DNA of 64,000 nt, from the NCBI RefSeq assembly GCF_003207895.1, contig NZ_NKUB01000001.1, forward strand, positions 1 through 64,000. The letters run 5' to 3'. The notes beneath the pieces were generated by a model, which saw only the letters and a list, made by a program, of their open reading frames with translations, was not told the DNA's origin and searched no databases. The stretch comes from Komagataeibacter swingsii (GTDB lineage Bacteria; Pseudomonadota; Alphaproteobacteria; Acetobacterales; Acetobacteraceae). This document shows, in pieces, positions 1 to 64,000 of this stretch; position 1 is the stretch's first letter; each line of letters begins with the position of its first letter. Position numbers and translations under genes: made by a program.

Positions 1-219
1 AGCATACGCGCGCAAGGCGCCTGTGTGGTCATTCCCCAGCGCAAAAACCGCCTCGACAGACGCCCGTTCGATAAAGCCCTGTTCAAAGCGCGCCACCTCA
101 TCGAGAACTTCTTCTGCAAACTCAAGGAGTTCAAGCGCATCGCCATGCGCAGCGACAAGACAGACAGGTCATTCTCGGCCATGATCTATCTCGTGGCCGC
201 AGTCATCAATTCACGCTAA
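1..219 (+). mobile_element. C-terminal end of an IS5-family transposase (partial)
   Basis: An open frame runs from the window edge to a TAA at 217-219 and encodes about 72 residues. It ends in the block typical of IS4/IS5-type transposases: a KARHLIENFF segment followed by FKRIAMRSDK and a short tail (MIYLVAAVINSR). In this family the Glu of the H-x-IEN stretch is the last acidic residue of the DDE catalytic triad. Most of the gene lies outside the window, so I cannot tell whether the element is intact. I could not identify its right inverted repeat with confidence; it should lie within about 220-260, before csoR. The neighbouring copper genes look undamaged. Confidence 0.8.
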
Positions 220-283
220 TCCCCAACAGGCCCTGAAAAAAAAGCGGCCCCCAGACACTTTTATCTTCATTGTCCGTTTTTTA

Positions 284-622
284 TCAGCGGATCAGCTTGC
301 GCACGATTCCCAGCATTTCCTCGATCGCTTCATCCCCGCCATCATCCATCACCGACTGGCGCACGCAGCCCTTGGCGTGGGTGGACAGGATCTGGATGGC
401 GACACCATCGAGCGCCGATTTCACCGCTGAAATCTGGGTCAGGATATCGACGCAGTAACGGTCATCCTCGATCATGTTCAGCACGCCGCCCACCTGTCCC
501 TCGATCCGGCGCACACGGTTGACCAGGGCCTTCTTGTGCGGCTGTTCCACCTTTCTGTCGGTGGGGGGCGTGCAATGCGCGCAGCTTTCCATCGGTGTCA
601 CCTGTTCGTCCTGTCGTGCCAT
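284..622 (-). CDS. csoR: CsoR-type copper-sensing repressor
   Basis: 112 residues, a cytoplasmic DUF156/CsoR-family all-helical DNA-binding protein. The family binds Cu(I) through a Cys-His-Cys set, present here as C57 (RYCVDIL), H82 and C86 (STHAKGC); copper binding releases the operator. The core NRVRRIEGQVGGV helix at 35-47 is typical. A Cys-rich N-terminal lead (CAHC, 14-17) is extra to the core fold. It lies 78 bp downstream of copA on the same strand, so the two are probably cotranscribed, and a CsoR-like operator sits in front of copA. Copper rather than nickel (RcnR/InrS) is inferred from the C-H-C pattern and the neighbour. The start codon is preceded by GAAGG. Confidence 0.92.
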   Translation of the reverse strand: MARQDEQVTPMESCAHCTPPTDRKVEQPHKKALVNRVRRIEGQVGGVLNMIEDDRYCVDILTQISAVKSALDGVAIQILSTHAKGCVRQSVMDDGGDEAIEEMLGIVRKLIR

Positions 623-700
623 GCGCGCCTTCTTCGGTTTTGTGCCGTCATGTTCCGTATCAGCGTACCATAAGCCGTGGCATGTGCCTACGGCGCGCGG

Positions 701-3073
701 TCAGGTCTGTCCGTGCGGCTTCCAGCGGTTGAGCAGCAGGGAATTGCTGACAACCGATACCGAACTCATGGCCATGGCGGCCCCCGCCACGATCGGGTTG
801 AGCAGCCCGAACGCCGCCAGCGGCAGGCCAAGGATATTATAGATGAACGCAAAGAAAAGGTTCTGCCGGATCTTGGACAGCGTGGCGCGCGACAGGGAAA
901 TGGCGTCCAGCACGCTGGCCAGCTCACTTTTCATCAGCACGATATCCGCCGTATCCAGCGCAATGGCCGCGCCCGCCCCAATGGCGAAGCCGACATCGGC
1001 TGCGGCCAGCGCCGGGGCGTCGTTGATCCCGTCGCCCACCATGCCGACCACGCCGCCCTGATCGTGGCAGGCCCTGACCACCTGCGCCTTGTCACCGGGC
1101 AGGACGCCGGCCATGAAATCATCCACGCCCGCCTGTTTCGCCACGATGGCCGCGCTGCGCGGGTTGTCGCCCGTCAGCATCATGACCCGGATGCCCGCAG
1201 CCTTCAGCGCGCTTACGGTGCTTATGGCATCAGGCCGCAGGCGGTCGGACAGGGCGATATGGCCGACGGCATGGCCGCCCGCGGCAACCGCGATGACGGT
1301 TTTGCCTTCCTGTTCCAGCCGGGTGGTCACGGCATCATCGGGCGCCATGCCGTGATCCGTCATGAAACGGGGGGAACCAAGGGCTGCCGGGATACCGCCA
1401 ACCGTGGCCGTTACCCCCATGCCGGGCAGGGCGCGGAAACCGCTTGCCGCCAGCGGCGACAGGCCCGCTGCCGTGGCATGGTCGACAATGGCGCGGGCCA
1501 GCGGGTGTTCGGAATCCTGTTCCAGCGCGCAGGCGATGGCAAGCAGCCTGCCGGCATCCACGCCCGGCGCGGGCACCACGTCGCTGACGGTGGGCCTGCC
1601 TTCGGTCAGGGTGCCGGTCTTGTCCATGATGAGGGTGGTCAGCTTCTGCGCGCGTTCCAGCGCATCCGCATTGCGGAACAGGATGCCGCAGCGCGCGCCC
1701 AGCCCCGTGCCCACCATGATGGCCGTGGGCGTTGCAAGCCCCAGCGAGCACGGGCAGGCGATGACCAGCACCGACACGGCGGAAACCAGACTCCATGTCG
1801 CATGGCCCGTCACCAGCCAGCCGATGAAGAACGTAACCAGGGCGATGGCGATGACCGTGGGCACGAAGACATTCGAGATCCGGTCCACCAGTCGCTGCAC
1901 GTGCGCCTTTGACCCCTGCGCCAGTTCGACCATTTTCACGATATGCGCCAGCGCGGTGTCATGCCCCACGCCGGTGGCGGTGGCGCGCAGCACGCCATTG
2001 GTATTGATGGTGCCACCAAAGACCCTGTCCCCGGCCTGTTTCAGCACCGGCAGGCTTTCCCCCGTCAGCATGGCTTCGTTGACTTCGGATGCGCCTTCAC
2101 TCACCTGTCCGTCAACCGGAATGCTGTCACCGGGGCGCACCACGAACATGTCGCCCACGCGCACATCCGCCACGGGACGGTCGACCAGCGCGCCATTGAC
2201 CAGGACATGCGCAAGCGGCGGCTGCAGTTTCAGCAGGCTTTCCAGCCCCGCGCTGGTCCGGTCGCGCGCGCGGGCTTCCATAAGCCTGCCGAGCGAGATC
2301 AGGGTGATGATCGCGACACTGGCCTCGAAATACAGGGGCTGGCGCAGGTGGGCGATCACGACGGTCGCGCTGAAGAGATACGCGATGCTGGTTCCCATCA
2401 CCACCAGCACGTCCATGTTTGCGCCGCCACCGCGCACGGCGTTCCAGGCGCTCCGGTACAGATGGCGCGCGCCATAGAACTGCACCACACCCGCCAGCAC
2501 AAGCTGCAGCCAGCCGGGCATCATGTACATGGCGCCAAACGGCATCAGCGCCATCTGCGCGAAAAATGGCAGCGACAGGACCAGCAGCAGCATGAAATGG
2601 GCGCGTTCCGCCCGCCATGCGGCAAGGCGGCGGGCATGCGTGTCATCCGGCGCGCTGTCATTCACCAGTGATGCGCCAAAACCGGCTTTTTCAATGCGGG
2701 CGATGAAGGTATCCGCATCCGCGATGCCGGGCACGAACACGATATGCGCCCGTTCGGTGGCCAGGTTCACGCTGGCCTGTGTCAGGGGCAGGCGGTTGAG
2801 GATCTTTTCAATCCGCGCGGCGCACGCGGCGCACGACATGCCGGTGATCGACAGGTCCACGCTGCTTTCATCCACCGTGAAACCGGCCTTGCGGATGGCG
2901 GCGACAACCGCGTTGATCGTGGCCGCGGGCGTGTCCAGCACCACCTGCACGCGCCCGGTCGCGAAATTGACGCAGGCCTGCACGCCGTCCTGGCGGTTGA
3001 GGATCTTTTCAATCCGCGCGGCGCATGCGGCGCATGACATGCCGCCCACTGGGAAACTCAGGGTCTGGGACAC
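701..3073 (-). CDS. copA: Copper-exporting P1B-type ATPase CopA
   Basis: 790 residues from a GTG at 3073, chosen because AAGGAG precedes it by 7 bases; an ATG at 3127 would place the start inside the operator. It exports Cu(I) across the inner membrane. Two N-terminal heavy-metal domains carry GMSCAAC (Cys pairs at about 14/17 and 81/84). Eight membrane helices follow, with the CPC ion-site motif (IACPCSLG), the phosphorylation motif DKTGTLT, the TGE and HP motifs (TGES, SEHPLA) and GDGINDAP. These are all diagnostic of P1B-1 ATPases. The two metal domains share a nearly identical stretch of about 50 bp. It is the first gene of the copA-csoR pair. Confidence 0.96.
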
Positions 3074-3103
3074 GGCGGCACTCCTTCGCGTATGTCCCTG
3101 ATT

Positions 3104-3121
3104 TATACCCCCCAATGGTAT
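3104..3121. promoter_or_regulatory. CsoR-type operator upstream of copA
   Basis: The 18-mer TATACCCCCCAATGGTAT has outer inverted arms (ATACC on one strand, GGTAT on the other) around a G/C tract. This matches the pseudo-palindromic layout of known CsoR operators such as that of Bacillus subtilis. It lies 31 bp upstream of the copA GTG start, where bound repressor would block transcription. The match is by eye; binding by the CsoR encoded at 284-622 is inferred. Confidence 0.6.
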
Positions 3122-3157
3122 TTTCAAGGCGCGGGCGCCGTTTATGCGCGGTTGTGA

Positions 3158-4780
3158 TCAGGCATGCAGTCCCGGCGCTTCCTGCCCGGTGCGGGCGACA
3201 TATTCGCTGTAGCCGCCATCATACTGGTGAATGCCATCAGGTGTCAGTTCCAGCACTCGGTTGGACAATGCGGACAGGAAGTGCCGGTCATGCGATACGA
3301 ACAGCATCGTGCCCTCGTACTGGGCCAGTGCGTTGATCAGCATTTCCTTGGTTGCGATGTCCAGATGGTTGGTCGGTTCATCCAGCACAAGGAAATTGGG
3401 TGGGTCAAACAGCATCAGCGCCATGACCAGACGCGCCTTTTCGCCCCCTGACAGCACGCGGCAGCTTTTGTCCACCTCATCACCCGAAAAGCCGAAGCTG
3501 CCCGCAAGGGCGCGCAGCGATCCCTGGCTGGCCAGGGGGAAGGCATCATCCAGCGTTTCGAACACCGTGCGGCTTTCATCCAGCAGGTCCATGGCGTGCT
3601 GGGCGAAATACCCCATCTTCACGCTGCCCCCCAGCGTGACCGTGCCCGCATCGGGCTGTGTGGTGCCTGTCACCAGCTTGAGCAGCGTGGACTTGCCCGC
3701 GCCGTTGACGCCAAGGATGCAGCACCGCTCCCTGCGCCGCACCAGCAGGTCAAGGTTGTGGTAGATGACGCGTTCGCCATACCGTTTGTCCACGCCGCGC
3801 AGCCTGACCACGTCCTCGCCCGACCGGGGCGCGGGCGGGAAATCGAAGCTCAGCGCCTGCCGCCGCTTGGGTGGTTCGACGCGGTCGATCTTTTCCAGCT
3901 TCTTCACGCGGCTCTGCACCTGCGCCGCGTGGGAGGCGCGGGCCTTGAAGCGTTCGATGAAACTGATTTCCTTGGCCAGCGCCGCCTGCTGGCGGTCGAA
4001 CTGGGCCTGCTGCTGCTTTTCGTTCTGGGCGCGCTGCTGTTCATAGAATTCGTAATCGCCGGAAAAGCTGGTCAGGCTGCCGCCATCAATCTCGATCACC
4101 TTGTTGATGATGCGGTTCATGAACGCCCGGTCATGCGATGTCATGAGCAGCGCGCCATCGTAACCCGCCAGGAACTGTTCCAGCCAGATCAGGCTTTCGA
4201 GGTCGAGATGGTTGCTGGGTTCATCCAGCAGCATGACATCGGGCCGCATGAGCAGGATGCGCGCCAGCGCCACGCGCATTTTCCACCCGCCCGAAAGCCG
4301 GCCCACGTCGCCATCCATCATTTCCTGGCTGAAGCCAAGGCCGTGCAGCACCTCGCGCGCCTTGCTGTCCAGCGCGTAGCCGCCCAGTTCCTCAAAACGG
4401 GCCTGCACCTCGCCAAAGCGCTCAAGGATGCTGTCAAGCTGGTCCATCTGTTCGGGATCGGCCATGGCGGCTTCCAGTGTGGAGAGTTCGGCCGCGACCT
4501 CGGACACCGCGCCCGCGCCATCCATGACTTCGGCCACGGCGCTGCGTCCGGCCATTTCGCCCACGTCCTGACTGAAAAAGCCGATGGTGGCCCCGCGATC
4601 GATCAGGATATTGCCCTCATCGGGTTCGTCCTGTCCCGTGATCATGCGGAACAGGGTGGTCTTGCCCGCCCCGTTGGGGCCGACCAGCCCGATCTTCTCC
4701 CCCTTCTGCAGGGCGGCCGAGGCTTCGATAAAGACCAGGCGCTGGCCATTATGCTTGGTGATGTTGTCTAGGCGAATCAT
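3158..4780 (-). CDS. ABC-F family ATPase (ribosome-associated type)
   Basis: 540 residues. The start at 4780 (MIRLDNITK) has a GAGG just upstream; an upstream in-frame extension runs into the repeat element and has no domain. Two ABC domains lie in one chain without membrane segments: Walker A GPNGAGKTT near 37-45 and GVNGAGKST near 350, with signature motifs LSGGWKMR and LSGGEKARL and both LDEP..NHLD Walker B/D-loop sequences. A charged, Gln-rich linker of about 80 residues between them corresponds to the P-site tRNA interaction motif region. The family (EttA, Uup, YbiT, YheS) acts on the ribosome during translation rather than in transport. I cannot say which subfamily from sequence alone. 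It stands alone, downstream of repeat copy R1. Confidence 0.9.
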   Translation of the reverse strand: MIRLDNITKHNGQRLVFIEASAALQKGEKIGLVGPNGAGKTTLFRMITGQDEPDEGNILIDRGATIGFFSQDVGEMAGRSAVAEVMDGAGAVSEVAAELSTLEAAMADPEQMDQLDSILERFGEVQARFEELGGYALDSKAREVLHGLGFSQEMMDGDVGRLSGGWKMRVALARILLMRPDVMLLDEPSNHLDLESLIWLEQFLAGYDGALLMTSHDRAFMNRIINKVIEIDGGSLTSFSGDYEFYEQQRAQNEKQQQAQFDRQQAALAKEISFIERFKARASHAAQVQSRVKKLEKIDRVEPPKRRQALSFDFPPAPRSGEDVVRLRGVDKRYGERVIYHNLDLLVRRRERCCILGVNGAGKSTLLKLVTGTTQPDAGTVTLGGSVKMGYFAQHAMDLLDESRTVFETLDDAFPLASQGSLRALAGSFGFSGDEVDKSCRVLSGGEKARLVMALMLFDPPNFLVLDEPTNHLDIATKEMLINALAQYEGTMLFVSHDRHFLSALSNRVLELTPDGIHQYDGGYSEYVARTGQEAPGLHA

Positions 4781-4863
4781 GGAACCTCGGGCGGATGGGA
4801 TTGCCCGCGCACATACTACGAACGCGCGCGCAGCGTAAACCATGGCCCGATCGCCGCTGAAAG

Positions 4864-5020
4864 ACCGCTTTGAAATAAAACATTGATAAAAAAACAATAA
4901 AAGTTTTCTGGTACCGCCTTTTTTCAAAAAGGCGGCGCTCTTTCGAAGCTTCTGCAAAAAGCTTCACCAAAAACTTCCTTTAATTTTAAAGCGCTATCAT
5001 GGGCTGACTTTTCAGACAGT
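4864..5020 (+). repeat. Dispersed hairpin repeat, copy R1
   Basis: About 157 bp between the ABC-F and glutathione transferase genes; this copy shows the full plan of the family. It has an AT-rich end (TTGATAAAAAAACAATAAAA), a first hairpin with CCGCC/GGCGG arms around T and A runs (4914-4936), a second hairpin with GAAGCTT/AAGCTTC arms (4944-4965), the motif CACCAAAAACTTCC, and a distal end containing TTTAAAGCGCTATCATG and TCAGACAGT. The same blocks recur in copies R2-R8. It fills most of the 4781-5104 gap, in which I see no gene. Confidence 0.85.
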
Positions 5021-5104
5021 CTCTTAAGTCTGGCTTTTCAGGCCGTCCCCAAGGGATGAACGTTACGTGGCAGCCGGGACGCACGGGCCAGCGACCGGCC
5101 CGTA

Positions 5105-5791
5105 TCATGCCTTCCCGGCATGGGCATAGGCATATGTCCCACCCCGCAGCAGGGCGCGCTGGTAGGCGGGACGGTCATGGATGCGGCGCAGGAACGCCGC
5201 CACATGGGGCCGGTTGTCCGTGGCCCCCGCCCGTGCGGCGGCGACCTCAAGGGGGAAGCTCATCTGGATGTCGGCGGCGGTAAAGTCATCGCCTGCGAAG
5301 CATTCATTCCCCGACAGGCTGCGCTCCCAGTAATCCATATGCAGCTTGAGCTGGGGATTGATGAGCTTCATCTGTGCCCCGCAGGCAATCAGGAAGGCAA
5401 AAGGGCGCAGCGGCAGGGGCGCGCGTCCGGGCAGCAGCCCGAATATCAGCTTGAGCAGGAGCACTGGCATGGCGGAGCCTTCCGCATAATGCAGCCAGTA
5501 TATGAAGCGGATGTATTCCGGCGTGTCCCGCGCGGGCGCCAGTCGGCCATGACCGTATTTATCGATGATGTATTCGATGATCGCACCGCTTTCGGCCAGC
5601 GTCACGTTGCCATCCGTATCCGTGATGACCGGGGCCTTGCCCAGCGGGTGGATGGTGCGCAGGGATTTGGGGGCCATCATGGTCCTGGGGTCGCGTTTGT
5701 AAAACCGGATGTCGTAGGGGATTTCCAGTTCCTCCAGCAGCCACAGGATGCGTTGGGAACGTGAATTGTCCAGGTGATGCACGGTAATCAT
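5105..5791 (-). CDS. Glutathione S-transferase family protein
   Basis: 228 residues from ATG 5791 (AGGGA 8 bases upstream). The N-terminal thioredoxin-like domain (about 1-80) has the SRSQRILWLLEEL helix after the first strand, the cis-proline region GKAPVITD and the ESGAIIEYI glutathione-contact motif. The C-terminal half is the all-helical GST domain, with the FTAADIQMS motif typical of its helix 6. Cytosolic GSTs of this type conjugate or reduce electrophiles with glutathione; the substrate cannot be predicted. The catalytic residue is probably the Ser of the LDNSRS turn. The gene is monocistronic, with its promoter in the gap shared with the hmp-operon terminator. Confidence 0.88.
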   Translation of the reverse strand: MITVHHLDNSRSQRILWLLEELEIPYDIRFYKRDPRTMMAPKSLRTIHPLGKAPVITDTDGNVTLAESGAIIEYIIDKYGHGRLAPARDTPEYIRFIYWLHYAEGSAMPVLLLKLIFGLLPGRAPLPLRPFAFLIACGAQMKLINPQLKLHMDYWERSLSGNECFAGDDFTAADIQMSFPLEVAAARAGATDNRPHVAAFLRRIHDRPAYQRALLRGGTYAYAHAGKA

Positions 5792-5956
5792 GGTACGGGG
5801 TCCCTCGATTTGGCAGGCGGCCCCACCCGACAGCCCCGCCATGGCGGGCAGAAATGGCACGGGAATAATGTGCCGGTCGGAATGGTGCCGATGTCCTGCT
5901 AAGGGACGCCCGTGGCTTTGGTTCCCCTGCCCTCCCGTGGCGGGGCCTATGCACAC

Positions 5957-6005
5957 GAAAAAAGGCATATCCTGCCGCGACCGCCCGGGTCGGGAGATAT
6001 GCCTT
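5957..6005 (-). terminator. Intrinsic terminator of the hmp operon
   Basis: Read on the minus strand, arms AAGGCATATC and GATATGCCTT (5996-6005 and 5962-5971) enclose a GC-rich inner stem, and a run of seven U residues follows directly (5957-5963). It lies about 35 bp past the stop of the DUF488 gene, as expected for a strong factor-independent terminator. Confidence 0.85.
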
Positions 6006-6039
6006 CTGTCATGGTGGTACCGGGAATGCGCGGGATCGT

Positions 6040-6408
6040 TCAGGCCGCGTGGTCCAGCAGGCGATGCAGGTAGGCGGCCAGCACGACCGCCTCGTTATGC
6101 TGCGTGTCACGCGCGGCGTACAGCAGCGTCAGGGGGCTGGCGCGCGCCATGTCCAGCAACTGTTGCACCGGCTGGGGGTTGGCCCGCAGTTCCGCGACAT
6201 AGCGTTCCTGAAACCCCTCCCACCGGGCCGGGTCGTGCCCGAACCACTGGCGCAGGTCCGTGCTGGGGGCGACGTCCTTCAGCCATAACGTCAGGTCGGC
6301 GCGCTGTCTGCTGACCCCACGGGGCCACAGCCGGTCCACCAGCACGCGGCTGCCATCATCGGGTGTGGGCGGGTCATAAACCCGCCTGACATGAATGGTG
6401 TGCGCCAT
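6040..6408 (-). CDS. DUF488 family protein
   Basis: 122 residues; ATG 6408 lies two bases past the hmp stop, so translation is probably coupled. It has the family's hallmarks: IHVRRVYDPP near the N-terminus, the VDRLWPRG motif near 24-31 and a C-terminal LLYAARDTQHNEAVVL segment. The biochemical role of the family (which includes E. coli YeaO) is not established to my knowledge; YeaO-like genes are often found near stress or nitrosative-stress genes. Here the position behind an NO dioxygenase, under NsrR-like sites and before a shared terminator, suggests a part in the response to nitric oxide. That link is inference from context. Confidence 0.85.
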   Translation of the reverse strand: MAHTIHVRRVYDPPTPDDGSRVLVDRLWPRGVSRQRADLTLWLKDVAPSTDLRQWFGHDPARWEGFQERYVAELRANPQPVQQLLDMARASPLTLLYAARDTQHNEAVVLAAYLHRLLDHAA

Positions 6409-6410
6409 GC

Positions 6411-7619
6411 CTACCCCACCAGTGCCGCATCCGCCGCCGAACCGAAGAATTCGAAACGGATCTGGCTTTCCGGCACGCCGGCCGCCTTCAGCGTGGCGAT
6501 GGTATCGCGCATGAAGCCGTCGGGACCGCAGACATAACAGGTCGCGGCCCGGTCGATTGCCTGTGCAAGCCATGGTTGCGCCATGCGGCCCGCATGGGTG
6601 GTGACGCCCGTGGCCGCCTGCGCCGCCTGTGGTGTCGCGCGGCTGTAGAACAGGTCGGCGCGCAGCATGCCCTTGGCGGCAAGGTCGCGGATATAGGGGC
6701 CGAAGGCTTCGGTGCCGGGCGTGCGGGTGGTGTGGATGTAACGCACGCCTTTGGCCGCGCCCGCATCCAGCGCGCCCAGCATGGAAATAAAGGGCGTCAG
6801 GCCGGAACCCGCGCTGAGGAATACGATGGGCGCGGGGGCCGGGCTGCCCAGCGTGAAATCACCCGCCGGCGCGGAGACCTGCAGCACCGTGCCTTCCTGC
6901 ACGCTGTCATGCAGCCAGTCGGATACCACCCCATTGTCGATACGGCGGACGCTTATGCGGTAGGAGCGTGAACCGGGTGCGGAGGAAATGCTGTAATTGC
7001 GCCGTTCCGACCCATGCCCCGGCACGTCGAGGCGGAAGCTGAGATACTGCCCCGGCACATGGCGCATGACGGGTTTGCCGTCTTCGGGCGTCAGTTCGAA
7101 CGACGTGACGGTTTCACTTTCCTTCACGCGGCGGCTGACACGGAACGGACGCCAGCCAACCCAGCCACCGGGGGCCGCGGCATGGGCGATGTAAATCTGT
7201 TCCTCCCGCCCGATCAGGATTTCCGCAAGGAACCAGTAGGCCCTGCCCCAGGCTTCCATGATCTCGGGGGTTGCCGCATCGCCCAGTACGTGGGCGATGG
7301 CGCCCAGCAGGGCATCGGCGACATAGGGATAATGTTCAGGCAGGATGTTCAGCCCGACATGCTTTTCCGCAATGCGTTCGACCGCGCCCGCCATGGCGCC
7401 GAGGGTGTCGATGTTGCGCGCATAGGCCAGCACCGCCAGCGCCAGCGCCTTTGGCTGTTCCCCATCCTTCTGGTGCGAAATGTTGAACAGGTCGCGAATG
7501 TCCGGATTGGCCAGCAGGCGACGGTACATTTCCGTCGTGATTGCCAGGCCGTGTGCTTCCAGCGCGGGTACGCAGGCCTTGATGATGCTGCGGGTCTTGT
7601 CATCCAGGGGCGATGGCAT
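6411..7619 (-). CDS. hmp: Flavohemoglobin, nitric oxide dioxygenase
   Basis: 402 residues, cytoplasmic. It oxidises NO to nitrate with O2 and NAD(P)H. The globin domain (about 1-140) has the proximal heme His at 87 (AEKHVGLN), the distal Tyr at 32 (EMYRRL) and a distal Gln near 50-55. A ferredoxin-reductase FAD domain follows, with the RNYS flavin motif, then an NAD domain with GSGLTPF; the FEFFG motif near the C-terminus is the usual flavohemoglobin ending. Length agrees with the family (about 400). It is first in an operon with the DUF488 gene. Two NsrR-like palindromes lie within 75 bp upstream, and nsrR itself is in the window (16539-16988). Confidence 0.96.
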   Translation of the reverse strand: MPSPLDDKTRSIIKACVPALEAHGLAITTEMYRRLLANPDIRDLFNISHQKDGEQPKALALAVLAYARNIDTLGAMAGAVERIAEKHVGLNILPEHYPYVADALLGAIAHVLGDAATPEIMEAWGRAYWFLAEILIGREEQIYIAHAAAPGGWVGWRPFRVSRRVKESETVTSFELTPEDGKPVMRHVPGQYLSFRLDVPGHGSERRNYSISSAPGSRSYRISVRRIDNGVVSDWLHDSVQEGTVLQVSAPAGDFTLGSPAPAPIVFLSAGSGLTPFISMLGALDAGAAKGVRYIHTTRTPGTEAFGPYIRDLAAKGMLRADLFYSRATPQAAQAATGVTTHAGRMAQPWLAQAIDRAATCYVCGPDGFMRDTIATLKAAGVPESQIRFEFFGSAADAALVG

Positions 7620-7633
7620 GTGTGGCGTCCTTT

Positions 7634-7656
7634 AAGGTGTATAATTACCGCATCTT
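7634..7656. promoter_or_regulatory. nsrR site: NsrR-like operator, proximal to hmp
   Basis: An 11-1-11 arrangement with half-sites AAGGTGTATAA and TACCGCATCTT. The second half reads AAGATGCGGTA on the other strand, close to the E. coli half-site AAGATGYATTT. It ends 15 bp upstream of the hmp ATG and overlaps a possible minus-strand -10 (TAATTA/TTATAC), a suitable place for repression. NO would destroy the NsrR iron-sulfur cluster and relieve it. Confidence 0.5.
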
Positions 7657-7670
7657 TATGGCCGCCAAAA

Positions 7671-7693
7671 AAGATGTCAATGATGCATACCTT
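7671..7693. promoter_or_regulatory. Second NsrR-like site upstream of hmp
   Basis: Half-sites AAGATGTCAAT and ATGCATACCTT (reverse AAGGTATGCAT) agree with each other at 7 of 11 positions and with the NsrR consensus in AAG-TG. A minus-strand TTGACA lies inside it (7675-7680) and could be the hmp -35. It is weaker than the proximal site, and the two are 37 bp apart from start to start. Confidence 0.35.
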
Positions 7694-7768
7694 TTTGGGC
7701 GCATATATCCGTTATGCATGATCCGTATTGCTGGAGGCGGCACGCCGGCATCCGGGTTGCCGATGCAA

Positions 7769-7796
7769 TTGACACTGATAATAAATCGCATAACAT
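7769..7796 (+). promoter_or_regulatory. Promoter of the cupredoxin-FTR1 operon
   Basis: A consensus -35 TTGACA (7769-7774) is followed after 16 bp by TAACAT (7791-7796, 4 of 6 matches to the -10 consensus). The spacer holds CTGATAATAAATCGCA, which contains the GATAAT unit of Fur boxes, so iron control is possible. The cupredoxin gene begins 25 bp downstream. Confidence 0.45.
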
Positions 7797-7820
7797 GCGC
7801 CCATTACTGGAGTGTGCCGT

Positions 7821-8162
7821 ATGCGTTACCGAACCGTTCTGTCATGTGCCTGGCTTGCGGCACTCATGCCTGCACCGGCGGCATGGGCGATGGACCCCGT
7901 GCATCTGGAGGTCAGGGACCATCACTTCATCCCCGACCATATCACGGTCCCGGCGGGGCAGCGCTTCCTGATCGTGCTGGACAACCATGACGACACGACG
8001 GACGAATTCGAAAGCTATGACCTGAAATTCGAGAAGATCGTGGTCTCCGGCGGCACGATCACCGTGCATGCGGGGCCGCTGCATCCCGGCACCTACAAAT
8101 TCTTCGACGACTACCACCCCGACCAGGCGACGGGCACCGTTACCGTGACACAGGAACCCTGA
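7821..8162 (+). CDS. Periplasmic cupredoxin-like protein linked to iron uptake
   Basis: 113 residues from ATG 7821 (GGAG 8 bases upstream). A signal peptide (about 1-23, ending PAPAAWA) precedes one small beta-sandwich domain of the EfeO/cupredoxin_1 type: VRDHHFIPDHITVPAG, then DEFESYDLKFEKIV, then LHPGTYKFF. These are the conserved blocks of the small periplasmic partners of FTR1-type iron permeases. The usual blue-copper Cys ligand is absent, so it may bind metal differently or serve structurally. It ends 2 bp before the permease gene. Its role is probably handling iron for the permease; that is inference from family and context. Confidence 0.85.
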   Translation: MRYRTVLSCAWLAALMPAPAAWAMDPVHLEVRDHHFIPDHITVPAGQRFLIVLDNHDDTTDEFESYDLKFEKIVVSGGTITVHAGPLHPGTYKFFDDYHPDQATGTVTVTQEP

Positions 8163-8164
8163 AC

Positions 8165-8983
8165 ATGCTTGGAAGTCTGCTGATCGTCTTTCGTGAGGTC
8201 ATGGAAGCGGGCCTGATCGTGGGTATCGTGCTGGCCGCGACGCAGGGCATTCCGGGGCGCGGGCGCTGGGTTGCCGGCGGCATTGCGGCGGGTGTGGCGG
8301 GGGCCGCGATCGTCGCCATATTTGCGGGCAGCCTGTCCGCGGCCCTGTCGGGCAACGGGCAGGACGTGTTTTCCGCCACCATCCTGTGCGTCGCGGTGCT
8401 GATGCTGGGCTGGCATACGGTGTGGATGACCCGGCACGGGCGCGAGATGGCGGGGGAGATGAAGTCCCTGGGGGCGGAGGTCGTGTCCGGCGACCGTTCG
8501 CTGGCCGCCATGGCCGTCGTTGTCGCGGTGGCCGTGCTGCGCGAGGGGATGGAGGTCGTGCTGTTCCTGTATGGCATCGCGGTCTCGACCCATTCCGGGC
8601 CGGTGGCCATGCTGACGGGGGGCGGGCTGGGCATCGCGGCGGGGGCGGCGCTGTCGTGGCTGCTGTACCGGGGGCTGATCGTCATCCCGCTCAGCCGCCT
8701 GTTCAGCGTGACGGGACTGCTGATCGCCTTCCTTGCAGCGGGCATGGCCAGCCAGGCGGCGGGCCTGCTGGCGGGTGATGACCTGATCCCCGCCCTTGGC
8801 TACGAGGTGTGGGATACGTCGTGGCTGCTGTCCGATGGCAGCATGGTCGGGCGCGCGGCCAAGGCGCTGCTGGGCTATTCCGACCGGCCCATGGGGGTGC
8901 AGGTCATGACATGGGCGGTGACGCTGGCGGTCATGGTCATCGCGACGCGCCTTGTGCGCAGGCAGCCCAGCCCCCGCGCCTGA
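8165..8983 (+). CDS. FTR1-family iron permease
   Basis: 272 residues with about seven hydrophobic helices. It carries the two RE-x-x-E iron-path motifs of the oxidase-dependent iron transporter family: REVME at 10-14 and REGME near 127-131. Family members (yeast Ftr1, bacterial EfeU, FtrC) move Fe(III)/Fe(II) across the membrane. The cupredoxin gene directly upstream is the likely partner. No peroxidase (EfeB), ferroxidase or ferredoxin-like FtrD gene is adjacent, so the system is either a minimal two-gene version or uses partners elsewhere. It converges with the glycerophosphodiesterase gene, whose stop lies 9 bp away. Confidence 0.92.
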   Translation: MLGSLLIVFREVMEAGLIVGIVLAATQGIPGRGRWVAGGIAAGVAGAAIVAIFAGSLSAALSGNGQDVFSATILCVAVLMLGWHTVWMTRHGREMAGEMKSLGAEVVSGDRSLAAMAVVVAVAVLREGMEVVLFLYGIAVSTHSGPVAMLTGGGLGIAAGAALSWLLYRGLIVIPLSRLFSVTGLLIAFLAAGMASQAAGLLAGDDLIPALGYEVWDTSWLLSDGSMVGRAAKALLGYSDRPMGVQVMTWAVTLAVMVIATRLVRRQPSPRA

Positions 8984-8992
8984 TGGGGGTGC

Positions 8993-10096
8993 CTAGCCGC
9001 GCAGGGCAAGGCGGCCGATGGCGGGATCATCGGTAAAGAAACCATCCAGCCCCAGGTCAAGGTAGTGCCGGATTTCCGCGACCGATCCCCGCGGGTTGCG
9101 GGCATTGTCGCCTGCGTCGCTGCGCAGGTGCGCGGGCAGGAAGCAGTTTTCGGGCCGGAAGGTGTAGGAATGCACCAGCAGGCCCGCATGGTGCGCGTCC
9201 TCTATCAGCGATGTCGGCGCGCCCCAAGCCCCGGCTGCGTCACGCGGTATGATGTCGGCATTGGACGGGCCGATCACATCCGCATACTCCCGCACGCGGC
9301 GTAAGCCCCCGGCTGTCATGAGGTCACCAAAGGTGAGTGGCGTGGCCGTGCCCACCGTGTCGGGAACGTGTTCGGTGCGTTCCCCCAAAAGCAGCATCAG
9401 GCGCGCCTGCGTGTTGATCGCCTGCACCTGCCCGTGCAGCCGCCGCAGGGGGCTGATTTCAAAGGACTGGACCTCCAGCGGGCAGTAGCGGGTGTATTCG
9501 TGGGCGGCGATGGCGCGCAGGAATGTCTCTTCCGGCGCAAAGCCAAGCTGGTGGAAATGGGTGGCGTTCTTGATTTCGGGTATCAGCCCGATCATGCGGC
9601 CACGGGTTGCGGCTTCGGCCGCGACGAAATCGATGATTTCCTCGAAGGTCGGAATGTCGAAATGCCCGTCATGGCGCGTGTTGGCCGGGCGTATGTCAGG
9701 CAGGCGTTCACGCGCGCGCAGGGTCTTGAGTTCGGCCAGCGTGAAATCCGTGGTGAACCAGCCGGTTACGGTTGCGCCGTCAATGGTCTGCGTGCGTCGG
9801 CGCGCGGCGAATTCCGGGTGGCTGGCGACATCCGTGGTGCCGGTGATATGGCTTTCGTGGCGGGCGACCAGCACGCCATCCTTTGTCGGTACAAGGTCGG
9901 GTTCGATATAATCGGCCCCATCCGCGATCGCCCTGGCATAGGCGGCCAGCGTATGTTCGGGACGCAGGGCGGATGCGCCACGATGCGCCATGACGCAGGG
10001 CAGGGGCACCAGCGCGGCGGCGGCGAAAGTGCGGCGTGTCGTCATGGCCGCGATGCCCGACAGGATGCCCGTCATGGTCTGTCTGCGTGTCGGCAT
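8993..10096 (-). CDS. Glycerophosphodiester phosphodiesterase (GlpQ type)
   Basis: 367 residues if the ATG at 10096 is used; other in-frame starts are TTG 10126 and ATGs 10075 and 10045, and none has a good ribosome site. The N-terminus has TRRTFAAAAL, which looks like a Tat or Sec export signal though it is short before the catalytic domain. The domain begins MAHRGAS with the catalytic HRG and continues PEHT and EPDLVPTKDGVLVARHE, giving the conserved His-Glu-Asp-His set of the GDPD family, and ends with DGFFTDDP. It would hydrolyse glycerophosphodiesters to glycerol-3-phosphate and an alcohol, in the periplasm if exported. No glpT-like transporter is adjacent. Confidence 0.92.
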   Translation of the reverse strand: MPTRRQTMTGILSGIAAMTTRRTFAAAALVPLPCVMAHRGASALRPEHTLAAYARAIADGADYIEPDLVPTKDGVLVARHESHITGTTDVASHPEFAARRRTQTIDGATVTGWFTTDFTLAELKTLRARERLPDIRPANTRHDGHFDIPTFEEIIDFVAAEAATRGRMIGLIPEIKNATHFHQLGFAPEETFLRAIAAHEYTRYCPLEVQSFEISPLRRLHGQVQAINTQARLMLLLGERTEHVPDTVGTATPLTFGDLMTAGGLRRVREYADVIGPSNADIIPRDAAGAWGAPTSLIEDAHHAGLLVHSYTFRPENCFLPAHLRSDAGDNARNPRGSVAEIRHYLDLGLDGFFTDDPAIGRLALRG

Positions 10097-10179
10097 GGGT
10101 TCGTGTTCCGGCCTGTTGCATGGCAACAGTCAGGGAAGATCACGTGTAGCGCAATGGGGTTTCTGATGTCATGGCCCAT

Positions 10180-10207
10180 GCCGGATGCCGGATGCCGGAT
10201 GCCGGAT
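10180..10207. repeat. Four tandem GCCGGAT heptamers
   Basis: Four exact head-to-tail copies of GCCGGAT lie in the gap between the glycerophosphodiesterase and the dehydrogenase operon. A seven-base unit could change copy number by slippage. It is about 85 bp upstream of the chosen glycerophosphodiesterase start and about 450 bp upstream of the dehydrogenase small-subunit gene. No coding role is apparent. Confidence 0.9.
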
Positions 10208-10662
10208 GCGGGACGCCTGCGGGACGGGCATGCGTCGCCGGGGCATGGGCGCATGCGCGCGGCGGGTGATGCCCTGCCGCCGGAGGGGGAGGGGCATATC
10301 GACGGTTCCGGCCTGAATCAGGGGGCGCGGGCATCCCGTCGCGGGCAAGTAATGATGCGGGACATATGCATGTTTATCATGCCCCGTGGGGTATTGTTCC
10401 CGCCGCTGTGGCATTCCGCATGGGATGGCGTAAATGATACGTGACCGGCTTTGCCCCAGGCGGCATATCAAAACATGTCTGTATAGCAGTTTCGCCGTTT
10501 TTACTCGCTGAACGTGAATCTGCTATACGTTAAGCTGGGAGTATAAAAGGTTGCGGACCCGGCGTAAGTGGCGGTATCGGTGGTGTCATTATTGCATCCC
10601 GCATGGTCATGCCTGTTTCCCGGCATTCCTGCTGGACCAACATGCATGAGAGGCGACGCCAG
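10208..10662 (+). promoter_or_regulatory. Leader and promoter region of the first dehydrogenase operon, with a spaced inverted repeat
   Basis: This gap of over 400 bp holds no convincing gene. Its clearest element is a 9-bp inverted repeat, GTATAGCAG (10481-10489) and CTGCTATAC (10520-10528), separated by 30 bp (39 bp, nearly four helical turns, from start to start). A TATAAA at 10542-10547 could be the -10. The arms would then lie just upstream of and over the -35 region, as expected for a looping or dimer-of-dimers operator. The regulator is unknown. Confidence 0.4.
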
Positions 10663-11280
10663 ATGGCTGCAGACCAGCCCAGTTTTCCCACCAGTATCCA
10701 CCTGTCCACCCCCAATGCCATACGGATGAACCGCGCGCTGCGCATGTCGCGTCGCGACATGCTGCTGGGTGCGATGGGGGCCGCCGCCGTGGTACTGGGC
10801 GCGGGCCGGGGCATCGCCGCAACCCCCGAGGCGGAAGATACGGTCGCGCCGCTGTTCCTTGCGCTGTCGCACCGCCTGACCGACCGGGATGCGCTTGATG
10901 CCCGTATCAGCAGCGCGCTGTACGCCCGTATCGTCAAGGCGACGCCCGCACGCCGCGACCAGATCCAGAAGCTGCATGACCTGATGGCGGGCGGCAAATT
11001 CGACAGCGCGCGCGAACTGGCCAAGGCGGCCGAACATGCCGATCCCGTGTTCAAGGATGTCATCCACGACATCATGACGGCCTGGTACCGTGGCGTCGCG
11101 GATGAAAAGGTGGTCGTGTACCGCTCGGCCCTGATGTTCGACATCACCAAGGATGCCATCTACCCCAAGACCTACGCCGCGGGCGGGCCGTTCTACTGGA
11201 CCCAGACCCCACCGGAAGTGGCCGTTCCAACTGGCGAACCTGCCCTTTCGCCTTCGAAATTCGTTGTAGAACCCACCTGA
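10663..11280 (+). CDS. Membrane-bound sugar/polyol dehydrogenase, small subunit (Tat-exported)
   Basis: 205 residues from ATG 10663, preceded by AGAGG at 9 bases. A twin-arginine signal SRRDMLLGAMG near 29-40 is followed by a hydrophobic run and AAT. The mature part resembles the small subunits of fructose and sorbitol dehydrogenases of acetic acid bacteria, with SALYARIVKA and a C-terminal YPKTYAAGGPFYWTQTPP stretch typical of this group. In these complexes the small subunit carries the Tat signal and takes the folded flavoprotein across the membrane. It is followed at 17 bp by the flavoprotein and then the cytochrome: the S-L-C order of sldSLC and gndSLC operons. Exact substrate unknown. 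Confidence 0.85.
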   Translation: MAADQPSFPTSIHLSTPNAIRMNRALRMSRRDMLLGAMGAAAVVLGAGRGIAATPEAEDTVAPLFLALSHRLTDRDALDARISSALYARIVKATPARRDQIQKLHDLMAGGKFDSARELAKAAEHADPVFKDVIHDIMTAWYRGVADEKVVVYRSALMFDITKDAIYPKTYAAGGPFYWTQTPPEVAVPTGEPALSPSKFVVEPT

Positions 11281-11297
11281 TATCCGGAGCATCCCCC

Positions 11298-12935
11298 ATG
11301 CCTTCCGAACAAGACCTTTCCGCTGACGTCGTGATCGTCGGATCCGGCGTCGCCGGCAGTTCCATTGCCAATGAACTGGCGCGCGCGGGTATTTCCGTCA
11401 TCGTGCTGGAAGCCGGCCCCCGTGTCGACCGCCAGCATTTTGTCGATAATTTCCGCAATCTGGAAAACAAGCCTTCCTATCAGGGGCCGTTTCCCTGCGT
11501 GCCGTGGGCCGAACATCCGCCCAACCAGATCACGCCCAACAAATACCTGCACACCACCGGGCCGGACGCCGAAGCCTACCAGCAGGTCTACCTGCGCATG
11601 ATGGGCGGCACGACATGGCACTGGGCCGGGTGCGCGTGGCGTTACCTGCCGTCGGATTTCGAACTGAAGACCCGTTATGGGCAGGGCCGTGACTGGGCGC
11701 TGAAATATGACGACCTTGAGCCGTTCTATTACCAGGCCGAGGTGATGATGGGCGTCTGTGGCCCGGACCCGGCGGTGGAAGACCTGGGTTCGCCGCGCAG
11801 GCAGCCCTATCCCATGGACGCGCTGCCCATTTCCTATGCGGCGGAACAGTTTCGCAACCTGATCCGGGAAAAGACCCCGTACCGTGTCGTGCATGAACCG
11901 CAGGCCCGCAACACGCGGCCCTATGACAACCGCCCGACCTGCGAGGGACATAACAACTGCATGCCGATCTGCCCCATCGGGGCGATGTATAACGGCAGCT
12001 ATTCCGTCTATCATGCCGAAGCGGCGGGGGCGAAGTTCGTGCCCAACGCGGTGGTGTACCGGATCGAGCGTGACAGCGCGAACAAGCGCGTGACGGCGGT
12101 GCATTATTACGATCCCGACAAGGGATCGCACCGTGTGACCGGCAAGTATTTCGTCATCGCGGCGCACTGCATCGAGACCGCGAAGCTCATGCTGTACTCG
12201 GCTGATGAACAGAGTCCCGACGGCATCGCCAACAGTTCCGGCCATGTCGGTCGCAACATGATGGACCATACCGGCGTACAGGTGACGTTCATCAGTGGTG
12301 ACAAGGCGCTGTGGCCCGGCCGTGGCCCGCTGGAAACCAACGTGATCGACAATTTCCGCGATGGGGACTGGCGCAACGAACGGGGCGCGTACCTGGTGCA
12401 CATGGTGGATGACAACCAGGTGGACCTGGCTACCGCGCTGGCCATTTCCAAGGGATATGTCGGACGCGAACTGGAGGAGCAGATCCGCTATCTTGCTTCC
12501 CATACCGTGCGGCTGTTCAGCCATAACGAAGGGCTGGCCGATCCGGACAACCGGCTGACCCTGAGCGCCACGTACAAGGACGCGCTGGGCATTCCCCACC
12601 CGGAAGTCTACTACAAGCTGCCTGAATACACGGTGAAAAGCTGCGACCACACCCGCGGCCTGTTCAAGGACCTGATCGGTCTCATGCATGGCACGGACGA
12701 GCAGTGGACACCGGGCTACTTCCCGCAGGACCATCCCGCCGGCAGCACCATCATGGGCACTGACCCCAAGGATTCCGTGGTCGACGGCTTCTGCCGCACA
12801 CATGACCATGAAAACCTGTTCATCGCGAGTTCGTCCGTCTTTTCATCGGTCGGAACCGGCAACATCACCCTGACGGTTGCAGCACTTGCCTTGCGTGTTG
12901 CCGATACACTTAAAAAAGAACTGACCCATGCCTGA
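11298..12935 (+). CDS. FAD-dependent dehydrogenase large subunit, sorbitol/fructose dehydrogenase type
   Basis: 545 residues, GMC oxidoreductase family, very close in length and motifs to fructose dehydrogenase subunit I (about 544). The dinucleotide-binding motif VVIVGSGVAGS lies at 10-20 and GGTTWHWAG near 108. A Cys cluster CEGHNNCMPICPIGAMY (C215, C221, C225) corresponds to the iron-sulfur site of the fructose dehydrogenase large subunit. The C-terminal GMC motif is present (HPAGSTIMG, then SSSVFSSVGTGNITLT, where related enzymes have a similar Asn-Thr ending). It has no export signal, so it would leave with the Tat-bearing small subunit. The substrate could be sorbitol, fructose or another polyol or keto sugar; sequence reading cannot decide. 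Confidence 0.85.
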   Translation: MPSEQDLSADVVIVGSGVAGSSIANELARAGISVIVLEAGPRVDRQHFVDNFRNLENKPSYQGPFPCVPWAEHPPNQITPNKYLHTTGPDAEAYQQVYLRMMGGTTWHWAGCAWRYLPSDFELKTRYGQGRDWALKYDDLEPFYYQAEVMMGVCGPDPAVEDLGSPRRQPYPMDALPISYAAEQFRNLIREKTPYRVVHEPQARNTRPYDNRPTCEGHNNCMPICPIGAMYNGSYSVYHAEAAGAKFVPNAVVYRIERDSANKRVTAVHYYDPDKGSHRVTGKYFVIAAHCIETAKLMLYSADEQSPDGIANSSGHVGRNMMDHTGVQVTFISGDKALWPGRGPLETNVIDNFRDGDWRNERGAYLVHMVDDNQVDLATALAISKGYVGRELEEQIRYLASHTVRLFSHNEGLADPDNRLTLSATYKDALGIPHPEVYYKLPEYTVKSCDHTRGLFKDLIGLMHGTDEQWTPGYFPQDHPAGSTIMGTDPKDSVVDGFCRTHDHENLFIASSSVFSSVGTGNITLTVAALALRVADTLKKELTHA

Positions 12936-14340
12936 CGTCAAACGCAAGATCCTGTGGTCGGTTCTGGTCACGGGCACGGCCCTTGCTTCCCTATCCGCAA
13001 CGCCGGCGCAGGCGGATGAGCCTTCACCGCCCCCCGCGTCGGCTCCGGCTCCGGCTCCAACCCCGGCTCCGGTCCCGGCGGCCGCGCCATCGGTGCCTGC
13101 ATCGGCCGATCCTTCGGCAGCGCTTATGGCGCGCGGCGAATATATCGCGACGGCCGGTGACTGTGTCGCCTGCCATACCACGCCGGGGGGCAGGCCCTTT
13201 GCCGGGGGGCTGCGCATCACCACGCCCATGGGCGATGTCGTTTCAACCAACATCACCCCCGACCCCGACCATGGCATCGGGAAATATACGGAAGAGGATT
13301 TTGAAAAGGCCGTGCGCCACGGCGTGCGTCGTGACGGCAGCCGCCTTTATCCCGCAATGCCATATGTTTCCTATTCCGGCATGACGGATGACGACGTGAA
13401 GGCCATGTATGCCTGGTTCATGCATGGGGTGAAGCCGGTGGCCGTAACGCCGCCGGTGACGGAACTGAACTTTCCCGCCAACCTGCGCATCACCATGGCG
13501 GTGTGGAACCTCGTCGCGGGCAGCGTCACCCCGGAAACCGGGGATTCCGCCACGTATGACAAGATGCGTCGTGGCAAGTACCTGGCCAATGCCCTTGAAC
13601 ATTGCGGCACCTGCCATACGCCGCGCAACATGATGCTGAGCGAGAAGGAAGACAGCTTCCTTGCCGGTGCGCCCCTGCTGGGCTGGTATGCGCCCAATAT
13701 CACGTCAAGCAAGACAAGCGGCATCGGTAACTGGAGCGAGGATAACCTTGTCACCTATCTCAAGACCGGCCATGTCGCCGGGCTGAGCCAGGCTGCGGGT
13801 CCGATGGGCGAGGCGGTGGAGCACAGCACTAGCCACCTGACCGATGATGACCTGCATGCCCTTGCCGCCTACATCCTTCAGGTTCCGGCCAAGGAAGACG
13901 AGGCCGAGCATGGCCCGCGTGAAGGATTCGGGCAGGCGCTTGACGCGCCGGATATGCGTTCGGGCGAACTGACACGGATCGACAAGCTTGATGAAATGAC
14001 CGGCCCGCATATTTATGATGCGAACTGTGCGGCCTGTCATGGGGGGAACGGTGCGGGCACCAGTGACCATTATGCGCCGTCGCTGTTCCATAATTCGGTT
14101 GTGGGGTCCGCGCATCCGGATGACCTGATCATGACGGTTCTCAACGGTGTGGACCGGACGGCAGGTGGCCTGCATGCCTACATGCCCGGTTTTGACCATG
14201 ATTCCGACGTGCAGCGCCTGAGCAATACCGAGATCGCCGCACTGGTCAATTACGTGACCGCCACGTTCGGCAGTGGTGACCATGGGGTGACTGCGGATCA
14301 GGTTGAAAAGATGCGCAAGCAGCTACCCAAGACGCCGTAA
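12928..14340 (+). CDS. Tri-heme cytochrome c subunit of the first dehydrogenase
   Basis: 470 residues, overlapping the end of the large-subunit gene by 8 bp. A signal peptide (about 1-29) is followed by a Pro-Ala linker with PAPAP repeats (about 34-65), then three c-type heme motifs: CVACH at 79, CGTCH at 226 and CAACH at 367. This is the standard cytochrome subunit of acetic acid bacterial SLC dehydrogenases, passing electrons from FAD to ubiquinone in the membrane. The Pro-Ala linker is longer than in the second cytochrome (52459-53829), which has none. Confidence 0.9.
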   Translation: MPDVKRKILWSVLVTGTALASLSATPAQADEPSPPPASAPAPAPTPAPVPAAAPSVPASADPSAALMARGEYIATAGDCVACHTTPGGRPFAGGLRITTPMGDVVSTNITPDPDHGIGKYTEEDFEKAVRHGVRRDGSRLYPAMPYVSYSGMTDDDVKAMYAWFMHGVKPVAVTPPVTELNFPANLRITMAVWNLVAGSVTPETGDSATYDKMRRGKYLANALEHCGTCHTPRNMMLSEKEDSFLAGAPLLGWYAPNITSSKTSGIGNWSEDNLVTYLKTGHVAGLSQAAGPMGEAVEHSTSHLTDDDLHALAAYILQVPAKEDEAEHGPREGFGQALDAPDMRSGELTRIDKLDEMTGPHIYDANCAACHGGNGAGTSDHYAPSLFHNSVVGSAHPDDLIMTVLNGVDRTAGGLHAYMPGFDHDSDVQRLSNTEIAALVNYVTATFGSGDHGVTADQVEKMRKQLPKTP

Positions 14341-14347
14341 CAGGATA

Positions 14348-14410
14348 CGAAATCCCGGCAGGCCCGATTACGCTGCATGATATGGCGCAGTAAGGGTTGC
14401 CGGGGTTTCG
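14348..14410 (+). terminator. Large stem-loop after the dehydrogenase operon
   Basis: Arms CGAAATCCCGGCA (14348-14360) and TGCCGGGGTTTCG (14398-14410) pair over 13 bp with one G-U pair. An inner CTGC/GCAG stem lies in the loop. It begins 8 bp after the cytochrome stop. No clear U tract follows, so it may protect the 3' end or work as a weak terminator. Confidence 0.5.
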
Positions 14411-14807
14411 CTGTTTATCTGCAGCAAAAAAACATCGCCTCGGAATGTTGTTTCAAAGCAATAGATTGGTTAAGGACAGTAAAATTGTGCTGCCTTTTTT
14501 CAGGAAGGCAGTGTTTTTCGAAGCTTTTTGAAAAAAGCTTCACCAAAAACTTTCTTATGATTGTAGGATATTTCCTGATCCATACATTACGTGATCCACG
14601 CAAAAAGCACACCGTAATACAGGACTGTTCCTGATAGTCTGCTTGCCTGTGGTTGTTTTGTAAATGGATGAGCGACGTTGCCCTGTGGTGCGCATGAACC
14701 GTGTATTTCATGGGGCGGGAAGCATCCGTTTTATGTAACCGGAGAAGTTTTACATAAACCGGAAACGGATGATTATTCTGTATTGTAGATAAACAGGGGA
14801 ATCAAGG
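14411..14807. other. Intergenic region with repeat R2 and an inverted repeat
   Basis: No gene is evident between the cytochrome stop and the aldehyde dehydrogenase hairpins. Besides repeat R2 (listed separately), an imperfect inverted repeat spans 14726-14768: TTTATGTAA (14730-14738) and TTACATAAA (14750-14758), flanked by CCGTTT and AAACGG. It could form a stem in RNA or be a protein site. Confidence 0.5.
14471..14560 (+). repeat. Dispersed hairpin repeat, copy R2
   Basis: Same orientation as R1: a hairpin CTGCCTTTTTT/AGGAAGGCAG (14490-14511), then CGAAGCTTTTTG/AAAAAAGCTTC (14519-14541), then ACCAAAAACTTTCTTATGA. The AT-rich outer ends are poorly preserved, so this copy is shorter. Confidence 0.75.
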
Positions 14808-14886
14808 TGTCTGGCGAAAGGCTGCCAGACAGGCCACCGGCTGCCCTGCGGGCCAGCCAGTGGCGCGGCCTGTGTTCATCAGGCCG
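14808..14886 (-). terminator. Three consecutive hairpins after the aldehyde dehydrogenase gene
   Basis: Stem 1: TGTCTGGC/GCCAGACA (14808-14815, 14824-14831). Stem 2: CCACCGGCTG/CAGCCAGTGG with one mismatch (about 14833-14862). Stem 3: GCGGCCTG/CAGGCCGC (about 14864-14886). They lie just past the minus-strand stop at 14908. None has a strong U tract, so termination here may depend on several weak stems or on Rho. Confidence 0.5.
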
Positions 14887-14907
14887 CGTGTCCGGATACT
14901 TGCCCGA

Positions 14908-16299
14908 TCAGAACGGGGCGTCGATGTCCACCACGTCGATCAGCTTGTGATTGACGAATTCCTTGATGCCAAGGCCGATCAGTTCGCGGCCGTAGCCCGA
15001 ACGGGCGACACCGCCGAAGGGCAGGTCGGCCTTCACCATGGTCGGGTGGTTGACGTACACCATGCCGGTATAGATCTGCTCGGCCACCTTCACGCCGCGC
15101 TGGGTATCGCGCGTAAAGACAGCGCCGCCCAGGCCGTAGGGGGAGTCATTGGCAATGCGGATGGCGTCCGCATCATCCTTCGCGCGGTACAGCTGGGTGA
15201 CCGGGCCGAAGAATTCCCAGTGACGGGCTTCGTTGTCCTTGTGCAGGTTGGTCATCAGCATCGGGCGGAAGAATGCACCCTTGTTGGGAACCGGCGCGCC
15301 GATGGTCTCAACAACCGCACCATGCTTCTTGGCTTCCTCAACCTGCGCCATCAGGTCATCAGCCGCCTTCTGCGATGACAGCGGCGCCAGCGTGGTGGAC
15401 GGGTCCATCGGGTCGCCAGCCTTCAGTTCGGCCACGCCCTTCTTGTACAGTTCGACAAATTTGTCATAGATCGCGTCAGCCACGATCAGGCGCTTGGCGG
15501 ATACGCAGACCTGGCCGGCATTCCAGTGGCGACCGAACACGGCCCACTTCACGGTCTTTTCCAGGTCGGCGTCATCCAGCACGATAAAGGCGTCGGAACC
15601 GCCCAGTTCCATGGTGGACTTCTTCAGCGCCTTGGCCGCGACACCCGCAATGATGGTGCCGGCGCCTTCGGAACCGGTCAGGGCAACACCGCATACGCGC
15701 GGGTCGCTCAGGATCATTTCCGTATGGTGGCGTGCGGCATACAGGTTGCGGAACCCACCCTTGGGCAGGCCGGCTTCCGCCATCAGGCTGTCGAAGGCGG
15801 CGGCGCACTGCGGCACGTTGGAGGCATGCTTGAGCAGCACCGTGTTACCAGCCGAAAGCTGCGGCGCGATGATGCGGGCGATCTGGTAGTACGGGAAGTT
15901 CCACGGCTCGATGGCGAAGACGATGCCCTGCGGCTGGTGGATCAGGATGGCGTCGCCTTCCTTCGGGTCCGCGACCGGCAGCTTTTCGGGCGCCAGCAGG
16001 CGCTCGGCATGTGTCGCGTAATATTCAAAGATTTCCGCCGACAGGATGGTCTCGGCCTTCGCCTCGGCGAAGGTCTTGCCCATTTCCAGCGTCGCCAGGC
16101 GGGCGTATTTGTCGATGTCGCGGCGCAGGATCCGGCCTGCCGCCGTCATGACCTTCGCGCGTTCGGCAAAGGATGTATGCCGCCATGTCTTGAAAACGTC
16201 ATATGCTTCGGTCAGTGCGGCCTGGACTTCCTGATCCGTGGCATTGGGGAACGTTTCGAGCGTTTCACCAGTATAGGGGTTGGTCGTAGCGTAAGCCAT
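14908..16299 (-). CDS. NAD(P)-dependent succinate-semialdehyde/aldehyde dehydrogenase
   Basis: 463 residues from ATG 16299 (GAGGAAC upstream). Cytosolic aldehyde dehydrogenase fold with EPWNFPYYQ near 142, the cofactor-binding GSEGAG, the general base Glu in MELGGSD and the catalytic Cys in NAGQVCVSAKR. The overall spacing is that of the GabD-like clade that often lacks about 20 N-terminal residues and is annotated as succinate-semialdehyde dehydrogenase. In acetic acid bacteria such enzymes may serve 2-oxoglutarate/4-aminobutyrate routes or detoxify aldehydes made from alcohols. The substrate is not readable from sequence. nsrR lies 239 bp upstream on the same strand, too far for certain cotranscription. 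Confidence 0.88.
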   Translation of the reverse strand: MAYATTNPYTGETLETFPNATDQEVQAALTEAYDVFKTWRHTSFAERAKVMTAAGRILRRDIDKYARLATLEMGKTFAEAKAETILSAEIFEYYATHAERLLAPEKLPVADPKEGDAILIHQPQGIVFAIEPWNFPYYQIARIIAPQLSAGNTVLLKHASNVPQCAAAFDSLMAEAGLPKGGFRNLYAARHHTEMILSDPRVCGVALTGSEGAGTIIAGVAAKALKKSTMELGGSDAFIVLDDADLEKTVKWAVFGRHWNAGQVCVSAKRLIVADAIYDKFVELYKKGVAELKAGDPMDPSTTLAPLSSQKAADDLMAQVEEAKKHGAVVETIGAPVPNKGAFFRPMLMTNLHKDNEARHWEFFGPVTQLYRAKDDADAIRIANDSPYGLGGAVFTRDTQRGVKVAEQIYTGMVYVNHPTMVKADLPFGGVARSGYGRELIGLGIKEFVNHKLIDVVDIDAPF

Positions 16300-16538
16300 T
16301 GGCAGTAGGTTCCTCAGAGTTTCGTCAAGAAGTATATATTTCACCGGCAGGCGTGCAAGAATCGTTTCAGGTATCACCAACCCTGGAAACGTGCAAAAAA
16401 TCATTGTCCCGCATGGTTGGGGACTATGCCGGACAGGGGAAAAATGCCGGTTTTCCGGTCTTGTGTCAGCAACCTGCCTCTGCGGGAGTGGAATTGTAAA
16501 ATGGAGTTTATTCCACAACCCCAACGGGCATATGGGTT

Positions 16539-16988
16539 TCAGGCGGACAGGGGACGCGGCAGGCGCTCACGTTCCTTGTCTGTTATGACATCGGCAAGCG
16601 TATAATTGTCCATGACGGCGATGAAGGACCCAAGGGCTTCCCCCAGCACGCCGCGCAGGCGACAGGCATCGGCCAGTACGCAGTTGGCCCGGCCGCCTTC
16701 ATCCATCGGGTGCATGCAGGCGACCAGGGCCATGTCTTCTTCCGTATGGCGCACCACATCGCCCAGCACGATGCTGGCTGCCGGCCGTCCCAGCTTCAGC
16801 CCGCCATTGCGGCCCCGGATGGTTTCGACAAAACCGGCCTGACCCAGCTTGTGGATGATCTTGACAAGATGGTTTTCCGAAATGCCATAGGCCTGCGCCA
16901 CTTCACGGATGGAGGTCAGGCGATCCGTATGGATCCCCAGATAGATCAGTGTCCGCAGGGCGTAGTCTGTATGCAGGGTCAGGCGCAT
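16539..16988 (-). CDS. nsrR: Nitric-oxide-sensing repressor NsrR (Rrf2 family)
   Basis: 149 residues from ATG 16988. The start MRLTLHTDYALRTLIYL and the late motif DNYTLAD are shared with E. coli NsrR. The winged-helix recognition region SENHLVKIIHKLG lies at 37-49, and three Cys (C91, C103, C109) match the ligands of its [2Fe-2S]/[4Fe-4S] cluster. NO attacks the cluster and releases DNA. An NsrR-like palindrome lies 5 bp upstream of the start codon, suggesting autoregulation. The hmp gene 9 kb away has two such sites. IscR-type Rrf2 proteins differ in Cys spacing, so NsrR is preferred. Confidence 0.9.
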   Translation of the reverse strand: MRLTLHTDYALRTLIYLGIHTDRLTSIREVAQAYGISENHLVKIIHKLGQAGFVETIRGRNGGLKLGRPAASIVLGDVVRHTEEDMALVACMHPMDEGGRANCVLADACRLRGVLGEALGSFIAVMDNYTLADVITDKERERLPRPLSA

Positions 16989-16993
16989 GAAAG

Positions 16994-17016
16994 AAGATAT
17001 ATACGATCTGCATATT
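16994..17016. promoter_or_regulatory. Possible NsrR site in front of nsrR
   Basis: Half-sites AAGATATATAC and ATCTGCATATT (reverse AATATGCAGAT) agree at 6 of 11 positions and resemble the NsrR half-site. It lies directly upstream of the nsrR ATG. Weak by itself; supported by the similar sites before hmp. Confidence 0.3.
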
Positions 17017-17169
17017 ATTTCCAGACCTGTTAAATAATATAACGCTTCCGGTTCCTGTCCCGCCTTGGCCCGGAATGGTGAAATCCTGCGGTGGCCATGC
17101 CCGCCCCGAACGCGGCAGCGCCATGCGAAGGGGGGCAGTATGTCCCTGATATAGCCGGAAAAGTACCCC

Positions 17170-17898
17170 GTGGAAAAAGCACCCCGACTGATCCAGTCCA
17201 TTGAACGTTCCGCCGCCATTCTGGAAATCATCGCGCAGAAGGGCGGTCGCGCGCGCCTGCACGAAATTGCCGAGATATCGGGACTGGGCAAGACGACGGC
17301 GCACAACATTCTCCAGACCCTTGGCCATCTGGGATACGTGCAGCGCAGGCACGGGGATGTGCGTTACCATCTGGGCGGGCGCATCCTGAACCTTGCGCGC
17401 ATCGCGGGCGACGACAACGCCCTGCGCGCGCGACTGCGTCCCGTCATGCTGGCGATTGCGCGTGACAGCGGCATGACCGTCTATCTTGCCGTGCCCAGCG
17501 GGGACGAGGCCGCGTATCTGGAGGTGGTCGAATGCGCTGGCGCGGCAATGGACGGCAGGCCGCCACTCCATGAACAGCTTGAAGGGTCGGCGGTCGGCCT
17601 GGTGTTCCTTGCGTTCGTGCCCGGCCTGCGCAAGCGGGTCATGGCGACCCGCGTGGGCGCGCTGGATGCGCAGGCCCTGTCCCGGATCGAGGCTGTCAGG
17701 GCGAAGGGATACGCCATTGACATGGAGGCCTGCCGTCCGGGCTGGAACTGTGTCGCCATCCCGTGGCGCGAACAGGGGGAAGTCCGCGCCAGCATCGGCC
17801 TGACCGGCCCGGCGTCGCGCCTGCCCCGCGCGCGCCTTGCGCAGCTGGGGTGGATGATGATGAAGCTGGTGGAACAGGCAGGGGTTCAACAATGTTGA
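17170..17898 (+). CDS. IclR-family transcriptional regulator
   Basis: 242 residues with a GTG start. The N-terminal winged helix (about 6-66) contains LHEIAEISGLGKTTAHNILQ, then YHLGGRIL. The C-terminal effector domain has the typical MTVYLAVPSGDEAAYLE, LEGSAVGLVFLAF and NCVAIPW.. GEVRASIGLTGP motifs. IclR proteins sense small organic acids and often control neighbouring catabolic or transport genes, here probably the HbpS-like and MFS genes that follow on the same strand. It is divergent from nsrR, with 181 bp between the starts. Confidence 0.92.
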   Translation: MEKAPRLIQSIERSAAILEIIAQKGGRARLHEIAEISGLGKTTAHNILQTLGHLGYVQRRHGDVRYHLGGRILNLARIAGDDNALRARLRPVMLAIARDSGMTVYLAVPSGDEAAYLEVVECAGAAMDGRPPLHEQLEGSAVGLVFLAFVPGLRKRVMATRVGALDAQALSRIEAVRAKGYAIDMEACRPGWNCVAIPWREQGEVRASIGLTGPASRLPRARLAQLGWMMMKLVEQAGVQQC

Positions 17899-17991
17899 AG
17901 AAATGACGCGGTCACGTCTTTGCATGTTCCATTCCGGCGGCGTGTGTCTAACCTGTCCCGACATTATTTCGTAAGACAGAGGGTTTTTACC

Positions 17992-18387
17992 GTGCAGCTT
18001 TCCCATGCCATGTCCCTGCTTGATGCCGCCCGGTCCAAGGCGGAGCACCTGGGTGTCCGCGTCAGTATTTCCATCGTGGATGCCGCCGCGTGGCCCATGG
18101 CCTTCATCCGTATGGACGGCTGCCCACTGGGTGCGATCGAGGTCAGTCATAAAAAGGCGCGCACGGCCGTCCTGTTCCAGATGGACAGCGCCGACTTCGC
18201 CACGATCGCGCATCCGGATGGCGCGGCCTACAGCCTGGAAAACACCAATGGCGGCCTGACCAGCTTTGGTGGTGGTGTCGTGCTGATGGGGCCGGACGGG
18301 ACCATGCTGGGCGCGATCGGCGTATCAGGCGCCAGCACGGAAGATGACATCGCCATCGCCCGTGCCGCCACGCGGCCTGCCGGCTGA
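17992..18387 (+). CDS. GlcG/HbpS-family protein (DUF336)
   Basis: 131 residues from a GTG at 17992 preceded by AGAGGG; an upstream in-frame extension lacks family similarity. The DUF336 hallmarks are SISIVDAAAWPMAFIRMDG, SHKKARTAVLF and GGGVVLMG..MLGAIGVSGAS, with SGAS and DDIAIARAA near the C-terminus. Named members are GlcG of glycolate clusters and the heme-binding HbpS of Streptomyces; function elsewhere is open. No signal peptide, so cytoplasmic here. It lies between the IclR gene and the MFS exporter (23 bp to the exporter), which suggests a role linked to the transported compound. Confidence 0.82.
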   Translation: MQLSHAMSLLDAARSKAEHLGVRVSISIVDAAAWPMAFIRMDGCPLGAIEVSHKKARTAVLFQMDSADFATIAHPDGAAYSLENTNGGLTSFGGGVVLMGPDGTMLGAIGVSGASTEDDIAIARAATRPAG

Positions 18388-18410
18388 TTGCCCATTGGGA
18401 ATGGTCCGTC

Positions 18411-19628
18411 ATGTCAGATAACACGCAGGTCGGGGGCGCGATCACGCAGGTTGCCCCCCCGCATGGGAAAGCGGCCGCTTTCTTCATCCTCACGTTCGGC
18501 ACGTTTGTCGTGGGGACGGGGGAGTTCGCCATCATGGGGATGCTGCCGGAATTCGCGGCGTCCCTCAGGCTGTCCGTGGCCGATGCCGGTTATGTCATTA
18601 CCGCCTATGCGCTGGGGGTGGTGATCGGCGCGCCGCTCATCACCATTCTGGGCGCGCGGCTTTCGCGGCGGGAACTGCTGCTGGTGCTGCTGGTGCTGTT
18701 CTGTTTCGGCAATGTCCTGAGCATCGTCATGCCCACGCCGGGACTGGTGGAGGTCGCGCGTTTCATTACCGGCCTGCCGCACGGGGCGCTGTTCGGGATT
18801 TCCGCATTGGTTGGTGCGTCCATGGTCGAACGCGCGCGACGGGGCTGGGCCGTGGGGCGGGTGCTGTCGGGTATTGCCATAGCGACCCTGATCGGGGCGC
18901 CGTTTTCAACATTCGCCGCCAATCACCTGGGCTGGCGCATGGCGTATCTTGCGATCGCGATCCTTGGTTTCGTCACGTTCCTGGGGGTATGGCGCTATAT
19001 TCCCGCCGATCAGCCAAACCGCCAGAATTCGCCCTTCAGGGAAGTCAGCGCCATGGGCAATGCGCAGGTGCTGCTGACATTGCTGACCGCAGCGATCGGC
19101 TTTGGCGGCATGTTTACGATCTATACCTACCTGACCAGCGTGCTGCAGGACGTGACCCACGTGCCCGAATGGGAAACCATGGTGTATATGGTGGTGTGGG
19201 GCGCGGGCATGCTGGCGGGCGCCAATGTGGGCGCATGGCTGGTGGACCGCAACCTTGACCTTGCCGCCCTGATCGCGCTGGCGGGCAGTGCGGTGGCCAT
19301 GCTGGTGTTTCCCTATATCCTGCATAGCCAGATCGCGCTGATGGCTGACGTGTTCCTGGTGCCAACCTTCGTCAATGCGCTTGGGCCTGCGTTGCAGACG
19401 CGCCTTATGGATTTTGCGGGGGATGCGCAGACACTTGCGGCCTCCCTCAATCATTCCGCGTTCAATATCGCCAATGCGGTAGGGGCGGCCGGGGGCAGTT
19501 TCCTGCTGGCGCGGCAGTTCGGTTATGGTGCGCTGGGCTGGGGTGGCGCGCTGTTTTCGGTTGGCGGGCTGGTCGTGTACCTGCTTGCCCTGATCATGCT
19601 GAAAAGGCATGCCAGGGAAAGCATCTGA
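18411..19628 (+). CDS. MFS efflux transporter, DHA1/AraJ-like
   Basis: 405 residues, 12 predicted helices. The GTGEFAIMG motif in helix 1, the GARLSRRELL loop 2-3 motif and the FITGLPHGALFG helix 4 motif place it with AraJ/SotB/YdhP-type sugar or drug exporters. It is the last gene of the IclR-HbpS-MFS set. It resembles the second MFS gene in this window (33420-34646) block by block (TGEFAIMG/TAEFAAMS, SGLPHGA, NHSAFNIANA/NQSAFNMANA), so the two are paralogues of one subfamily. The substrate is unknown. Repeat R3 starts directly at its stop. Confidence 0.9.
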   Translation: MSDNTQVGGAITQVAPPHGKAAAFFILTFGTFVVGTGEFAIMGMLPEFAASLRLSVADAGYVITAYALGVVIGAPLITILGARLSRRELLLVLLVLFCFGNVLSIVMPTPGLVEVARFITGLPHGALFGISALVGASMVERARRGWAVGRVLSGIAIATLIGAPFSTFAANHLGWRMAYLAIAILGFVTFLGVWRYIPADQPNRQNSPFREVSAMGNAQVLLTLLTAAIGFGGMFTIYTYLTSVLQDVTHVPEWETMVYMVVWGAGMLAGANVGAWLVDRNLDLAALIALAGSAVAMLVFPYILHSQIALMADVFLVPTFVNALGPALQTRLMDFAGDAQTLAASLNHSAFNIANAVGAAGGSFLLARQFGYGALGWGGALFSVGGLVVYLLALIMLKRHARESI

Positions 19629-19716
19629 AAAGTAATAAAAGTGTTGGATGCCGCCTTTTTCAGGAAGGCGGCGTTCTTCGGAACTTTTTGGAAAAAACTT
19701 CGCCAGACACTTCTTC
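19629..19716 (+). repeat. Dispersed hairpin repeat, copy R3
   Basis: It starts next to the MFS stop and runs into the stop codon of the convergent D-2-hydroxyacid dehydrogenase gene (19715-19717). It has ATGCCGCCTTTTTC/GGAAGGCGGC (19649-19671), then a diverged second stem (GGAACTTTTT/AAAAAACTTC) and CGCCAGACACTTC. The element alone separates the two genes, so it probably serves as their shared terminator. Confidence 0.8.
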
Positions 19717-20683
19717 ATGCAATCTGGTTGCGCAACGGGCCGCCGGTTTCCAGCGCCCTGATATTGTCCAGCAGGATATCCACGACATTGTGTTCATAGA
19801 ACTGCGTCTCCCCCGCGACATGGCTGGTCATGACCAGATTGGGCAACTGCCATAACGGGGAAGTGGGCGGCAGTGGTTCATCCGCATAGGTATCAAGGGC
19901 CGCGCCCGCGATGGCGTTCGCGCGCAGGGCGGCGATCAGGGCGGTTTCATCCACGACCCGCCCACGCGCCACGTTGATCAGGCAGGCATCGGGCTTCATG
20001 GCGGCAAAGGCGCGCTGGTCCATCAACCCTTCGGTCTGCGGGGTCAGGGGGCAGGTTAGCACAATATGGTCGGCCTGGCCCATGGCGGCGTGCAGATCGC
20101 CGGGCGCGACCTGCGCGACACCCGGTACATCCAGTGGCCGGGGGCTGTGGCGCATGCCACAGACGCGCATGCCCAGCGCCAGGCAGATCCGTGCCAGCCG
20201 GTCGCCAATGGTGCCCATGCCCACGATCAGCACCATCTTGCCGGTCAGTTCCTGCAGGCGGGGGCGGGCGTCCATGCCGGTGCCCGACCAGTGGGCGCGG
20301 TGCTGGTTATCGCGTGCCTCATACAACCGGCGTGACAGGCTGAGCAGCAGGGCAAGCGCATGTTCCGCAACCGCTGCCGCATTCGCCCCACGCGCATTGC
20401 ACAGGTGGACGTTGCGTGCCCTGAGTTGTGTCAGGTCAAACTGTTCCACCCCGGAACTGATGGACTGTATCAGTTTCAGTCTGGGCGCGCGCGCCAGCAG
20501 GGTGTTGCGCCACAACATGGACACCACCAGCACTTCCGCCTGTGGTATGACCTGTTCCAGTTGCGCGAATGTCTGGACCTGCACGCAGGGGGGCGCGCCG
20601 GGGCGTTTTTCCAGTTCCGCGCGGATATTGTAATATTCATGCGCGACATAGACTGTCTGGCTGGGGCTGTGTATCTGGCTCAC
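19715..20683 (-). CDS. D-2-hydroxyacid dehydrogenase (NAD-dependent)
   Basis: 322 residues from GTG 20683, preceded by AAAGGA at 8 bases; a longer in-frame ATG (20728) would overlap the upstream gene's end. The C-terminal Rossmann domain has GMGTIGDRLARICLALGM. The catalytic set is Arg in SSGVEQFD..NARGAN context and NVARGRVVDE, Glu in the YADEPLP region and His in SHVAGE. These match the phosphoglycerate/glyoxylate/2-ketoacid reductase superfamily. It follows the ornithine-cyclodeaminase-like gene by 31 bp, suggesting the two act on one 2-oxo acid or imino acid route. The specific substrate is not evident. Confidence 0.85.
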   Translation of the reverse strand: MSQIHSPSQTVYVAHEYYNIRAELEKRPGAPPCVQVQTFAQLEQVIPQAEVLVVSMLWRNTLLARAPRLKLIQSISSGVEQFDLTQLRARNVHLCNARGANAAAVAEHALALLLSLSRRLYEARDNQHRAHWSGTGMDARPRLQELTGKMVLIVGMGTIGDRLARICLALGMRVCGMRHSPRPLDVPGVAQVAPGDLHAAMGQADHIVLTCPLTPQTEGLMDQRAFAAMKPDACLINVARGRVVDETALIAALRANAIAGAALDTYADEPLPPTSPLWQLPNLVMTSHVAGETQFYEHNVVDILLDNIRALETGGPLRNQIA

Positions 20684-20714
20684 GGCGGTTATCCTTTCAG
20701 GGGATGGGAAGGGG

Positions 20715-21620
20715 TCATTCCGCCCCATGCAGGCGCGCCACCCGGCAGGCCGCCAGATCCCACGCGGAACATCCGACCGACTTGAAAAAAACGGGCCTGC
20801 CATCCGCGGGCGGCCCGTCATCCAGCGCGCGGGACAGGGGATGGACATCGTTCCAGTCCACGCCCGCCTGGTACAGGTCGCCTGCCTCGACCGGCGCGCC
20901 GATGGCGTCATCCACGTACAGCGCGCTGCCCGCAATGGTATCCGGCCCGATTTCGACCATGTCGGTCCGGTACGCGCCCACACCTATGACCAGGCAGTCC
21001 GCGCGCGCGGGTTCATTATAAATGACCGACGTGCTGGCCGTGACGGTGATGATGACATCAAACGGTTCCTCCTGTGCTTTTTCAGGAAGCAGGGTCAGGG
21101 CGGATGTCTGGTGTTCCATGCAGAAATCGCGTGCCCGTTGCGGCGTGCGCCCGCGAATGACCACGGTAATGCCGGGATACAGGGCGCATAATGCCTGCAG
21201 GTGGGCCAGCGCCTGCGTGCCGGTGCCAATCACCAGCACGCGCCGCACCGGGCGACGCGCCAGCGTGCGGATGCCCAGCATGCTGACGGCGGCGGTGCGG
21301 CGCATGGTGACGGCTGGCCCGTCCAACGTGAACAGGAAACGCCCGGTGCAGGCTTCGGCGCAGATGACCTGTCCCTGTATGGTTGGCAGGCCAAGGGCGG
21401 GATTGCCGCCAAACAGGGTCAGCAGTTTGGTGACCATGATATCCCGGCCGACCGACGGCATGGTCATCAGCGCGCCCGCATGGTCATGGGTGCGCACGGT
21501 TGTCCGTTCCGGGCACTGGATCTGGCCCCGTTCCAGTTCCTGCATGGCCAGTGCCAGCGCATCGACCAGCGAAGGAAACGGTAGGAAGTCGCGCGTTTCC
21601 TGATCGGAATATATTTTCAT
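20715..21620 (-). CDS. Ornithine cyclodeaminase/mu-crystallin family protein
   Basis: 301 residues. The fold is shown by the KLLTLFGGNP..GLPTIQGQV block near 65-85, TMRRTAAVSMLG (the conserved RTAA motif) and a Rossmann GTGTQALAHLQAL near 130. Members include ornithine cyclodeaminase, alanine dehydrogenase of archaea and delta1-pyrroline-2-carboxylate reductases; the latter reduce cyclic imino acids to L-proline or pipecolate. It is first of a two-gene operon with the 2-hydroxyacid dehydrogenase. I cannot choose between the activities. A Fur-like palindrome lies 200 bp upstream, more likely for bfd. Confidence 0.85.
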   Translation of the reverse strand: MKIYSDQETRDFLPFPSLVDALALAMQELERGQIQCPERTTVRTHDHAGALMTMPSVGRDIMVTKLLTLFGGNPALGLPTIQGQVICAEACTGRFLFTLDGPAVTMRRTAAVSMLGIRTLARRPVRRVLVIGTGTQALAHLQALCALYPGITVVIRGRTPQRARDFCMEHQTSALTLLPEKAQEEPFDVIITVTASTSVIYNEPARADCLVIGVGAYRTDMVEIGPDTIAGSALYVDDAIGAPVEAGDLYQAGVDWNDVHPLSRALDDGPPADGRPVFFKSVGCSAWDLAACRVARLHGAE

Positions 21621-21972
21621 GCCCGCCGTCCCGTATCGGTATGGAGATATGACAATGCCGGTAATTGATATTGTTGCTTATTCTGTCGATTCCGTCCGGC
21701 ATGTGCAACGAGGGGGCATGGCCGCCCCCTGTATCCATGCAGGCAGAACACGGATTGCCCGCCATGTCCCGGCCTTCCCATGGCATGAAGCCGCAATGTT
21801 TTTTCAGCATGCCAAAAAATTATCGCACGTAATGATAATGGAATCACATGGATATGAACCCGGCGTGGAAAGGGAAGATGCACACCTGTCACGGACGGGA
21901 TGGAATAAGTGTATTGCGATTTGTTCTCATTCGTGATTATGGTGTGCCCAGATCATCGATTGGGATAGATAA
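21621..21972. other. Divergent promoter region with a Fur-like palindrome
   Basis: No gene is evident. At 21819-21839 an inverted repeat ATTATC-9-GATAAT resembles the GATAAT-based Fur box. It is 134 bp upstream of bfd and 199 bp upstream of the divergent OCD-family gene. A possible -35 TTGCGA (21914-21919) and GATTAT (21935-21940) could serve bfd. Confidence 0.35.
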
Positions 21973-22200
21973 ATGTTTGTCTGCTCCTGCAACATGCTGA
22001 CCGATACAGATGTGGAAACAGCCGCGCGTAATGGTGCTGTCCGGCCTAAGGATGTTTATGAATCCAAGGGATGCCGCGCCCAGTGCGGCAACTGCGTGCC
22101 CGGTGTGGTGTGCCTGCTGCGGCAGATAGCCCGTCAGGGCCGTGCGACCATCGCGGACACCATGCACGGGCATGCCGATCTCCAGCCGCAGGCAATGTAA
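21973..22200 (+). CDS. bfd: Bacterioferritin-associated ferredoxin
   Basis: 75 residues. The four cluster ligands follow the Bfd pattern exactly: C4-x-C6, then 31 residues, then C38-x2-C41 (VCSCN and QCGNC); one more Cys is at 34. Bfd carries a [2Fe-2S] cluster and reduces the iron core of bacterioferritin so that iron can leave it under starvation. No bacterioferritin gene is next to it, unlike E. coli. A BFD-like domain also occurs in larger enzymes, but this is a complete short gene. The C-terminal 12 residues extend beyond the core. Confidence 0.88.
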   Translation: MFVCSCNMLTDTDVETAARNGAVRPKDVYESKGCRAQCGNCVPGVVCLLRQIARQGRATIADTMHGHADLQPQAM

Positions 22201-22279
22201 GCCTGCCGGGCCTTTCGCTGGTTCATGGCCCGATGCGGGCTGCCAGCCGGCACATGCCGGAATGGCTGGATACAGGAAC

Positions 22280-22303
22280 GGCCCCGGTCATGTGACCGGG
22301 GCC
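22280..22303. terminator. Perfect 11-bp palindrome between bfd and the symporter
   Basis: Arms GGCCCCGGTCA and TGACCGGGGCC flank only two bases, making a very stable stem in RNA from either strand. It lies 79 bp after the bfd stop and 65 bp after the convergent symporter stop, as expected for a shared 3' hairpin. No U tract follows on either strand. Confidence 0.55.
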
Positions 22304-22367
22304 GGTCCTGTGGAAACAGGGGACCCGTTTACGTGACAGCCTGCGCCACGTGAATGTTGGGGGATGT

Positions 22368-23876
22368 CTACCGCCGTATGCTGCGCGGCCGCAGGGTGGA
22401 AGGCGAAGCCCCGAGCGCCAGCCGGATCACAACCCCCAGCAGCAGGGTGACGGTGACGTTGATGGCCAGCGCCAGCAGCCCGGTTGAAACGGAAGCCGAA
22501 AAACCGGCGAATGCGACCGGATGCACCGGCTTCAGCCCGTCAATCCAGCACAGCCCCAGCCCGGCCACCGACCCGATTACCCAGCCCGCGACCAGCGCGG
22601 GGGCGGGCAGGCGTAGCGGCAGCAGGCCCATGATCAGCGCGGGGAAGGTCTGCAGGATGATGACGCCCCCCAGCAGTTGCAGGTCGATGGCGAATTTGGC
22701 GTTCAGGAAAACCACGCAGCCCAGTGCGCCAACCTTGACCGCGAATCCGGCCACGCGCGAGCCTGTGACCGAGTCGCTACGGTGGGGCAGGATATTGTGC
22801 ATGATCAGGTTGGCCGCACCGATCGCCATGACGGAAGCCGGCACCAGCGCCCCCACCGCGATGGCGGCGAAACAGAACCCCGCAAACCATGACGGGAAGA
22901 TCGCAAGGAAAAGCTGCGGCACCACCTGGGAGGAGGACGTGGTCACGATCCCCGCCGCATGCGCCATAAGCCCCAGCAGCGCGATCAGCCCCAGCACGAT
23001 GGTGTAGGCGGGCAGGAAAACCGCGTTCTGCCGGATCGTGTCAGCCGATTTCGCGGCCAGGATGCCCGTCAGCGTATGGGGATACAGGAAGGCGGCGAAG
23101 GCGGAGGACAGGGCCAGCGTCGCATAGGGCACCACCTGTCCCTGCGCCACGATATGGCCGTCCGGCACATGGGGCAGGTGCCCGGCCGCGGAATGGAACA
23201 TGGCCCCGTACCCGCCAAGGTGGATCGGCACGATGGTGACGGCCGCCAGCACCGCGATATAGATCATCACGTCCTTGATGAAGGCGGTCAGCGCGGGGGC
23301 ATGCAGCCCGCCCAGCCACGTATAGGCGGCAAGGGAGACAAACGCGACCAGCAGCGGCAGCATGCCGGTGAAGCCGAGTGCTTCGATCACCGTGCGGATG
23401 CCGATCAGCTGCAGGGCGATATAGGGCAGCACGGCGACAAGCCCGCTGACCGCCACCATCAGTTCCAGCGTCCGGCTGCCAAAGCGCGCGCGTACGATAT
23501 CCGCCGCCGTGGCATGGCCGCCATCGCGCGCGATGGTCCACAGCCGTGGCATGACGGCAAAAATGAAGGGGTAGACGATAATGGTGTACGGCAGCGCGAA
23601 GAAACCGAACCCGCCGGTGGAATAGACCAGCGCCGGCACGGCGATGACCGTATAGGCGGTATAGAAATCCCCACCCACCAGGAACCACGTGACCCAGGCG
23701 CCGAATTCACGCCCGCCCAGTCCCCATTCCTCTCCTTCGCTATGGCGGTTCGCGGCCTTGCGGCGGTTCAGCAGCGGCCGCCACAGCCGGACCGTGCTGC
23801 CCAGCACGATGGTGGCGACGAAACACACGACGAATACGCTGATGGCGGCGTTATCAGGCAGGATTGATGTGTTCAT
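22368..23876 (-). CDS. Sodium:solute symporter (SSS family, monocarboxylate-type)
   Basis: 502 residues, about 13 membrane helices. The start at 23876 overlaps the stop of the DUF3311 gene (ATGA), fixing it. SSS features include GGREFGAWVTWFLVGGDFYTAYT near 50-75 and WTIARDGGHATAADIVRARFGSR near 112. Transporters of this type preceded by a tiny DUF3311 protein (MctP/YhjB-like) take up monocarboxylates such as lactate, pyruvate or acetate, which suits an acetic acid bacterium. Substrate assignment is by family only. Confidence 0.88.
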   Translation of the reverse strand: MNTSILPDNAAISVFVVCFVATIVLGSTVRLWRPLLNRRKAANRHSEGEEWGLGGREFGAWVTWFLVGGDFYTAYTVIAVPALVYSTGGFGFFALPYTIIVYPFIFAVMPRLWTIARDGGHATAADIVRARFGSRTLELMVAVSGLVAVLPYIALQLIGIRTVIEALGFTGMLPLLVAFVSLAAYTWLGGLHAPALTAFIKDVMIYIAVLAAVTIVPIHLGGYGAMFHSAAGHLPHVPDGHIVAQGQVVPYATLALSSAFAAFLYPHTLTGILAAKSADTIRQNAVFLPAYTIVLGLIALLGLMAHAAGIVTTSSSQVVPQLFLAIFPSWFAGFCFAAIAVGALVPASVMAIGAANLIMHNILPHRSDSVTGSRVAGFAVKVGALGCVVFLNAKFAIDLQLLGGVIILQTFPALIMGLLPLRLPAPALVAGWVIGSVAGLGLCWIDGLKPVHPVAFAGFSASVSTGLLALAINVTVTLLLGVVIRLALGASPSTLRPRSIRR

Positions 23877-24049
23877 GACTGGCGGTCCGTTTTCCATGCT
23901 ATCCAGATCAGGACGGATGTGACGGGAACCCACGCGAACTGGTACCAGTAAAAGAACGGGAAGCCGAACAGCACCGGATCATGCCGGTTGTACAACGGAA
24001 CCCACAGGAGACCCGCAAAGGGCAGGAGGAGGAGTATGGCTTTTTTCAT
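23873..24049 (-). CDS. DUF3311 small membrane protein, symporter partner
   Basis: 58 residues, easily missed because of its size. The sequence starts MKKAILLLLPFAGLLWVPLYN, followed by the DUF3311 signature PVLFGFPFFYWYQFAWV and a second helix VTSVLIWIAW. GGAG-rich sequence (GGAGGAGGAG on the coding-complement side) is internal and a ribosome site is weak. Its TGA shares bases with the ATG of the symporter, so the two are translationally coupled. In other bacteria DUF3311 genes almost always precede SSS symporters and may be a small accessory subunit. Confidence 0.88.
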   Translation of the reverse strand: MKKAILLLLPFAGLLWVPLYNRHDPVLFGFPFFYWYQFAWVPVTSVLIWIAWKTDRQS

Positions 24050-24610
24050 GTTGACCGTGACTTCTTGTTTTTTTGTGTGGCCGCAGGGGATGTTTCTGGA
24101 AAGAGGGTTCAGGTGTCAACATAATTAAGATAGTTTCAAAGTAATTTTGAAATGTTTAAGGATATTTTTTGTAATTACATTTTTGATTATTGTGCGCTGC
24201 GCAATCTTTTTTTGCGCTGCACAACCGCTTGACGTGCATTGCCGGCATTGGACTGGCCGGCAATAAATCAATAAAATGCATAACTTATATCATTAAATGT
24301 AATATTTTAGTGATCCCGACAGGGTCCGTTTTATTCGCATGGTATGAAAAATTTCATTTAACATTATGTAAAATAACAGTTTTATATGCATCCTTCCCCG
24401 GCTGTCCATGCCAGTCCCGCTTTCGTTGCCATCGGCATGAAGGGCGCGGGTCGCTAAAATAGTGATTGCCCGCAGTTGCCCATGGCGGTTATTTTCAATG
24501 CCCGGACCTGCCAACAACAAACAATACTAATAGCGCGGTCGCCTGTTTTTTACCCTGTTCCGGATCAGGCGTCATTTCTGACAGTCGGACGCGCGTAGGA
24601 ACGAACAGAC
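24050..24610. other. AT-rich divergent region upstream of ppdK
   Basis: No gene is evident. Two structured elements are visible. At 24191-24225 nested repeats TTGTGC..GCACAA enclose two copies of GCGCTGC, a possible operator. At 24239-24265 a hairpin has arms ATTGCCGGC/GCCGGCAAT with a 9-base loop. The stretch 24100-24410 is far richer in A+T than the flanking genes. Confidence 0.45.
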
Positions 24611-27287
24611 ATGACCAAATGGGTATACAGCTTCGGAGATGGCCTGAACGAGGGACGCGCGGACATGCGCAACCTTCTGGGCGGCAAGGGTGCCAACCTG
24701 GCGGAAATGGCGGCAAACGGCCTGCCTGTGCCTCCGGGCTTTACCATTACAACAGAAGTCTGTTCGGCCTTTTATGAAAACGGCCGGAAGTACCCCGCGG
24801 ACCTGCAGGCGCAGGTGGCCGAGGCCGCTGAAGCGGGTCGAGCAGTCGATGGGCCTGCGCTTTGGCGATGCGGATGCGCCGCTGCTGGTCTCGGTCCGGT
24901 CGGGCGCGCGGGTGTCCATGCCGGGCATGATGGATACGGTGCTGAACCTGGGCCTGAATGATGAAACGGTGGAAGGGCTTGCCCGCTCGTCCGGTGACGC
25001 GCGGTTCGCATGGGACAGCTACCGCCGTTTCATCCAGATGTACGGCTCGGTCGTGATGGGCGTGCCGCACCACCATTTCGAGGACGTGCTGGAACAGTTC
25101 AAGCGCGCGAACCGCGTGGAAGACGATACGGCGATCACGGCTGACCAGTGGCGCGCCATCGTGGTGGATTACCGCCACATCATCACCACCCATGCCGGGA
25201 GCGAATTCCCCACCAACCCGCATGACCAGCTATGGGGCGCCATTGGCGCGGTATTCGGCTCATGGATGAACCCGCGCGCCAATACGTACCGCAAGCTGCA
25301 TGAAATCCCGGCCTCGTGGGGCACGGCGGTCAACGTGCAGTCCATGGTGTTTGGCAACATGGGCGATGATTGCGCCACCGGCGTATGCTTCACGCGCGAC
25401 CCGTCCACGGGCGAAAACATTTTCTACGGTGAATACCTGATCAACGCGCAGGGCGAGGACGTGGTGGCGGGCATCCGCACCCCGCAGCCCATGGCCTGCG
25501 CCCGCGCCGAGGCCGGCCAGCACCCGATGGAAACCACGCTGCCCGAAGCCTATGCCGAACTGCTGCGCGTGCGCTCCGTGCTGGAAACCCATTACAAGGA
25601 CATGCAGGACATCGAATTCACCGTCCAGCGCAACGTCCTGTACATTCTCCAGACCCGCAACGGCAAGCGCACGGCCGCGGCCGCACTCAAGATCGCCATC
25701 GACATGGCGCGCGAAGGGCTGATCACGCAGGAAGACGCCATCCAGCGCGTCCCCGCCGCGTCCCTTGACCAGTTGCTTCACCCCACGCTCGACCCCAAGG
25801 CCGAACGCGTGCAGCTGACCCGCGGCCTTCCGGCCTCGCCCGGTGCCGCTGCCGGCGCCGTCGTGTTCACGGCGGAGGAATGCGAAGCCCGCGCGGCGAA
25901 GGGCGAGGATGTGATCCTTGTCCGGATCGAGACTTCGCCGGAGGACGTGCATGGCATGCACGCCGCCCGTGGCGTGCTGACCACCCGTGGCGGCATGACA
26001 TCGCACGCTGCCGTCGTGGCGCGGGGCATGGGCCGCGTGTGCGTGGCGGGTGCGGGCAGCATCCATGTCGATTACGCGGCGGGCACCATGACGGTCGGGT
26101 CGCACACCGTGGCGCAGGGGGAATGGATCACGCTCGATGGCGGGACGGGGGCGGTCTACCTTGGCCGCGTGCCGACCATCGAACCCACGCTGTCGGATGA
26201 TTTCAACACGCTGATGGGCTGGGCTGATGCGGTGCGCCGCCTTGGCGTGCGGGCCAATGCCGAAACGCCGGACGACGCGCGCACCGCACGCCGTTTTGGC
26301 GCGGAAGGGATCGGTCTTGCCCGTACGGAACACATGTTCTTCGGCCCCGACCGCATCGGTTTCGTGCGCCAGATGATCATCGCCGATGACGAAGCCGTGC
26401 GCCAGAAGGCCATTGCCGCCCTGCTGCCGTTCCAGCGCGATGATTTCGCCAGCCTGTTCCGCATCATGGCGGGCCTGCCGGTGACGGTGCGCCTGCTGGA
26501 CCCGCCGCTGCATGAATTCCTGCCGCATGCCGAAGCCGAGATGGCCGAGGTCGCGAGCGCGCTGGGCAAAACCGTGGACGAGGTGCGCGCGCGTTGCGCC
26601 GCACTGGCTGAAACCAACCCGATGCTGGGCCACCGTGGCTGCCGCCTTGGGCTGACCAGCCCGGAAATCTATGCCATGCAGGTGCGCGCGCTGATCCAGG
26701 CGGCGGTTATGGTGGAAAAGGAACTGGGCAAGCCCATCCGTCCTGAAATCATGATCCCGCTGGTGGCGACGCAGGCGGAACTGGCCACCACCCGCCGTGC
26801 CGCCGAAGACGAGATCGCGCGCGTGCTGAAGGAAGAGGGCACGAACCTCAATTACTACATCGGCACCATGATCGAACTGCCCCGCGCGGCGCTGCAGGCG
26901 GACAGGATCGCGGAATATGCCGATTTCTTCTCGTTCGGGACGAATGACCTGACGCAGACGACCTTCGGCCTGTCGCGTGATGATGCGGGTTCGTTCCTGC
27001 CGTACTATGTCGATCACGGCCTGCTGCCACGCGACCCGTTCGTGTCCATTGACCGCGATGGCGTGGGCGCGCTGGTCCGCCTGGGTGTGGAACGTGGGCG
27101 GCAGACCAGCCCGGACCTGAAGCTGGGCATCTGCGGTGAACATGGCGGCGACCCGGATTCCATCGCCTTCTTTGATGAAGTCGGGCTGGATTACGTCTCG
27201 TGCTCGCCCTTCCGCGTGCCGGTGGCCCGCCTTGCCGCCGCACAGGCGGCGCTGGCCACACGGCAGAAGGCCGGGCAGGCCGCCTGA
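24611..27287 (+). pseudogene. ppdK: Pyruvate phosphate dikinase, interrupted by a one-base frameshift
   Basis: PPDK converts pyruvate, ATP and phosphate to phosphoenolpyruvate, AMP and PPi; in cellulose-forming acetic acid bacteria it is the route from pyruvate into gluconeogenesis. The reading frame starts at 24611 ([17 protein letters not shown] upstream) and keeps family sequence ([18 protein letters not shown]) up to about 24823. From about 24828 the family continues in the next frame ([14 protein letters not shown], then [16 protein letters not shown]) to the stop at 27287. One extra C in GAGGCCGCTG (24821-24830) explains it; without it the protein would be 891 residues, the normal length. 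The phospho-carrier His is in GGMTSHAAVVARG near 463 and the PEP-site Cys in GICGEHGGDP. It may be a base-calling error or a true mutation; everything else is intact. Confidence 0.85.
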
Positions 27288-27318
27288 GGCCGGCCGGTCC
27301 ACGCAACATAACCACCAG

Positions 27319-27345
27319 GGACGCCCCACCCGGCGTGGGGCGTCC
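27319..27345. terminator. Hairpin between ppdK and its regulator
   Basis: A perfect 10-bp stem, GGACGCCCCA/TGGGGCGTCC, with loop CCCGGCG, lies 14 bp before the start of the regulator gene. There is no U tract. It could lower expression of the regulator relative to ppdK, or stabilise the upstream mRNA. Confidence 0.6.
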
Positions 27346-27359
27346 TGTCAGGCAGGGCC

Positions 27360-28235
27360 ATGGGCGAAGTTATCCTGCATCTTGTCTCCGAAGCGACAGG
27401 ACAGGCGCTGGAGGCGGTCATGCGCGCCTGCAGCGCCCAGTTTCAGGGGGCGGCGTTTTCGCCCCGTAACTGGAACCTGATCCGCACGCGCGTACAGGTC
27501 TCGCGCGTGCTGGCCGGGATCGGGGATGAACCGGGGCCGGTGCTGTCCTCGCTAACCTCGCCGGACCTGCAGGACATGCTGCGCATGGGGTGTGCGCGCA
27601 TGGGGGTGCAGGTCAAGAACATCCTTGAAGGCACCATCCATTTCCTGGAACAGCAGACCGGGATCGTGGCCGAACGCCATCCCGGCGGCCAGTATGTGAT
27701 GGATGATACCTACCGCCGGCGTATCGATGCGATGCAGTACGTCATCTCCCATGATGACGGGCAGAAGACGGCCGACCTGACCAAGGCGGACGTGGTTCTG
27801 GTGGGGGTCTCGCGCACGTCCAAGACGCCGACCTGTTTCTATCTGGCCAATCGCGGGATCCGGGCCGCCAATATCCCGCTGGTGCCCCATGCCCCGCTGC
27901 CCGCAGGGCTGCGCGACTTTCCCGGTCTTGTGGTGGGGTTGACGATCGACCCTTATACATTGCTGGAAATCCGGCGGTCGCGCGTGGGTATGATGCTGCC
28001 CGGCCGTTCGATCGCAACCCCCGGCATGTCCGAATCTTCGGTAAAACCCTATATTGACCCGCAGAGCGTGCAGGAAGAACTGCAATGGGCGCGGCGTCTG
28101 TGCGCACGATATAAATGGCCGGTCATAAACGTGACCCATCGCTCGGTCGAGGAAACGGCCGCCGCCATTATCGACATGCTGGAGCATGATGGCGTCACGG
28201 GCACCGTGCGGGATCTGGACTGGCCGGGACCATAA
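27360..28235 (+). CDS. PPDK/PEP synthase regulatory protein (DUF299, bifunctional kinase/pyrophosphorylase)
   Basis: 291 residues. The N-terminus HLVSEATGQALEAVMRA is typical, and the P-loop-like GVSRTSKTPTCFYLANRG lies near 149-166, with KAANIPL-like GIRAANIPLVP after it. The family (maize PDRP1, bacterial PpsR) inactivates PPDK or PEP synthase by ADP-dependent phosphorylation of a Thr beside the catalytic His, and reactivates it by Pi-dependent removal. The target is evidently the ppdK product directly upstream (73 bp). The Thr next to the catalytic His is present in the target (MTSHA). The gene appears intact although its target is frameshifted. Confidence 0.93.
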   Translation: MGEVILHLVSEATGQALEAVMRACSAQFQGAAFSPRNWNLIRTRVQVSRVLAGIGDEPGPVLSSLTSPDLQDMLRMGCARMGVQVKNILEGTIHFLEQQTGIVAERHPGGQYVMDDTYRRRIDAMQYVISHDDGQKTADLTKADVVLVGVSRTSKTPTCFYLANRGIRAANIPLVPHAPLPAGLRDFPGLVVGLTIDPYTLLEIRRSRVGMMLPGRSIATPGMSESSVKPYIDPQSVQEELQWARRLCARYKWPVINVTHRSVEETAAAIIDMLEHDGVTGTVRDLDWPGP

Positions 28236-28806
28236 TCCCCGCGCGCCACGGCGTAAGAGCGCCATCGCGCATGGCAAGGGCACTGCAACGCAGCCTGCCG
28301 GATGCCATGGGCCGTGGCATGGCAGGCTGAAGCGGGCCATGCCGGCGTGCTGCCGGTCCATGGGGTGTTTTCACCATAAAAAGCATTGTGTACCACGCCC
28401 CCGGCCGGAGGCGCGCCAGCGCTGTCGTGCGCTGTTGCGTGTTTTCGCATTGGGGGAGAGGCCATTCTGGCACGCGGTGGCAGGCCATCGCGGGTGGTGC
28501 GCGTGCGCTGGCCTGAAACGCAGATATGCAGCAGGCTTTAATCAGATATGTGCAATATTTGAGTTCAAGTGGTGAGAGAAATAATAATCAGAAATTATAT
28601 AAATAATAAAAAAGTAATAATAATAAAAATGCAATAAATAATCATGCAATTTTTCGATAGGTGAAATGTATGGGTTCTATACAAAGATGAATGAACAAGT
28701 GCTGTTTATTTCGTGCAGTGGACATGTGGGACAAAAAACGTACGATATGGGAAAGAGTTATTTATCAGGATATTCCTTACCACATTCGGGTCCATAGAGC
28801 TGAAGC
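28236..28806. other. Intergenic region: hairpin, then long AT-rich leader
   Basis: No gene is supported here. At 28291-28329 arms CAGCCTGCC/GGCAGGCTG, with inner ATGCCA/TGGCAT, form a long hairpin about 55 bp after the regulator stop, a likely 3' end. From about 28540 to 28790 the sequence is strongly A+T rich with runs of AATAAT units, and leads into the radical SAM gene; the promoter is probably there but I cannot place it. Confidence 0.5.
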
Positions 28807-30147
28807 ATGTCCAAGACAGATCTCAAGCTGCTGATTATCCAGCCGTCGCATTACCGGTCCAAGACCGACCGGACCATTTTCAAGACCAGGCGCCGGCAGA
28901 TGGTACCGCTTGCCCTGCCATACCTTGCGGCGCTGACGCCACGGGAATGGACCGTCACCCTGCTTGATGAACAGCTTGAGGACATCGACTTCGACGTGCC
29001 GGTGGATGTGGTCGCCCTGTCGGCCTGGACGCTGCATTCTCCGCGCGCCTACGACATCGCGGCCGAATTCCGCCGCCGTGGGGTGAAGGTCATCATGGGG
29101 GGGCCGCACGCCTTCTTTTATGCTGACGAAGCCGCCGAACATTGCGACGCCGTGGGCGTGGGCGAAGCCGAGCCGATCTGGAAGACCATGCTGGAGGACG
29201 CGGCCGCCGACCGGCTGCAGAAGATTTACCGCGCAGCGCCCCTGAAGGAACTCAACGACCTGCCCGCGCCGCGCTACGACCTGCTGGACCTGAAGAAATT
29301 CGGTCCCTTCCGCACATTCGCGGTGCAGTCCTCGCGCGGGTGCCCGTTCGTGTGTGATTTCTGTTCCGAGCGTTTCTACCTTGGCGGGCGCTATCGCTGG
29401 CGGCCGGTGGACCAGATGGTGGCCGAACTGGAGCGGATCAAGAACAAGGGCAGCCACTTCTTCTTCGGGGAAAGTAATTTCGGCGGCAAGAAAAGCCGCG
29501 CGATGGAACTGATGGAAGGGCTGGTGCCGCTGAAGATCCGCTGGTCCACGCTGTGGTCATCCAACCTGTGCCTTGATACCGATTTCCTTGACCTGGCCCA
29601 GCGCAGCGGCGTCATGCACGTGAATATCGGCATCGAAAGCATTGACGAGGAAATGCTGCAGGGCATGAAGAAGGGCTGGAACAAGGCCAGCCGCTATGGC
29701 GAGATGTTCGACAACCTGCGCAGGCGTGACATCAGCTATTCGCTCAACTTCATCTTCGGTTATGATGATGAACACCCCGATGTCTATGACGCGACCCTGT
29801 CCTTCCTTGAGGCGCACAAGGTGCCTGCGGCCTATTTCAACATCCTGACCCCGACCAAGGGAACGGCCCTGTTTGAACGCATGAAAAAGGCCGGCCGCAT
29901 TATCGACCCCGAGGACATCGACCGCTGGCCCGGGCAGGTCTGCCATATCTGGCCCAAGAACTGCACGCCCGGCCAGATGGAACAGCGCATCCAGACCATG
30001 TACCGCAAATTCTACAGCATGCGTTCCATGGTGCATCGCCTGCCGTTTCCCCGCACGCGTTCGGACATGTCATCATGGATCCTGAACCTGACCGAACGCC
30101 GCATGGCCTTTTCATCCACGGGAAACAATGATTTTGATATCTATTGA
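28807..30147 (+). CDS. B12-binding-domain radical SAM protein
   Basis: 446 residues. The N-terminal part (about 1-145) is a cobalamin-binding Rossmann-like domain (LLIIQPSHY, MGGPHAFFYADEAAEHCDAVGVGEAEP). The radical SAM core begins at SSRGCPFVCDFCSERF, giving the C-x3-C-x2-C iron-sulfur motif near 179-186. Then come HFFFGESNFGG, HVNIGIESIDEEML and a C-terminal tail of about 70 residues. Class B enzymes of this type methylate unreactive carbons or rearrange rings; in acetic acid bacteria known members include hopanoid-modifying enzymes (HpnP, HpnR, HpnJ), but I cannot assign this one. It precedes a ThDP decarboxylase by 52 bp. Its cofactor could come from the cob genes at 42.9-49.6 kb. Confidence 0.85.
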   Translation: MSKTDLKLLIIQPSHYRSKTDRTIFKTRRRQMVPLALPYLAALTPREWTVTLLDEQLEDIDFDVPVDVVALSAWTLHSPRAYDIAAEFRRRGVKVIMGGPHAFFYADEAAEHCDAVGVGEAEPIWKTMLEDAAADRLQKIYRAAPLKELNDLPAPRYDLLDLKKFGPFRTFAVQSSRGCPFVCDFCSERFYLGGRYRWRPVDQMVAELERIKNKGSHFFFGESNFGGKKSRAMELMEGLVPLKIRWSTLWSSNLCLDTDFLDLAQRSGVMHVNIGIESIDEEMLQGMKKGWNKASRYGEMFDNLRRRDISYSLNFIFGYDDEHPDVYDATLSFLEAHKVPAAYFNILTPTKGTALFERMKKAGRIIDPEDIDRWPGQVCHIWPKNCTPGQMEQRIQTMYRKFYSMRSMVHRLPFPRTRSDMSSWILNLTERRMAFSSTGNNDFDIY

Positions 30148-30153
30148 ATCCCG

Positions 30154-30173
30154 CCCGGCCAATTCAGGCCGGG
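30154..30173 (+). terminator. Hairpin between the radical SAM and decarboxylase genes
   Basis: Arms CCCGGCC/GGCCGGG with loop AATTCA start six bp after the radical SAM stop. No U tract, so probably partial termination or mRNA protection inside an operon. Confidence 0.5.
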
Positions 30174-30199
30174 AGGCAGCAGGTTAGGGAAGTGACGGC

Positions 30200-31876
30200 A
30201 TGCGCGGATCAATCGGAAGTATGCTGCTGGACCGGCTCCGGCAACTCGGTGTTTCGCGCATTTACGGTGTTCCGGGTGATTACAACCTCGAATTCCTTGA
30301 ACTGGTCGAACGCACGCCGGGAATCGCGTTCATCGGCACCTGCAATGAACTCAATGCCGCCTATGCGGCCGATGGCGACGCGCGGATGACGGGTATCGGG
30401 GCCGTGCTGGTGACCTATGGCGTGGGCGACCTGGCCGCGCTGTCAGCCGTGGCGGGGGCCTGTGCCGAAGGCGTGCCGGTGGTGGTGATTTCGGGCATGC
30501 CGCCCATGCATGCCATTGGGTCGCGCGCCCTGGTGCATCATACCCTGGCCGATGGCGACTATGACAATGTCATGGCCTGCTACCGGCAGTTTACGGTGGC
30601 CAGCGCCCGCCTGCAGCCCGCGACCGCCGTGGCGGAGACCGATCGCGTACTGCACGCGGTGCACACGCTGAAGCGCCCGGTCTACATCCAGTTCCCCTCC
30701 GACATCTGCTATGTGGATGTTGACGTGCCGCCATTGTCCCCGGCGGTTGTGAAATCGGATCCCGCCCTGCTGGCGCAGGCAGCCGGGTGGGTGGTGCAGC
30801 GCATTGCACAGGCACGCCAGCCCGTGGTGCTGGTGGACGCCATGGTGCGCCAGTACGGATTGCACGACCTTGTGCTGCGGTTATGCACGCAGCACGGCAT
30901 TCCCTATGCCGCCCTGTCCACCGCGCGCACGCTGCTGCCGGAATCCGGGGCATTGTGGCTGGGGGCGTACGGGGGGCAGGCTTCCGCCTCCGGTGTGGCG
31001 GATTATGTGAAGAATGCCGATTGCGTGATCGGCCTGGGTGTCAGGTTTGTCGATTCCACGTCGGGCTATTTCTCGCAGGAACTGCAACCCGGCGCACTGA
31101 TTGACGTGCAGCCGTTCAGCCTGACCTGTGATGGCAGAAACATGCAGGGCCTTACCGCCGCCGATCTGCTTGATGAAGTGGCGCAAAAAATGGAGGGCAT
31201 GCCGCCCGCATGTCCGGCGCTGCCCGCATCGCCCGATCACGGCGCACCGGCGTCGCCCGATGCACGGCCATGGGGGCAGGCGGTATTCTGGCAGCGGGTC
31301 GAAGCCTTCCTGCAACCGGGTGACATCGTGGGGGCTGATAACGGGTCATCCATGGTGGCCATGCTGCATGCCCGCCTGCCCGCCGGGTGCAGCCTGCTGG
31401 TCCAGCCGGTCTGGGCCGCGATCGGCTATTCGCTGCCGGCAAGCCTTGGGGCCTGCCTTGCCATGCCGGACCGGCGGCATGTGCTGTTCATTGGTGACGG
31501 GTCGTTTCAGGTGACGGCGCAGGAACTGTCCACCCTGCTGCGGCACCAGTGCAATATCACGATCTTTCTGGTCAATAACGGCGGTTATACCATCGAACGG
31601 ATGATCCTTGGCCCGCAGGCTGCCTATAACGATATCGCCAACTGGGACTATGCGGCCCTGCCCGCGGCGATGGGGGGCGATGCGGCAGCCATACTGTCGC
31701 TGAAGGCGGGGGACCTGGCCGGACTGGATACCGCGCTGGCACAGGCGGCGCGGCATGAAGGGCTGGCCTTTATCGAGGTTGGATTTACCCCCCTGGATGC
31801 CCCGGCCGGGCTGGATGTGATGGGGCGGGCGGTGCGGCGGTACGATTATGGAATCGAAACCCCCGCATTATCCTGA
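30200..31876 (+). CDS. Thiamine-diphosphate 2-oxo acid decarboxylase (pyruvate/indolepyruvate decarboxylase-like)
   Basis: 558 residues, cytosolic, with AGGGA upstream. The conserved ThDP glutamate is in GTCNELNAAYAADG (Glu near 50). The adjacent His pair of pyruvate and indolepyruvate decarboxylases is present (ALVHHTLADGD, near 113-114). The ThDP/Mg motif is GDGSFQ.. to NNGGYTIE. The three-domain layout and length fit PDC/IPDC. It differs clearly from the motif pattern I recall for Acetobacter PDC, so the substrate may be an aromatic or branched 2-oxo acid. Its position after the radical SAM gene suggests a shared pathway. A strong terminator follows at once. Confidence 0.87.
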   Translation: MRGSIGSMLLDRLRQLGVSRIYGVPGDYNLEFLELVERTPGIAFIGTCNELNAAYAADGDARMTGIGAVLVTYGVGDLAALSAVAGACAEGVPVVVISGMPPMHAIGSRALVHHTLADGDYDNVMACYRQFTVASARLQPATAVAETDRVLHAVHTLKRPVYIQFPSDICYVDVDVPPLSPAVVKSDPALLAQAAGWVVQRIAQARQPVVLVDAMVRQYGLHDLVLRLCTQHGIPYAALSTARTLLPESGALWLGAYGGQASASGVADYVKNADCVIGLGVRFVDSTSGYFSQELQPGALIDVQPFSLTCDGRNMQGLTAADLLDEVAQKMEGMPPACPALPASPDHGAPASPDARPWGQAVFWQRVEAFLQPGDIVGADNGSSMVAMLHARLPAGCSLLVQPVWAAIGYSLPASLGACLAMPDRRHVLFIGDGSFQVTAQELSTLLRHQCNITIFLVNNGGYTIERMILGPQAAYNDIANWDYAALPAAMGGDAAAILSLKAGDLAGLDTALAQAARHEGLAFIEVGFTPLDAPAGLDVMGRAVRRYDYGIETPALS

Positions 31877-31887
31877 TCGACAGCGGG

Positions 31888-31925
31888 CAGGTCATTTTTC
31901 GATTGATCAGGAATGACCTGTTTTT
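31888..31925 (+). terminator. Terminator of the decarboxylase gene, with an alternative stem
   Basis: CAGGTCAT (31888-31895) pairs with ATGACCTG (31913-31920), followed by UUUUU. A second pair, TCCTGATC (31871-31878, covering the stop codon) with GATCAGGA (31905-31912), interlocks with it. The two pairs either exclude each other or form a pseudoknot. Confidence 0.7.
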
Positions 31926-32042
31926 AGGCTGGACGGGAGGGTTAAGGCAGGTTATTGAAAATACGACTGTTTTTTCAGTGCCGCTTTAAGGCGGGGTCCA
32001 AATGCCTCCCATCCGGTCCGGTAGCAGGCAAAAAAGGCCCAA

Positions 32043-32073
32043 TTGACCTCACGAAATCGTGAAGTTGTATGAT
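32043..32073 (+). promoter_or_regulatory. Promoter with an operator-like palindrome in the spacer
   Basis: TTGACC (32043-32048) and TATGAT (32068-32073) lie 19 bp apart. Most of the spacer is the palindrome TCACGA-AA-TCGTGA (32049-32062). A repressor or activator bound there would control the candidate small RNA that follows. Confidence 0.4.
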
Positions 32074-32079
32074 TAAAAT

Positions 32080-32155
32080 TTGTGCATTTGCATATATTTT
32101 GATCTGCCTTGCGCTGCGAATGGCAAGCCCACGGAAGGGTTTGCCATTTTTTTTT
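32080..32155 (+). ncRNA. Candidate small RNA with strong intrinsic terminator
   Basis: No open frame lies between the promoter above and a near-ideal terminator: AATGGCAAGCCC (32119-32130), loop ACGGAA, GGGTTTGCCATT (32137-32148) and a run of nine T (32147-32155). The terminator is about 240 bp past the preceding gene, which already has its own, so it probably ends a separate transcript of about 75 bases. The 5' end is a guess. The stem is also nearly symmetrical, so some action on the other strand is possible. Confidence 0.4.
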
Positions 32156-32347
32156 GCATCCCCTCTGTCCCGTCTGGAATAGATAGCCGGCGCTTTGCCG
32201 TCTATTGGGTATTTATTGGACAGTTATAATATTCTCATCATGTAATGATCGGTAAAACGCCACTGGCAGGCGTATGATTTCCATTGCGAGTATTTCAGTT
32301 CTGGTGTTCCTTCCGGCTTACCAACTCGACACCAAAGGAATTGAAAC

Positions 32348-32479
32348 ATGTTTATTGAAAACGTCAGCACCATGATTGCCCACTCCGTGAACGCCATGTC
32401 TTCCCTGACCATGGTTGCTTTCCTGCCCATGATCGCTGCCCTGATGGTTGCCACCATCGTGTCCGATCGCGCTGCCTGA
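32348..32479 (+). CDS. Small membrane protein, 43 residues, function unknown
   Basis: ATG 32348 is preceded by AAAGGA at a suitable distance. The 43-residue product has a short polar start (MFIENVSTMIAHS) and one hydrophobic helix, about 19-38 (LTMVAFLPMIAALMVATIV), ending SDRAA. It is unusually rich in Met (7). Codon use is GC-rich at third positions like real genes here, and the gene has its own -10, a structured leader and a hairpin plus terminator behind it. I do not recognise a family. Single-helix proteins of this size often modulate larger membrane proteins, but nothing here shows a partner. Confidence 0.65.
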   Translation: MFIENVSTMIAHSVNAMSSLTMVAFLPMIAALMVATIVSDRAA

Positions 32480-32516
32480 GCCTGGGGGTTTCTGTCCTGA
32501 TACCCCTGCAGCCGGA

Positions 32517-32538
32517 ATTCCCACGTTAATGTGGGAAT
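32517..32538 (+). terminator. Perfect 8-bp hairpin after the small gene
   Basis: ATTCCCAC/GTGGGAAT with loop GTTAAT. There is no U tract directly after it; it lies 38 bp past the stop and 40 bp before the true terminator. Confidence 0.6.
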
Positions 32539-32577
32539 GGCCGGCGGCCAGCAGGCCATGGTGGAATAAGACGGGTC

Positions 32578-32599
32578 AGACGCTTCGGCGTCTTTTTTT
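32578..32599 (+). terminator. Intrinsic terminator with UUCG loop
   Basis: AGACGC-TTCG-GCGTCT followed by six or more T (32594-32599). The UUCG tetraloop makes this a very strong factor-independent terminator. It should end transcripts of the 43-residue protein gene. Confidence 0.9.
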
Positions 32600-32612
32600 G
32601 TGCCTGTAGAAT

Positions 32613-32634
32613 GGGGCTGAAACGCCCCTTTTTT
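32613..32634 (+). terminator. Second terminator, ending at the next gene's ribosome site
   Basis: GGGGC-TGAAAC-GCCCC followed by TTTTTT (32629-32634). It ends only 5 bp before the AAGG of the next gene, so it lies inside or directly before that gene's leader and could act as an attenuator. Confidence 0.75.
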
Positions 32635-32650
32635 GCATGAAGGCATGATG

Positions 32651-33187
32651 ATGACCCTGCTTGATGACCTGCTGCCCCGTTTTACCTTCAGGGAACGCCA
32701 CGCCGTGGTCATCCACGCCACGGGCCGGGTCATTCTGGATTGCATCAGCCGTTATCGCGCCCATGACGATCCCCTGGTCCGCTTTGCCATCGGCCTGCGT
32801 GAAAAGCCTGCGCGGCTGCTGGGCCTGTCACAGCGCAGGATGCTGGATCTGGATGATTTCACGCCCCTTGGCCGTGTGGGCGATCGGGAAATGGCCATGG
32901 GCCTGATCGGGGCGTTCTGGCGGATGGATTATGGGCTGGTCGATATCCCATCACGCGCGGATTTTGCCGCGTGCCAGCGCCGCGATGTGTGCAGGCTGGT
33001 CATGGGCTTCAGGGTCGAACCTGGCGTAACAGGGTCGTCGCTGCTGGTTACCGAAACACGGGTATCGTGTCCCACGCCAGCCCTGCGGCGTCGTTTCGCG
33101 CCGTACTGGTATATGATCCGGCCCGTAAGCGGCCTGATCCGGCGGCGTATGCTGGCCCATATCCGGCGACAGGCGGAGGCCTGCTGA
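32651..33187 (+). CDS. Conserved-looking protein of unknown function
   Basis: 178 residues from ATG 32651, the third of three adjacent in-frame ATGs and the only one at a proper distance from AAGG (32640-32643). The sequence has no signal peptide or membrane helix. It shows a pattern seen in small lipid-binding-like proteins: a paired beta block (MGFRVEPGVTGSSLLVTETRV) and an Arg-rich C-terminus (APYWYMIRPVSGLIRRRMLAHIRRQAE) reminiscent of SRPBCC/DUF2867-type proteins. I do not assign a function. The two terminators immediately upstream make its transcription hard to explain without antitermination or a promoter within the terminator region. Confidence 0.7.
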   Translation: MTLLDDLLPRFTFRERHAVVIHATGRVILDCISRYRAHDDPLVRFAIGLREKPARLLGLSQRRMLDLDDFTPLGRVGDREMAMGLIGAFWRMDYGLVDIPSRADFAACQRRDVCRLVMGFRVEPGVTGSSLLVTETRVSCPTPALRRRFAPYWYMIRPVSGLIRRRMLAHIRRQAEAC

Positions 33188-33374
33188 ACGGGGCGGCCCG
33201 GATTGCCGCGGACAGGCATGCGGTGCCCCCACGCTTTTTTGGCGAAATATGTCTTTAAACGGCGGAAGAAACGTTTTTTGCCCTGTATGGCTATGGGGCA
33301 GGGCATGTGTGCAGCAAAGTGCCCGCGCGGGCTTGTCGGTAACCCGGCATGGGTGTATCGGCGTCAAAAGTAAC

Positions 33375-33398
33375 AGCGTGCGAAGGTGCGCTTTTTTT
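33375..33398 (+). terminator. Terminator directly upstream of the MFS gene
   Basis: AGCGTGC-GAAG-GTGCGCT, with two G-U pairs, is followed by TTTTTTT and, after one A, TTTTT. It ends about 22 bp before the MFS start codon and about 190 bp after the preceding stop, so it is better placed as an attenuator of the MFS gene than as a terminator of the upstream gene. Confidence 0.65.
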
Positions 33399-33419
33399 AT
33401 TTTTGTCCAGAGCACATGC

Positions 33420-34646
33420 ATGACTGACACAATCACCATCGCGCGTGGGAGCGTTCGCGCGCCCGTGCAGCCTGCGGGGCATCCCGGCCTGATCTTCTTC
33501 ATTCTGGCGCTGGGTGGTTTTGCCATCGGCACGGCCGAATTCGCGGCCATGAGCCTGGTGCCCATGATTTCGGCCGGCATGCACGTCACCGTGCCGGAGG
33601 CGGGGCATGCGATCGAGGCCTATGCCGCCGGCGTTTGTGTCGGCGCCCCGCTGATCGCCATGATTGGCGCCAGATACAGCCGCAAATACCTGCTGATCGG
33701 CATGATGGTGCTGTATGTAATTGGTAATGGCCTGACCGCGCTGGCCCCCAATTACCTGTGCCTGCTGCTGTGCCGGTTCATAAGTGGCCTGCCGCATGGC
33801 GCGTATTTTGGCACGGCGGGTATTGTCGCGTCGTCGCTGGTTCCCGACAACCGGCGCACGCAGGCGGTGGCAAGGGTCGTGCTGGGGCTGACCATCGCCA
33901 CCATTGGTGGCGTGCCGATGGCCAACGGGCTGGGCATGCTGGTGGGATGGCGCTGGGCTTTCGTGCTGATCGCGGTGCTGGCGCTGCTGACCATGCTGCT
34001 GATCATGCGTTTCGTGCCGACCGACCCGCCGCGCCCCGATGCCAGCGCCATGACCGAGATCCGCGCCCTGCGCAACCGGCAGGTGTGGCTGACGCTGGGC
34101 ATTGGCGTCGTGGGGTTCGGCGGTATTTTCTGCGTCTATACCTACCTTGCCTCCATCCTGCAGGACGTGACCCATGCGCCGGCCTACATGACGCCGGTCA
34201 TGCTGGCGGTCTTTGGCGTGGGCATGACGGTGGGCACCATGGCGTGCGCATGGGCGGCGGATCGCAAGATGATGCCGACCATTGGCGGCACGCTGCTGGT
34301 CAACGCCGCCGCCCTGGCCGGTTTTCCCGGTTCGGTGTATTCCGTATGGGGCATGATGCCGATCGTGTTCATGATCGGGTGTGGCGGTGGACTGGGCACC
34401 GTGATCCAGTCACGGCTGCTGAGTGTCGCGGTCGATGCGCAGGCGCTGGCGGCGGCCATGAACCAGAGCGCGTTCAACATGGCCAACGCGATTGGCCCTA
34501 TGCTGGGCGGCATGGCGATCAGCGCGGGTCTGGGCTGGGAATCCGTGGGCTGGGTCGGCTGTTGCCTGGCCATGGGCGGATTCGTGATCTGGCTGCTGAC
34601 ACTGAGCGATATCCGCGCCGCCGCCCGCAGGCAGGCCGGTGGCTGA
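33420..34646 (+). CDS. MFS efflux transporter, DHA1/AraJ-like (second copy)
   Basis: 408 residues from ATG 33420, 12 predicted helices. The start is chosen because the family N-terminus (PGLIFFILALGGFAIGTAEFAAM) follows within 30 residues; the upstream in-frame stretch has a terminator in it. It shares GARYSRKYLL, CRFISGLPHGAYFG and MNQSAFNMANAIGP motifs with the MFS gene at 18411-19628. This subfamily exports sugars, amino acid derivatives or drugs. The ribosome site is weak (AGAG). No adjacent regulator is present. Confidence 0.9.
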   Translation: MTDTITIARGSVRAPVQPAGHPGLIFFILALGGFAIGTAEFAAMSLVPMISAGMHVTVPEAGHAIEAYAAGVCVGAPLIAMIGARYSRKYLLIGMMVLYVIGNGLTALAPNYLCLLLCRFISGLPHGAYFGTAGIVASSLVPDNRRTQAVARVVLGLTIATIGGVPMANGLGMLVGWRWAFVLIAVLALLTMLLIMRFVPTDPPRPDASAMTEIRALRNRQVWLTLGIGVVGFGGIFCVYTYLASILQDVTHAPAYMTPVMLAVFGVGMTVGTMACAWAADRKMMPTIGGTLLVNAAALAGFPGSVYSVWGMMPIVFMIGCGGGLGTVIQSRLLSVAVDAQALAAAMNQSAFNMANAIGPMLGGMAISAGLGWESVGWVGCCLAMGGFVIWLLTLSDIRAAARRQAGG

Positions 34647-34700
34647 CCCGGATGGGGCAGGGCGGTTGATGCCCCGTCCCGTCATGCTTATCTCTGTTGC

Positions 34701-35966
34701 ATGACGACCGAACCGATGCGGGATCATCCGCTGCCGCCACTGCTGCGTGACCTGTTCCCCGTGCGACAGGTTTCCGGGCCGGTGGGGGCGGTGATGCTGC
34801 GGGTGCAGCATGTGCTGGATGGCGAAATCGCGCCCGCCGCCGCAGCCCATGACCGCGCGGGGGGCTATCCCCATCAGGCCATCGCCGCGCTGAAGGCCAC
34901 GGGCATCCTTGCGCTGGCGGTGCCCTGTGCATGGGGCGGGCTGGGCATGGCGCAGGGCCTGTCGCTGGAACTCATGCTGCGCATTGCCGTGGCCGACCCG
35001 GCAGTGGCCCAGATATACAAGGTGCATGATGATCTGGTGCGTGAGATATTCGCCTATTCTCCACCCGACCTGCGCCAGCGCCTGGCGCATCGCATCGTGC
35101 ATGACCATGCCATCCTTGGCATGGCGGTGGCCGAAAACGGGCGCACGGCTGATGGTTTCCTGCAGACGCTGGCGCGGCCCTGTCCCGATGGCACGCATGT
35201 CCTGTCGGGGCGCAAGATCTATGCCACCGGCGCGTCCGGGGCGGACCTTGTCGCGGTGTCTTCCTTTGATCCCGGGCGGGCGCAACGGCTGGGATCGGTT
35301 CGCGCGGGCGTGCGCATGGACCTTGTGCCACGCCATGCGCCCGGCCTTGTCTTTCACCATGACTGGGACCGCATGGGCCAGCGGGCGACGGATTCCGGTA
35401 CCGTGACGCTGGAGGATGTCAGGGTGGGGGAGCAGTGGAACGCGCTGGACCCGGATGCGGTGCTACCCCGGCATGTTTCACTACGTTTTCAGGCCGGTTT
35501 CAGCGCCATCCTGACCGGCATCGGCATCGGGGCGCTGCGCGCGGTCTGTGCCTTCGTGCCCGACCATGCCCGGCCATGGGGGGCCGCGGGCGTGGACAGC
35601 GCGGATCAGGACCCTTATGTGCGCCGCCTGCTGGGGGAAATCGGGGCGGATCTGTTTGCGGCCTATTGCAGCGTGATGCAGGCGGGCACCATGCTGGAAC
35701 AGTACGAAAGCGGGCACGCATCGCGCAATGTGGTGGCCATGGCGGCCAGTGCGGCCCGTTCGGTCGCAACCCGCGCGGCCCTGCGGGCGACGGCGGACGC
35801 GCCTGCGGCGGCGGGCGCGCGGGGCACGGATGGCGCGAACGGGCTGGACCGCTACTGGCGCGATGCCCGCACGCTGTCGCTGCATGACCCGGTGGACTGG
35901 AAAAATGCCGAAATTGGGCGTCACCTGCTGACCGGGTGGGAACCGGAACCGGGTCCCTATCAGTAA
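34701..35966 (+). CDS. Acyl-CoA-dehydrogenase-fold flavoprotein, SfnB/DszC-like
   Basis: 421 residues. N-terminal helical domain with GGLGMAQGLSLELMLRIAVADPAVAQIYKVH, the middle beta domain with SGRKIYATGASGADL, and a C-terminal helical domain ending YWRDARTLSLHDPVDWKNAEIGRHLLTG. That last block is typical of the monooxygenase-like branch (DszC, SfnB) rather than true acyl-CoA dehydrogenases. Such enzymes use reduced flavin in sulfur-compound or sulfone metabolism. No sulfonate or flavin reductase gene lies beside it, so the role is open. The MFS gene ends 54 bp upstream. Confidence 0.82.
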   Translation: MTTEPMRDHPLPPLLRDLFPVRQVSGPVGAVMLRVQHVLDGEIAPAAAAHDRAGGYPHQAIAALKATGILALAVPCAWGGLGMAQGLSLELMLRIAVADPAVAQIYKVHDDLVREIFAYSPPDLRQRLAHRIVHDHAILGMAVAENGRTADGFLQTLARPCPDGTHVLSGRKIYATGASGADLVAVSSFDPGRAQRLGSVRAGVRMDLVPRHAPGLVFHHDWDRMGQRATDSGTVTLEDVRVGEQWNALDPDAVLPRHVSLRFQAGFSAILTGIGIGALRAVCAFVPDHARPWGAAGVDSADQDPYVRRLLGEIGADLFAAYCSVMQAGTMLEQYESGHASRNVVAMAASAARSVATRAALRATADAPAAAGARGTDGANGLDRYWRDARTLSLHDPVDWKNAEIGRHLLTGWEPEPGPYQ

Positions 35967-36002
35967 TCCAGGTCGCGCGTCCCTTAAGATATCCTGTCAG
36001 AT

Positions 36003-36118
36003 TATAAAGAAGTTTTTGGTGAAGCTTTTTTCCAAAAAGCTTCAAAGAACGCCGCCTTTTTGAAAAAAGCGGTGCCAGAAAAATTTTTATGTTTATTTAT
36101 CAATAAGTTAGTTTAAAA
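36003..36118 (-). repeat. Dispersed hairpin repeat, copy R4
   Basis: Opposite orientation to R1: AAGAAGTTTTTGGTGAAGC, the AAGCTT hairpin (36022-36043), then GCCGCCTTTTT/GAAAAAAGCGGTG with a base change in one arm, then AAAAATTTTTATG and TTTATCAATAAG at the AT-rich end. It fills the gap between the flavoprotein and asparaginase genes. Confidence 0.85.
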
Positions 36119-36177
36119 TGATCACTCATGTCTACGTGATTGATTGCGGGCAGGATATGGATCAGGGGAAAAGACGG

Positions 36178-37179
36178 ATGCAGCAACCTGTCATTGCCAT
36201 CATCTCGACCGGGGGCACCATTGCCCGGCGGTCCATGGACCCGCGTGATACGGTCGATTACGCGGAAATTGGCGCAAGCATCGGGGGGAGCGACCTGCTG
36301 GCCGCCCTGCCGCAGGCCGTGCGGGCGCGCTTCGTGGTGCGCGACATTCCCTTTTCAAGCTGCGACAGTGTGCAGATGACGCTGGCGCGCTGGTTCGATC
36401 TGGCCAGCGTGGTCACCCAGGCCATTGCGGACCAGCCGGATCTGGGTGGTGTTGTCATCACGCATGGCACGTCCTCGCTGGAGGAAGCGGCCTGTTTCCT
36501 TGACCTCGTGCTGGATGTGCCCTGTCCCGTGGTGATCGTGGGCGCGCAGCGTCCCGCCAGCGCCATCAGCGCCGATGGCCCGGCCAACCTGTATGCCGCA
36601 TTGCTGGTGGCGTCATGCCCCGATGCGGCGGGGCGCGGCGTGCTGGTGGTGGCCAATAACGAAATCCATGCGGCGCAGGAAGTGACCAAGGCTTCCACCT
36701 ACCAGCTTGAAACCTTTCGTTCCCCCGATTTCGGGCCGCTTGGCATGATCGAGGCCAATCGGGTTTTCTTCGGGCGCGCCGCCGGGTACCGCCGCCATGT
36801 CGGCTGGCCGGTGGGATATGGCAGCGGCGGCGAAATCCCGCGCGTGGATATCAGCTACAGCCATGCGGGCGCGGATGGCGTGGGCATACGGGCGTTTGTG
36901 GCTGCCGGGGCGCGTGGCATCATCTCGGCGGGCATGCTGCCGGGCATGTGCACGCCTGCGGAAAACGTGGCGCTGGATGAAGCCGTGGCCCGTGGTGTCG
37001 TGGTGGTGCAGGCCAGCAGCGGATATTGTGGCGGCGTGGTCCGGCGGCAGGAATTGTGCCAGCGCGGTATCCTTGCCGCCGGTCACATGCGGCCCCGGCA
37101 GGCCCGCATCCTGCTGGCCCTTGCACTGATGGCCGGGGCGGACGGGGATGCCATGCAGGCGTTGTACGACATGCCGTAA
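36178..37179 (+). CDS. Asparaginase/glutaminase family protein
   Basis: 333 residues from ATG 36178 (AGGGGA 8 bases upstream); ATGs at 36118 and 36157 are less well placed, and 36118 touches repeat R4. The first active-site motif ISTGGTIARR is normal. The second, usually HGTDTLEE, reads HGTSSLEE: the Asp that binds the substrate amino group is Ser. Other family positions are kept (GAQRPASAISADGPANL, FRSPDFGPLG). It lacks a signal peptide, so cytoplasmic. It would release ammonia from L-asparagine, but the Ser change leaves activity or specificity uncertain. An AnsP-type permease is encoded 1.5 kb on. Confidence 0.85.
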   Translation: MQQPVIAIISTGGTIARRSMDPRDTVDYAEIGASIGGSDLLAALPQAVRARFVVRDIPFSSCDSVQMTLARWFDLASVVTQAIADQPDLGGVVITHGTSSLEEAACFLDLVLDVPCPVVIVGAQRPASAISADGPANLYAALLVASCPDAAGRGVLVVANNEIHAAQEVTKASTYQLETFRSPDFGPLGMIEANRVFFGRAAGYRRHVGWPVGYGSGGEIPRVDISYSHAGADGVGIRAFVAAGARGIISAGMLPGMCTPAENVALDEAVARGVVVVQASSGYCGGVVRRQELCQRGILAAGHMRPRQARILLALALMAGADGDAMQALYDMP

Positions 37180-37200
37180 GTGATGATTTCAGATTAAGAG

Positions 37201-37320
37201 ACTGTTTGAAAACAACCCGTTGATAAAAAACAATAAAAGTTTTTGGGTGCCGCCTTTTTTCAAAAAGGCGGCATCAGGAAATTTTTATCATTTCCTATCA
37301 ATGACTTATTTTAAAACAGT
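37201..37320 (+). repeat. Dispersed hairpin repeat, copy R5 (short form)
   Basis: 120 bp with clear terminal inverted repeats: ACTGTTTGAAAAC at the left, AAAACAGT at the right, and TTGATAAAAAACAATAAAAG against its inverted counterpart near 37278-37302. Only the GCCGCC/GGCGGC hairpin is in the centre (37250-37272); the AAGCTT hairpin is missing. The whole element could fold into one long stem. It ends at the stop codon region of the convergent outer-membrane protein gene. Confidence 0.88.
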
Positions 37321-37323
37321 CCT

Positions 37324-38325
37324 TCAGAACACGCTGTTGAAGGCAACCTGCGGTGAAATGACCTGCCCCGTGTTATGCCCCGCGAACATCGCGGTGACAC
37401 CGGCAATGACGCCAAAGCGCGGGGACCAGTTATATTCGATCGCGGGCGCAATGACCCAGTCACCCGATGCCTGCCCCAGAATGTTCTGGTCTTTCCCCTG
37501 CGCGTTGTATCCCCGCACCACGGACCCGTTGGCCCAGTCGCGGGCCAGGTCCATGGCGATCACCCATTTCTGGTTGACGCCATATTCCACAGAGAAGCCG
37601 CTTTCCCCGTACATGCCCGGATGCGCTAGCCCCCGGAACCCGGCCGAGGTGCCATAGCTGCTGACATCGGCGATATGCGCCTGCGTCAGCGCGCGGCGGA
37701 ACGTGCCCCACATGCGCAGCCGCAGTTCATGATGGCCGGGAAGGGTGTAGGTGGACTGTTCCGTCAGCGCCAGGCGGAAGGTATAGGTGCCGCTGCCCAC
37801 CCCATCTTCGTCACGGCCCAGCCTTGTATAGTCACCCGATGGAAACGCCACCCCCACGAACAGGCTGAGGGCGGGGATGTAGCGCTTCGGGTCGGCGTCA
37901 AGGTAGCGCCACATCACGTCAACCGGCAGGTCGCCCATTTTCAGCCCGCTGGTCGTGCCGCCATGGTGTCCCCTGCGCCAGCCATAGCTTATGTCCGGCG
38001 TCATCTGTAGGCTGACCGATCTTGTGATGGAATATTTGTACAGTGTGAAGTTCGACACGCTATGCGCCCTGTCCTTCAGCGGCATGCCCTGTCCCGTGCT
38101 GTCCAGATAGCCGACGGGCTGGCTGTAGGCGAAATAGGGTTCCCATGCGAATACGCCCTTTTTCGTCAGGGCGCCCGATGGCGATACCAGTGACCCGGTG
38201 TACCACTGGTCGTAATTTTCATGCAGTCCCTGTGACCCGGCTTCCGTGCCATTGCCCGTGCCGTCCGCATGGGCCACGGGCAGGGCGGAAAATGTCGATG
38301 CGATCGATACCGCAACAAATAACAT
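37324..38325 (-). CDS. Outer-membrane beta-barrel protein, MetA-pathway/transporter type
   Basis: 333 residues from ATG 38325, giving a hydrophobic leader ending ALPVAHA and a mature start near DGTGNG. That leader lacks positive charges, so a longer start (GTG 38490, with Arg-rich lead) is possible. The rest alternates polar and hydrophobic residues as in a barrel, with VSLQMTPDISYGWRRG, PALSLFVGVAFPSGDYTRLG and a C-terminal Phe typical of outer-membrane insertion. It resembles the transporter family annotated as phenol-degradation MetA-like. Its position between asparaginase and the permease does not prove a link. Repeat R5 lies at its 3' end. Confidence 0.7.
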   Translation of the reverse strand: MLFVAVSIASTFSALPVAHADGTGNGTEAGSQGLHENYDQWYTGSLVSPSGALTKKGVFAWEPYFAYSQPVGYLDSTGQGMPLKDRAHSVSNFTLYKYSITRSVSLQMTPDISYGWRRGHHGGTTSGLKMGDLPVDVMWRYLDADPKRYIPALSLFVGVAFPSGDYTRLGRDEDGVGSGTYTFRLALTEQSTYTLPGHHELRLRMWGTFRRALTQAHIADVSSYGTSAGFRGLAHPGMYGESGFSVEYGVNQKWVIAMDLARDWANGSVVRGYNAQGKDQNILGQASGDWVIAPAIEYNWSPRFGVIAGVTAMFAGHNTGQVISPQVAFNSVF

Positions 38326-38659
38326 TGATTCCGATATCGAAATATATGATGCTCTCCCGCAAGGGCGACCGGCATCATGGGGTAATGCGATCGCATTGCG
38401 CAGGGATGCGCTGCCCCGCCGTCTGGCGGCGCGGGCAGGTATGAAGGAAACCATGGTTGTAGCCATTTCCTGATCGGGACGCCCCTTCACGCATGGCAGT
38501 GCGTGCCGGGCCTTATTGGTATTGGGGGCAGGGTACGGGGTGCCTGCTACATGCCCTGCGGCAGCGGGTATGGGGGTATCAGGACATCAATGCCATGCTC
38601 CCTGGCCAGCAGGCCGGTTGATCTGGCGGGGGAATGGCAGTTCCCCCGCCAGTTTCTTT
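38326..38659. other. Intergenic region with a strong hairpin beside the AnsP stop
   Basis: No gene is supported. At 38623-38652 arms CTGGCGGGGGAA/TTCCCCCGCCAG form a perfect 12-bp stem with loop TGGCAG. On the plus strand TTTCTTTT follows; on the minus strand, where the permease gene ends at 38660, no U tract follows. It probably still marks the 3' end of the permease mRNA. Confidence 0.65.
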
Positions 38660-40111
38660 TCAGGTTGTCGGGAGCCGCGGCTGTTCGCCCGCGCTGTCGG
38701 GGGTGCTGCTGTTGGGATTGAGGTATTTCCACCCCAGCATCAGTATGATGGCGACCGCCGGCATGGTGGCCAGCGTGCAGGTGCCGTTGGGGTAGTCAAA
38801 TAGCATCAGCACCAGGACGCTGGCCAGAAAGCCAAGCGTCAGCCATGCGGTGAAGGGGGCGCCGGGCATTTCAAACCCGGCCGACCTGATACGCCCGCTG
38901 CGGACCGCCTGGCGCAGCTTCATCTGGCTTACGACGATAAAGCTCCATGTACTGATAATGCCGATCGCCGCCATGTTCAGCACGATCTCGAACACCTGTG
39001 ACGGGACGATATAGTTCAGCCCGACCCCCACCAGATAGACCGCGACCGTCAGCAGGATGCCGTTGGCGGGCACCGAGCTTGCATTCATGTGGGCAAGGGA
39101 TTGCGGGGCCGCCCCGCCCAGCGCCATGGCGCGCAGTACCCGCCCGGTGGAATACAGGCCGGAATTGAGACTGGACAGGGCCGCGGTCAGCACCACGATG
39201 TTCATGATCGTATCGACGCCGGGTACGCCCAGCGCCTGGAAAAAGGTCACGAACGGACTGGTCCCGCCATGATAGGCCGTCCAGGGCAGCAGGCAGACCA
39301 GCAGCACCACCGACAGCACGTAGAACAGGCCGATACGCCATATGACACTGTTGATGCTGCGTGGCACGACCGTGCGCACGTCGGCGCATTCCCCCGCCGC
39401 CGTCCCGATCAGTTCAATGCCGGAATAGGCGAATACCACGCCCTGCACCAGCAGCAGGCTGGCGATCAGGCCGTGGGGGAAGATGCCGCCGTTATCGGCA
39501 ATCAGGTGCAGTCCCGTCGCATGGCCATCCACCGGCATGCGCACGCCCAGGATGACGCTGCCAATGATCAGGAACAGGCACAGCGCCACGATCTTGATGA
39601 GGGAGAACCAGAATTCGATCTCCCCGAACCACCGGACGCCCACCATGTTCAGCGTGGTGACGATGCACAGCGCCATAAGGGCGAACACCCATTGCGGCAC
39701 GGCGGCGAACGTACCCCAGAAATGCATGTACATCGCCACGGCCGTGATATCGACGATCCCGGTCATGGCCCAGTTCATGAAGGATAGCCAGCCCGCGACA
39801 AAGGCCGCCTTTTCCCCCATGAATTCCCGCGCATAGGATACAAAGCTGCCGCAGGTGGGGCGGTGCATCACCAGTTCGCCCAGCGCGCGCATGATCAGGA
39901 ACGAAAACACCCCGCAGACCAGATAGACCAGCGCCAGCGAGGGACCCGCCACCTGCAGGCGCGACCCGGCCCCCATGAAAAGGCCCGTCCCGATCGCGCC
40001 GCCCACGGCGATCATCTGGATCTGGCGCGCGCCCAGCCCCTTGTGATAGCCATCATCATCCTCTGGCAGGATGGGGGTGCTGTCTTCCAGCGCGGGGTCC
40101 GGTTTGCTCAT
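38660..40111 (-). CDS. Amino acid permease, AnsP (L-asparagine)-like
   Basis: 483 residues, 12 predicted helices of the APC superfamily amino acid transporter branch. The N-terminal helix 1 motif is GLGARQIQMIAVGGAIGTGLFMGAG, followed by GELVMHRPTCGSFVSYAREFMG and the FAYSGIELIGTAAGE motif in helix 6. E. coli AnsP, GabP and CycA share these; the long polar N-terminus and general pattern resemble AnsP most. Proton-coupled uptake at the inner membrane. With the asparaginase gene 1.5 kb away it could form an asparagine-use set, though on the opposite strand and with a separate promoter. Confidence 0.85.
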   Translation of the reverse strand: MSKPDPALEDSTPILPEDDDGYHKGLGARQIQMIAVGGAIGTGLFMGAGSRLQVAGPSLALVYLVCGVFSFLIMRALGELVMHRPTCGSFVSYAREFMGEKAAFVAGWLSFMNWAMTGIVDITAVAMYMHFWGTFAAVPQWVFALMALCIVTTLNMVGVRWFGEIEFWFSLIKIVALCLFLIIGSVILGVRMPVDGHATGLHLIADNGGIFPHGLIASLLLVQGVVFAYSGIELIGTAAGECADVRTVVPRSINSVIWRIGLFYVLSVVLLVCLLPWTAYHGGTSPFVTFFQALGVPGVDTIMNIVVLTAALSSLNSGLYSTGRVLRAMALGGAAPQSLAHMNASSVPANGILLTVAVYLVGVGLNYIVPSQVFEIVLNMAAIGIISTWSFIVVSQMKLRQAVRSGRIRSAGFEMPGAPFTAWLTLGFLASVLVLMLFDYPNGTCTLATMPAVAIILMLGWKYLNPNSSTPDSAGEQPRLPTT

Positions 40112-40514
40112 GCTCTGGTCTCCGCCATGGTCGGCGCGGGAGGGAGGAAATGGGAAGGGAGGGTTCCCGCCGGGATGGAAAGGGAAGGACGCGCCATGAA
40201 ATCATCAGGCATCTTTATGGTCCCCGTCGGGAAAATTGTATAAAAAATAAGCAGTTCCTGTTTCCATGCCCCTATGGAATGCCGCAACCGGGGAAAACAC
40301 GGCAGGCGCATGGGGCAATGTATGGAGCGGGGCAGAAACAGAAAGAAATATCATGCAGCATCAATTGGTTGTTCTGTCATGAACATTGTCAGACGGAATA
40401 ACGACTGACAAGCATTGATGCCTTAATAAAAGCGACATGATTAAAAATTAAACATTATTTCCAAATCTTAAGCATAAAATGCACAATAGTTGACCAGTAA
40501 GAAAGCCTTTCGAC
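40112..40514. other. Intergenic divergent region
   Basis: This gap separates the permease from a secreted protein gene. I see no supported gene. The first 130 bp are G-rich repeats of GGGAAGG/GGGAA on the plus strand; the last 130 bp are A+T rich and probably contain both promoters. No clear operator stands out. Confidence 0.4.
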
Positions 40515-41411
40515 ATGCTTAAAAAGGACTCTGCACGGCGGGCGTCATGCCTTGGTGTCATCATGGGGGGGCTTGTGGTTGCCGGTTTGGCAACAGCGCC
40601 CGCCCATGCCGATAACGAGCGTTTTGAAGGCAGCGAACTGACACGCGACGCCCCGCAATATTTCGTGCTGCGCCCGCAGGACGGCCAGACCGCCGCCGCG
40701 ACAGGGGAACTGCGGCTGTCGGAAAACGGGATCGATTTTACGAATGGTGAACTTCTGGAAGTCTCGCTGGAGCGGGGCGGCGATGGCCATCTTGTATACA
40801 GGGTGGATTATGGACAGAACCCGACCCTGCCGTCGGGGCGGATGCTCTGTCCGCCGCCGCTCAATCCGGTCTATCTGGATTTTGCCAGCCAGCCGGATGA
40901 CGCGGACAGCTATCGCATGACCCTGTATTGCGGATCGCGTGCCGTGCCGTTTCGCGCCATTACGCCCGATCGTGCCGCGGCAGTGTTCAGTTACCGCCGT
41001 GCGGCGGATGCGCAATGGGCGCATAGTGCGTCCGAAGGGGGCTACCTGCACGGGGCGGTGGCGCAGTACTGCGCCCTTCACCATGACAGCGCGGGCGTGA
41101 ACACCTGCACCACGCGCGAGGAGGCGGCCTATGCCACCATCATGTCCCGCCGCATCGCCCCACCTGTCCTGAAACAGTGCGCGGCCTATGTCACGGGACT
41201 GCGTGACCATGCGGGATATGTCAGTTTTGTCGGGTTGCTGAACTGCGCGCGCGTGCGCGACAGCCGTGCGCTGTTCGATTACTGCAGTCAGCGCATGACC
41301 GGACAGAAGCGTGAGGACGACACCCGTTTCCTGGATGGCAACCCGGTTCAGGCGCAGGGCGCGGCGCTGTGCTTCAACGCGCTCGCCGCCCGTCAGGCGC
41401 GCAAGGAATAG
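40515..41411 (+). CDS. Secreted protein of unknown function
   Basis: 298 residues. A signal peptide (about 1-33) has a KK..RR start and ends ATAPAHA, so the protein is exported. The mature chain has eight or more Cys, several in pairs likely to form disulfides (CPPPLNP, LYCGS, YCALHH..NTCTT, LNCARV, DYCSQ, LCFNA). The first part (about 35-120) looks like beta structure and the last part helical. I do not recognise a family. It converges with the nuclease-like membrane protein gene, 22 bp between stops. Confidence 0.75.
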   Translation: MLKKDSARRASCLGVIMGGLVVAGLATAPAHADNERFEGSELTRDAPQYFVLRPQDGQTAAATGELRLSENGIDFTNGELLEVSLERGGDGHLVYRVDYGQNPTLPSGRMLCPPPLNPVYLDFASQPDDADSYRMTLYCGSRAVPFRAITPDRAAAVFSYRRAADAQWAHSASEGGYLHGAVAQYCALHHDSAGVNTCTTREEAAYATIMSRRIAPPVLKQCAAYVTGLRDHAGYVSFVGLLNCARVRDSRALFDYCSQRMTGQKREDDTRFLDGNPVQAQGAALCFNALAARQARKE

Positions 41412-41432
41412 GGACGGCGGTGCCGGGGCGCT

Positions 41433-42716
41433 TCAGGCGACATCAGGCACTTCTATGCCCGATACGAACTTGAACACATCTTCATGGTGGAGCAGGAAAA
41501 TGCGGTGCTTCTTGCCCAGCAGCAGCGCCTCCTGCGTATAGGGCGCGTTGGATACGATCGCGCCCACGCTGGCCTTGCTGTCGGTCTTTTCCTTTATGCC
41601 CTGCCAGATCACGTCTTCATGCACCGGCTTACGGTCCATCCAGCAATGCACCAGCATTTTCAGGTTGTTGCGGTTGCACTGGATGACGGACCCCAGACCC
41701 GTGGCCACGGGGGGGCGGGTGTCCCATCCCGCCTTTTCAATCCATTGTGAACAGAAGGCGGCGTATTCCGCCTGGTTCATGTCCTGGTGATAGGTGCTGG
41801 GTGTAACGGCGGCGGCAGGCGGCCTGATGGCCGTGCTGGCGGCCATGGTGGTGATGTGCCCCTGCACGGTCCTGCATATGCTGGGCCACAGCGCATGATA
41901 TCCATGCCGCGTCAGTGTAGGCAGCAGGGTACTGCGTGTGAAGCGATCCAGGTACGTCGCCCATGAAGTGTGGGAAGGGGAGGTGACCGGCGTGTCATGC
42001 GCATTCTGGTACCACCGCCCCAGCATGGCGGAATGCCGCTGCGCCAGTTCCAGGCAGGCCCTGACGGCCTTGCGCCGCCGCGCCATGAGCCAGCCTGCGC
42101 GCAGGATCAGCACCATGACCCATCCCGCCCCGCAGACCAGCATCAGGGTCAGGATCAGCGACCCCAGTTTCTGGAAACCGCGCGTCATGAAAAAGATGTC
42201 GGTCGGTCGCGGCGTTTCCGCCTGCTGCACGATTACCGGCGGGGGGGCGGGCGGAGCGTCGTCCGCTTCGGTATGCTGCGGGCCGGTGGGGGTGGGTGTA
42301 TCGGCGGCGGGCGGGGCGGGCTGCTGTACAGCCGGGGGGCGGGACAGCGGGTGTTCCGTGGCCGCCGTGGCCGGAACGGACCCGATCGGGGCGATGGCGC
42401 CCGTCATGAAATACAGCGGTGGCAGGCCCGGTACCGGCGGCACGCGCCGCATCAGGGGCAGGCCATTGCGGTTGGCTATTTTTTCCCAGCGGACATCAGG
42501 CGTAACATTATGGCAGTCACCCTGCCGGATCAGCGTTTTGCGCCATGCGGGTGACTGCTGCGTGCTGATGGCCTGGTCGGACAGGGCACGCAGGATGGCA
42601 TCGTCCCCACACGCCAGCGTGGGATGGACGGCGCTGAACAGGCCTGCGGCGCTCGCGCTTGCCGGCAGGCACAGAAGCAGGCAGGCACTGGCCCATATCC
42701 GCATGATGCTCGTCAT
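41433..42716 (-). CDS. Membrane protein with a degenerate Mrr-type (restriction endonuclease-like) domain
   Basis: 427 residues. Signal-like N-terminus (1-23, ending ASASA), a Pro-rich outer segment to about 175 (PPAPPPV), one membrane helix (about 185-206, LGSLILTLMLVCGAGWVMVLIL) followed by ARRRK, and a cytoplasmic part. Residues about 325-425 match the Mrr_cat plan: NQAEYAAFCSQWIEKAGWDTR, then VIQCNRNN, then VGAIVSNAPYTQEAL and IFLLHHEDVFKF. In active Mrr enzymes the strands carry an Asp and Q-x-K; here the strand reads QCN and the Asp is not evident, so catalysis is doubtful. Function unknown. It is divergent from cobC. Confidence 0.65.
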   Translation of the reverse strand: MTSIMRIWASACLLLCLPASASAAGLFSAVHPTLACGDDAILRALSDQAISTQQSPAWRKTLIRQGDCHNVTPDVRWEKIANRNGLPLMRRVPPVPGLPPLYFMTGAIAPIGSVPATAATEHPLSRPPAVQQPAPPAADTPTPTGPQHTEADDAPPAPPPVIVQQAETPRPTDIFFMTRGFQKLGSLILTLMLVCGAGWVMVLILRAGWLMARRRKAVRACLELAQRHSAMLGRWYQNAHDTPVTSPSHTSWATYLDRFTRSTLLPTLTRHGYHALWPSICRTVQGHITTMAASTAIRPPAAAVTPSTYHQDMNQAEYAAFCSQWIEKAGWDTRPPVATGLGSVIQCNRNNLKMLVHCWMDRKPVHEDVIWQGIKEKTDSKASVGAIVSNAPYTQEALLLGKKHRIFLLHHEDVFKFVSGIEVPDVA

Positions 42717-42979
42717 CCTTCCGGTCTGGGAACGGGAATGAACAGACCCAGGGTATCAGCAAATTGGAATGTGTTAATGTACAGATGCCGATATGCAGAA
42801 TACATCCCTTTTTGTAAACAGTCTTTATTTTGTCCTGTTTGTCGGAATTGATACGGTCCCGACATCCTGGGGCGAAAAAGTGGCATGTCCTTATCGGGGG
42901 GCTGCCCCCTTATCCAACTTATGGCGATGTTCATGAACTTCGCGGATGTTCATCAGGACAGATTGGAAGGCAGGAGCGG
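42717..42979. promoter_or_regulatory. Divergent region before cobC with repeated ATGTTCAT
   Basis: ATGTTCAT occurs twice (near 42930 and 42947), and the first overlaps the palindrome GTTCATGAAC. A GGGGG-gctg-CCCCC stem lies near 42895-42910. I found no cobalamin riboswitch B12 box. Confidence 0.3.
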
Positions 42980-43639
42980 ATGACTGACCGTTTTGCAGTT
43001 GTGCTGGCGCGCCATCCCGCCGTCATGGGGGCGGAAGGCCTGTGTTACGGCCAGCGGGACGTTGCCCTGGCGGATGGATGGGAGCGCATGGCCGATGGCC
43101 TGCGCACCGTCATGCAGGGGGTGGGGTGCAGGATTCTGTTCTCCTCACCGGCCCGGCGCTGCCAGATGGTGGCCGAACGGGTGGCGCGGTTCATGAACCT
43201 GGAGCTGAAGGTGGATTCACGTCTGCGTGAAATCAGCTTTGGCGAATGGGAGGGCCGGCCATGGACTCACATTTCACGCGCCGCGCTTGATGCATGGGCG
43301 GCCGATGTTTCCGGCTTTACCCCTCCTGGTGGGGAAAATGGCAGCGACCTGCGCGCCCGTGTGCGGCATTTCTGGACCGAGATGCAGCAGCGCGGCCAGT
43401 CCTGCGCCGTGCTGACCCATGGGGGGCCGCTGCGCCTCATGCATGGTATGGTCCATGGCATGCCCGGCAGCCTGCTGGCCCCGTCGCCGCCCATGGGGTC
43501 GGTGCGGGTGATCGAACAGGGCCTGCCCGGATTCAGGACAGGGCAGCCAGGATCGCACATTCCGCCACAACTGCCGTTGCACCAAGAACGTCTCCGGTTT
43601 GGCCGCCAATCTGCCGCCGCGCGAACAGGCACATTATGA
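42980..43639 (+). CDS. cobC: Histidine phosphatase, probable alpha-ribazole phosphatase
   Basis: 219 residues from ATG 42980, with GGAAGG and GGAG upstream. The histidine phosphatase superfamily pattern is present: the phospho-accepting His in LARHP (residues 9-13), RRCQMVAERV, REISFGEWEG and the second His in LTHGGPLRLMHG. Next to cobS it is best read as CobC, which removes phosphate from alpha-ribazole-5'-phosphate or cobalamin-5'-phosphate. The motif usually reads RHG; here RHP. The last 35 residues look unlike the family and lie over the end of the convergent cobS gene (107 bp overlap). Confidence 0.82.
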   Translation: MTDRFAVVLARHPAVMGAEGLCYGQRDVALADGWERMADGLRTVMQGVGCRILFSSPARRCQMVAERVARFMNLELKVDSRLREISFGEWEGRPWTHISRAALDAWAADVSGFTPPGGENGSDLRARVRHFWTEMQQRGQSCAVLTHGGPLRLMHGMVHGMPGSLLAPSPPMGSVRVIEQGLPGFRTGQPGSHIPPQLPLHQERLRFGRQSAAARTGTL

Positions 43640-44285
43640 CCGCCGCCCCGGCCGCCACGGCACAGGCAAGGGCCGCGCGCGGCCAGGGAAGCAGCACGGC
43701 GGCGCACAGGCCGGCAAGTCCCATGCACGTCGCCAGCGCATGGCCCGGCACGCCCGCCATGGAACTGGCCAGTCCGTCACTGCGCGCGGGCGGCAGGCGC
43801 CACAGCACGGCCGCCATGGCCACGCGCGCCAGCGCACCGGCCACCGGCATGGCCATGATGGCCACGGCGCCCGGCATGGCGGCCAGCGCCGTGATGCGCA
43901 CCAGCAGCGCGATGACCAGCGCCATCACGCCATAACTGCCCACCCGGCTGTCACGCATGATTTCCAGCTTGCGCGCGCGGTCCCGGCCACCGCCACAGCC
44001 ATCGGCCATGTCCGCCAGCCCGTCTTCATGCAGCCCGCCACAGGCCAGCAGCAGCATGCCGATGCTCCATCCCGCAGCCGGCAGGGCGGCAATGCCCAGC
44101 CACCGCAGCCCCGCATAAAGCAGGCTGCCGCATGCCCCTAGCCCCGCGCCGACCAGCGGCCAGCACCATATGCTGCGCGTCATGGAATAGGGCAGGCCGT
44201 CATGCGCCAGCCATCCCACCGGCAGGCGGGTCAGCAGCCCGATCCCGCAGACAAGGTCGGCCCGCAGGCGGCCCATGATGGTCAT
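43533..44285 (-). CDS. cobS: Adenosylcobinamide-GDP ribazoletransferase (cobalamin synthase)
   Basis: 250 residues from ATG 44285, whose ATGA overlaps the cobT stop; ATG 44276 is an alternative with better AAGG spacing. A membrane protein with about 6-7 helices. The metal-binding motif is GGLHEDGLADMADGCGG near 96-112, followed by RDSRVGSYG. It joins activated cobinamide with alpha-ribazole to make cobalamin or its phosphate, at the inner membrane. Translationally coupled to cobT, which makes its ribazole substrate. Its C-terminus overlaps the convergent cobC gene. Confidence 0.95.
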   Translation of the reverse strand: MTIMGRLRADLVCGIGLLTRLPVGWLAHDGLPYSMTRSIWCWPLVGAGLGACGSLLYAGLRWLGIAALPAAGWSIGMLLLACGGLHEDGLADMADGCGGGRDRARKLEIMRDSRVGSYGVMALVIALLVRITALAAMPGAVAIMAMPVAGALARVAMAAVLWRLPPARSDGLASSMAGVPGHALATCMGLAGLCAAVLLPWPRAALACAVAAGAAVIMCLFARRQIGGQTGDVLGATAVVAECAILAALS

Positions 44286-45310
44286 GCCTTTTCGCTGACC
44301 CGCGCCTGCGCGAATGTCGCCATGCCGCACAGGCAGGCGGTGGCGGCGCGCACAAGGGGAATGGCCAGTCCCGCGCCGGAGCCTTCGCCCAGCCGCAATC
44401 CCAGTTCCAGCAATGGTGACAGCCCGAGTGCCGCCGCCAGGTGGGCATGCCCGCCTTCGGCCGAACAGTGCGACAGGCGGGTATGGTCCAGCCCGTGCGG
44501 ATGCAGCAGCGCCAGCGGGGCAACGGCGGCCGTGCAGATGAAACCGTCCAGCAGTACGGGAATGCCCATGTACCGCGCGGCGATGGCCGCCCCCATGATC
44601 GCCGCCAGTTCATGCCCGCCAAGGTAACGCGCGATGACCAGCGGGTCCGCCAGCCGCGTGCCGTGGCGGTCCAGCGCGCGGTCGATCACCGCCGCCTTGT
44701 GCCGCACGCCCGCGTCATCCAGCCCGGTGCCGCGTCCGGCCCATTTCGCGCCCCCACCGCCAAACAGGGCGGCGCACAGGGCGGCGGCGGGGGTCGTGTT
44801 GCCAATCCCCATTTCCCCCAGGCACAGCAGGTCCGTATCTGGCCGCACGGCCCGCATGCCGGTGGCCAGCGCGCGCAGGAAGGTCGTCTCGTCCATGGCC
44901 GGGGCATGGGTCATGTCGGCTGTGGGGCGCAGGTCCTCCGCTTCCACCACGTGCAGGCGCGCGGCGCTTACGCGGGCGATCTGGTTGATGGCCGCCCCGC
45001 CATTGCGGAAATTTTCGACCATCTGGCGCGTGACATCGATGGGCCACGGTGTCACACCCTGCGCTGTCACGCCGTGGTTGCCCGCGAAGACGATGATGTC
45101 CACCCGTTCGGCGCGGGGGCGGTCGGTGCGCTGCCACCGTCCGGCCCAACGGGCCAGCTCCTCCAGCCGTCCCAGGCTGCCGGGCGGCTTGGTCAGATGG
45201 CTGTCATGATCGGTCATGGCGGCGTCGGCCGCCATGTCGGGCGCGGGCAGGTCGCGGCATAGCTGGCGCAGCGCGGCCATGTCGCGTGGATGGGAAGGAC
45301 GGGATGGCAT
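44282..45310 (-). CDS. cobT: Nicotinate-nucleotide-dimethylbenzimidazole phosphoribosyltransferase
   Basis: 342 residues, cytosolic. Makes alpha-ribazole-5'-phosphate from dimethylbenzimidazole and nicotinate mononucleotide. Motifs: DHLTKPPGSLG-like HDSHLTKPPGSLGRLEEL near 33, VFAGNHGVTAQGV, LLCLGEMGIGNTTPAAAL and RTGLDDAGV-like GTGLDDAGVRHK, with a Gly-rich C-terminal region containing the catalytic Glu (LGEGSGAG). Length is typical. It is divergent from cobU, with only 52 bp between the starts, so both promoters share that gap. Confidence 0.96.
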   Translation of the reverse strand: MPSRPSHPRDMAALRQLCRDLPAPDMAADAAMTDHDSHLTKPPGSLGRLEELARWAGRWQRTDRPRAERVDIIVFAGNHGVTAQGVTPWPIDVTRQMVENFRNGGAAINQIARVSAARLHVVEAEDLRPTADMTHAPAMDETTFLRALATGMRAVRPDTDLLCLGEMGIGNTTPAAALCAALFGGGGAKWAGRGTGLDDAGVRHKAAVIDRALDRHGTRLADPLVIARYLGGHELAAIMGAAIAARYMGIPVLLDGFICTAAVAPLALLHPHGLDHTRLSHCSAEGGHAHLAAALGLSPLLELGLRLGEGSGAGLAIPLVRAATACLCGMATFAQARVSEKA

Positions 45311-45362
45311 GGGCAGCGTTGTGTGGTCTTATGCGCCCGGATGCAAGATGGCGGAGGATAAA

Positions 45363-45902
45363 ATGAAGGCGGCGGGCCAACCTGATACGATGTCCGGCAT
45401 GCAGGGCTGCATTTTCGTGCTGGGTGGCGCGCGTTCGGGCAAGAGCCGCTTTGCCGAAAACCTGTTCCCCCAATGGCCCGCGCCATGGACCTACCTTGCC
45501 ACCTGCCAGCCCCATGATGGGGAGATGACCGCGCGCGTGGCCCACCACCGGGCGCGGCGGGGTGCGGGCTGGCATACGGTCGAGGAACCGCTGGACCTGC
45601 CCGCGGCCCTTGATGGGGCGGATACGTCGCCCGTCCTGGTGGACTGCCTGACGCTGTGGCTGACCAACCTCATGCTGGGCGAACATGATATCGCGGTGGC
45701 CACGCAGGCGTTGCTGGCGGCCCTGCGCCGCCGTACGGGGCCGACCGTGCTGGTGTCGAACGAGGTGGGTCAGGGCATCGTGCCCGATAATGCGCTGGCG
45801 CGCCGCTTCCGTGATGAGGCAGGCTGGCTGCACCAGTCTGTTGCGCGGGATGTCGCGCGCGTGGTTTTTGTAGTGGCCGGCCTGCCGATGGAGATGAAAT
45901 GA
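45363..45902 (+). CDS. cobU: Adenosylcobinamide kinase/adenosylcobinamide-phosphate guanylyltransferase
   Basis: 179 residues from ATG 45363, which has GGAGG at 5-6 bases; upstream in-frame ATGs lie within the shared promoter gap or cobT. P-loop GGARSGKSRFAENL near 21-34, then the GMP-accepting His region TCQPHDGEM, DCLTLWLTNLM and VSNEVGQGIVP. It phosphorylates adenosylcobinamide and adds GMP, giving the cobS substrate. Cytosolic. Its stop overlaps the cobO start (ATGA). Also named cobP in aerobic-pathway organisms. Confidence 0.95.
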   Translation: MKAAGQPDTMSGMQGCIFVLGGARSGKSRFAENLFPQWPAPWTYLATCQPHDGEMTARVAHHRARRGAGWHTVEEPLDLPAALDGADTSPVLVDCLTLWLTNLMLGEHDIAVATQALLAALRRRTGPTVLVSNEVGQGIVPDNALARRFRDEAGWLHQSVARDVARVVFVVAGLPMEMK

Positions 45903-46507
45903 CCCTTACCCCCGAAGAAATCCGCCATCGTGAAAAAATGGCCAAACGCAAGCAGGTGCAGGACAGGGAAGTCAGCAGCAAATCCATCGAGAAGGGGTTG
46001 CTGGCGGTCCATACCGGCGCGGGCAAGGGCAAGTCCACCGCAGCCTTCGGCATGGCGCTGCGCACGCTGGCCCATGGCGGGCGTATCGTGGTGGTCCAGT
46101 TCATCAAGGGGGCGTGGAACACGGGGGAGCGCAAGGCGCTGGAACGCTTTGGCGATCAGGTGGAATGGCATGCGCTGGGCGAGGGCTTTACATGGAATAC
46201 GCAGGACCGCACCCGCGACATCGCCAACTGCCGCGCCGCGTGGGACCAGGCGCGCGCGGCCATGCGGCGCGCGGATGTGGCGATGGTGATACTGGACGAA
46301 CTCAACATCGCGCTGCGCTACGACTACCTGCCGGTCGATGAGGTACTGGCCGATATCGCCGCCCGCCCCGCCATGCAGCATGTGGTCGTGACGGGCCGTA
46401 ACGCCCGCCCGGCCATGATCGAGGCCGCCGATCTGGTCACGGAAATGACGCAGGTGGCCCATCATTTCAGGAAGGGGGTCAAGGCGCAGGCCGGGATCGA
46501 ATTCTGA
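45899..46507 (+). CDS. cobO: Cob(I)yrinic acid a,c-diamide adenosyltransferase
   Basis: 202 residues, starting in the ATGA overlap with cobU. P-loop [18 protein letters not shown] near 38-55, then [14 protein letters not shown] and [15 protein letters not shown], ending [11 protein letters not shown]-like [23 protein letters not shown]. It transfers adenosine from ATP to Co(I) corrinoid. The N-terminal helix rich in Lys and Glu ([12 protein letters not shown]) is normal for CobA/CobO. Its stop and the cobQ start share one base (TGATG). Confidence 0.96.
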
Positions 46508-47976
46508 TGGCGGCCCGCGCGCTCATGTTCCAGGGCACCGGGTCCAGCGTGGGCAAGTCGGTGCTGGTGGCGGGAATTGCCCGCGCGCTGACCCGGCGTG
46601 GCCTGCGCGTGCGCCCGTTCAAGCCGCAGAACATGTCCAATAATGCGGCGGTCACGGCGGACGGGGGCGAGATCGGGCGCGCGCAGGCGTTGCAGGCGCG
46701 GGCCTGCGGGGTTGCCTTGTCGGTGGACATGAATCCCGTGCTGCTCAAGCCGCAGGGCATGACCGGATCGCAGCTTGTGGTGCGCGGCCGCATGCGCGGG
46801 CAGGTGCGGGCGAAGGATTTCCAGTCCTTCAAGCGCGGCCTGATGCCCGAGGTGCTGGACAGTTTCCATACCCTTGCCGGTCAGGCGGACATCGTGCTGG
46901 TCGAAGGGGCCGGATCGGCGTCGGAGGTCAACCTGCGGGCCGATGACATCGCCAATATGGGTTTTGCGCAGGCGGCGGATGTTGATGTCGTGCTGGTGGG
47001 CGATATCGACCGTGGCGGCGTGATCGCAAGCCTTGTCGGCACGCAGGCTGTCGTGGCCACTGGGGACGCGCGGCGCATAAGGGGCTTTATTGTCAACCGC
47101 ATGCGGGGTGACCCGTCGCTGTTCGATGCGGGAATGGTGGCGATTGCCGGCATGACCGGCTGGCGGCCCGTGGGGCTGGTCCCCTTCCTCGACCGAGTGC
47201 GTGACCTGCCGGCGGAAGACGCCGCCGACCTGCATGCCGGCAGGCATGGCGGGACGGGGGGCGTGCGCATTGCCGTGCCGTGCCTGCCCATGATCGCCAA
47301 TTTCGATGATCTCGACCCGCTGGCGGCGGAAGAAGGCGTCAGCCTGACCATGGTGCGGCGGGGGCAGGTGCTGCCGCCGTGTGACCTTGTGATCCTGCCC
47401 GGTGCGAAGGCCACCATCGCCGACCTTGCTGCATTGCGGGACGAAGGGTGGGATATCGACATCCATGCCCATGCGCGCCGTGGTGGTTACGTCATGGGCA
47501 TATGCGGTGGCTACCAGATGCTGGGGCGCAGTATTGCCGACCCGCTTGGGATCGAGGGGCCACCCGCAACCGTGGCGGGGCTGGGGCTGCTTGATGTGAC
47601 AACGGTGCTGGAAGGCGGCAAGCGGCTGGAGGATGTAACCGGCCGCCTGCTGCCCGAAGGGACCGCCATGCGCGGGTATGAAATGCATATCGGCCGGACC
47701 ACCGGCCCCGATCATGATGCGCGGCCCCTGATTGACCTGGGGAGACGTCATGACGGCGCGGTCAGTCCGTCGGGGCGGATATGGGGTACCTACGTCCATG
47801 GCCTGCTGGCCGATGGTGGGGCGCGGGCGGCCTTGCTGGCGCGGCTGGGTGGCCATTCGGACGGGCATGACCATGATGCGAGGGTGGATGCGGCGCTGGA
47901 TGCGCTGGCCGATCATCTGGAAACGCATCTTGATATCGATGGCCTGCTGGCCATGGCGCGCCCGGTGCGGGGCTGA
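46507..47976 (+). CDS. cobQ: Cobyric acid synthase
   Basis: 489 residues. The N-terminal ATP-dependent synthetase domain begins [22 protein letters not shown] with [12 protein letters not shown]; the C-terminal class I glutamine amidotransferase-like domain has the nucleophile in [10 protein letters not shown] (Cys near 334) and His in TYVHGLL. It amidates four side chains of adenosylcobyric a,c-diamide with glutamine. Length is normal. It is the third gene of the cobU-cobO-cobQ operon; repeat R6 follows, 217 bp after the stop. Confidence 0.96.
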
Positions 47977-48192
47977 AACGTTCGCCGCCGTTTCGCTCCC
48001 GCGCGGCGCGCATCATCCTTGCGGGGAGGCGCCTGCAATGACCCGCCGCTTCATCTATCCGGACGTTATCGCTGAAATGCGGGCTGTCGGTTCGAAACAT
48101 CGTGTCGGGCAGATATCGGCTGATGGGGCACAGCGCGCCGAAAGCGCGATCGTCGCGATTGAAGAAAATGATATCCGCGATTTTCTCAAAGG

Positions 48193-48347
48193 CGGTTTGA
48201 AAAGTCAGCTCATGATAGCGCTTTAAAATTAAAAGAAGTTTTTGGTGAAGCTTTTTGCAGAAGCTTCGAAAGAACGCTGCCTTTTTGAAAAAAGACAGCA
48301 CCTGAAAACTTTTATTGTTTTTTATCAATGAGTTATTTTCAAACAGT
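48193..48347 (-). repeat. Dispersed hairpin repeat, copy R6
   Basis: Reverse of R1 and full length: GCTCATGATAGCGCTTTAAA at the left, AAGAAGTTTTTGGTGAAGC, a hairpin AAGCTTTTTGC/GCAGAAGCTTC-type (48249-48268), then GCTGCCTTTTT/AAAAAAGACAGC, then TTTTATTGTTTTTTATCAA and TTTTCAAACAGT. It has an exact 20-base match plan to R1 at both ends. Confidence 0.88.
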
Positions 48348-48484
48348 TTTTCATAAATCATGGAAGGGGAACTGGCCAGGTTTGGCATTGATGAGGATGC
48401 CCAAGGGTCACAGACGCGCAAGGTCGTGCGTGCGCTCTTGCTCTGGCTGCCGAAGCGCGAAAACGAAGCCGCATGAACGCGGGA

Positions 48485-48562
48485 AAATAAAAAAAGCTTC
48501 ACCACGGATGCCGTCTTGTGAAAAGGCGGCGTCCTGGTGAAACCTTTATTGTTTTCAGGGAT
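48485..48562 (-). repeat. Degraded remnant of the dispersed repeat (R9)
   Basis: Contains AAAAAAAGCTTCACCA, a changed stem (GATGCCGTCTTGTG/AAAAGGCGGCGTC) and CTTTATTGTTTTC, in an order that mixes blocks from both orientations. It looks like a rearranged or partly deleted copy, 138 bp from R6. Confidence 0.55.
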
Positions 48563-48565
48563 GCT

Positions 48566-49591
48566 TCAGAGGCAGGCGTTGGATCGGCGCCGTCGTGACG
48601 CCCGGGCCAGCAGGGCCGTGGCCGTCACACCCGCCAATGTCTGGATCAGGCAGGCGCGGCGGTACAGCGCCAGCGCGCGGCACAGGTCGGCGGGACGCAG
48701 CGTGGCTGGCCCGTCGCCCACCCACGGCTCCGCCACGCTGACGCCGTTATAGGCGCGCGGACCAGACAGGCGTATGCCCAGCGCGCCCGCCATCGCGGCT
48801 TCCGGCCACCCGGCATTGGGGGATCGGTGGCGGCGGGCGTCGCGCCGCAGGATGCGCAAGGCGTCCCGCGCGCCCATGCCCTTCATGCTCAGGGCGGCAA
48901 GGATGATCCACAGCGCCGACAGGCGGGACGCGGGCAGGTTGACCAGGTCATCCAGCCTTGCCGCCGCGCACCCAAAGGCTTCATGCCGGGGCGTGCGGTG
49001 GCCGATCATGCTGTCCGCCGTGTTGACCGATTTGTAAAAGACCGCGCCCGGCAGGCCGCCTGCCGCCATCCACAGCAGGGGGGCCACGATGCCGTCGGAA
49101 AAGTTTTCGGCCAGTGTCTCGGTCGCGGCCCGCAGCACGCCCGCCATATCAAGCTGTTCGGGGTCGCGGCCCACAATGTGGGAAACCGCGCGCCGGGCGG
49201 CGGGCAGGCTGTCGCGTGCCTGTATCGCCACGGCTTCGACATGGTCATGCAGCGAACGCTGGGCGACAAGGGAACTGGCCAGTACCGCCGTCAGCGGCAG
49301 CGCCAGCCAGCGGGGCAGCACACGGCGGATGGCATGGTCCACCAGCATGGCGGTTGCCGTGGGCACCGACACGATCAGCACGCTGGCCACAAGACCGTTG
49401 GCCCGGCGTTTTGCCGGGGTGGCGTCCGGCGTATTGAGGCGTCGGTCCAGCATGCCGACCAGCCCCCCGATCCACATGACCGGATGCCCGACGCGGCGCA
49501 CCAGCGCCTGCGGATAGCCCACGGCCATGTCGGTCACTGACGCGATGCAGGTGGTGCCAAGGTTTCGCAGCATGAAAAGGGCAGGGCGCAT
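48566..49591 (-). CDS. cobD: Adenosylcobinamide-phosphate synthase (CbiB/CobD)
   Basis: 341 residues from ATG 49591; a TTG 12 codons earlier is also possible. Membrane protein with about four to five hydrophobic segments. Family motifs: YPQALVRRVGHPVMWIGGL near 25-45, AVSHIVGRDPEQLD, ATETLAENFSDGIVAPLLW and the ANTADSMIGH-like NTADSMIGHRT, with SPNAGWPEAAMAGALG. It joins aminopropanol (phosphate) to cobyric acid. It faces cobQ across repeat R6 and has repeat R7 upstream, so this gene is bracketed by repeats. Confidence 0.94.
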   Translation of the reverse strand: MRPALFMLRNLGTTCIASVTDMAVGYPQALVRRVGHPVMWIGGLVGMLDRRLNTPDATPAKRRANGLVASVLIVSVPTATAMLVDHAIRRVLPRWLALPLTAVLASSLVAQRSLHDHVEAVAIQARDSLPAARRAVSHIVGRDPEQLDMAGVLRAATETLAENFSDGIVAPLLWMAAGGLPGAVFYKSVNTADSMIGHRTPRHEAFGCAAARLDDLVNLPASRLSALWIILAALSMKGMGARDALRILRRDARRHRSPNAGWPEAAMAGALGIRLSGPRAYNGVSVAEPWVGDGPATLRPADLCRALALYRRACLIQTLAGVTATALLARASRRRRSNACL

Positions 49592-49982
49592 GCCCGCGTG
49601 GATATGGTGCGGCCCGTGACGGGTCAAGGGCGCGGCCTGTATCAGGAATTATTTTAAGTAATCTGTTGATAAAGGATAATAAAAGTTTCTGTCTGCCGCC
49701 TTTTTCCAAAAAGCGGCGTTTCCCTGTAACGTTTTGAAAAAAGCTTCACCAAAAATTTCCTTATGACCCGCAACGCGCCAGACCGGGCATTGCGGAATGC
49801 AGCGGACACTGCGGAACAGGTTGACGGAACGCGCAAAAGTTTGCCCGCCCCCCATTTTTTCGTGATCAATATTTCTTGCATTAACCAATATGCCGGAAAA
49901 AATGGACTAGGCATTTATCCGGACCTCACGGATATAGTGAGCATTCGGATCAAGAGAGACATGGCATAGCGGGCAGGCGTTT
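49592..49982. promoter_or_regulatory. Region before the second dehydrogenase operon
   Basis: Repeat R7 occupies the first part. The rest holds no supported gene. At 49925-49941 the inverted repeat CTCAC-ggatata-GTGAG is a candidate operator or covers the promoter, about 40 bp upstream of the small-subunit gene. Confidence 0.4.
49648..49765 (+). repeat. Dispersed hairpin repeat, copy R7
   Basis: Same orientation as R1: TTATTTTAAGTAATCTGTTG, TAATAAAAGTTTC, hairpin GCCGCCTTTTTC/AAAAAGCGGC (49695-49716), a second stem altered on one side (TAACGTTTTG/AAAAAAGCTTC), then ACCAAAAATTTCCTTATGA. It lies upstream of cobD. Confidence 0.8.
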
Positions 49983-50678
49983 TTGGGTATCAGTGGTTTA
50001 CGGTTCACTTCGTCGCGACGGCGGTTCATGCAGGGACTGGCAGGGGCTGCCGCGTGCAGTACGGTTCTTGCCGCCCTCCCGGCCCGCTCCAGCCCGCCCG
50101 CATCCTATGCCCCGCGTTTTTTCACCCCCGCCGAATGGGCGTTCCTGGTCGCCGCGTGTGACCGCCTGATCCCGGCCGATGAAAATGGCCCCGGCGCGCT
50201 GGCGCTGGACGTGCCGCGTTTCATCGACATGCAGATGGACACGCCCTACGCCCATGGGGCGCAGTGGTACATGCAGGCGCCCTTCGTGCCGGGGCCGGAC
50301 AATTTGGGCTACCAGTTGCCCCATGCCCCGCGTGACCTGTACCGGCGCGGCATCGCGGGCATGGACGCCCACGCGGCCACCCGCCATGGCAGGCCGTTCG
50401 CGGGCCTTGCGCCGGCATTGCAGGACGACCTGCTGCGCGGGGCCGAAAACGGCGGCATGACCTTTGGCGACCTGCCATCCACCGCTTTTTTTGACCAGTT
50501 GCTGGCCAATGTGATGGAAGGCGCGTTTTCGGACCCCGTCCATGGCGGCAATACCGGGCTTGGCGGCTGGATCATGCTCGGCTTTCCCGGCGCGCGGGCC
50601 GATTTCATGGACTGGGTGGACCGCTACGGCGCGCATTACCCGCTGGGCAGCGTGTCCATATCGGGGGAAACGGCATGA
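49983..50678 (+). CDS. Gluconate 2-dehydrogenase-type small subunit (subunit 3), Tat-exported
   Basis: 231 residues. The only in-frame start that keeps the export signal is a TTG at 49983 (GGGCAGG upstream). The twin-arginine signal is SSRRRFMQGLAGAA, ending PARSSP. The mature part has the gluconate dehydrogenase subunit 3 block: FFTPAEWAFLVAACDRLIPADENGPGA, then VMEGAFSDPVHGGNTGLGGW and the C-terminal GFPGARADFMDWVD. It would ferry the flavoprotein through Tat. Its TGA overlaps the large-subunit ATG. Confidence 0.88.
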   Translation: MGISGLRFTSSRRRFMQGLAGAAACSTVLAALPARSSPPASYAPRFFTPAEWAFLVAACDRLIPADENGPGALALDVPRFIDMQMDTPYAHGAQWYMQAPFVPGPDNLGYQLPHAPRDLYRRGIAGMDAHAATRHGRPFAGLAPALQDDLLRGAENGGMTFGDLPSTAFFDQLLANVMEGAFSDPVHGGNTGLGGWIMLGFPGARADFMDWVDRYGAHYPLGSVSISGETA

Positions 50679-52462
50679 GCGACGACGCACGCAGGCTGCG
50701 CGCGGTTGACGTGGTGATCGTGGGCGGTGGCTGGGCCGGGTCCATCATGGCCAAGGAAATGACCGAGGCCGGTCGGTCGGTCGTCATGCTGGAACGCGGG
50801 CCGGACCGCAGCACGGCGGCGGACGGGGCCTATCCCGCCTCGATCGACGAACTGGAGGCCAATTTCCGTTATAAGCTGTTCCAGGACCTGTCGAAGAATA
50901 CCGTCACCATCCGCAACAACAGCCGGCAGACGGCGCTGCCCTATCGCCGCATGGCCGCCTTCCTGCCCGGTGAGGGCGTGGGCGGCGCGGGCCTGCACTG
51001 GTCTGGCGTGCATTTCCGCATACCGCCCGATGACCTGCGCCTGCGTACGCGCGTGATCGAGAAATACGGCGCCAAATTCATTCCCGAAGGCATGAACCTG
51101 CAGGATTACGGCGTCAGTTACGAGGAACTGGAACCCTTTTTCGACAAGGCGGAAAAGGTATTCGGCACATCGGGCGAAGCCTACATGGTCAAGGGGCAGG
51201 TGGTGGGGAAGGGGAATGTGTTCTCCCCCTCGCGTTCTGACCATTTCCCGCTGCCCGCGCTGAAGGATGTCTATACCGCCCACCTGTTCCGCAAGGCGGC
51301 GGCGGAAGTGGGATTCCACCCCTATTCCCTGCCGGCGGCCAATGCGTCGCGGCAGTACATCAACCCGTATGGCGTGCAGATGGGGCCGTGCAATTTCTGC
51401 GGTTATTGCAGCGGGTATGCCTGTTACATGTATTCCAAGGCATCGCCCAACGTGAACATCCTGCCGGTGCTGCGGCGTCACCCGCTGTTTGAGCTGCGCG
51501 CGGGCTGCCATGTAATGAAGGTGGAACTGGATGCGGAGGGCAGGCGGGCGACCGGCGTGACCTATACCGATCCCGATGGCGCGGTCGTGACCCAGCCCGC
51601 GGAGATGGTGATCCTGACCGCGTTCCAGTTCCATAATGTCCGGCTCATGCTGCTGTCGGGCATCGGCAGGCCTTATGACCCCGCACGCAACGAAGGGGTG
51701 GTGGGGCGCAATTTCGTCTACCAGAACGTAACGACCAGCAATGTCTGGCTCGACCGCGGTATTGATACGAACCAGTATATCGGCGCGGGCGGCGGCGGTG
51801 TCGCGTTTGATGACTTCAACAGCGAAAATTTCGACCACGGGCCGCTGGGTTTCGTGGGGGGATCGCCGGTCTGGGTGAACCAGGCGGGTGTGAAGGCAAT
51901 CGCCGCCGCCCATTCCGGCGGCCCGCCGGGCACGCCGCGCTGGGGCAGTGCGTGGAAGGCGGGCGTGATCGACACCTACCGCCATTCCCTGCGCATTGAT
52001 GCCCATGGCGCGAACATGGCCTATCGCGACGTGTATCTCGACCTCGACCCGACATGGAAGGACGCTTACGGACAGCCCCTGCTGCGCATGACGTTTGACT
52101 GGAAAGACAACGACATCCGCATGAACCGCTATGTGGTGGACAGGATCGGCGACGTGGCGAAGGCCATGGGCGCGCGGCGCGTCAACCTGACAAAACGCGA
52201 ATTCGGCAGGCCGTTCGATACACGACAGTACCAGACCACCCATCTGGGTGGCGGAGCGGTCATGGGCACGGATCCGGGCACCAGCGCGCTCAACCGCTAC
52301 CTGCAGTCATGGGATGTGCATAATGTATTCGTGATCGGGGCGAACGCCTTTCCGCAGGGAACGGGCTACAACCCCACCGGCATGGTCGCGGCGCTGGCGT
52401 ACTGGGCGGCCCACCACATCCGCACGACCTATCTTGCCCATCCCGGGCCGCTGGCGGGATGA
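50675..52462 (+). CDS. FAD-dependent gluconate/2-ketogluconate dehydrogenase-type large subunit
   Basis: 595 residues, GMC family, the length of gluconate 2-dehydrogenase flavoproteins (about 590) and longer than the first operon's large subunit (545). FAD motif VVIVGGGWAGSIMAKEM near 11-27; GEGVGGAGLHWSG near 95; a Cys cluster CNFCGYCSGYACYMYSKASP starting near 239; C-terminal GANAFPQGTGYNPTGMVAALAY. It oxidises a sugar acid at the periplasmic face and passes electrons to the cytochrome subunit. Gluconate to 2-ketogluconate, or the next step, is the family expectation. ATGA overlaps couple it on both sides. Confidence 0.86.
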   Translation: MSDDARRLRAVDVVIVGGGWAGSIMAKEMTEAGRSVVMLERGPDRSTAADGAYPASIDELEANFRYKLFQDLSKNTVTIRNNSRQTALPYRRMAAFLPGEGVGGAGLHWSGVHFRIPPDDLRLRTRVIEKYGAKFIPEGMNLQDYGVSYEELEPFFDKAEKVFGTSGEAYMVKGQVVGKGNVFSPSRSDHFPLPALKDVYTAHLFRKAAAEVGFHPYSLPAANASRQYINPYGVQMGPCNFCGYCSGYACYMYSKASPNVNILPVLRRHPLFELRAGCHVMKVELDAEGRRATGVTYTDPDGAVVTQPAEMVILTAFQFHNVRLMLLSGIGRPYDPARNEGVVGRNFVYQNVTTSNVWLDRGIDTNQYIGAGGGGVAFDDFNSENFDHGPLGFVGGSPVWVNQAGVKAIAAAHSGGPPGTPRWGSAWKAGVIDTYRHSLRIDAHGANMAYRDVYLDLDPTWKDAYGQPLLRMTFDWKDNDIRMNRYVVDRIGDVAKAMGARRVNLTKREFGRPFDTRQYQTTHLGGGAVMGTDPGTSALNRYLQSWDVHNVFVIGANAFPQGTGYNPTGMVAALAYWAAHHIRTTYLAHPGPLAG

Positions 52463-53829
52463 CGGGCATGGCGTGGGGAAAGCGGCTGTGCCTGCTGGCG
52501 GCCGTGCTGGCGGCGGGGATGATGGCGACGCCACTGGCGCGCGCGCAGGATCAGGCACCGGATCACCAGCTACACGGGCAGGACGGGGATGATGCGGTCG
52601 CGCGCGGGGAATACATGGCCCGCGTGGCCGATTGCGGGGCCTGCCATACCGTGCCCGGCGGTGCGCCCTTTGCCGGGGGCATGGCCTTCCACCTGCCGAC
52701 CGGCACGCTGTACGCCCCCAACATCACCCCGGACCGGCAGACGGGCATTGGCCGGTATTCCGAAGCCGAATTCAGCCGTGCCCTGCGCCGGGGCATCCGC
52801 CGTGACGGGGCGACGCTGTACCCGGCCATGCCCTATCCGTCATATGCCCGCCTGACGGATGCGGACGTGCATGTGCTGTATGTCTATTTCATGCAGGGGG
52901 TAAAACCCGTCACGCATGCGGTGGCGCAGGATGGCATGGTGTGGCCGATGTCCATGCGCTGGCCGCTTTCCATCTGGCGCACGCTGTATGCCCCCGACCC
53001 GGAGGCCGTGCGGCGCGACATGGATCGCCGTACCTTCGCCGACCCGCTGGTGGCGCGTGGCAGCTATCTGGTCGAAGGGCCGGGCCATTGTGGCGCGTGC
53101 CATACGCCGCGCGCCCTGACCATGCAGGAAAAGGCCCTGACGGCGGCGGATGGGCCGCTGTACCTGTCGGGGGGGGACGTGGTGGATGGCTGGCGTCCCG
53201 TCAGCCTGCGCGGGGAAAACCGCACCGGGCTGGGGCGGTGGAACGAACATGACATCGTCCGTTTCCTCGCGACCGGGCGCATGCCGCTGGGGGCGGCCTT
53301 TGGCGGCATGGCGGACGCCATTGGCCATGGCACGCAGCATATGACGGATGATGACCGGCTGGCGATCGCGCGCTACCTCAAGACCCTGTCACCCGCAGCA
53401 CCCATGGTGGCGCAGGGCTGGACCTACGACCCTGCGGTAACGGACGCCCTGCGCGCGGGTGATGTCTCGGCCCGGGGCGCGCGGGCCTATGTCGATCGCT
53501 GCGCGGCCTGCCACCGCACCGATGGCCGCGGCTATCCCACCACGTTCCCGCCACTGGCGGGCAACCCGGTGGTCATGGACCCCAGACCCGATTCCCTGAT
53601 CCGCATCGTGCTGGAAGGCAATATCCTGCGCGCCACGCGGCAGGCGCCTTCCGCCTTTGTCATGCCCGGTTTCGCCGCGCGCATGGACGACAGGGCCGTG
53701 GCGGATACCGTCACCTTCATCCGCGCGGCGTGGGGGAATGACGCGCCTGCCGTAACAGGCGTGGATGTGGCGCGGATACGGCGCACCCTGTCGCCCGGAC
53801 ACCCGCCCGCATCCTTGCCCATGAACTGA
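52459..53829 (+). CDS. Tri-heme cytochrome c subunit of the second dehydrogenase
   Basis: 456 residues, ATGA overlap with the large subunit. Signal peptide about 1-30 (LLAAVLAAGMMATPLARAQ). Three c-heme motifs: CGACH at 59, CGACH at 211 and CAACH at 348. PFAGGMAFHLPTGTLYAPNITPD after the first heme is a family hallmark shared with the first operon's cytochrome. It carries electrons to ubiquinone. It lacks the Pro-Ala linker of the first cytochrome. Confidence 0.9.
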   Translation: MTGMAWGKRLCLLAAVLAAGMMATPLARAQDQAPDHQLHGQDGDDAVARGEYMARVADCGACHTVPGGAPFAGGMAFHLPTGTLYAPNITPDRQTGIGRYSEAEFSRALRRGIRRDGATLYPAMPYPSYARLTDADVHVLYVYFMQGVKPVTHAVAQDGMVWPMSMRWPLSIWRTLYAPDPEAVRRDMDRRTFADPLVARGSYLVEGPGHCGACHTPRALTMQEKALTAADGPLYLSGGDVVDGWRPVSLRGENRTGLGRWNEHDIVRFLATGRMPLGAAFGGMADAIGHGTQHMTDDDRLAIARYLKTLSPAAPMVAQGWTYDPAVTDALRAGDVSARGARAYVDRCAACHRTDGRGYPTTFPPLAGNPVVMDPRPDSLIRIVLEGNILRATRQAPSAFVMPGFAARMDDRAVADTVTFIRAAWGNDAPAVTGVDVARIRRTLSPGHPPASLPMN

Positions 53830-53913
53830 TTGTGAACCATGCGCGGGGCGGGGTTCGATTGCCCTTGTCCCCCGGACTTGCCTCAATGACCTGATATCCA
53901 GCACGGGGAGACG

Positions 53914-55170
53914 ATGACCATGTCCATGCACAGGCGTGACCTGTTCCGTGCCATCCTGCCATTGTCCGTGGGGCTGTATGGTGTCGCCCATGCGGCGGAA
54001 CCGGCGCGTGATGCCACCAACCGCGACCATGGCGTGGCGCCCTCCGGCCCGTTCGAGGTCGTGGCCCGGTTTGATGGTCCCGGCCCGTCCGGCATCGCGG
54101 TGACGCATGGGCGCGTATTCGTGGGGTTCCCCCGCCACGCGGTCAATCACCACGGCGCGACCTTGGCTGAACTGAAGGACGGGAAGCTGTACCCCTATCC
54201 CGACGCGGCGCACAGCATGCCCTCCGACCAGCCGCCAGCAAGCCGCCTCATGTCCGTGCATGGCATGACGACGGATGCGCGGGGGCGGTTATGGGCCATT
54301 GACGATGGCAAGCTGGCGGGGCAGCCACTTGTCCCCGGTGCGGCGAAAATCATCGGCATCGACCCGGAAACCGACCGGATCTCCGCCAGCATCATCCTGC
54401 GCGCGCCGACCCTGCTGCCCGACAGCCACATGAACGACCTGCGGGTGGACCTGACGCATGGGGCGCAGGGTACGGTGTATGTGACCGATTCCTCCTTCGG
54501 CCTGTCGCCCGCCCTTGTGGTGGTGGATATCGCGACAGGACGGCAGCGCCGGGTGCTGGCCGATCATCCCTCCATCCAGGCGGAGCGTCCCTTCATGGCG
54601 GTGGTGGAGGGGCGACCGCTGGTGTTCGATCCCCCGCGGCACCCGCCCGCCTTCGTCTGGGGCGGGGTGGACGGCATTACCCTGTCGCCCGACAGCGCCA
54701 CGCTGTATTACAGCCCGCTGACCAGCAGGCGGCTTTACGGCATTCCCACCAGCCTGCTGGCTGATTTTTCCAAGACCGACGCGCAGCTTGCAGCCGGAAT
54801 ACGCGACCTGGGGGAAAAGGGCGTGGCCGACGGGCTGGCCAGTGATGCAAGGGGGCGCATCTACACCACCAATTTCGAACATGACGCCATCTTCCGCCGC
54901 AATGCCGACGGGACGTTCGACACCATGGTGCATGACCCGCGCATCCTCTCGCCCGACGGGATATTCGTCGATGGCGACATGGTCTACTGCACGCTGGGGC
55001 AGTGGAACCGGCTGGGCGGGCTGAATGGCGGGCATGACCTGCGGGTGCCCCCCTATTACCTGATCCGCTTTCCCACCGACGCCCCCGTGGCCATGGACGC
55101 GACAAAGCCCGCGCATGGCTGGTTGCCCCTTTCCCCCGACGCTGAATTGCGGCAACAATCCATGCCATGA
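53914..55170 (+). CDS. Yellow/major royal jelly protein family (MRJP), exported
   Basis: 418 residues with a Tat-like signal HRRDLFRAILPLSVGLYGVAHA. The chain has the six-bladed propeller signs of the MRJP/yellow family: FVGFPRHAVNHHGATLAELK, SVHGMTTDARGRLWAIDDGK, MNDLRVDL, YVTDSSFGLSPALVVVDIATGR and GVADGLASDARGRIYTTNFEHDAI. Bacterial members are found in dehydrogenase contexts and may be lactonases or sugar-acid binding proteins. Following the gluconate-type SLC genes by 84 bp, it could act on the lactone formed by periplasmic oxidation; this is inference. Its stop overlaps the pyrD start. Confidence 0.8.
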   Translation: MTMSMHRRDLFRAILPLSVGLYGVAHAAEPARDATNRDHGVAPSGPFEVVARFDGPGPSGIAVTHGRVFVGFPRHAVNHHGATLAELKDGKLYPYPDAAHSMPSDQPPASRLMSVHGMTTDARGRLWAIDDGKLAGQPLVPGAAKIIGIDPETDRISASIILRAPTLLPDSHMNDLRVDLTHGAQGTVYVTDSSFGLSPALVVVDIATGRQRRVLADHPSIQAERPFMAVVEGRPLVFDPPRHPPAFVWGGVDGITLSPDSATLYYSPLTSRRLYGIPTSLLADFSKTDAQLAAGIRDLGEKGVADGLASDARGRIYTTNFEHDAIFRRNADGTFDTMVHDPRILSPDGIFVDGDMVYCTLGQWNRLGGLNGGHDLRVPPYYLIRFPTDAPVAMDATKPAHGWLPLSPDAELRQQSMP

Positions 55171-56243
55171 ATATTATGTCGCGTATGATCCTGCCGCTCA
55201 TGCGGCGTCTGGAACCCGAGACCGCCCATCACCTCGCCCTTGATGCCCTGCAACTGGGCCTGGGTGGGGTGTCCTGCCCTGGGAAGGATGACCCGGCGCT
55301 GTCGGTGCGGGCCATGGGCCTGCGGTTTCCCAACCCCATCGGCATGGCGGCGGGGTTTGACAAGAATGCGCTGGTCGTGCGCCCGCTGGCGCGATCGGGC
55401 TTCGGTTTTGTCGAAGCCGGAACCGTGACCCCGCGCCCGCAGCCCGGCAACCCGCAGCCGCGCCTGTTCCGGCTGACGGAAGACCGCGCCATCATCAACC
55501 GCATGGGCTTCAACAACCAGGGCATCGACCGTTTTGCCGTGCGCATGGCGCGCCTGCACCGCGTGGCGTCCCCGCGCCGCACGCCGGGGGCGCAGGTGCC
55601 GGTGGGGGCGAACCTTGGCATCAACAAGACCGGCGCGGACCCCGAGCGCGATTACCCCATGCTGGTCGGGCGGGTGAAGCATTATGCCGACTACATCGTC
55701 ATCAACCTGTCCTCGCCCAACACGCCGGGCCTGCGCGACCTGCTGGAGGCCACGCGCCTGAAGGGCATCCTGGACGCGATCAGTGCCGCCCACCCCGAAC
55801 GGCCGCCGCTGCTGGTCAAGATTTCGCCCGATATCGCGCATGATGACGTGCCAGCGGTGGTCGAGGCCGCGATTGCGGGTGGCGTGCAAGGGCTGATTGT
55901 CTCGAACACCACCATTTCCCGCCCGGCGGGGCTGCGCAGCCCGTATGCCAGCGAGACCGGCGGCCTGTCCGGTCGTCCCCTGCGCGCGCTGGCGCAGGAC
56001 ATGCTGGCCCGCGTGGCGCAGGTGGCGGATGGCCGCGTGGCGCTGGTGGCCTGTGGCGGGATCGAGACCGGGGCCGATATCGTGGACCGGGTGCGCGCGG
56101 GGGCGGACCTTGTGCAGATCTATACGTCCTATGTTTACGAAGGGCCGGGCATCATCGCGCGGCTGAAGGCCGAAACCCTGCGCGCGCTGCGTGCCGAAGG
56201 GTTCGAGACACTGGCCGATGCCAAGGGGACCGCCCGCAAATGA
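55167..56243 (+). CDS. pyrD: Dihydroorotate dehydrogenase, quinone-dependent (class 2)
   Basis: 358 residues, membrane-associated through a short N-terminal helix (MRRLEPETAHHLALDAL). FMN-binding and active site motifs: NPIGMAAGFDKNA near 53, NRMGFNNQG near 110, INLSSPNTPGLRDL with the class 2 catalytic Ser, VSNTTISRP and a GGIETGAD block near the end. It oxidises dihydroorotate to orotate and reduces ubiquinone. It is embedded between an MRJP gene and a HAD gene by ATGA overlaps at both ends, so it is probably cotranscribed with the oxidase operon. Confidence 0.96.
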   Translation: MNIMSRMILPLMRRLEPETAHHLALDALQLGLGGVSCPGKDDPALSVRAMGLRFPNPIGMAAGFDKNALVVRPLARSGFGFVEAGTVTPRPQPGNPQPRLFRLTEDRAIINRMGFNNQGIDRFAVRMARLHRVASPRRTPGAQVPVGANLGINKTGADPERDYPMLVGRVKHYADYIVINLSSPNTPGLRDLLEATRLKGILDAISAAHPERPPLLVKISPDIAHDDVPAVVEAAIAGGVQGLIVSNTTISRPAGLRSPYASETGGLSGRPLRALAQDMLARVAQVADGRVALVACGGIETGADIVDRVRAGADLVQIYTSYVYEGPGIIARLKAETLRALRAEGFETLADAKGTARK

Positions 56244-57115
56244 AATGGCATGACGGGCTGTCCACGCTGAACGCGGATTATGACGGCTACATCCTCGACC
56301 TGTGGGGTGTGGTGCATAATGGGGTCCAGCCCTATCCCGGCGTTCTGGAATGCCTGCAGCGCCTGCGGGCGGCGGGCCGTCGCGTCGTGCTGCTGTCCAA
56401 CGCGCCGCGCCGCACCGCAACGGTCGAGCCGAACCTGCGCCGCATGGGCGTCAGCGCCGACCTGTATGACGCCATCATGACCAGCGGCGAATGCACCCAC
56501 CGCATGCTGGCCAGCCGCGATGACCCGTGGTTCGCCGCACTGGGGCGGCGCATGATCCATCTTGGCCCGGAAAAGGACGTGGATGTCTATGCCGGGCTGG
56601 ACCTTGATGTGGTCACCGACCCGGCGCAGGCGGATTTCGTGCTCAATACCGGGCCGGATGCCGAACTGGGGGAAGAAGACATCGCGCCCTACCTGCCGCT
56701 GCTGCAACGCTGCGCCGCGCAGGAACTGCCCATGATCTGCGCCAATCCCGACCAGCAGGTCATCCGGGGCACGCAGCGCCTGATCTGTGCCGGCGCCATG
56801 GCAAGCTGGTATGCGGAACATGGCCGCGACGTGCGCTGGATCGGCAAGCCCTACCCCGAAGTGTACGGGCTGGCGCTGTCATTGCTGGATGTGCCGCGTG
56901 ATCGTGTGCTGGCGCTGGGGGATGCGCTGGCGACCGACATGCGCGGGGCCGCCACCGCCGGGATTGATGGCTGCTGGGTGCTGGGTGGTATCCATCAGGA
57001 AATGCTGGGCGGTAGCTGGAAACAGGGGCGTAACCCGGATTACGACCTCGCACTGGCCGAGGCCTCCGCCGCCGGGCTTGCGCCGGTGGCCTGCGTGCCG
57101 TCCCTGCGCTGGTAG
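56240..57115 (+). CDS. HAD-superfamily class IIA hydrolase (TIGR01459-like)
   Basis: 291 residues. Nucleophile motif GYILDLWGVVHNG (Asp 20); motif II VVLLSNAPR; cap region typical of NagD/pyridoxal phosphatase-like proteins; motif III WIGKPYPEVY; motif IV LALGDALATDMRGA. This alphaproteobacterial subfamily usually has DLWGV where others have DxDG. Probably a sugar-phosphate or nucleotide phosphatase; the substrate is unknown. ATGA overlap with pyrD, as seen for this family next to pyrD or tRNA genes in relatives I recall. Confidence 0.87.
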   Translation: MKWHDGLSTLNADYDGYILDLWGVVHNGVQPYPGVLECLQRLRAAGRRVVLLSNAPRRTATVEPNLRRMGVSADLYDAIMTSGECTHRMLASRDDPWFAALGRRMIHLGPEKDVDVYAGLDLDVVTDPAQADFVLNTGPDAELGEEDIAPYLPLLQRCAAQELPMICANPDQQVIRGTQRLICAGAMASWYAEHGRDVRWIGKPYPEVYGLALSLLDVPRDRVLALGDALATDMRGAATAGIDGCWVLGGIHQEMLGGSWKQGRNPDYDLALAEASAAGLAPVACVPSLRW

Positions 57116-57130
57116 GGCGGCCCTCCCTGG

Positions 57131-57715
57131 TCAGGCGTGGCCGGGGGAGGCGCTGTACCACGCGGGGTCAATGCGCACGCTGGCCAGCGCCTGCCGCCAC
57201 TTGGCGTTGTGATCGGCCCCGAATACGATGTTTTCGGTGGCCGGGGCCGCGATCCACGCATCATGGCGCAGCATTTCTTCCTCCAGCTGTCCCGCCTCCC
57301 AACTGGCATGTCCCATGGCCAGCAGCGCATGGGCGGGGCCATTGCCATCGGCTATGTCACGCAGCACGTCCAGACTGGCCGTAAGCGTGGTGGTGCGGTC
57401 CACCGGCAGGCTGCCATCGCCGCTCCAGTCCGATGTATGCAGCACGAAGCCACGCCCGTTATCCATCGGCCCGCCCGCGCACAGGTTGATGCGGCGGCGC
57501 GGGGGGACGGGGGCGATGCCAAGCTGTTCCAGCACGTCATCCAGTACGGGCTGGGACAGGCGACGGTTGACGACAAGGCCCATGGCCCCGTCCTCGGGCG
57601 TATGGGCGCACAGGTAGACGACACTGCGCGCGAAGGCGGGATCGGTCAGGGCAGGGGTAGCCACAAGCAGGTGACCCGTCAGGCTGCAGCCTGGAGTTGT
57701 CGCAAAGGAAGCCAT
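57131..57715 (-). CDS. YqgE/AlgH family protein
   Basis: 194 residues from ATG 57715; a longer in-frame ATG at 57751 is possible. Family signs: LTGHLLVATPALTDPAFARSVVYLCAHTPEDGAMGLVVNRRL at the N-terminus, NLCAGGPMDNGRGFVLH and GHASWEAGQLEEEM. YqgE's biochemical function is unknown; the fold is known. It converges with the HAD gene, 15 bp apart. Confidence 0.93.
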   Translation of the reverse strand: MASFATTPGCSLTGHLLVATPALTDPAFARSVVYLCAHTPEDGAMGLVVNRRLSQPVLDDVLEQLGIAPVPPRRRINLCAGGPMDNGRGFVLHTSDWSGDGSLPVDRTTTLTASLDVLRDIADGNGPAHALLAMGHASWEAGQLEEEMLRHDAWIAAPATENIVFGADHNAKWRQALASVRIDPAWYSASPGHA

Positions 57716-57845
57716 ACACCACCATAGAACCGGATTTGCCCTGCTTTGCAACCATTTCAGGCATTGCCCATGGCGTGATCGTTCTCAATGACGGATGCCC
57801 CGCGATATGCAAGGCTTGCCGTTCCATGCACGAAGGAGACCGACC

Positions 57846-58604
57846 ATGAAGCAGACCGCACTGGTAACCGGGGCCACAGCCGGATTCGGCAAGGCGATTG
57901 CCCAGCGCCTTGTGCATGATGGCTACCGTGTCATCGCAACCGGCCGCAGGCGCGAACGCCTTGAGGCGCTGGCGGCGGAACTGGGGCCGGACCTGCTGCC
58001 CTTCCCGCTGGACATGGATGACGCGGCCGCAGTCACGGCCCTGCCGGGCAGCCTGCCGGAGGGATGGCGCGATGTGGACGTGCTGATCAACAATGCCGGG
58101 CTGGCGCTGGGCATGGAAAAGGCGCAGGACGCGGATATCGCCAACTGGCAGACCATGATTGCCACCAACGTGACCGGCATGGTCGAACTGACGCGCGTGC
58201 TGCTGCCCGGCATGGTGGCGCGCGATCGCGGGCATGTCGTGACCCTTGGCAGCACGGCTGGCGCCTATCCCTATGCCGGCGGCAACGTGTATGGCGCGAC
58301 CAAGGCGTTTGTCAGCCAGTTCACGCGCAACCTGCGCTGTGACCTGCTGGGGCATAATGTGCGCGTGACGAACCTTGAACCCGGCCTGTGCGGGGGGAGT
58401 GAGTTCAGCCAGGTGCGCCTGCGTGACGATGCGAAGGCCGCGGCGGTGTACGCGGGCACAAAGCCGCTGCTCCCGGTGGACATTGCCGAAACGGTGGCCT
58501 GGGTCCTGTCGCTGCCGCGTCATGTCAATATCAACGAAATCGAGATGATGCCGGTCTGTCAGGCGGCGGGCGGCCTTGCGGTGGCGCGGGGGATGAAGGA
58601 CTGA
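57846..58604 (+). CDS. Short-chain dehydrogenase, YdfG-like
   Basis: 252 residues from ATG 57846 (GAAGGAG at 7 bases). NAD(P) motif TGATAGFGKAIAQRL; NNAGLALG; catalytic Ser in LGSTAGAYP; YGATK active-site Tyr and Lys; EPGLCGGSEFSQVR. The pattern resembles E. coli YdfG (3-hydroxypropionate/serine dehydrogenase, NADP). It ends two bases before the PPK2 gene, so the two form an operon. Confidence 0.87.
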   Translation: MKQTALVTGATAGFGKAIAQRLVHDGYRVIATGRRRERLEALAAELGPDLLPFPLDMDDAAAVTALPGSLPEGWRDVDVLINNAGLALGMEKAQDADIANWQTMIATNVTGMVELTRVLLPGMVARDRGHVVTLGSTAGAYPYAGGNVYGATKAFVSQFTRNLRCDLLGHNVRVTNLEPGLCGGSEFSQVRLRDDAKAAAVYAGTKPLLPVDIAETVAWVLSLPRHVNINEIEMMPVCQAAGGLAVARGMKD

Positions 58605-58606
58605 TC

Positions 58607-59536
58607 ATGGCCCGCAAGACCAGGAATATGAGCAACACGCTGGCGCGCCAGTTCCGTGTGCGCGACGGGCATGGTTTTTCCCTTGCAGCCTGCCCCACGC
58701 GGGCGGCGGAAGCCTGCGGGCTGGACAAGAAAACCGGCAAGCGGCTGCTGAAGGAACGCATCCGCCGCCTGTCGCAACTGCAGGCCGTGCTGTACGCCAA
58801 TGGCACATGGTCCGTGCTGATTGTGTTGCAGGCGCTGGATGCGGGGGGCAAGGACGGCGTGATCAAGCATGTCATGTCCGGCATCAACCCGCAGGGTGTC
58901 AGTGTTACGTCGTTCAAGCAGCCCGGTCCGGTTGAACTGTCGCACGGATACCTGTGGCGCGAGCATCTGGCCGCGCCCGCGGCAGGCCGCATCGGTATTT
59001 TCAACCGCAGCCATTATGAGGAAGTGCTGGTCACCCGCGTGCATCCCGAACTGCTGGACCATGAATGCCTGCCGCCCTCCCTCCGTAAAAAGCCGACATT
59101 CTGGCAGGACCGTTACGAGGACATCATCCATTTCGAACAGTACATGGCGCGCCAGGGCACGGTTGTGCTGAAGTTCTTCCTGCACCTGTCCAAGGAGGAG
59201 CAGCGAAAGCGCTTCCTGCGCCGCATCGACCATCGTACCAAGAACTGGAAATTCTCGCCCGCCGACATCCACGAACGGCAGTACTGGGATGCGTACCAGA
59301 ACGCGTACGAGGAAGCGATCCGGCGCACCGCCGGCCCCGATGCGCCGTGGTTTGTCGTGCCAGCCGACCAGAAATGGTTTGAACGGCTGGTGGTGATCGA
59401 GGCCATCATTGACGCGCTGGAAAAACTGCGCCTGAAAATGCCGGCATCCGATCCCGCCATGGAGGCGGAAATGGAAAAGGCCCGCAGGCAGCTTGAAGCG
59501 GAAGCCCCGCCGGCCCCCAATCACGCCGTTCATTGA
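58607..59536 (+). CDS. ppk2: Polyphosphate kinase 2 family protein
   Basis: 309 residues. Walker A ALDAGGKDGVIKHVM near 73-87; lid and base motifs IFNRSHYEEVLVTRVH, DIIHFEQYMARQGTVVLKFFLHLSKEEQRKRF; WDAYQNAYEEAIRRT. PPK2 enzymes use polyphosphate to phosphorylate NDPs or NMPs. Length fits class I or III single-domain enzymes. It starts two bases after the SDR gene. Confidence 0.92.
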   Translation: MARKTRNMSNTLARQFRVRDGHGFSLAACPTRAAEACGLDKKTGKRLLKERIRRLSQLQAVLYANGTWSVLIVLQALDAGGKDGVIKHVMSGINPQGVSVTSFKQPGPVELSHGYLWREHLAAPAAGRIGIFNRSHYEEVLVTRVHPELLDHECLPPSLRKKPTFWQDRYEDIIHFEQYMARQGTVVLKFFLHLSKEEQRKRFLRRIDHRTKNWKFSPADIHERQYWDAYQNAYEEAIRRTAGPDAPWFVVPADQKWFERLVVIEAIIDALEKLRLKMPASDPAMEAEMEKARRQLEAEAPPAPNHAVH

Positions 59537-59591
59537 CCTGCGTGCCGACACCCCGCAAAAGATTGTGATCTTGTGTGAATGGAGAACAGTC

Positions 59592-60161
59592 ATGGCGGCG
59601 ACGCGCTGGCATATACGTGGGGTAATGGGGCTGGCGGCGGCCCTTGCGGTGCAGGGGGCGTTCATGGCGCCAGCCGAGGCGCGCCGCCATCACCACCACA
59701 GGCGGGAACAGGCCGGGGAAGAGTACCAGCAGTCCGGCAGCGAAAAGGACAATGCGCAGACACAGGCCATCGCCAGCCCCGTGCCGGAATCCTGTGATGA
59801 CCGTAAATTCCTTGCCGATGTCGAGGCGGCGGAAGGCAGGCAGGGCGACCAGCCGGATCGGGTCGAGCATGTCTGTGGCCGCGTGATCGCGGTATCCGCG
59901 TCAAAACGGACACGCAGCGGCCTGCATGGTTATTTCTATGTCGATGTCGGCAATGGCGTGTCCATCCGCATCGTATCCGATCTGGACCGTATGTCAGCCC
60001 CCGCATGGCCGTGGGTGGCCAAGGGCGACCAGGCGGACGTGCTGGGCCGGTATTACTATGACAACGCCCGTAGCCAGGGCATTGACTGGACGCATCACGG
60101 CACCGGGCGCACCTGGCCGGTGGAAGGATACGTGACGGTCAACGGCAGGCGTTACCAGTAA
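59592..60161 (+). CDS. Exported DUF3465 protein
   Basis: 189 residues from ATG 59592 (GGAG at 7 bases). Signal peptide about 1-29 (ALAVQGAFMAPAEA), then RRHHHHRRE, a His/Arg cluster that could bind metal, then a flexible Gln/Ser region. The DUF3465 domain (about 88-189) has VCGRVIAVS, GYFYVDVGNGVSIRIVSD and the characteristic WTHHGTG..W..EGYVTVNGRRYQ end. Function unknown; the fold may be OB-like. Repeat R8 follows at once. Confidence 0.85.
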   Translation: MAATRWHIRGVMGLAAALAVQGAFMAPAEARRHHHHRREQAGEEYQQSGSEKDNAQTQAIASPVPESCDDRKFLADVEAAEGRQGDQPDRVEHVCGRVIAVSASKRTRSGLHGYFYVDVGNGVSIRIVSDLDRMSAPAWPWVAKGDQADVLGRYYYDNARSQGIDWTHHGTGRTWPVEGYVTVNGRRYQ

Positions 60162-60163
60162 CA

Positions 60164-60284
60164 GGCTGTCGCAGGTCTGAAAGAAGTTTTTGGGTGCCGC
60201 CTTTTTTCAAAAAGGCGGCGTTCCTTGAAGCTTTTTGGAAAAAAGCTTTACCAAAAACTTCTGTTTTTTATCAATGACTTATTC
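60164..60284 (+). repeat. Dispersed hairpin repeat, copy R8
   Basis: About 120 bp between the DUF3465 stop and the YnfA stop. AAGAAGTTTTTGGGTGCCG, hairpin GCCGCCTTTTTTC/AAAAAGGCGGC (60196-60219), stem TGAAGCTTTTTGG/AAAAAAGCTTTA, then CCAAAAACTTCTGTTTTTT and ATCAATGACTTATT. It mixes the AAGAAG outer block (reverse type) with the forward order and ends within the YnfA stop codon. Confidence 0.85.
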
Positions 60285-60585
60285 AGCCGCGTGGGGCCAG
60301 CAGGATGATGGCGGCCCCGCCAATATCCCAGCGATCAGGTGGCAGCTTTTCCACCAGCCACGACCAGATCAGGCTGGCGGCAATATAGACCCCCCCATAA
60401 ATGGCATAGGCCCGGCCCGCGTTATCGGCCGGGCTGAATGTCAGCAGCCACGCGAACAGCACCAGCGACAGGCAGCCCGGCACCAGCACCAGTGCCGGAC
60501 GCCCCAGGCGCATCCACGCCCAGAAACAGAAACACCCGCAGATTTCCGCGAATGCGGCGGGAATATATATGGCGGCGGTCAGCAT
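60283..60585 (-). CDS. YnfA/UPF0060 small membrane protein
   Basis: 100 residues from ATG 60585, with AAGGA at 5 bases. Four membrane helices. Family signs: [48 protein letters not shown] and [17 protein letters not shown] at the end. The SMR/DMT-like family is of unknown substrate. It follows clpA by 86 bp on the same strand. Repeat R8 is at its 3' end. Confidence 0.93.
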
Positions 60586-60671
60586 GGAGTCCTTTCGGGG
60601 GCGGGGAGTACAAAAAAACAGGGACCATTTCTGGTCCCTGTCATTTTCAGGCGATAGCCACAAGGGCCTTG

Positions 60672-63002
60672 TCAGTCGGCGGCTTCCTCTTCCCGCGTGC
60701 TGTCGCCTTCGTCCCCTTCGGTGGACGGGTTTTCCGCCTGCGAGATGTATTCGAAGTCCAGCGCGCCATCCTTGAGGGTGATCTTGGCGACGCCACCCTT
60801 GGTCAGCTTGCCGAACAGCAGTTCTTCCGCCAGCGGCTTCTTGATGTATTCCTGAATGACACGGCCCAGCGGGCGCGCGCCATACAGGCGGTCGTAACCA
60901 CGTTCCGCCAGCCATTCGCGCGCGGCCGACGAGATTTCGATCATCACGTTACGGTCCGCAAGCTGGGCTTCCAGCTGGAAGATGAACTTCTCCACCACCC
61001 GGTCCACCACATGCGGCGACAGGTTGGCGAACGGGATGATCGCATCAAGCCGGTTGCGGAACTCCGGCGTGAACAGGCGCTTGATCGCATCCTCGTCCTC
61101 GCCTTCGCGCGACGTGCGGCCAAAGCCGATCGCCTCCTTGCTCAGGTCCGCGGCACCCGCGTTGGTGGTCATGATCAGGACCACGTTGCGGAAATCGACC
61201 GTCTTGCCGTTATGGTCGGTCAGCCTTCCGTGGTCCATCACCTGCAGCAGGACGTTGTACAGGTCCTGGTGCGCCTTCTCGATTTCATCCAGCAGCAGGA
61301 CCGCATGCGGGTGCTGGTCGATGGCGTCGGTCAGCAGGCCACCCTGGTCAAAGCCGACATAGCCCGGCGGCGCGCCGATCAGGCGCGAGATCGAATGCCG
61401 TTCCATGTATTCCGACATGTCGAAACGGATCAGTTCAATCCCCAGCGTGCTGGCAAGCTGCTTGGCCACTTCCGTCTTGCCGACGCCCGTGGGGCCGGAG
61501 AACAAGTAGTTGCCAATCGGCTTTTCCGGGTCACGCAGTCCGGCGCGCGACAGCTTGATCGCGGCCGTCAGGGCCTCGATCGCCTTGTCCTGCCCGTAGA
61601 CCATGCCCTTGAGGTCACGCTCCAGCGAACGCAGCGTTTCCTTGTCGTCGGACGAGACGCTCTTGGGCGGGATGCGCGCGATCTTGGCGACGATATCCTC
61701 CACATCCTTCAGCGTGACCGTCTTGCGGCGGCGGTTTTCGGGCACCAGCATGCGCGACGCGCCAACCTCGTCGATCACGTCGATGGCCTTGTCGGGCAGC
61801 TTGCGGTCGTGGATGTACTTGGCGGACAGTTCCACCGCACCCTTGATCGCATCATCGGTGTAACGCACCTTGTGGTGCTTTTCGTAATTGACCTTCAGGC
61901 CGCGCAGGATCTTGACCGCGTCATCGACCGAGGGTTCCGCCACATCGATCTTCTGGAACCGCCGCACCAGCGCGCGGTCCTTTTCAAAATGCTGGCGGTA
62001 TTCCTTGTACGTGGTCGAACCCATGCAGCGCAGCGTGCCGGCGGCCAGGGCGGGCTTGAGCAGGTTGGACGCATCCATCGCCCCGCCCGATGTCGCCCCC
62101 GCGCCGATCACCGTATGGATTTCGTCAATGAACAGGATGGAGCCGGGATTGTTGTCCAGTTCGGTCACGACCGCCTTCAGCCGTTCCTCGAAATCGCCAC
62201 GGTAGCGGGTGCCCGCCAGCAGCGCGCCCATGTCCAGCGAATAGATCGTGGAATTGAGCAGCACTTCGGGCACGTCGCCTTCGACAATGCGCTTGGCCAG
62301 CCCTTCGGCGATGGCGGTCTTGCCCACGCCGGGGTCGCCCACGTATAGCGGGTTGTTCTTGGTGCGGCGGCACAGGATCTGGATCGTGCGCTCGATTTCG
62401 GAGTCGCGGCCGATCAGCGGGTCAACCTTGCCTTCCTGCGCCTTCTCGTTGAGGTTGGTGCAGTAAGTGGACAGCGCATCCTGGCTTTTCTGCCCGGTCT
62501 TGCCCCGTTCCTCGCTTTCATTCCCTTCGGGCGCGCTGCCGGCGACGGGCCGGCGCGTGGAGCGGTCGGGTGCCTTGGCGATTCCGTGGGAGATGAAGTT
62601 GACTGCGTCCAACCGTGTCATGTCCTGCAACTGCAGGAAATAGACAGCGTGGCTTTCGCGTTCGGCAAACAGGGCGACCAGCACGTTCGCCCCCGTCACC
62701 TCGTCGCGGCCGGTGGACTGCACATGGATGGCGGCGCGCTGGATCACGCGCTGGAAGGCCGCGGTCGGCTTGGGGTCAACGGTACGGTCGGCGGCAAGCC
62801 CCGCGAGATCCTTGTCAAGGAAGTCGGTCAGGTCGGTGCGCAGCTTGGTCAGGTCAACCCCGCAGGCGCGGAACACCGTCACGGCATCCGGGTCATCGAT
62901 CAGGGCGAGCAGGAGGTGTTCAAGCGTTGCGTATTCGTGCCGGCGGTCGCCGGCCAGTGTCAGCGCACGGTGAAGCGTCTGTTCAAGATTACGTGACAAC
63001 AT
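60672..63002 (-). CDS. clpA: ATP-dependent Clp protease ATP-binding subunit ClpA
   Basis: 776 residues from ATG 63002 (AGGAG upstream). N-domain with two Clp repeats (about 1-145), D1 AAA+ with [17 protein letters not shown] near 215, D2 with [15 protein letters not shown] near 500 and the ClpP-contact IGF loop (AIGFGR) near 620. It unfolds substrates for ClpP; clpS upstream encodes its adaptor. The C-terminus is rich in Glu and Asp. No M domain, so it is not ClpB. Confidence 0.96.
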
Positions 63003-63164
63003 GCCGAGACGCTCCTTTTCCAAGAGGGGCCACCCAGGCCCCGGAGATCATAACCGGTAAGTCGGGACAATCCTCGCCCCGTTGCAGTGGAAATGCCAGC
63101 ACAAAATGCCATGGAACGCGATCCGATCGCGACGGGGCCGGTAAGATGCGCTTGTCCGTAGGGG

Positions 63165-63608
63165 TCAGTCCTTCTCGATGGTGCATTGCAGCGGGTGCTG
63201 GTTCTGGCGCGCCAGGTCCATCACCTGTGTTACTTTGGTTTCCGCAACCTCATACGTAAAGACCCCGCACACGCCGACGCCACGTTTGTGAACGTGCAGC
63301 ATGATGTCCGTCGCCTCCTCGCGGTTTTTCTGGAAAAAGCGTTCCAGCACATGCACCACGAATTCCATCGGGGTATAATCGTCGTTCAGCATCAGCACTT
63401 TGTACATTGCCGGCTTGCGGGTCTGCGGGCGGGTGCGGATGACGACGTCGATCATGCCGTCATCATTGCCGGGCGGGGAATCCTGCCCGCCGTTGCGGCG
63501 TGGCGGCGTGTTGCCACCATGTCCGTGCGGGTACGCACCGCCCATTTCGGGCGACGGCACGGGGCGGGGCAGGGAAGGGCGAGCAATAGCAGGCATGACA
63601 GGTACCAT
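63165..63608 (-). CDS. clpS: Clp protease adaptor ClpS
   Basis: 147 residues; ATG 63608 or 63596, with no clear ribosome site at either. The core (about 60-147) has [24 protein letters not shown], then [28 protein letters not shown], the ClpS fold with the N-degron pocket residues (Asp-Asp, His). The N-terminal 58 residues are rich in Pro, Gly and His and longer than usual. It delivers N-end-rule substrates to ClpA, encoded 162 bp downstream on the same strand. Confidence 0.93.
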
Positions 63609-63857
63609 ATTGGAACTTTGCCGTCAGTTGGAAGGGGTGGCGCGCCATGGACGCAAGGATTTTTTTTACACACCCGGCCCCGGGCCTTCCGGCCGCCACA
63701 TTTGGCGGGCATGGAAATACGCTCTGGACGAATAGAAAACCTTTCTTTTAGAATGGTTGCAGCCAAGCAACCCATGAATGGATGGAGGGGCGGCGGGTAA
63801 TGCCCGCGTGCTCGCAAGCCGTATGATTGTCATCGCGCGCGCAGGTTTCACCATTCC

Positions 63858-64000
63858 ATGAGCCGTATCCCCATGACCCGTCTTTCCCGCCTGAAGGTTA
63901 CCGCGACCGTCGGGCTGTGTGTCGGCCTTGGCGGCATGCAGGCCGCCCGTGCCCAGTATGTTGGGCAGGTCAGCGCCATCGTGCTGGACGCCCGCACGGG
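63858..64000 (+). CDS. Start of a probable D-alanyl-D-alanine carboxypeptidase (partial)
   Basis: The frame opens at ATG 63858 and runs off the window end after 47 codons. A signal peptide (about 1-32, LCVGLGGMQAARA) is followed by QYVGQVSAIVLDARTG, a beginning typical of low-molecular-weight penicillin-binding proteins (DacC/DacF-like), which have SAI-DARTG before the SxxK motif. The catalytic motif lies outside the window. It is divergent from clpS. Confidence 0.7.
   Translation, partial: MSRIPMTRLSRLKVTATVGLCVGLGGMQAARAQYVGQVSAIVLDART

Follow-up and report, generated by a model that had tools for sequence, protein, structure and literature searches.

A dispersed hairpin family at gene ends in Komagataeibacter: a putative bidirectional 3'-end element, partly carried by an IS5-type MITE

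REP and BIME repeats, as described in PMC3733652, are high-copy and intergenic, often occur as pairs in opposite orientation and lie mostly 3' of genes, in convergent and co-directional gaps. The hairpin family that we describe here in Komagataeibacter resembles them in these respects but differs in its lack of tags (GTAG in 0/71 copies, CGTC in at most 8/71 at any of eight positions), in its predicted fold, a three-way junction, and in having part of its copies inside an IS5-type MITE. The same source gives CGTC repeats as absent from Acetobacteraceae. A REP system with its RAYT was ruled out by the missing tags together with the finding of a Y1 transposase (RAYT, PF01797) in just one of 14 genomes (G129), genome G000 having none. 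Bidirectional intrinsic (Rho-independent) terminators share with the family the position at gene ends, the palindromic fold and a T-rich tail on each strand, whereas the family has two hairpins in a closing helix rather than one, is a dispersed sequence family, and terminates only putatively. IS5-family MITEs and elements of the genus are likewise short, with inverted ends and a 3-bp TNA duplication, but the cargo of the MITE described here would be a folded 3'-end element. Finally, the pneumococcal SPRITE, a terminator-like repeat (PMC10969869), and uptake-signal terminators (PMC1852404) are also dispersed terminator-like repeats; they belong to other taxa, and the likeness is one of description rather than of compared sequences and folds. 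A literature search found no published description of the hairpin family itself.

The window, a stretch of 64,000 nucleotides of Komagataeibacter swingsii (contig NZ_NKUB01000001.1), had been reported in an initial annotation to hold eight copies and one remnant, in both orientations and only between genes. Reading all nine places in the sequence bore this out, and the eight copies were recovered by a repeat search and an iterated nhmmer profile, which left the 48485 remnant unreported at E ≤ 1e-4. The copies, with a further half-copy, are as follows:

220..283, no strand assigned: half-copy remnant in a convergent gap, found by eye and absent from the initial annotation
4859..5023, + strand: MITE copy in the gap of two co-directional (-) genes; its left end has decayed, and its right end, GAGACTGTCTGAAAA, lies at 5009-5023
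14455..14559, + strand: core whose left end has decayed, in the gap of the convergent pair 13126-14340(+) and 14908-16377(-)
19626..19719, + strand: core that takes up the gap of the convergent pair 18411-19628(+) and 19715-20683(-)
36003..36113, - strand: core and left end, between 34701-35966(+) and an asparaginase gene, 36118-37179(+)
37198..37321, + strand: fold-back variant in a convergent gap (the 37201 copy), with a left end, the GCCGCC stem and an inverted left end, lacking the AAGCTT stem; TIR GAGACTGTTTGAAAA at 37198
48189..48350, - strand: complete MITE of 162 bp, TCA/TCA flanks, ends with at most 3 mismatches; it lies where 46507-47976(+) and 48566-49591(-) converge
48484..48558, no strand assigned: remnant copy in the same gap, placed by eye, end coordinates approximate
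49651..49765, + strand: core in a divergent gap, together with a left end that has decayed
60178..60283, + strand: core (60182-60263) with inverted left-end sequence on its right, in the convergent gap between 59625-60161(+) and a ynfA-like gene, 60283-60585(-)

The exact letters of the ordered blocks that the copies had been said to share are not common to all copies: ACCAAAAACTTC has four exact occurrences in the window, counting either strand, and AAAAACAATAAAA three. The estimated density of about one copy per 8 kb is a local value, as the 384 kb of this contig that were examined hold 24 copies.

The core of the element, ~85 bp long, is predicted to form a three-way junction, in which a closing helix (AAGTTTTTGG/CCAAAAACTT) encloses two hairpins, the GCCGCC stem and the AAGCTT stem. 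For 60178-60270, the fold energies are -39.7 kcal/mol for one strand and -36.3 kcal/mol for the other, with a z of about -5.9. The initial annotation had named a lack of preserved pairing as a refutation, but pairing is preserved: across 71 copies, all kinds taken together, 56 double-change cells keep pairing compared to 30.6 +/- 4.5 in shuffles, with 0/500 shuffles reaching this count. RNAalifold, run unaided, retained the first stem alone. The 8 nt beyond the closing helix hold on average 4.7 and 5.0 T on the two sides compared to 1.8 in gaps, the profile taking in part of the AT-rich left flank and so favoring a T tail on one side. A known Rfam RNA was ruled out, as no family model matched the window at the gathering threshold; the 48193 copy gave 22 matches (E values of 0.11 to 8.9), every one of them far under its gathering score.

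Searching nine genomes of the genus with the profile yielded 106 copies in 1.56 Mb, all of them intergenic, and none in the same sequence reversed, indicating that the copies are not due to chance. With genes called by a codon-usage script written for this analysis, gaps of at least 60 bp held a copy in 61/102 convergent, 38/454 co-directional and 4/153 divergent cases. The density of copies in convergent gaps is about 40-fold that in divergent ones. The nearest stop codon lies at a median of 17 bp from the core edge (n=102), and copies in co-directional gaps show no preference of orientation (22 against the gene, 17 with it). Such a location fits the 3' ends of transcription units as deduced from the gene calls.

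The same pattern would also suit an RNA stabilizer or processing site at the 3' end, that is, an exonuclease barrier or a site of RNase III or RNase E that does not terminate, as proposed for REP elements. The long stable stems agree with such a role, as does a simple scan for canonical terminators, which flagged 0/4 window copies in 45001-64000; this result also weighs against the terminator reading, although the scan accepts no loop outside 3-8 and a three-way junction cannot supply one. We regard such a stabilizer as unlikely, because each strand carries a T-rich tail immediately beyond the closing helix, a feature required for termination in both directions but not for stabilization alone. 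A DNA-level site (for a nucleoid protein or gyrase) or an uptake signal, tolerated between genes alone, is less probable still: it would agree with the high copy number and with stem letters that differ between genera at the places compared, which resemble the dialects of uptake sequences, but uptake signals are also common inside genes, where 0/106 copies lie, and neither kind of site predicts the excess of convergent over divergent gaps. In favor of an uptake signal, PMC1852404 describes such signals as often forming terminators in Neisseria and Pasteurellaceae.

We also compared the occurrence of other canonical terminators in gaps with and without the element. In convergent gaps the frequencies were similar, at 14/58 and 14/46 (p=0.51) by a first detector, which also fires in 21/104 reversed convergent gaps, and 10/61 and 7/41 by a stricter one. 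In co-directional gaps the two detectors disagreed, the first finding 0/27 with the element and 69/440 without (p=0.02), and the stricter 6/38 and 52/416 (p=0.61).

Some cores lie within a MITE of IS5 type, 162-164 bp long, with ends GAGRCTGTTTGAAAA and TNA target duplications. Eighteen copies are complete, with ends of this type on both sides (at most 3 mismatches each); their 3-bp flanks are identical in 12/18 and read TNA on both sides in 14/18, and two plasmid copies are, by eye, flanked by TAA/TAA. The MITE was recently amplified in G000, in a burst; TIR ends at ≤1 mismatch number 114 in this genome compared to 0 in the control. An unoccupied site was found on plasmids of K. medellinensis, K. 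oboediens and K. europaeus, which lack the MITE at the position it occupies in N. hansenii; there, the right junction coincides with the TAA that ends DotG, the next bases differing by 1-2 letters, and a second IS hides the left one. Chromosomal sites of different species were too diverged to show an unoccupied site to the base. Targeting of stop codons (TAA or TGA as TNA) fits the plasmid copy and 1/18 complete MITEs (L073), and was rejected as the main cause of the 3' bias because end-less cores lie nearer to stops than a whole MITE would allow.

No transposase gene between exactly GAGRCTGTTTGAAAA ends was found at the loci examined, which comprised 51 in G000 (two Pfam models), 30 in seven relatives (Pfam) and 30 across the genus (protein search); many further matches came without a locus, and G000 is in 113 contigs, with several transposases at contig ends. 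The nearest transposase-bearing element, in genome G012 (L129), is 883 bp long, matches the IS5_3 model and has ends GAGCCTGTTTGGAAA and GAGCCTGTTTGAAAA, which agree with the MITE ends at 13 and 14 of 15 letters, the fourth letter differing. Direct origin from a 930-bp element of G002, which we take to be IS1031-like, was rejected since its ends (GAGCCCGATCCGAAAGTTTTT) differ from those of the MITE. Mobilization by an IS630-labeled transposase beside a plasmid copy was likewise rejected, because IS630 targets TA and the MITE duplicates three bases.

Further copies, whose absence from related genomes the initial annotation had named as its other refutation, were present in 19/19 genomes of the genus, and the link to Komagataeibacter DNA made there agrees with the named matches, which are plasmids of Komagataeibacter and Novacetimonas. 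The unit occurs with other stem letters in 93/299 Acetobacteraceae genomes, while outside this family it gave 18 matches in 17/285 genomes, a level similar to that of the reversed control (16 matches in 12). As for single sites, the orthologous gap of the 60164 copy holds an element in 6/7 comparable genomes, and that of the 4859..5023 copy holds none in the two comparable ones (G011 and G002); a ClpA protein scan for named orthologues of the 60164 site returned 80 loci, none from Komagataeibacter. These loci served as a control for a count of hairpins with the side arm, which were absent from 388 kb (L262-L334) but equally from the seven Acetobacteraceae-like loci (L255-L261, 39 kb) and from the 40 kb of G008. 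Four orthologous sites have matching flanks around cores of opposite orientation.

These data bear on a further explanation, according to which the family is solely a decaying MITE, insertions elsewhere having been purged so that the survivors are intergenic and the core is without function. Its real MITE ends, TNA duplications and recent burst are in keeping with this, and the 18 complete copies, too, are missing from genes and from divergent gaps (nine co-directional, eight convergent and one at a contig edge); moreover, orthologous cores are 71.0% alike compared to 67.2% for unrelated ones, and so change fast. Against it, the copies, 88/106 of which have neither MITE end recognizable, covary (all kinds together), and their distance to stop codons is about one-ninth that of complete MITEs, which is about 157 bp (n=18). 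They are also frequent at orthologous convergent gaps (32/49 of those matching G000 sites with a copy), and the same architecture recurs in other genera where, by eye, MITE ends stand beside the inspected copies in G106 alone. We therefore hold this explanation to be improbable. The initial suggestion of a non-autonomous transposon stands for a subset, with its inverted ends and TNA duplications. The rest would be best accommodated by the alternative offered alongside it, a transcribed 3' structure, given that copies lie at stop codons and within convergent gaps, carry T-rich tails on both sides and covary.

Our preferred reading, to which we assign a probability of roughly 70% from sequence analysis, sees in the core a 3'-end element that works in both directions, most probably as a transcription terminator, and that the MITE carries as cargo. 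The core would serve gene ends across part of Acetobacteraceae. A transcript arriving from either side would fold into the closing helix and two hairpins followed by a T-rich tail, and so one copy could, presumably by termination, serve the transcripts of both genes of a convergent pair, regardless of the orientation of the core. The core probably came first and the MITE later: in Komagataeibacter and Novacetimonas, a copy would have become the interior of an IS5-type MITE (target TNA), mobilized in trans by an IS5 transposase. The copies close to stop codons would then have been retained while their outer ends decayed, and the reversed cores may stem from in-place inversion or from replacement.

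A broader proposal, which we advance as speculative and on balance doubtful, is that of a family-wide, self-spreading class of orientation-indifferent terminators with lineage-specific stem dialects, spread neither by RAYT nor, outside Komagataeibacter and Novacetimonas, by a visible MITE. Its core would be reversible in place between the closing arms and would once have become the cargo of an IS5-type MITE, such that the stop signals of convergent genes would be supplied and replaced by mobile elements.

If the preferred reading is true, about 60% of the examined convergent gaps of at least 60 bp in an industrially used genus end at a single element that is dispersed and in part mobile, which would explain a large share of its 3'-end formation. 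The family would also offer ready two-way terminators for engineering cellulose- and vinegar-making bacteria, and the spread of a terminator genome by genome without a known transposase would become testable.

All eight copies of the intergenic hairpin repeat claimed for the window by the initial annotation were visible where it had placed them (nine places were read, including the remnant at 48485), and they were recovered by a repeat search and an iterated profile. Run on the window plus 392.8 kb from the same genome (G000, 3.73 Mb in 113 contigs; the window spans positions 1-64000 of one of these, 388.8 kb long), this profile found 35 non-overlapping copies. We distinguish here the core, ~85 bp formed by a closing helix, a GCCGCC stem and an AAGCTT stem, from the longer MITE that contains it. 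By eye, a half-copy remnant absent from the initial list was seen in a convergent gap at 220-283. Fold-back derivatives, in which two left ends flank one stem, lie at 37198-37321 and in another locus read (L009:17821-17958), and they appear to match the expectation for hairpin-driven template switching. Separately, a 53-nt direct repeat of 96% identity (2791-2843 and 2992-3044) lies within the called gene 701-3073, minus strand.

The core can fold on both strands. Single-strand folding of 60178-60270 gave the closing helix and two hairpins on either strand, at -39.7 kcal/mol for one and -36.3 kcal/mol for the other, with z near -5.9. The copy at 36003 reached z -4.4 on one strand and -3.5 on the other, where the two hairpins alone formed; those at 14481 and 19634 reached z -3.6 and -2.5, the second hairpin of the latter barely forming. 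In an alignment of 71 copies, 84.1% of cells in the three-helix structure were paired (GCCGCC stem 90.6%, AAGCTT stem 86.6%, closing helix 75.2%), and 56 cells were changed on both sides compared to 30.6 +/- 4.5 after shuffling (0/500 shuffles), a count that kinship among copies can inflate. RNAalifold run without an imposed structure retained the extended first stem only. The 8 nt beyond the closing helix hold on average 4.7 and 5.0 T on the two strands versus 1.8 in gaps, and 54/71 copies have at least four T at both sides of this helix.

We then related the copies to genes, which a codon-usage script of ours predicted in stretches totalling 1.56 Mb; these came from nine genomes of the genus and were picked non-randomly, by synteny with the window's contig. 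The profile found 106 copies (none in reversed sequence), all of them intergenic: 63 convergent, 39 co-directional and 4 divergent. This corresponds to 2.97, 0.36 and 0.07 copies per kb of gap, respectively, and among gaps of at least 60 bp a copy was present in 61/102 convergent (162 convergent gaps were called at all lengths), 38/454 co-directional and 4/153 divergent ones. Neither MITE end was recognisable in 88/106 copies (50 convergent, 34 co-directional, 4 divergent), the remaining 18 being 13 convergent and 5 co-directional. The nearest stop codon lies a median of 17 bp from the core edge (n=102), compared to about 157 bp for 18 complete MITEs, 40 bp having been added to the latter for the MITE arm (p 6e-8).

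These complete MITEs, 162-164 bp long with both ends at three mismatches or fewer each, were drawn from the window and the loci L005-L024 and L068-L097, the latter being the loci of 30 listed ends. Both termini of full copies are GAGRCTGTTTGAAAA; 3-bp flanks were identical in 12/18 and TNA stood on both sides in 14/18. Nine lay in co-directional gaps, eight in convergent gaps and one at a contig edge, with none of the 18 divergent or genic. G000 contains 114 GAGRCTGTTTGAAAA-type ends at one mismatch or fewer (reversed pattern, 0), and 16/19 genomes of the genus have the exact TNA+end pattern; G000 has 57 occurrences against 0 to 16 in each of the rest, which points to a recent MITE burst in G000. 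Named plasmid matches came from Komagataeibacter and Novacetimonas, and from these the genus of G000 was deduced. A Novacetimonas hansenii plasmid carries a MITE copy between TAA/TAA, at a site where plasmids of K. medellinensis, K. oboediens and K. europaeus share the backbone without the copy; its right junction lies at the TAA stop codon of a DotG gene, the next bases differing by 1-2 letters, and its left junction carries a second, IS630-labelled insertion. In this N. hansenii plasmid, p1 (L372), the IS630-labelled element sits at the MITE left edge, beside the DotG/IcmE stop codon. At the 4864 site, the orthologous gap lacks the element in both comparable genomes, G011 and G002. The nearest transposase-bearing ends belong to an IS5-family element (NF033580) of G012, GAGCCTGTTTGGAAA and GAGCCTGTTTGAAAA, matching at 13 and 14 of 15 letters; related ends also occur in G014, G018 and G004. 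Among 111 transposase loci checked, none had a transposase between exact MITE ends, further transposase matches having come without a locus.

Copies often recur at orthologous sites. Starting from sites with a copy in G000, the orthologous gap held one in 32/49 convergent, 8/20 co-directional and 2/7 divergent comparisons, and starting from G018, another genome of the genus, in 23/45 convergent and 8/29 co-directional ones; for copy-free convergent gaps, the orthologue held a copy in 2/4 (G000) and 10/35 (G018). At the 60164 site, 6/7 comparable genomes have a copy. Core identity differs little between orthologous and unrelated copies (71.0%, 58 pairs, versus 67.2%, 2021 pairs). By profile strand, orientation was clear for 107 orthologous pairs, of which 39 were flipped (26 more pairs were unclear), and both orientations occurred within 11/20 orthologous groups, or 8 once three groups affected by merging of neighbours, fold-back or new MITE insertion are set aside. 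Six flipped pairs were aligned; in four, the core fitted better reversed (0.71-0.78 versus 0.52-0.56) with flank order kept, in script coordinates:

Contig C25, 176172 and 183036 (L010; also given as 176175 and 183040), against G011
G011, 189264, against G018
G002, 167041, against G004

In the other two the core matched poorly in either direction, and in two unflipped control pairs it fitted better directly. We read a reversed core between matching flanks as a putative in-place inversion between the closing arms; replacement by another copy would be the alternative.

By nucleotide search the element was present in 19/19 genomes of the genus. Of other genera in the family, the first five tried gave none, and 16 more from the class yielded a single weak match. 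A family search added one more genus at full strength (G106) and ten weak matches (13/120, including two genus members). Seventeen regions of the ten weak-match genomes were read by eye; 16 show a unit with different stem letters and one or two hairpins, such as AATAAAAGTTTTTTG-GTTC-T6-C-A6-GAAC or CTTC-type second hairpins closed by CAAAAAAACTTTAT. The L164 region was judged a chance match. The pattern AAAGTTTTTN{1,12}TTTTTNAAAAA occurred in 93/299 family genomes and 34/99 genera, some of the 93 with only one or two matches (control, 8 matches in 6 genomes); outside the family it occurred in 17/285 genomes (18 matches, versus 16 control matches in 12 genomes). Two Acetobacteraceae genomes, G204 and G113, had extreme counts, 1085 (the maximum) and 857 matches, some overlapping. 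With a looser pattern, 43 units in ten genomes outside the genus, selected for having pattern matches, comprised 19 in convergent, 14 in co-directional and 2 in divergent gaps, 6 within genes and 2 at an edge, or 1.45, 0.37 and 0.12 per kb of convergent, co-directional and divergent gap. RAYT is unlikely as the general means of spreading in genera without a visible MITE, as one of 14 genomes has a RAYT-type transposase.

Our literature search, with most subscription-journal papers outside it, found no published description of the repeat, exact sequence strings included. Among published sources, CGTC repeats among REPs are given as missing in Acetobacteraceae (PMC3733652), terminators and uptake signals are treated in PMC1852404, MITEs including SPRITE are reviewed in PMC10969869, and genomes of acetic acid bacteria are covered in PMC6528568 and PMC4686929; PMC13155455 and PMC11109978 were further sources. 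Two results count against the core being a terminator: in the part of the window tested with a simple terminator scan, none of its four copies was flagged, and canonical terminators in convergent gaps were no rarer with a core than without. Nevertheless, its position, its fold on both strands, its two T tails and its indifference to orientation favor a two-way terminator or 3'-end element, a role that, judged from sequence, would suit the core better than that of a silent MITE.
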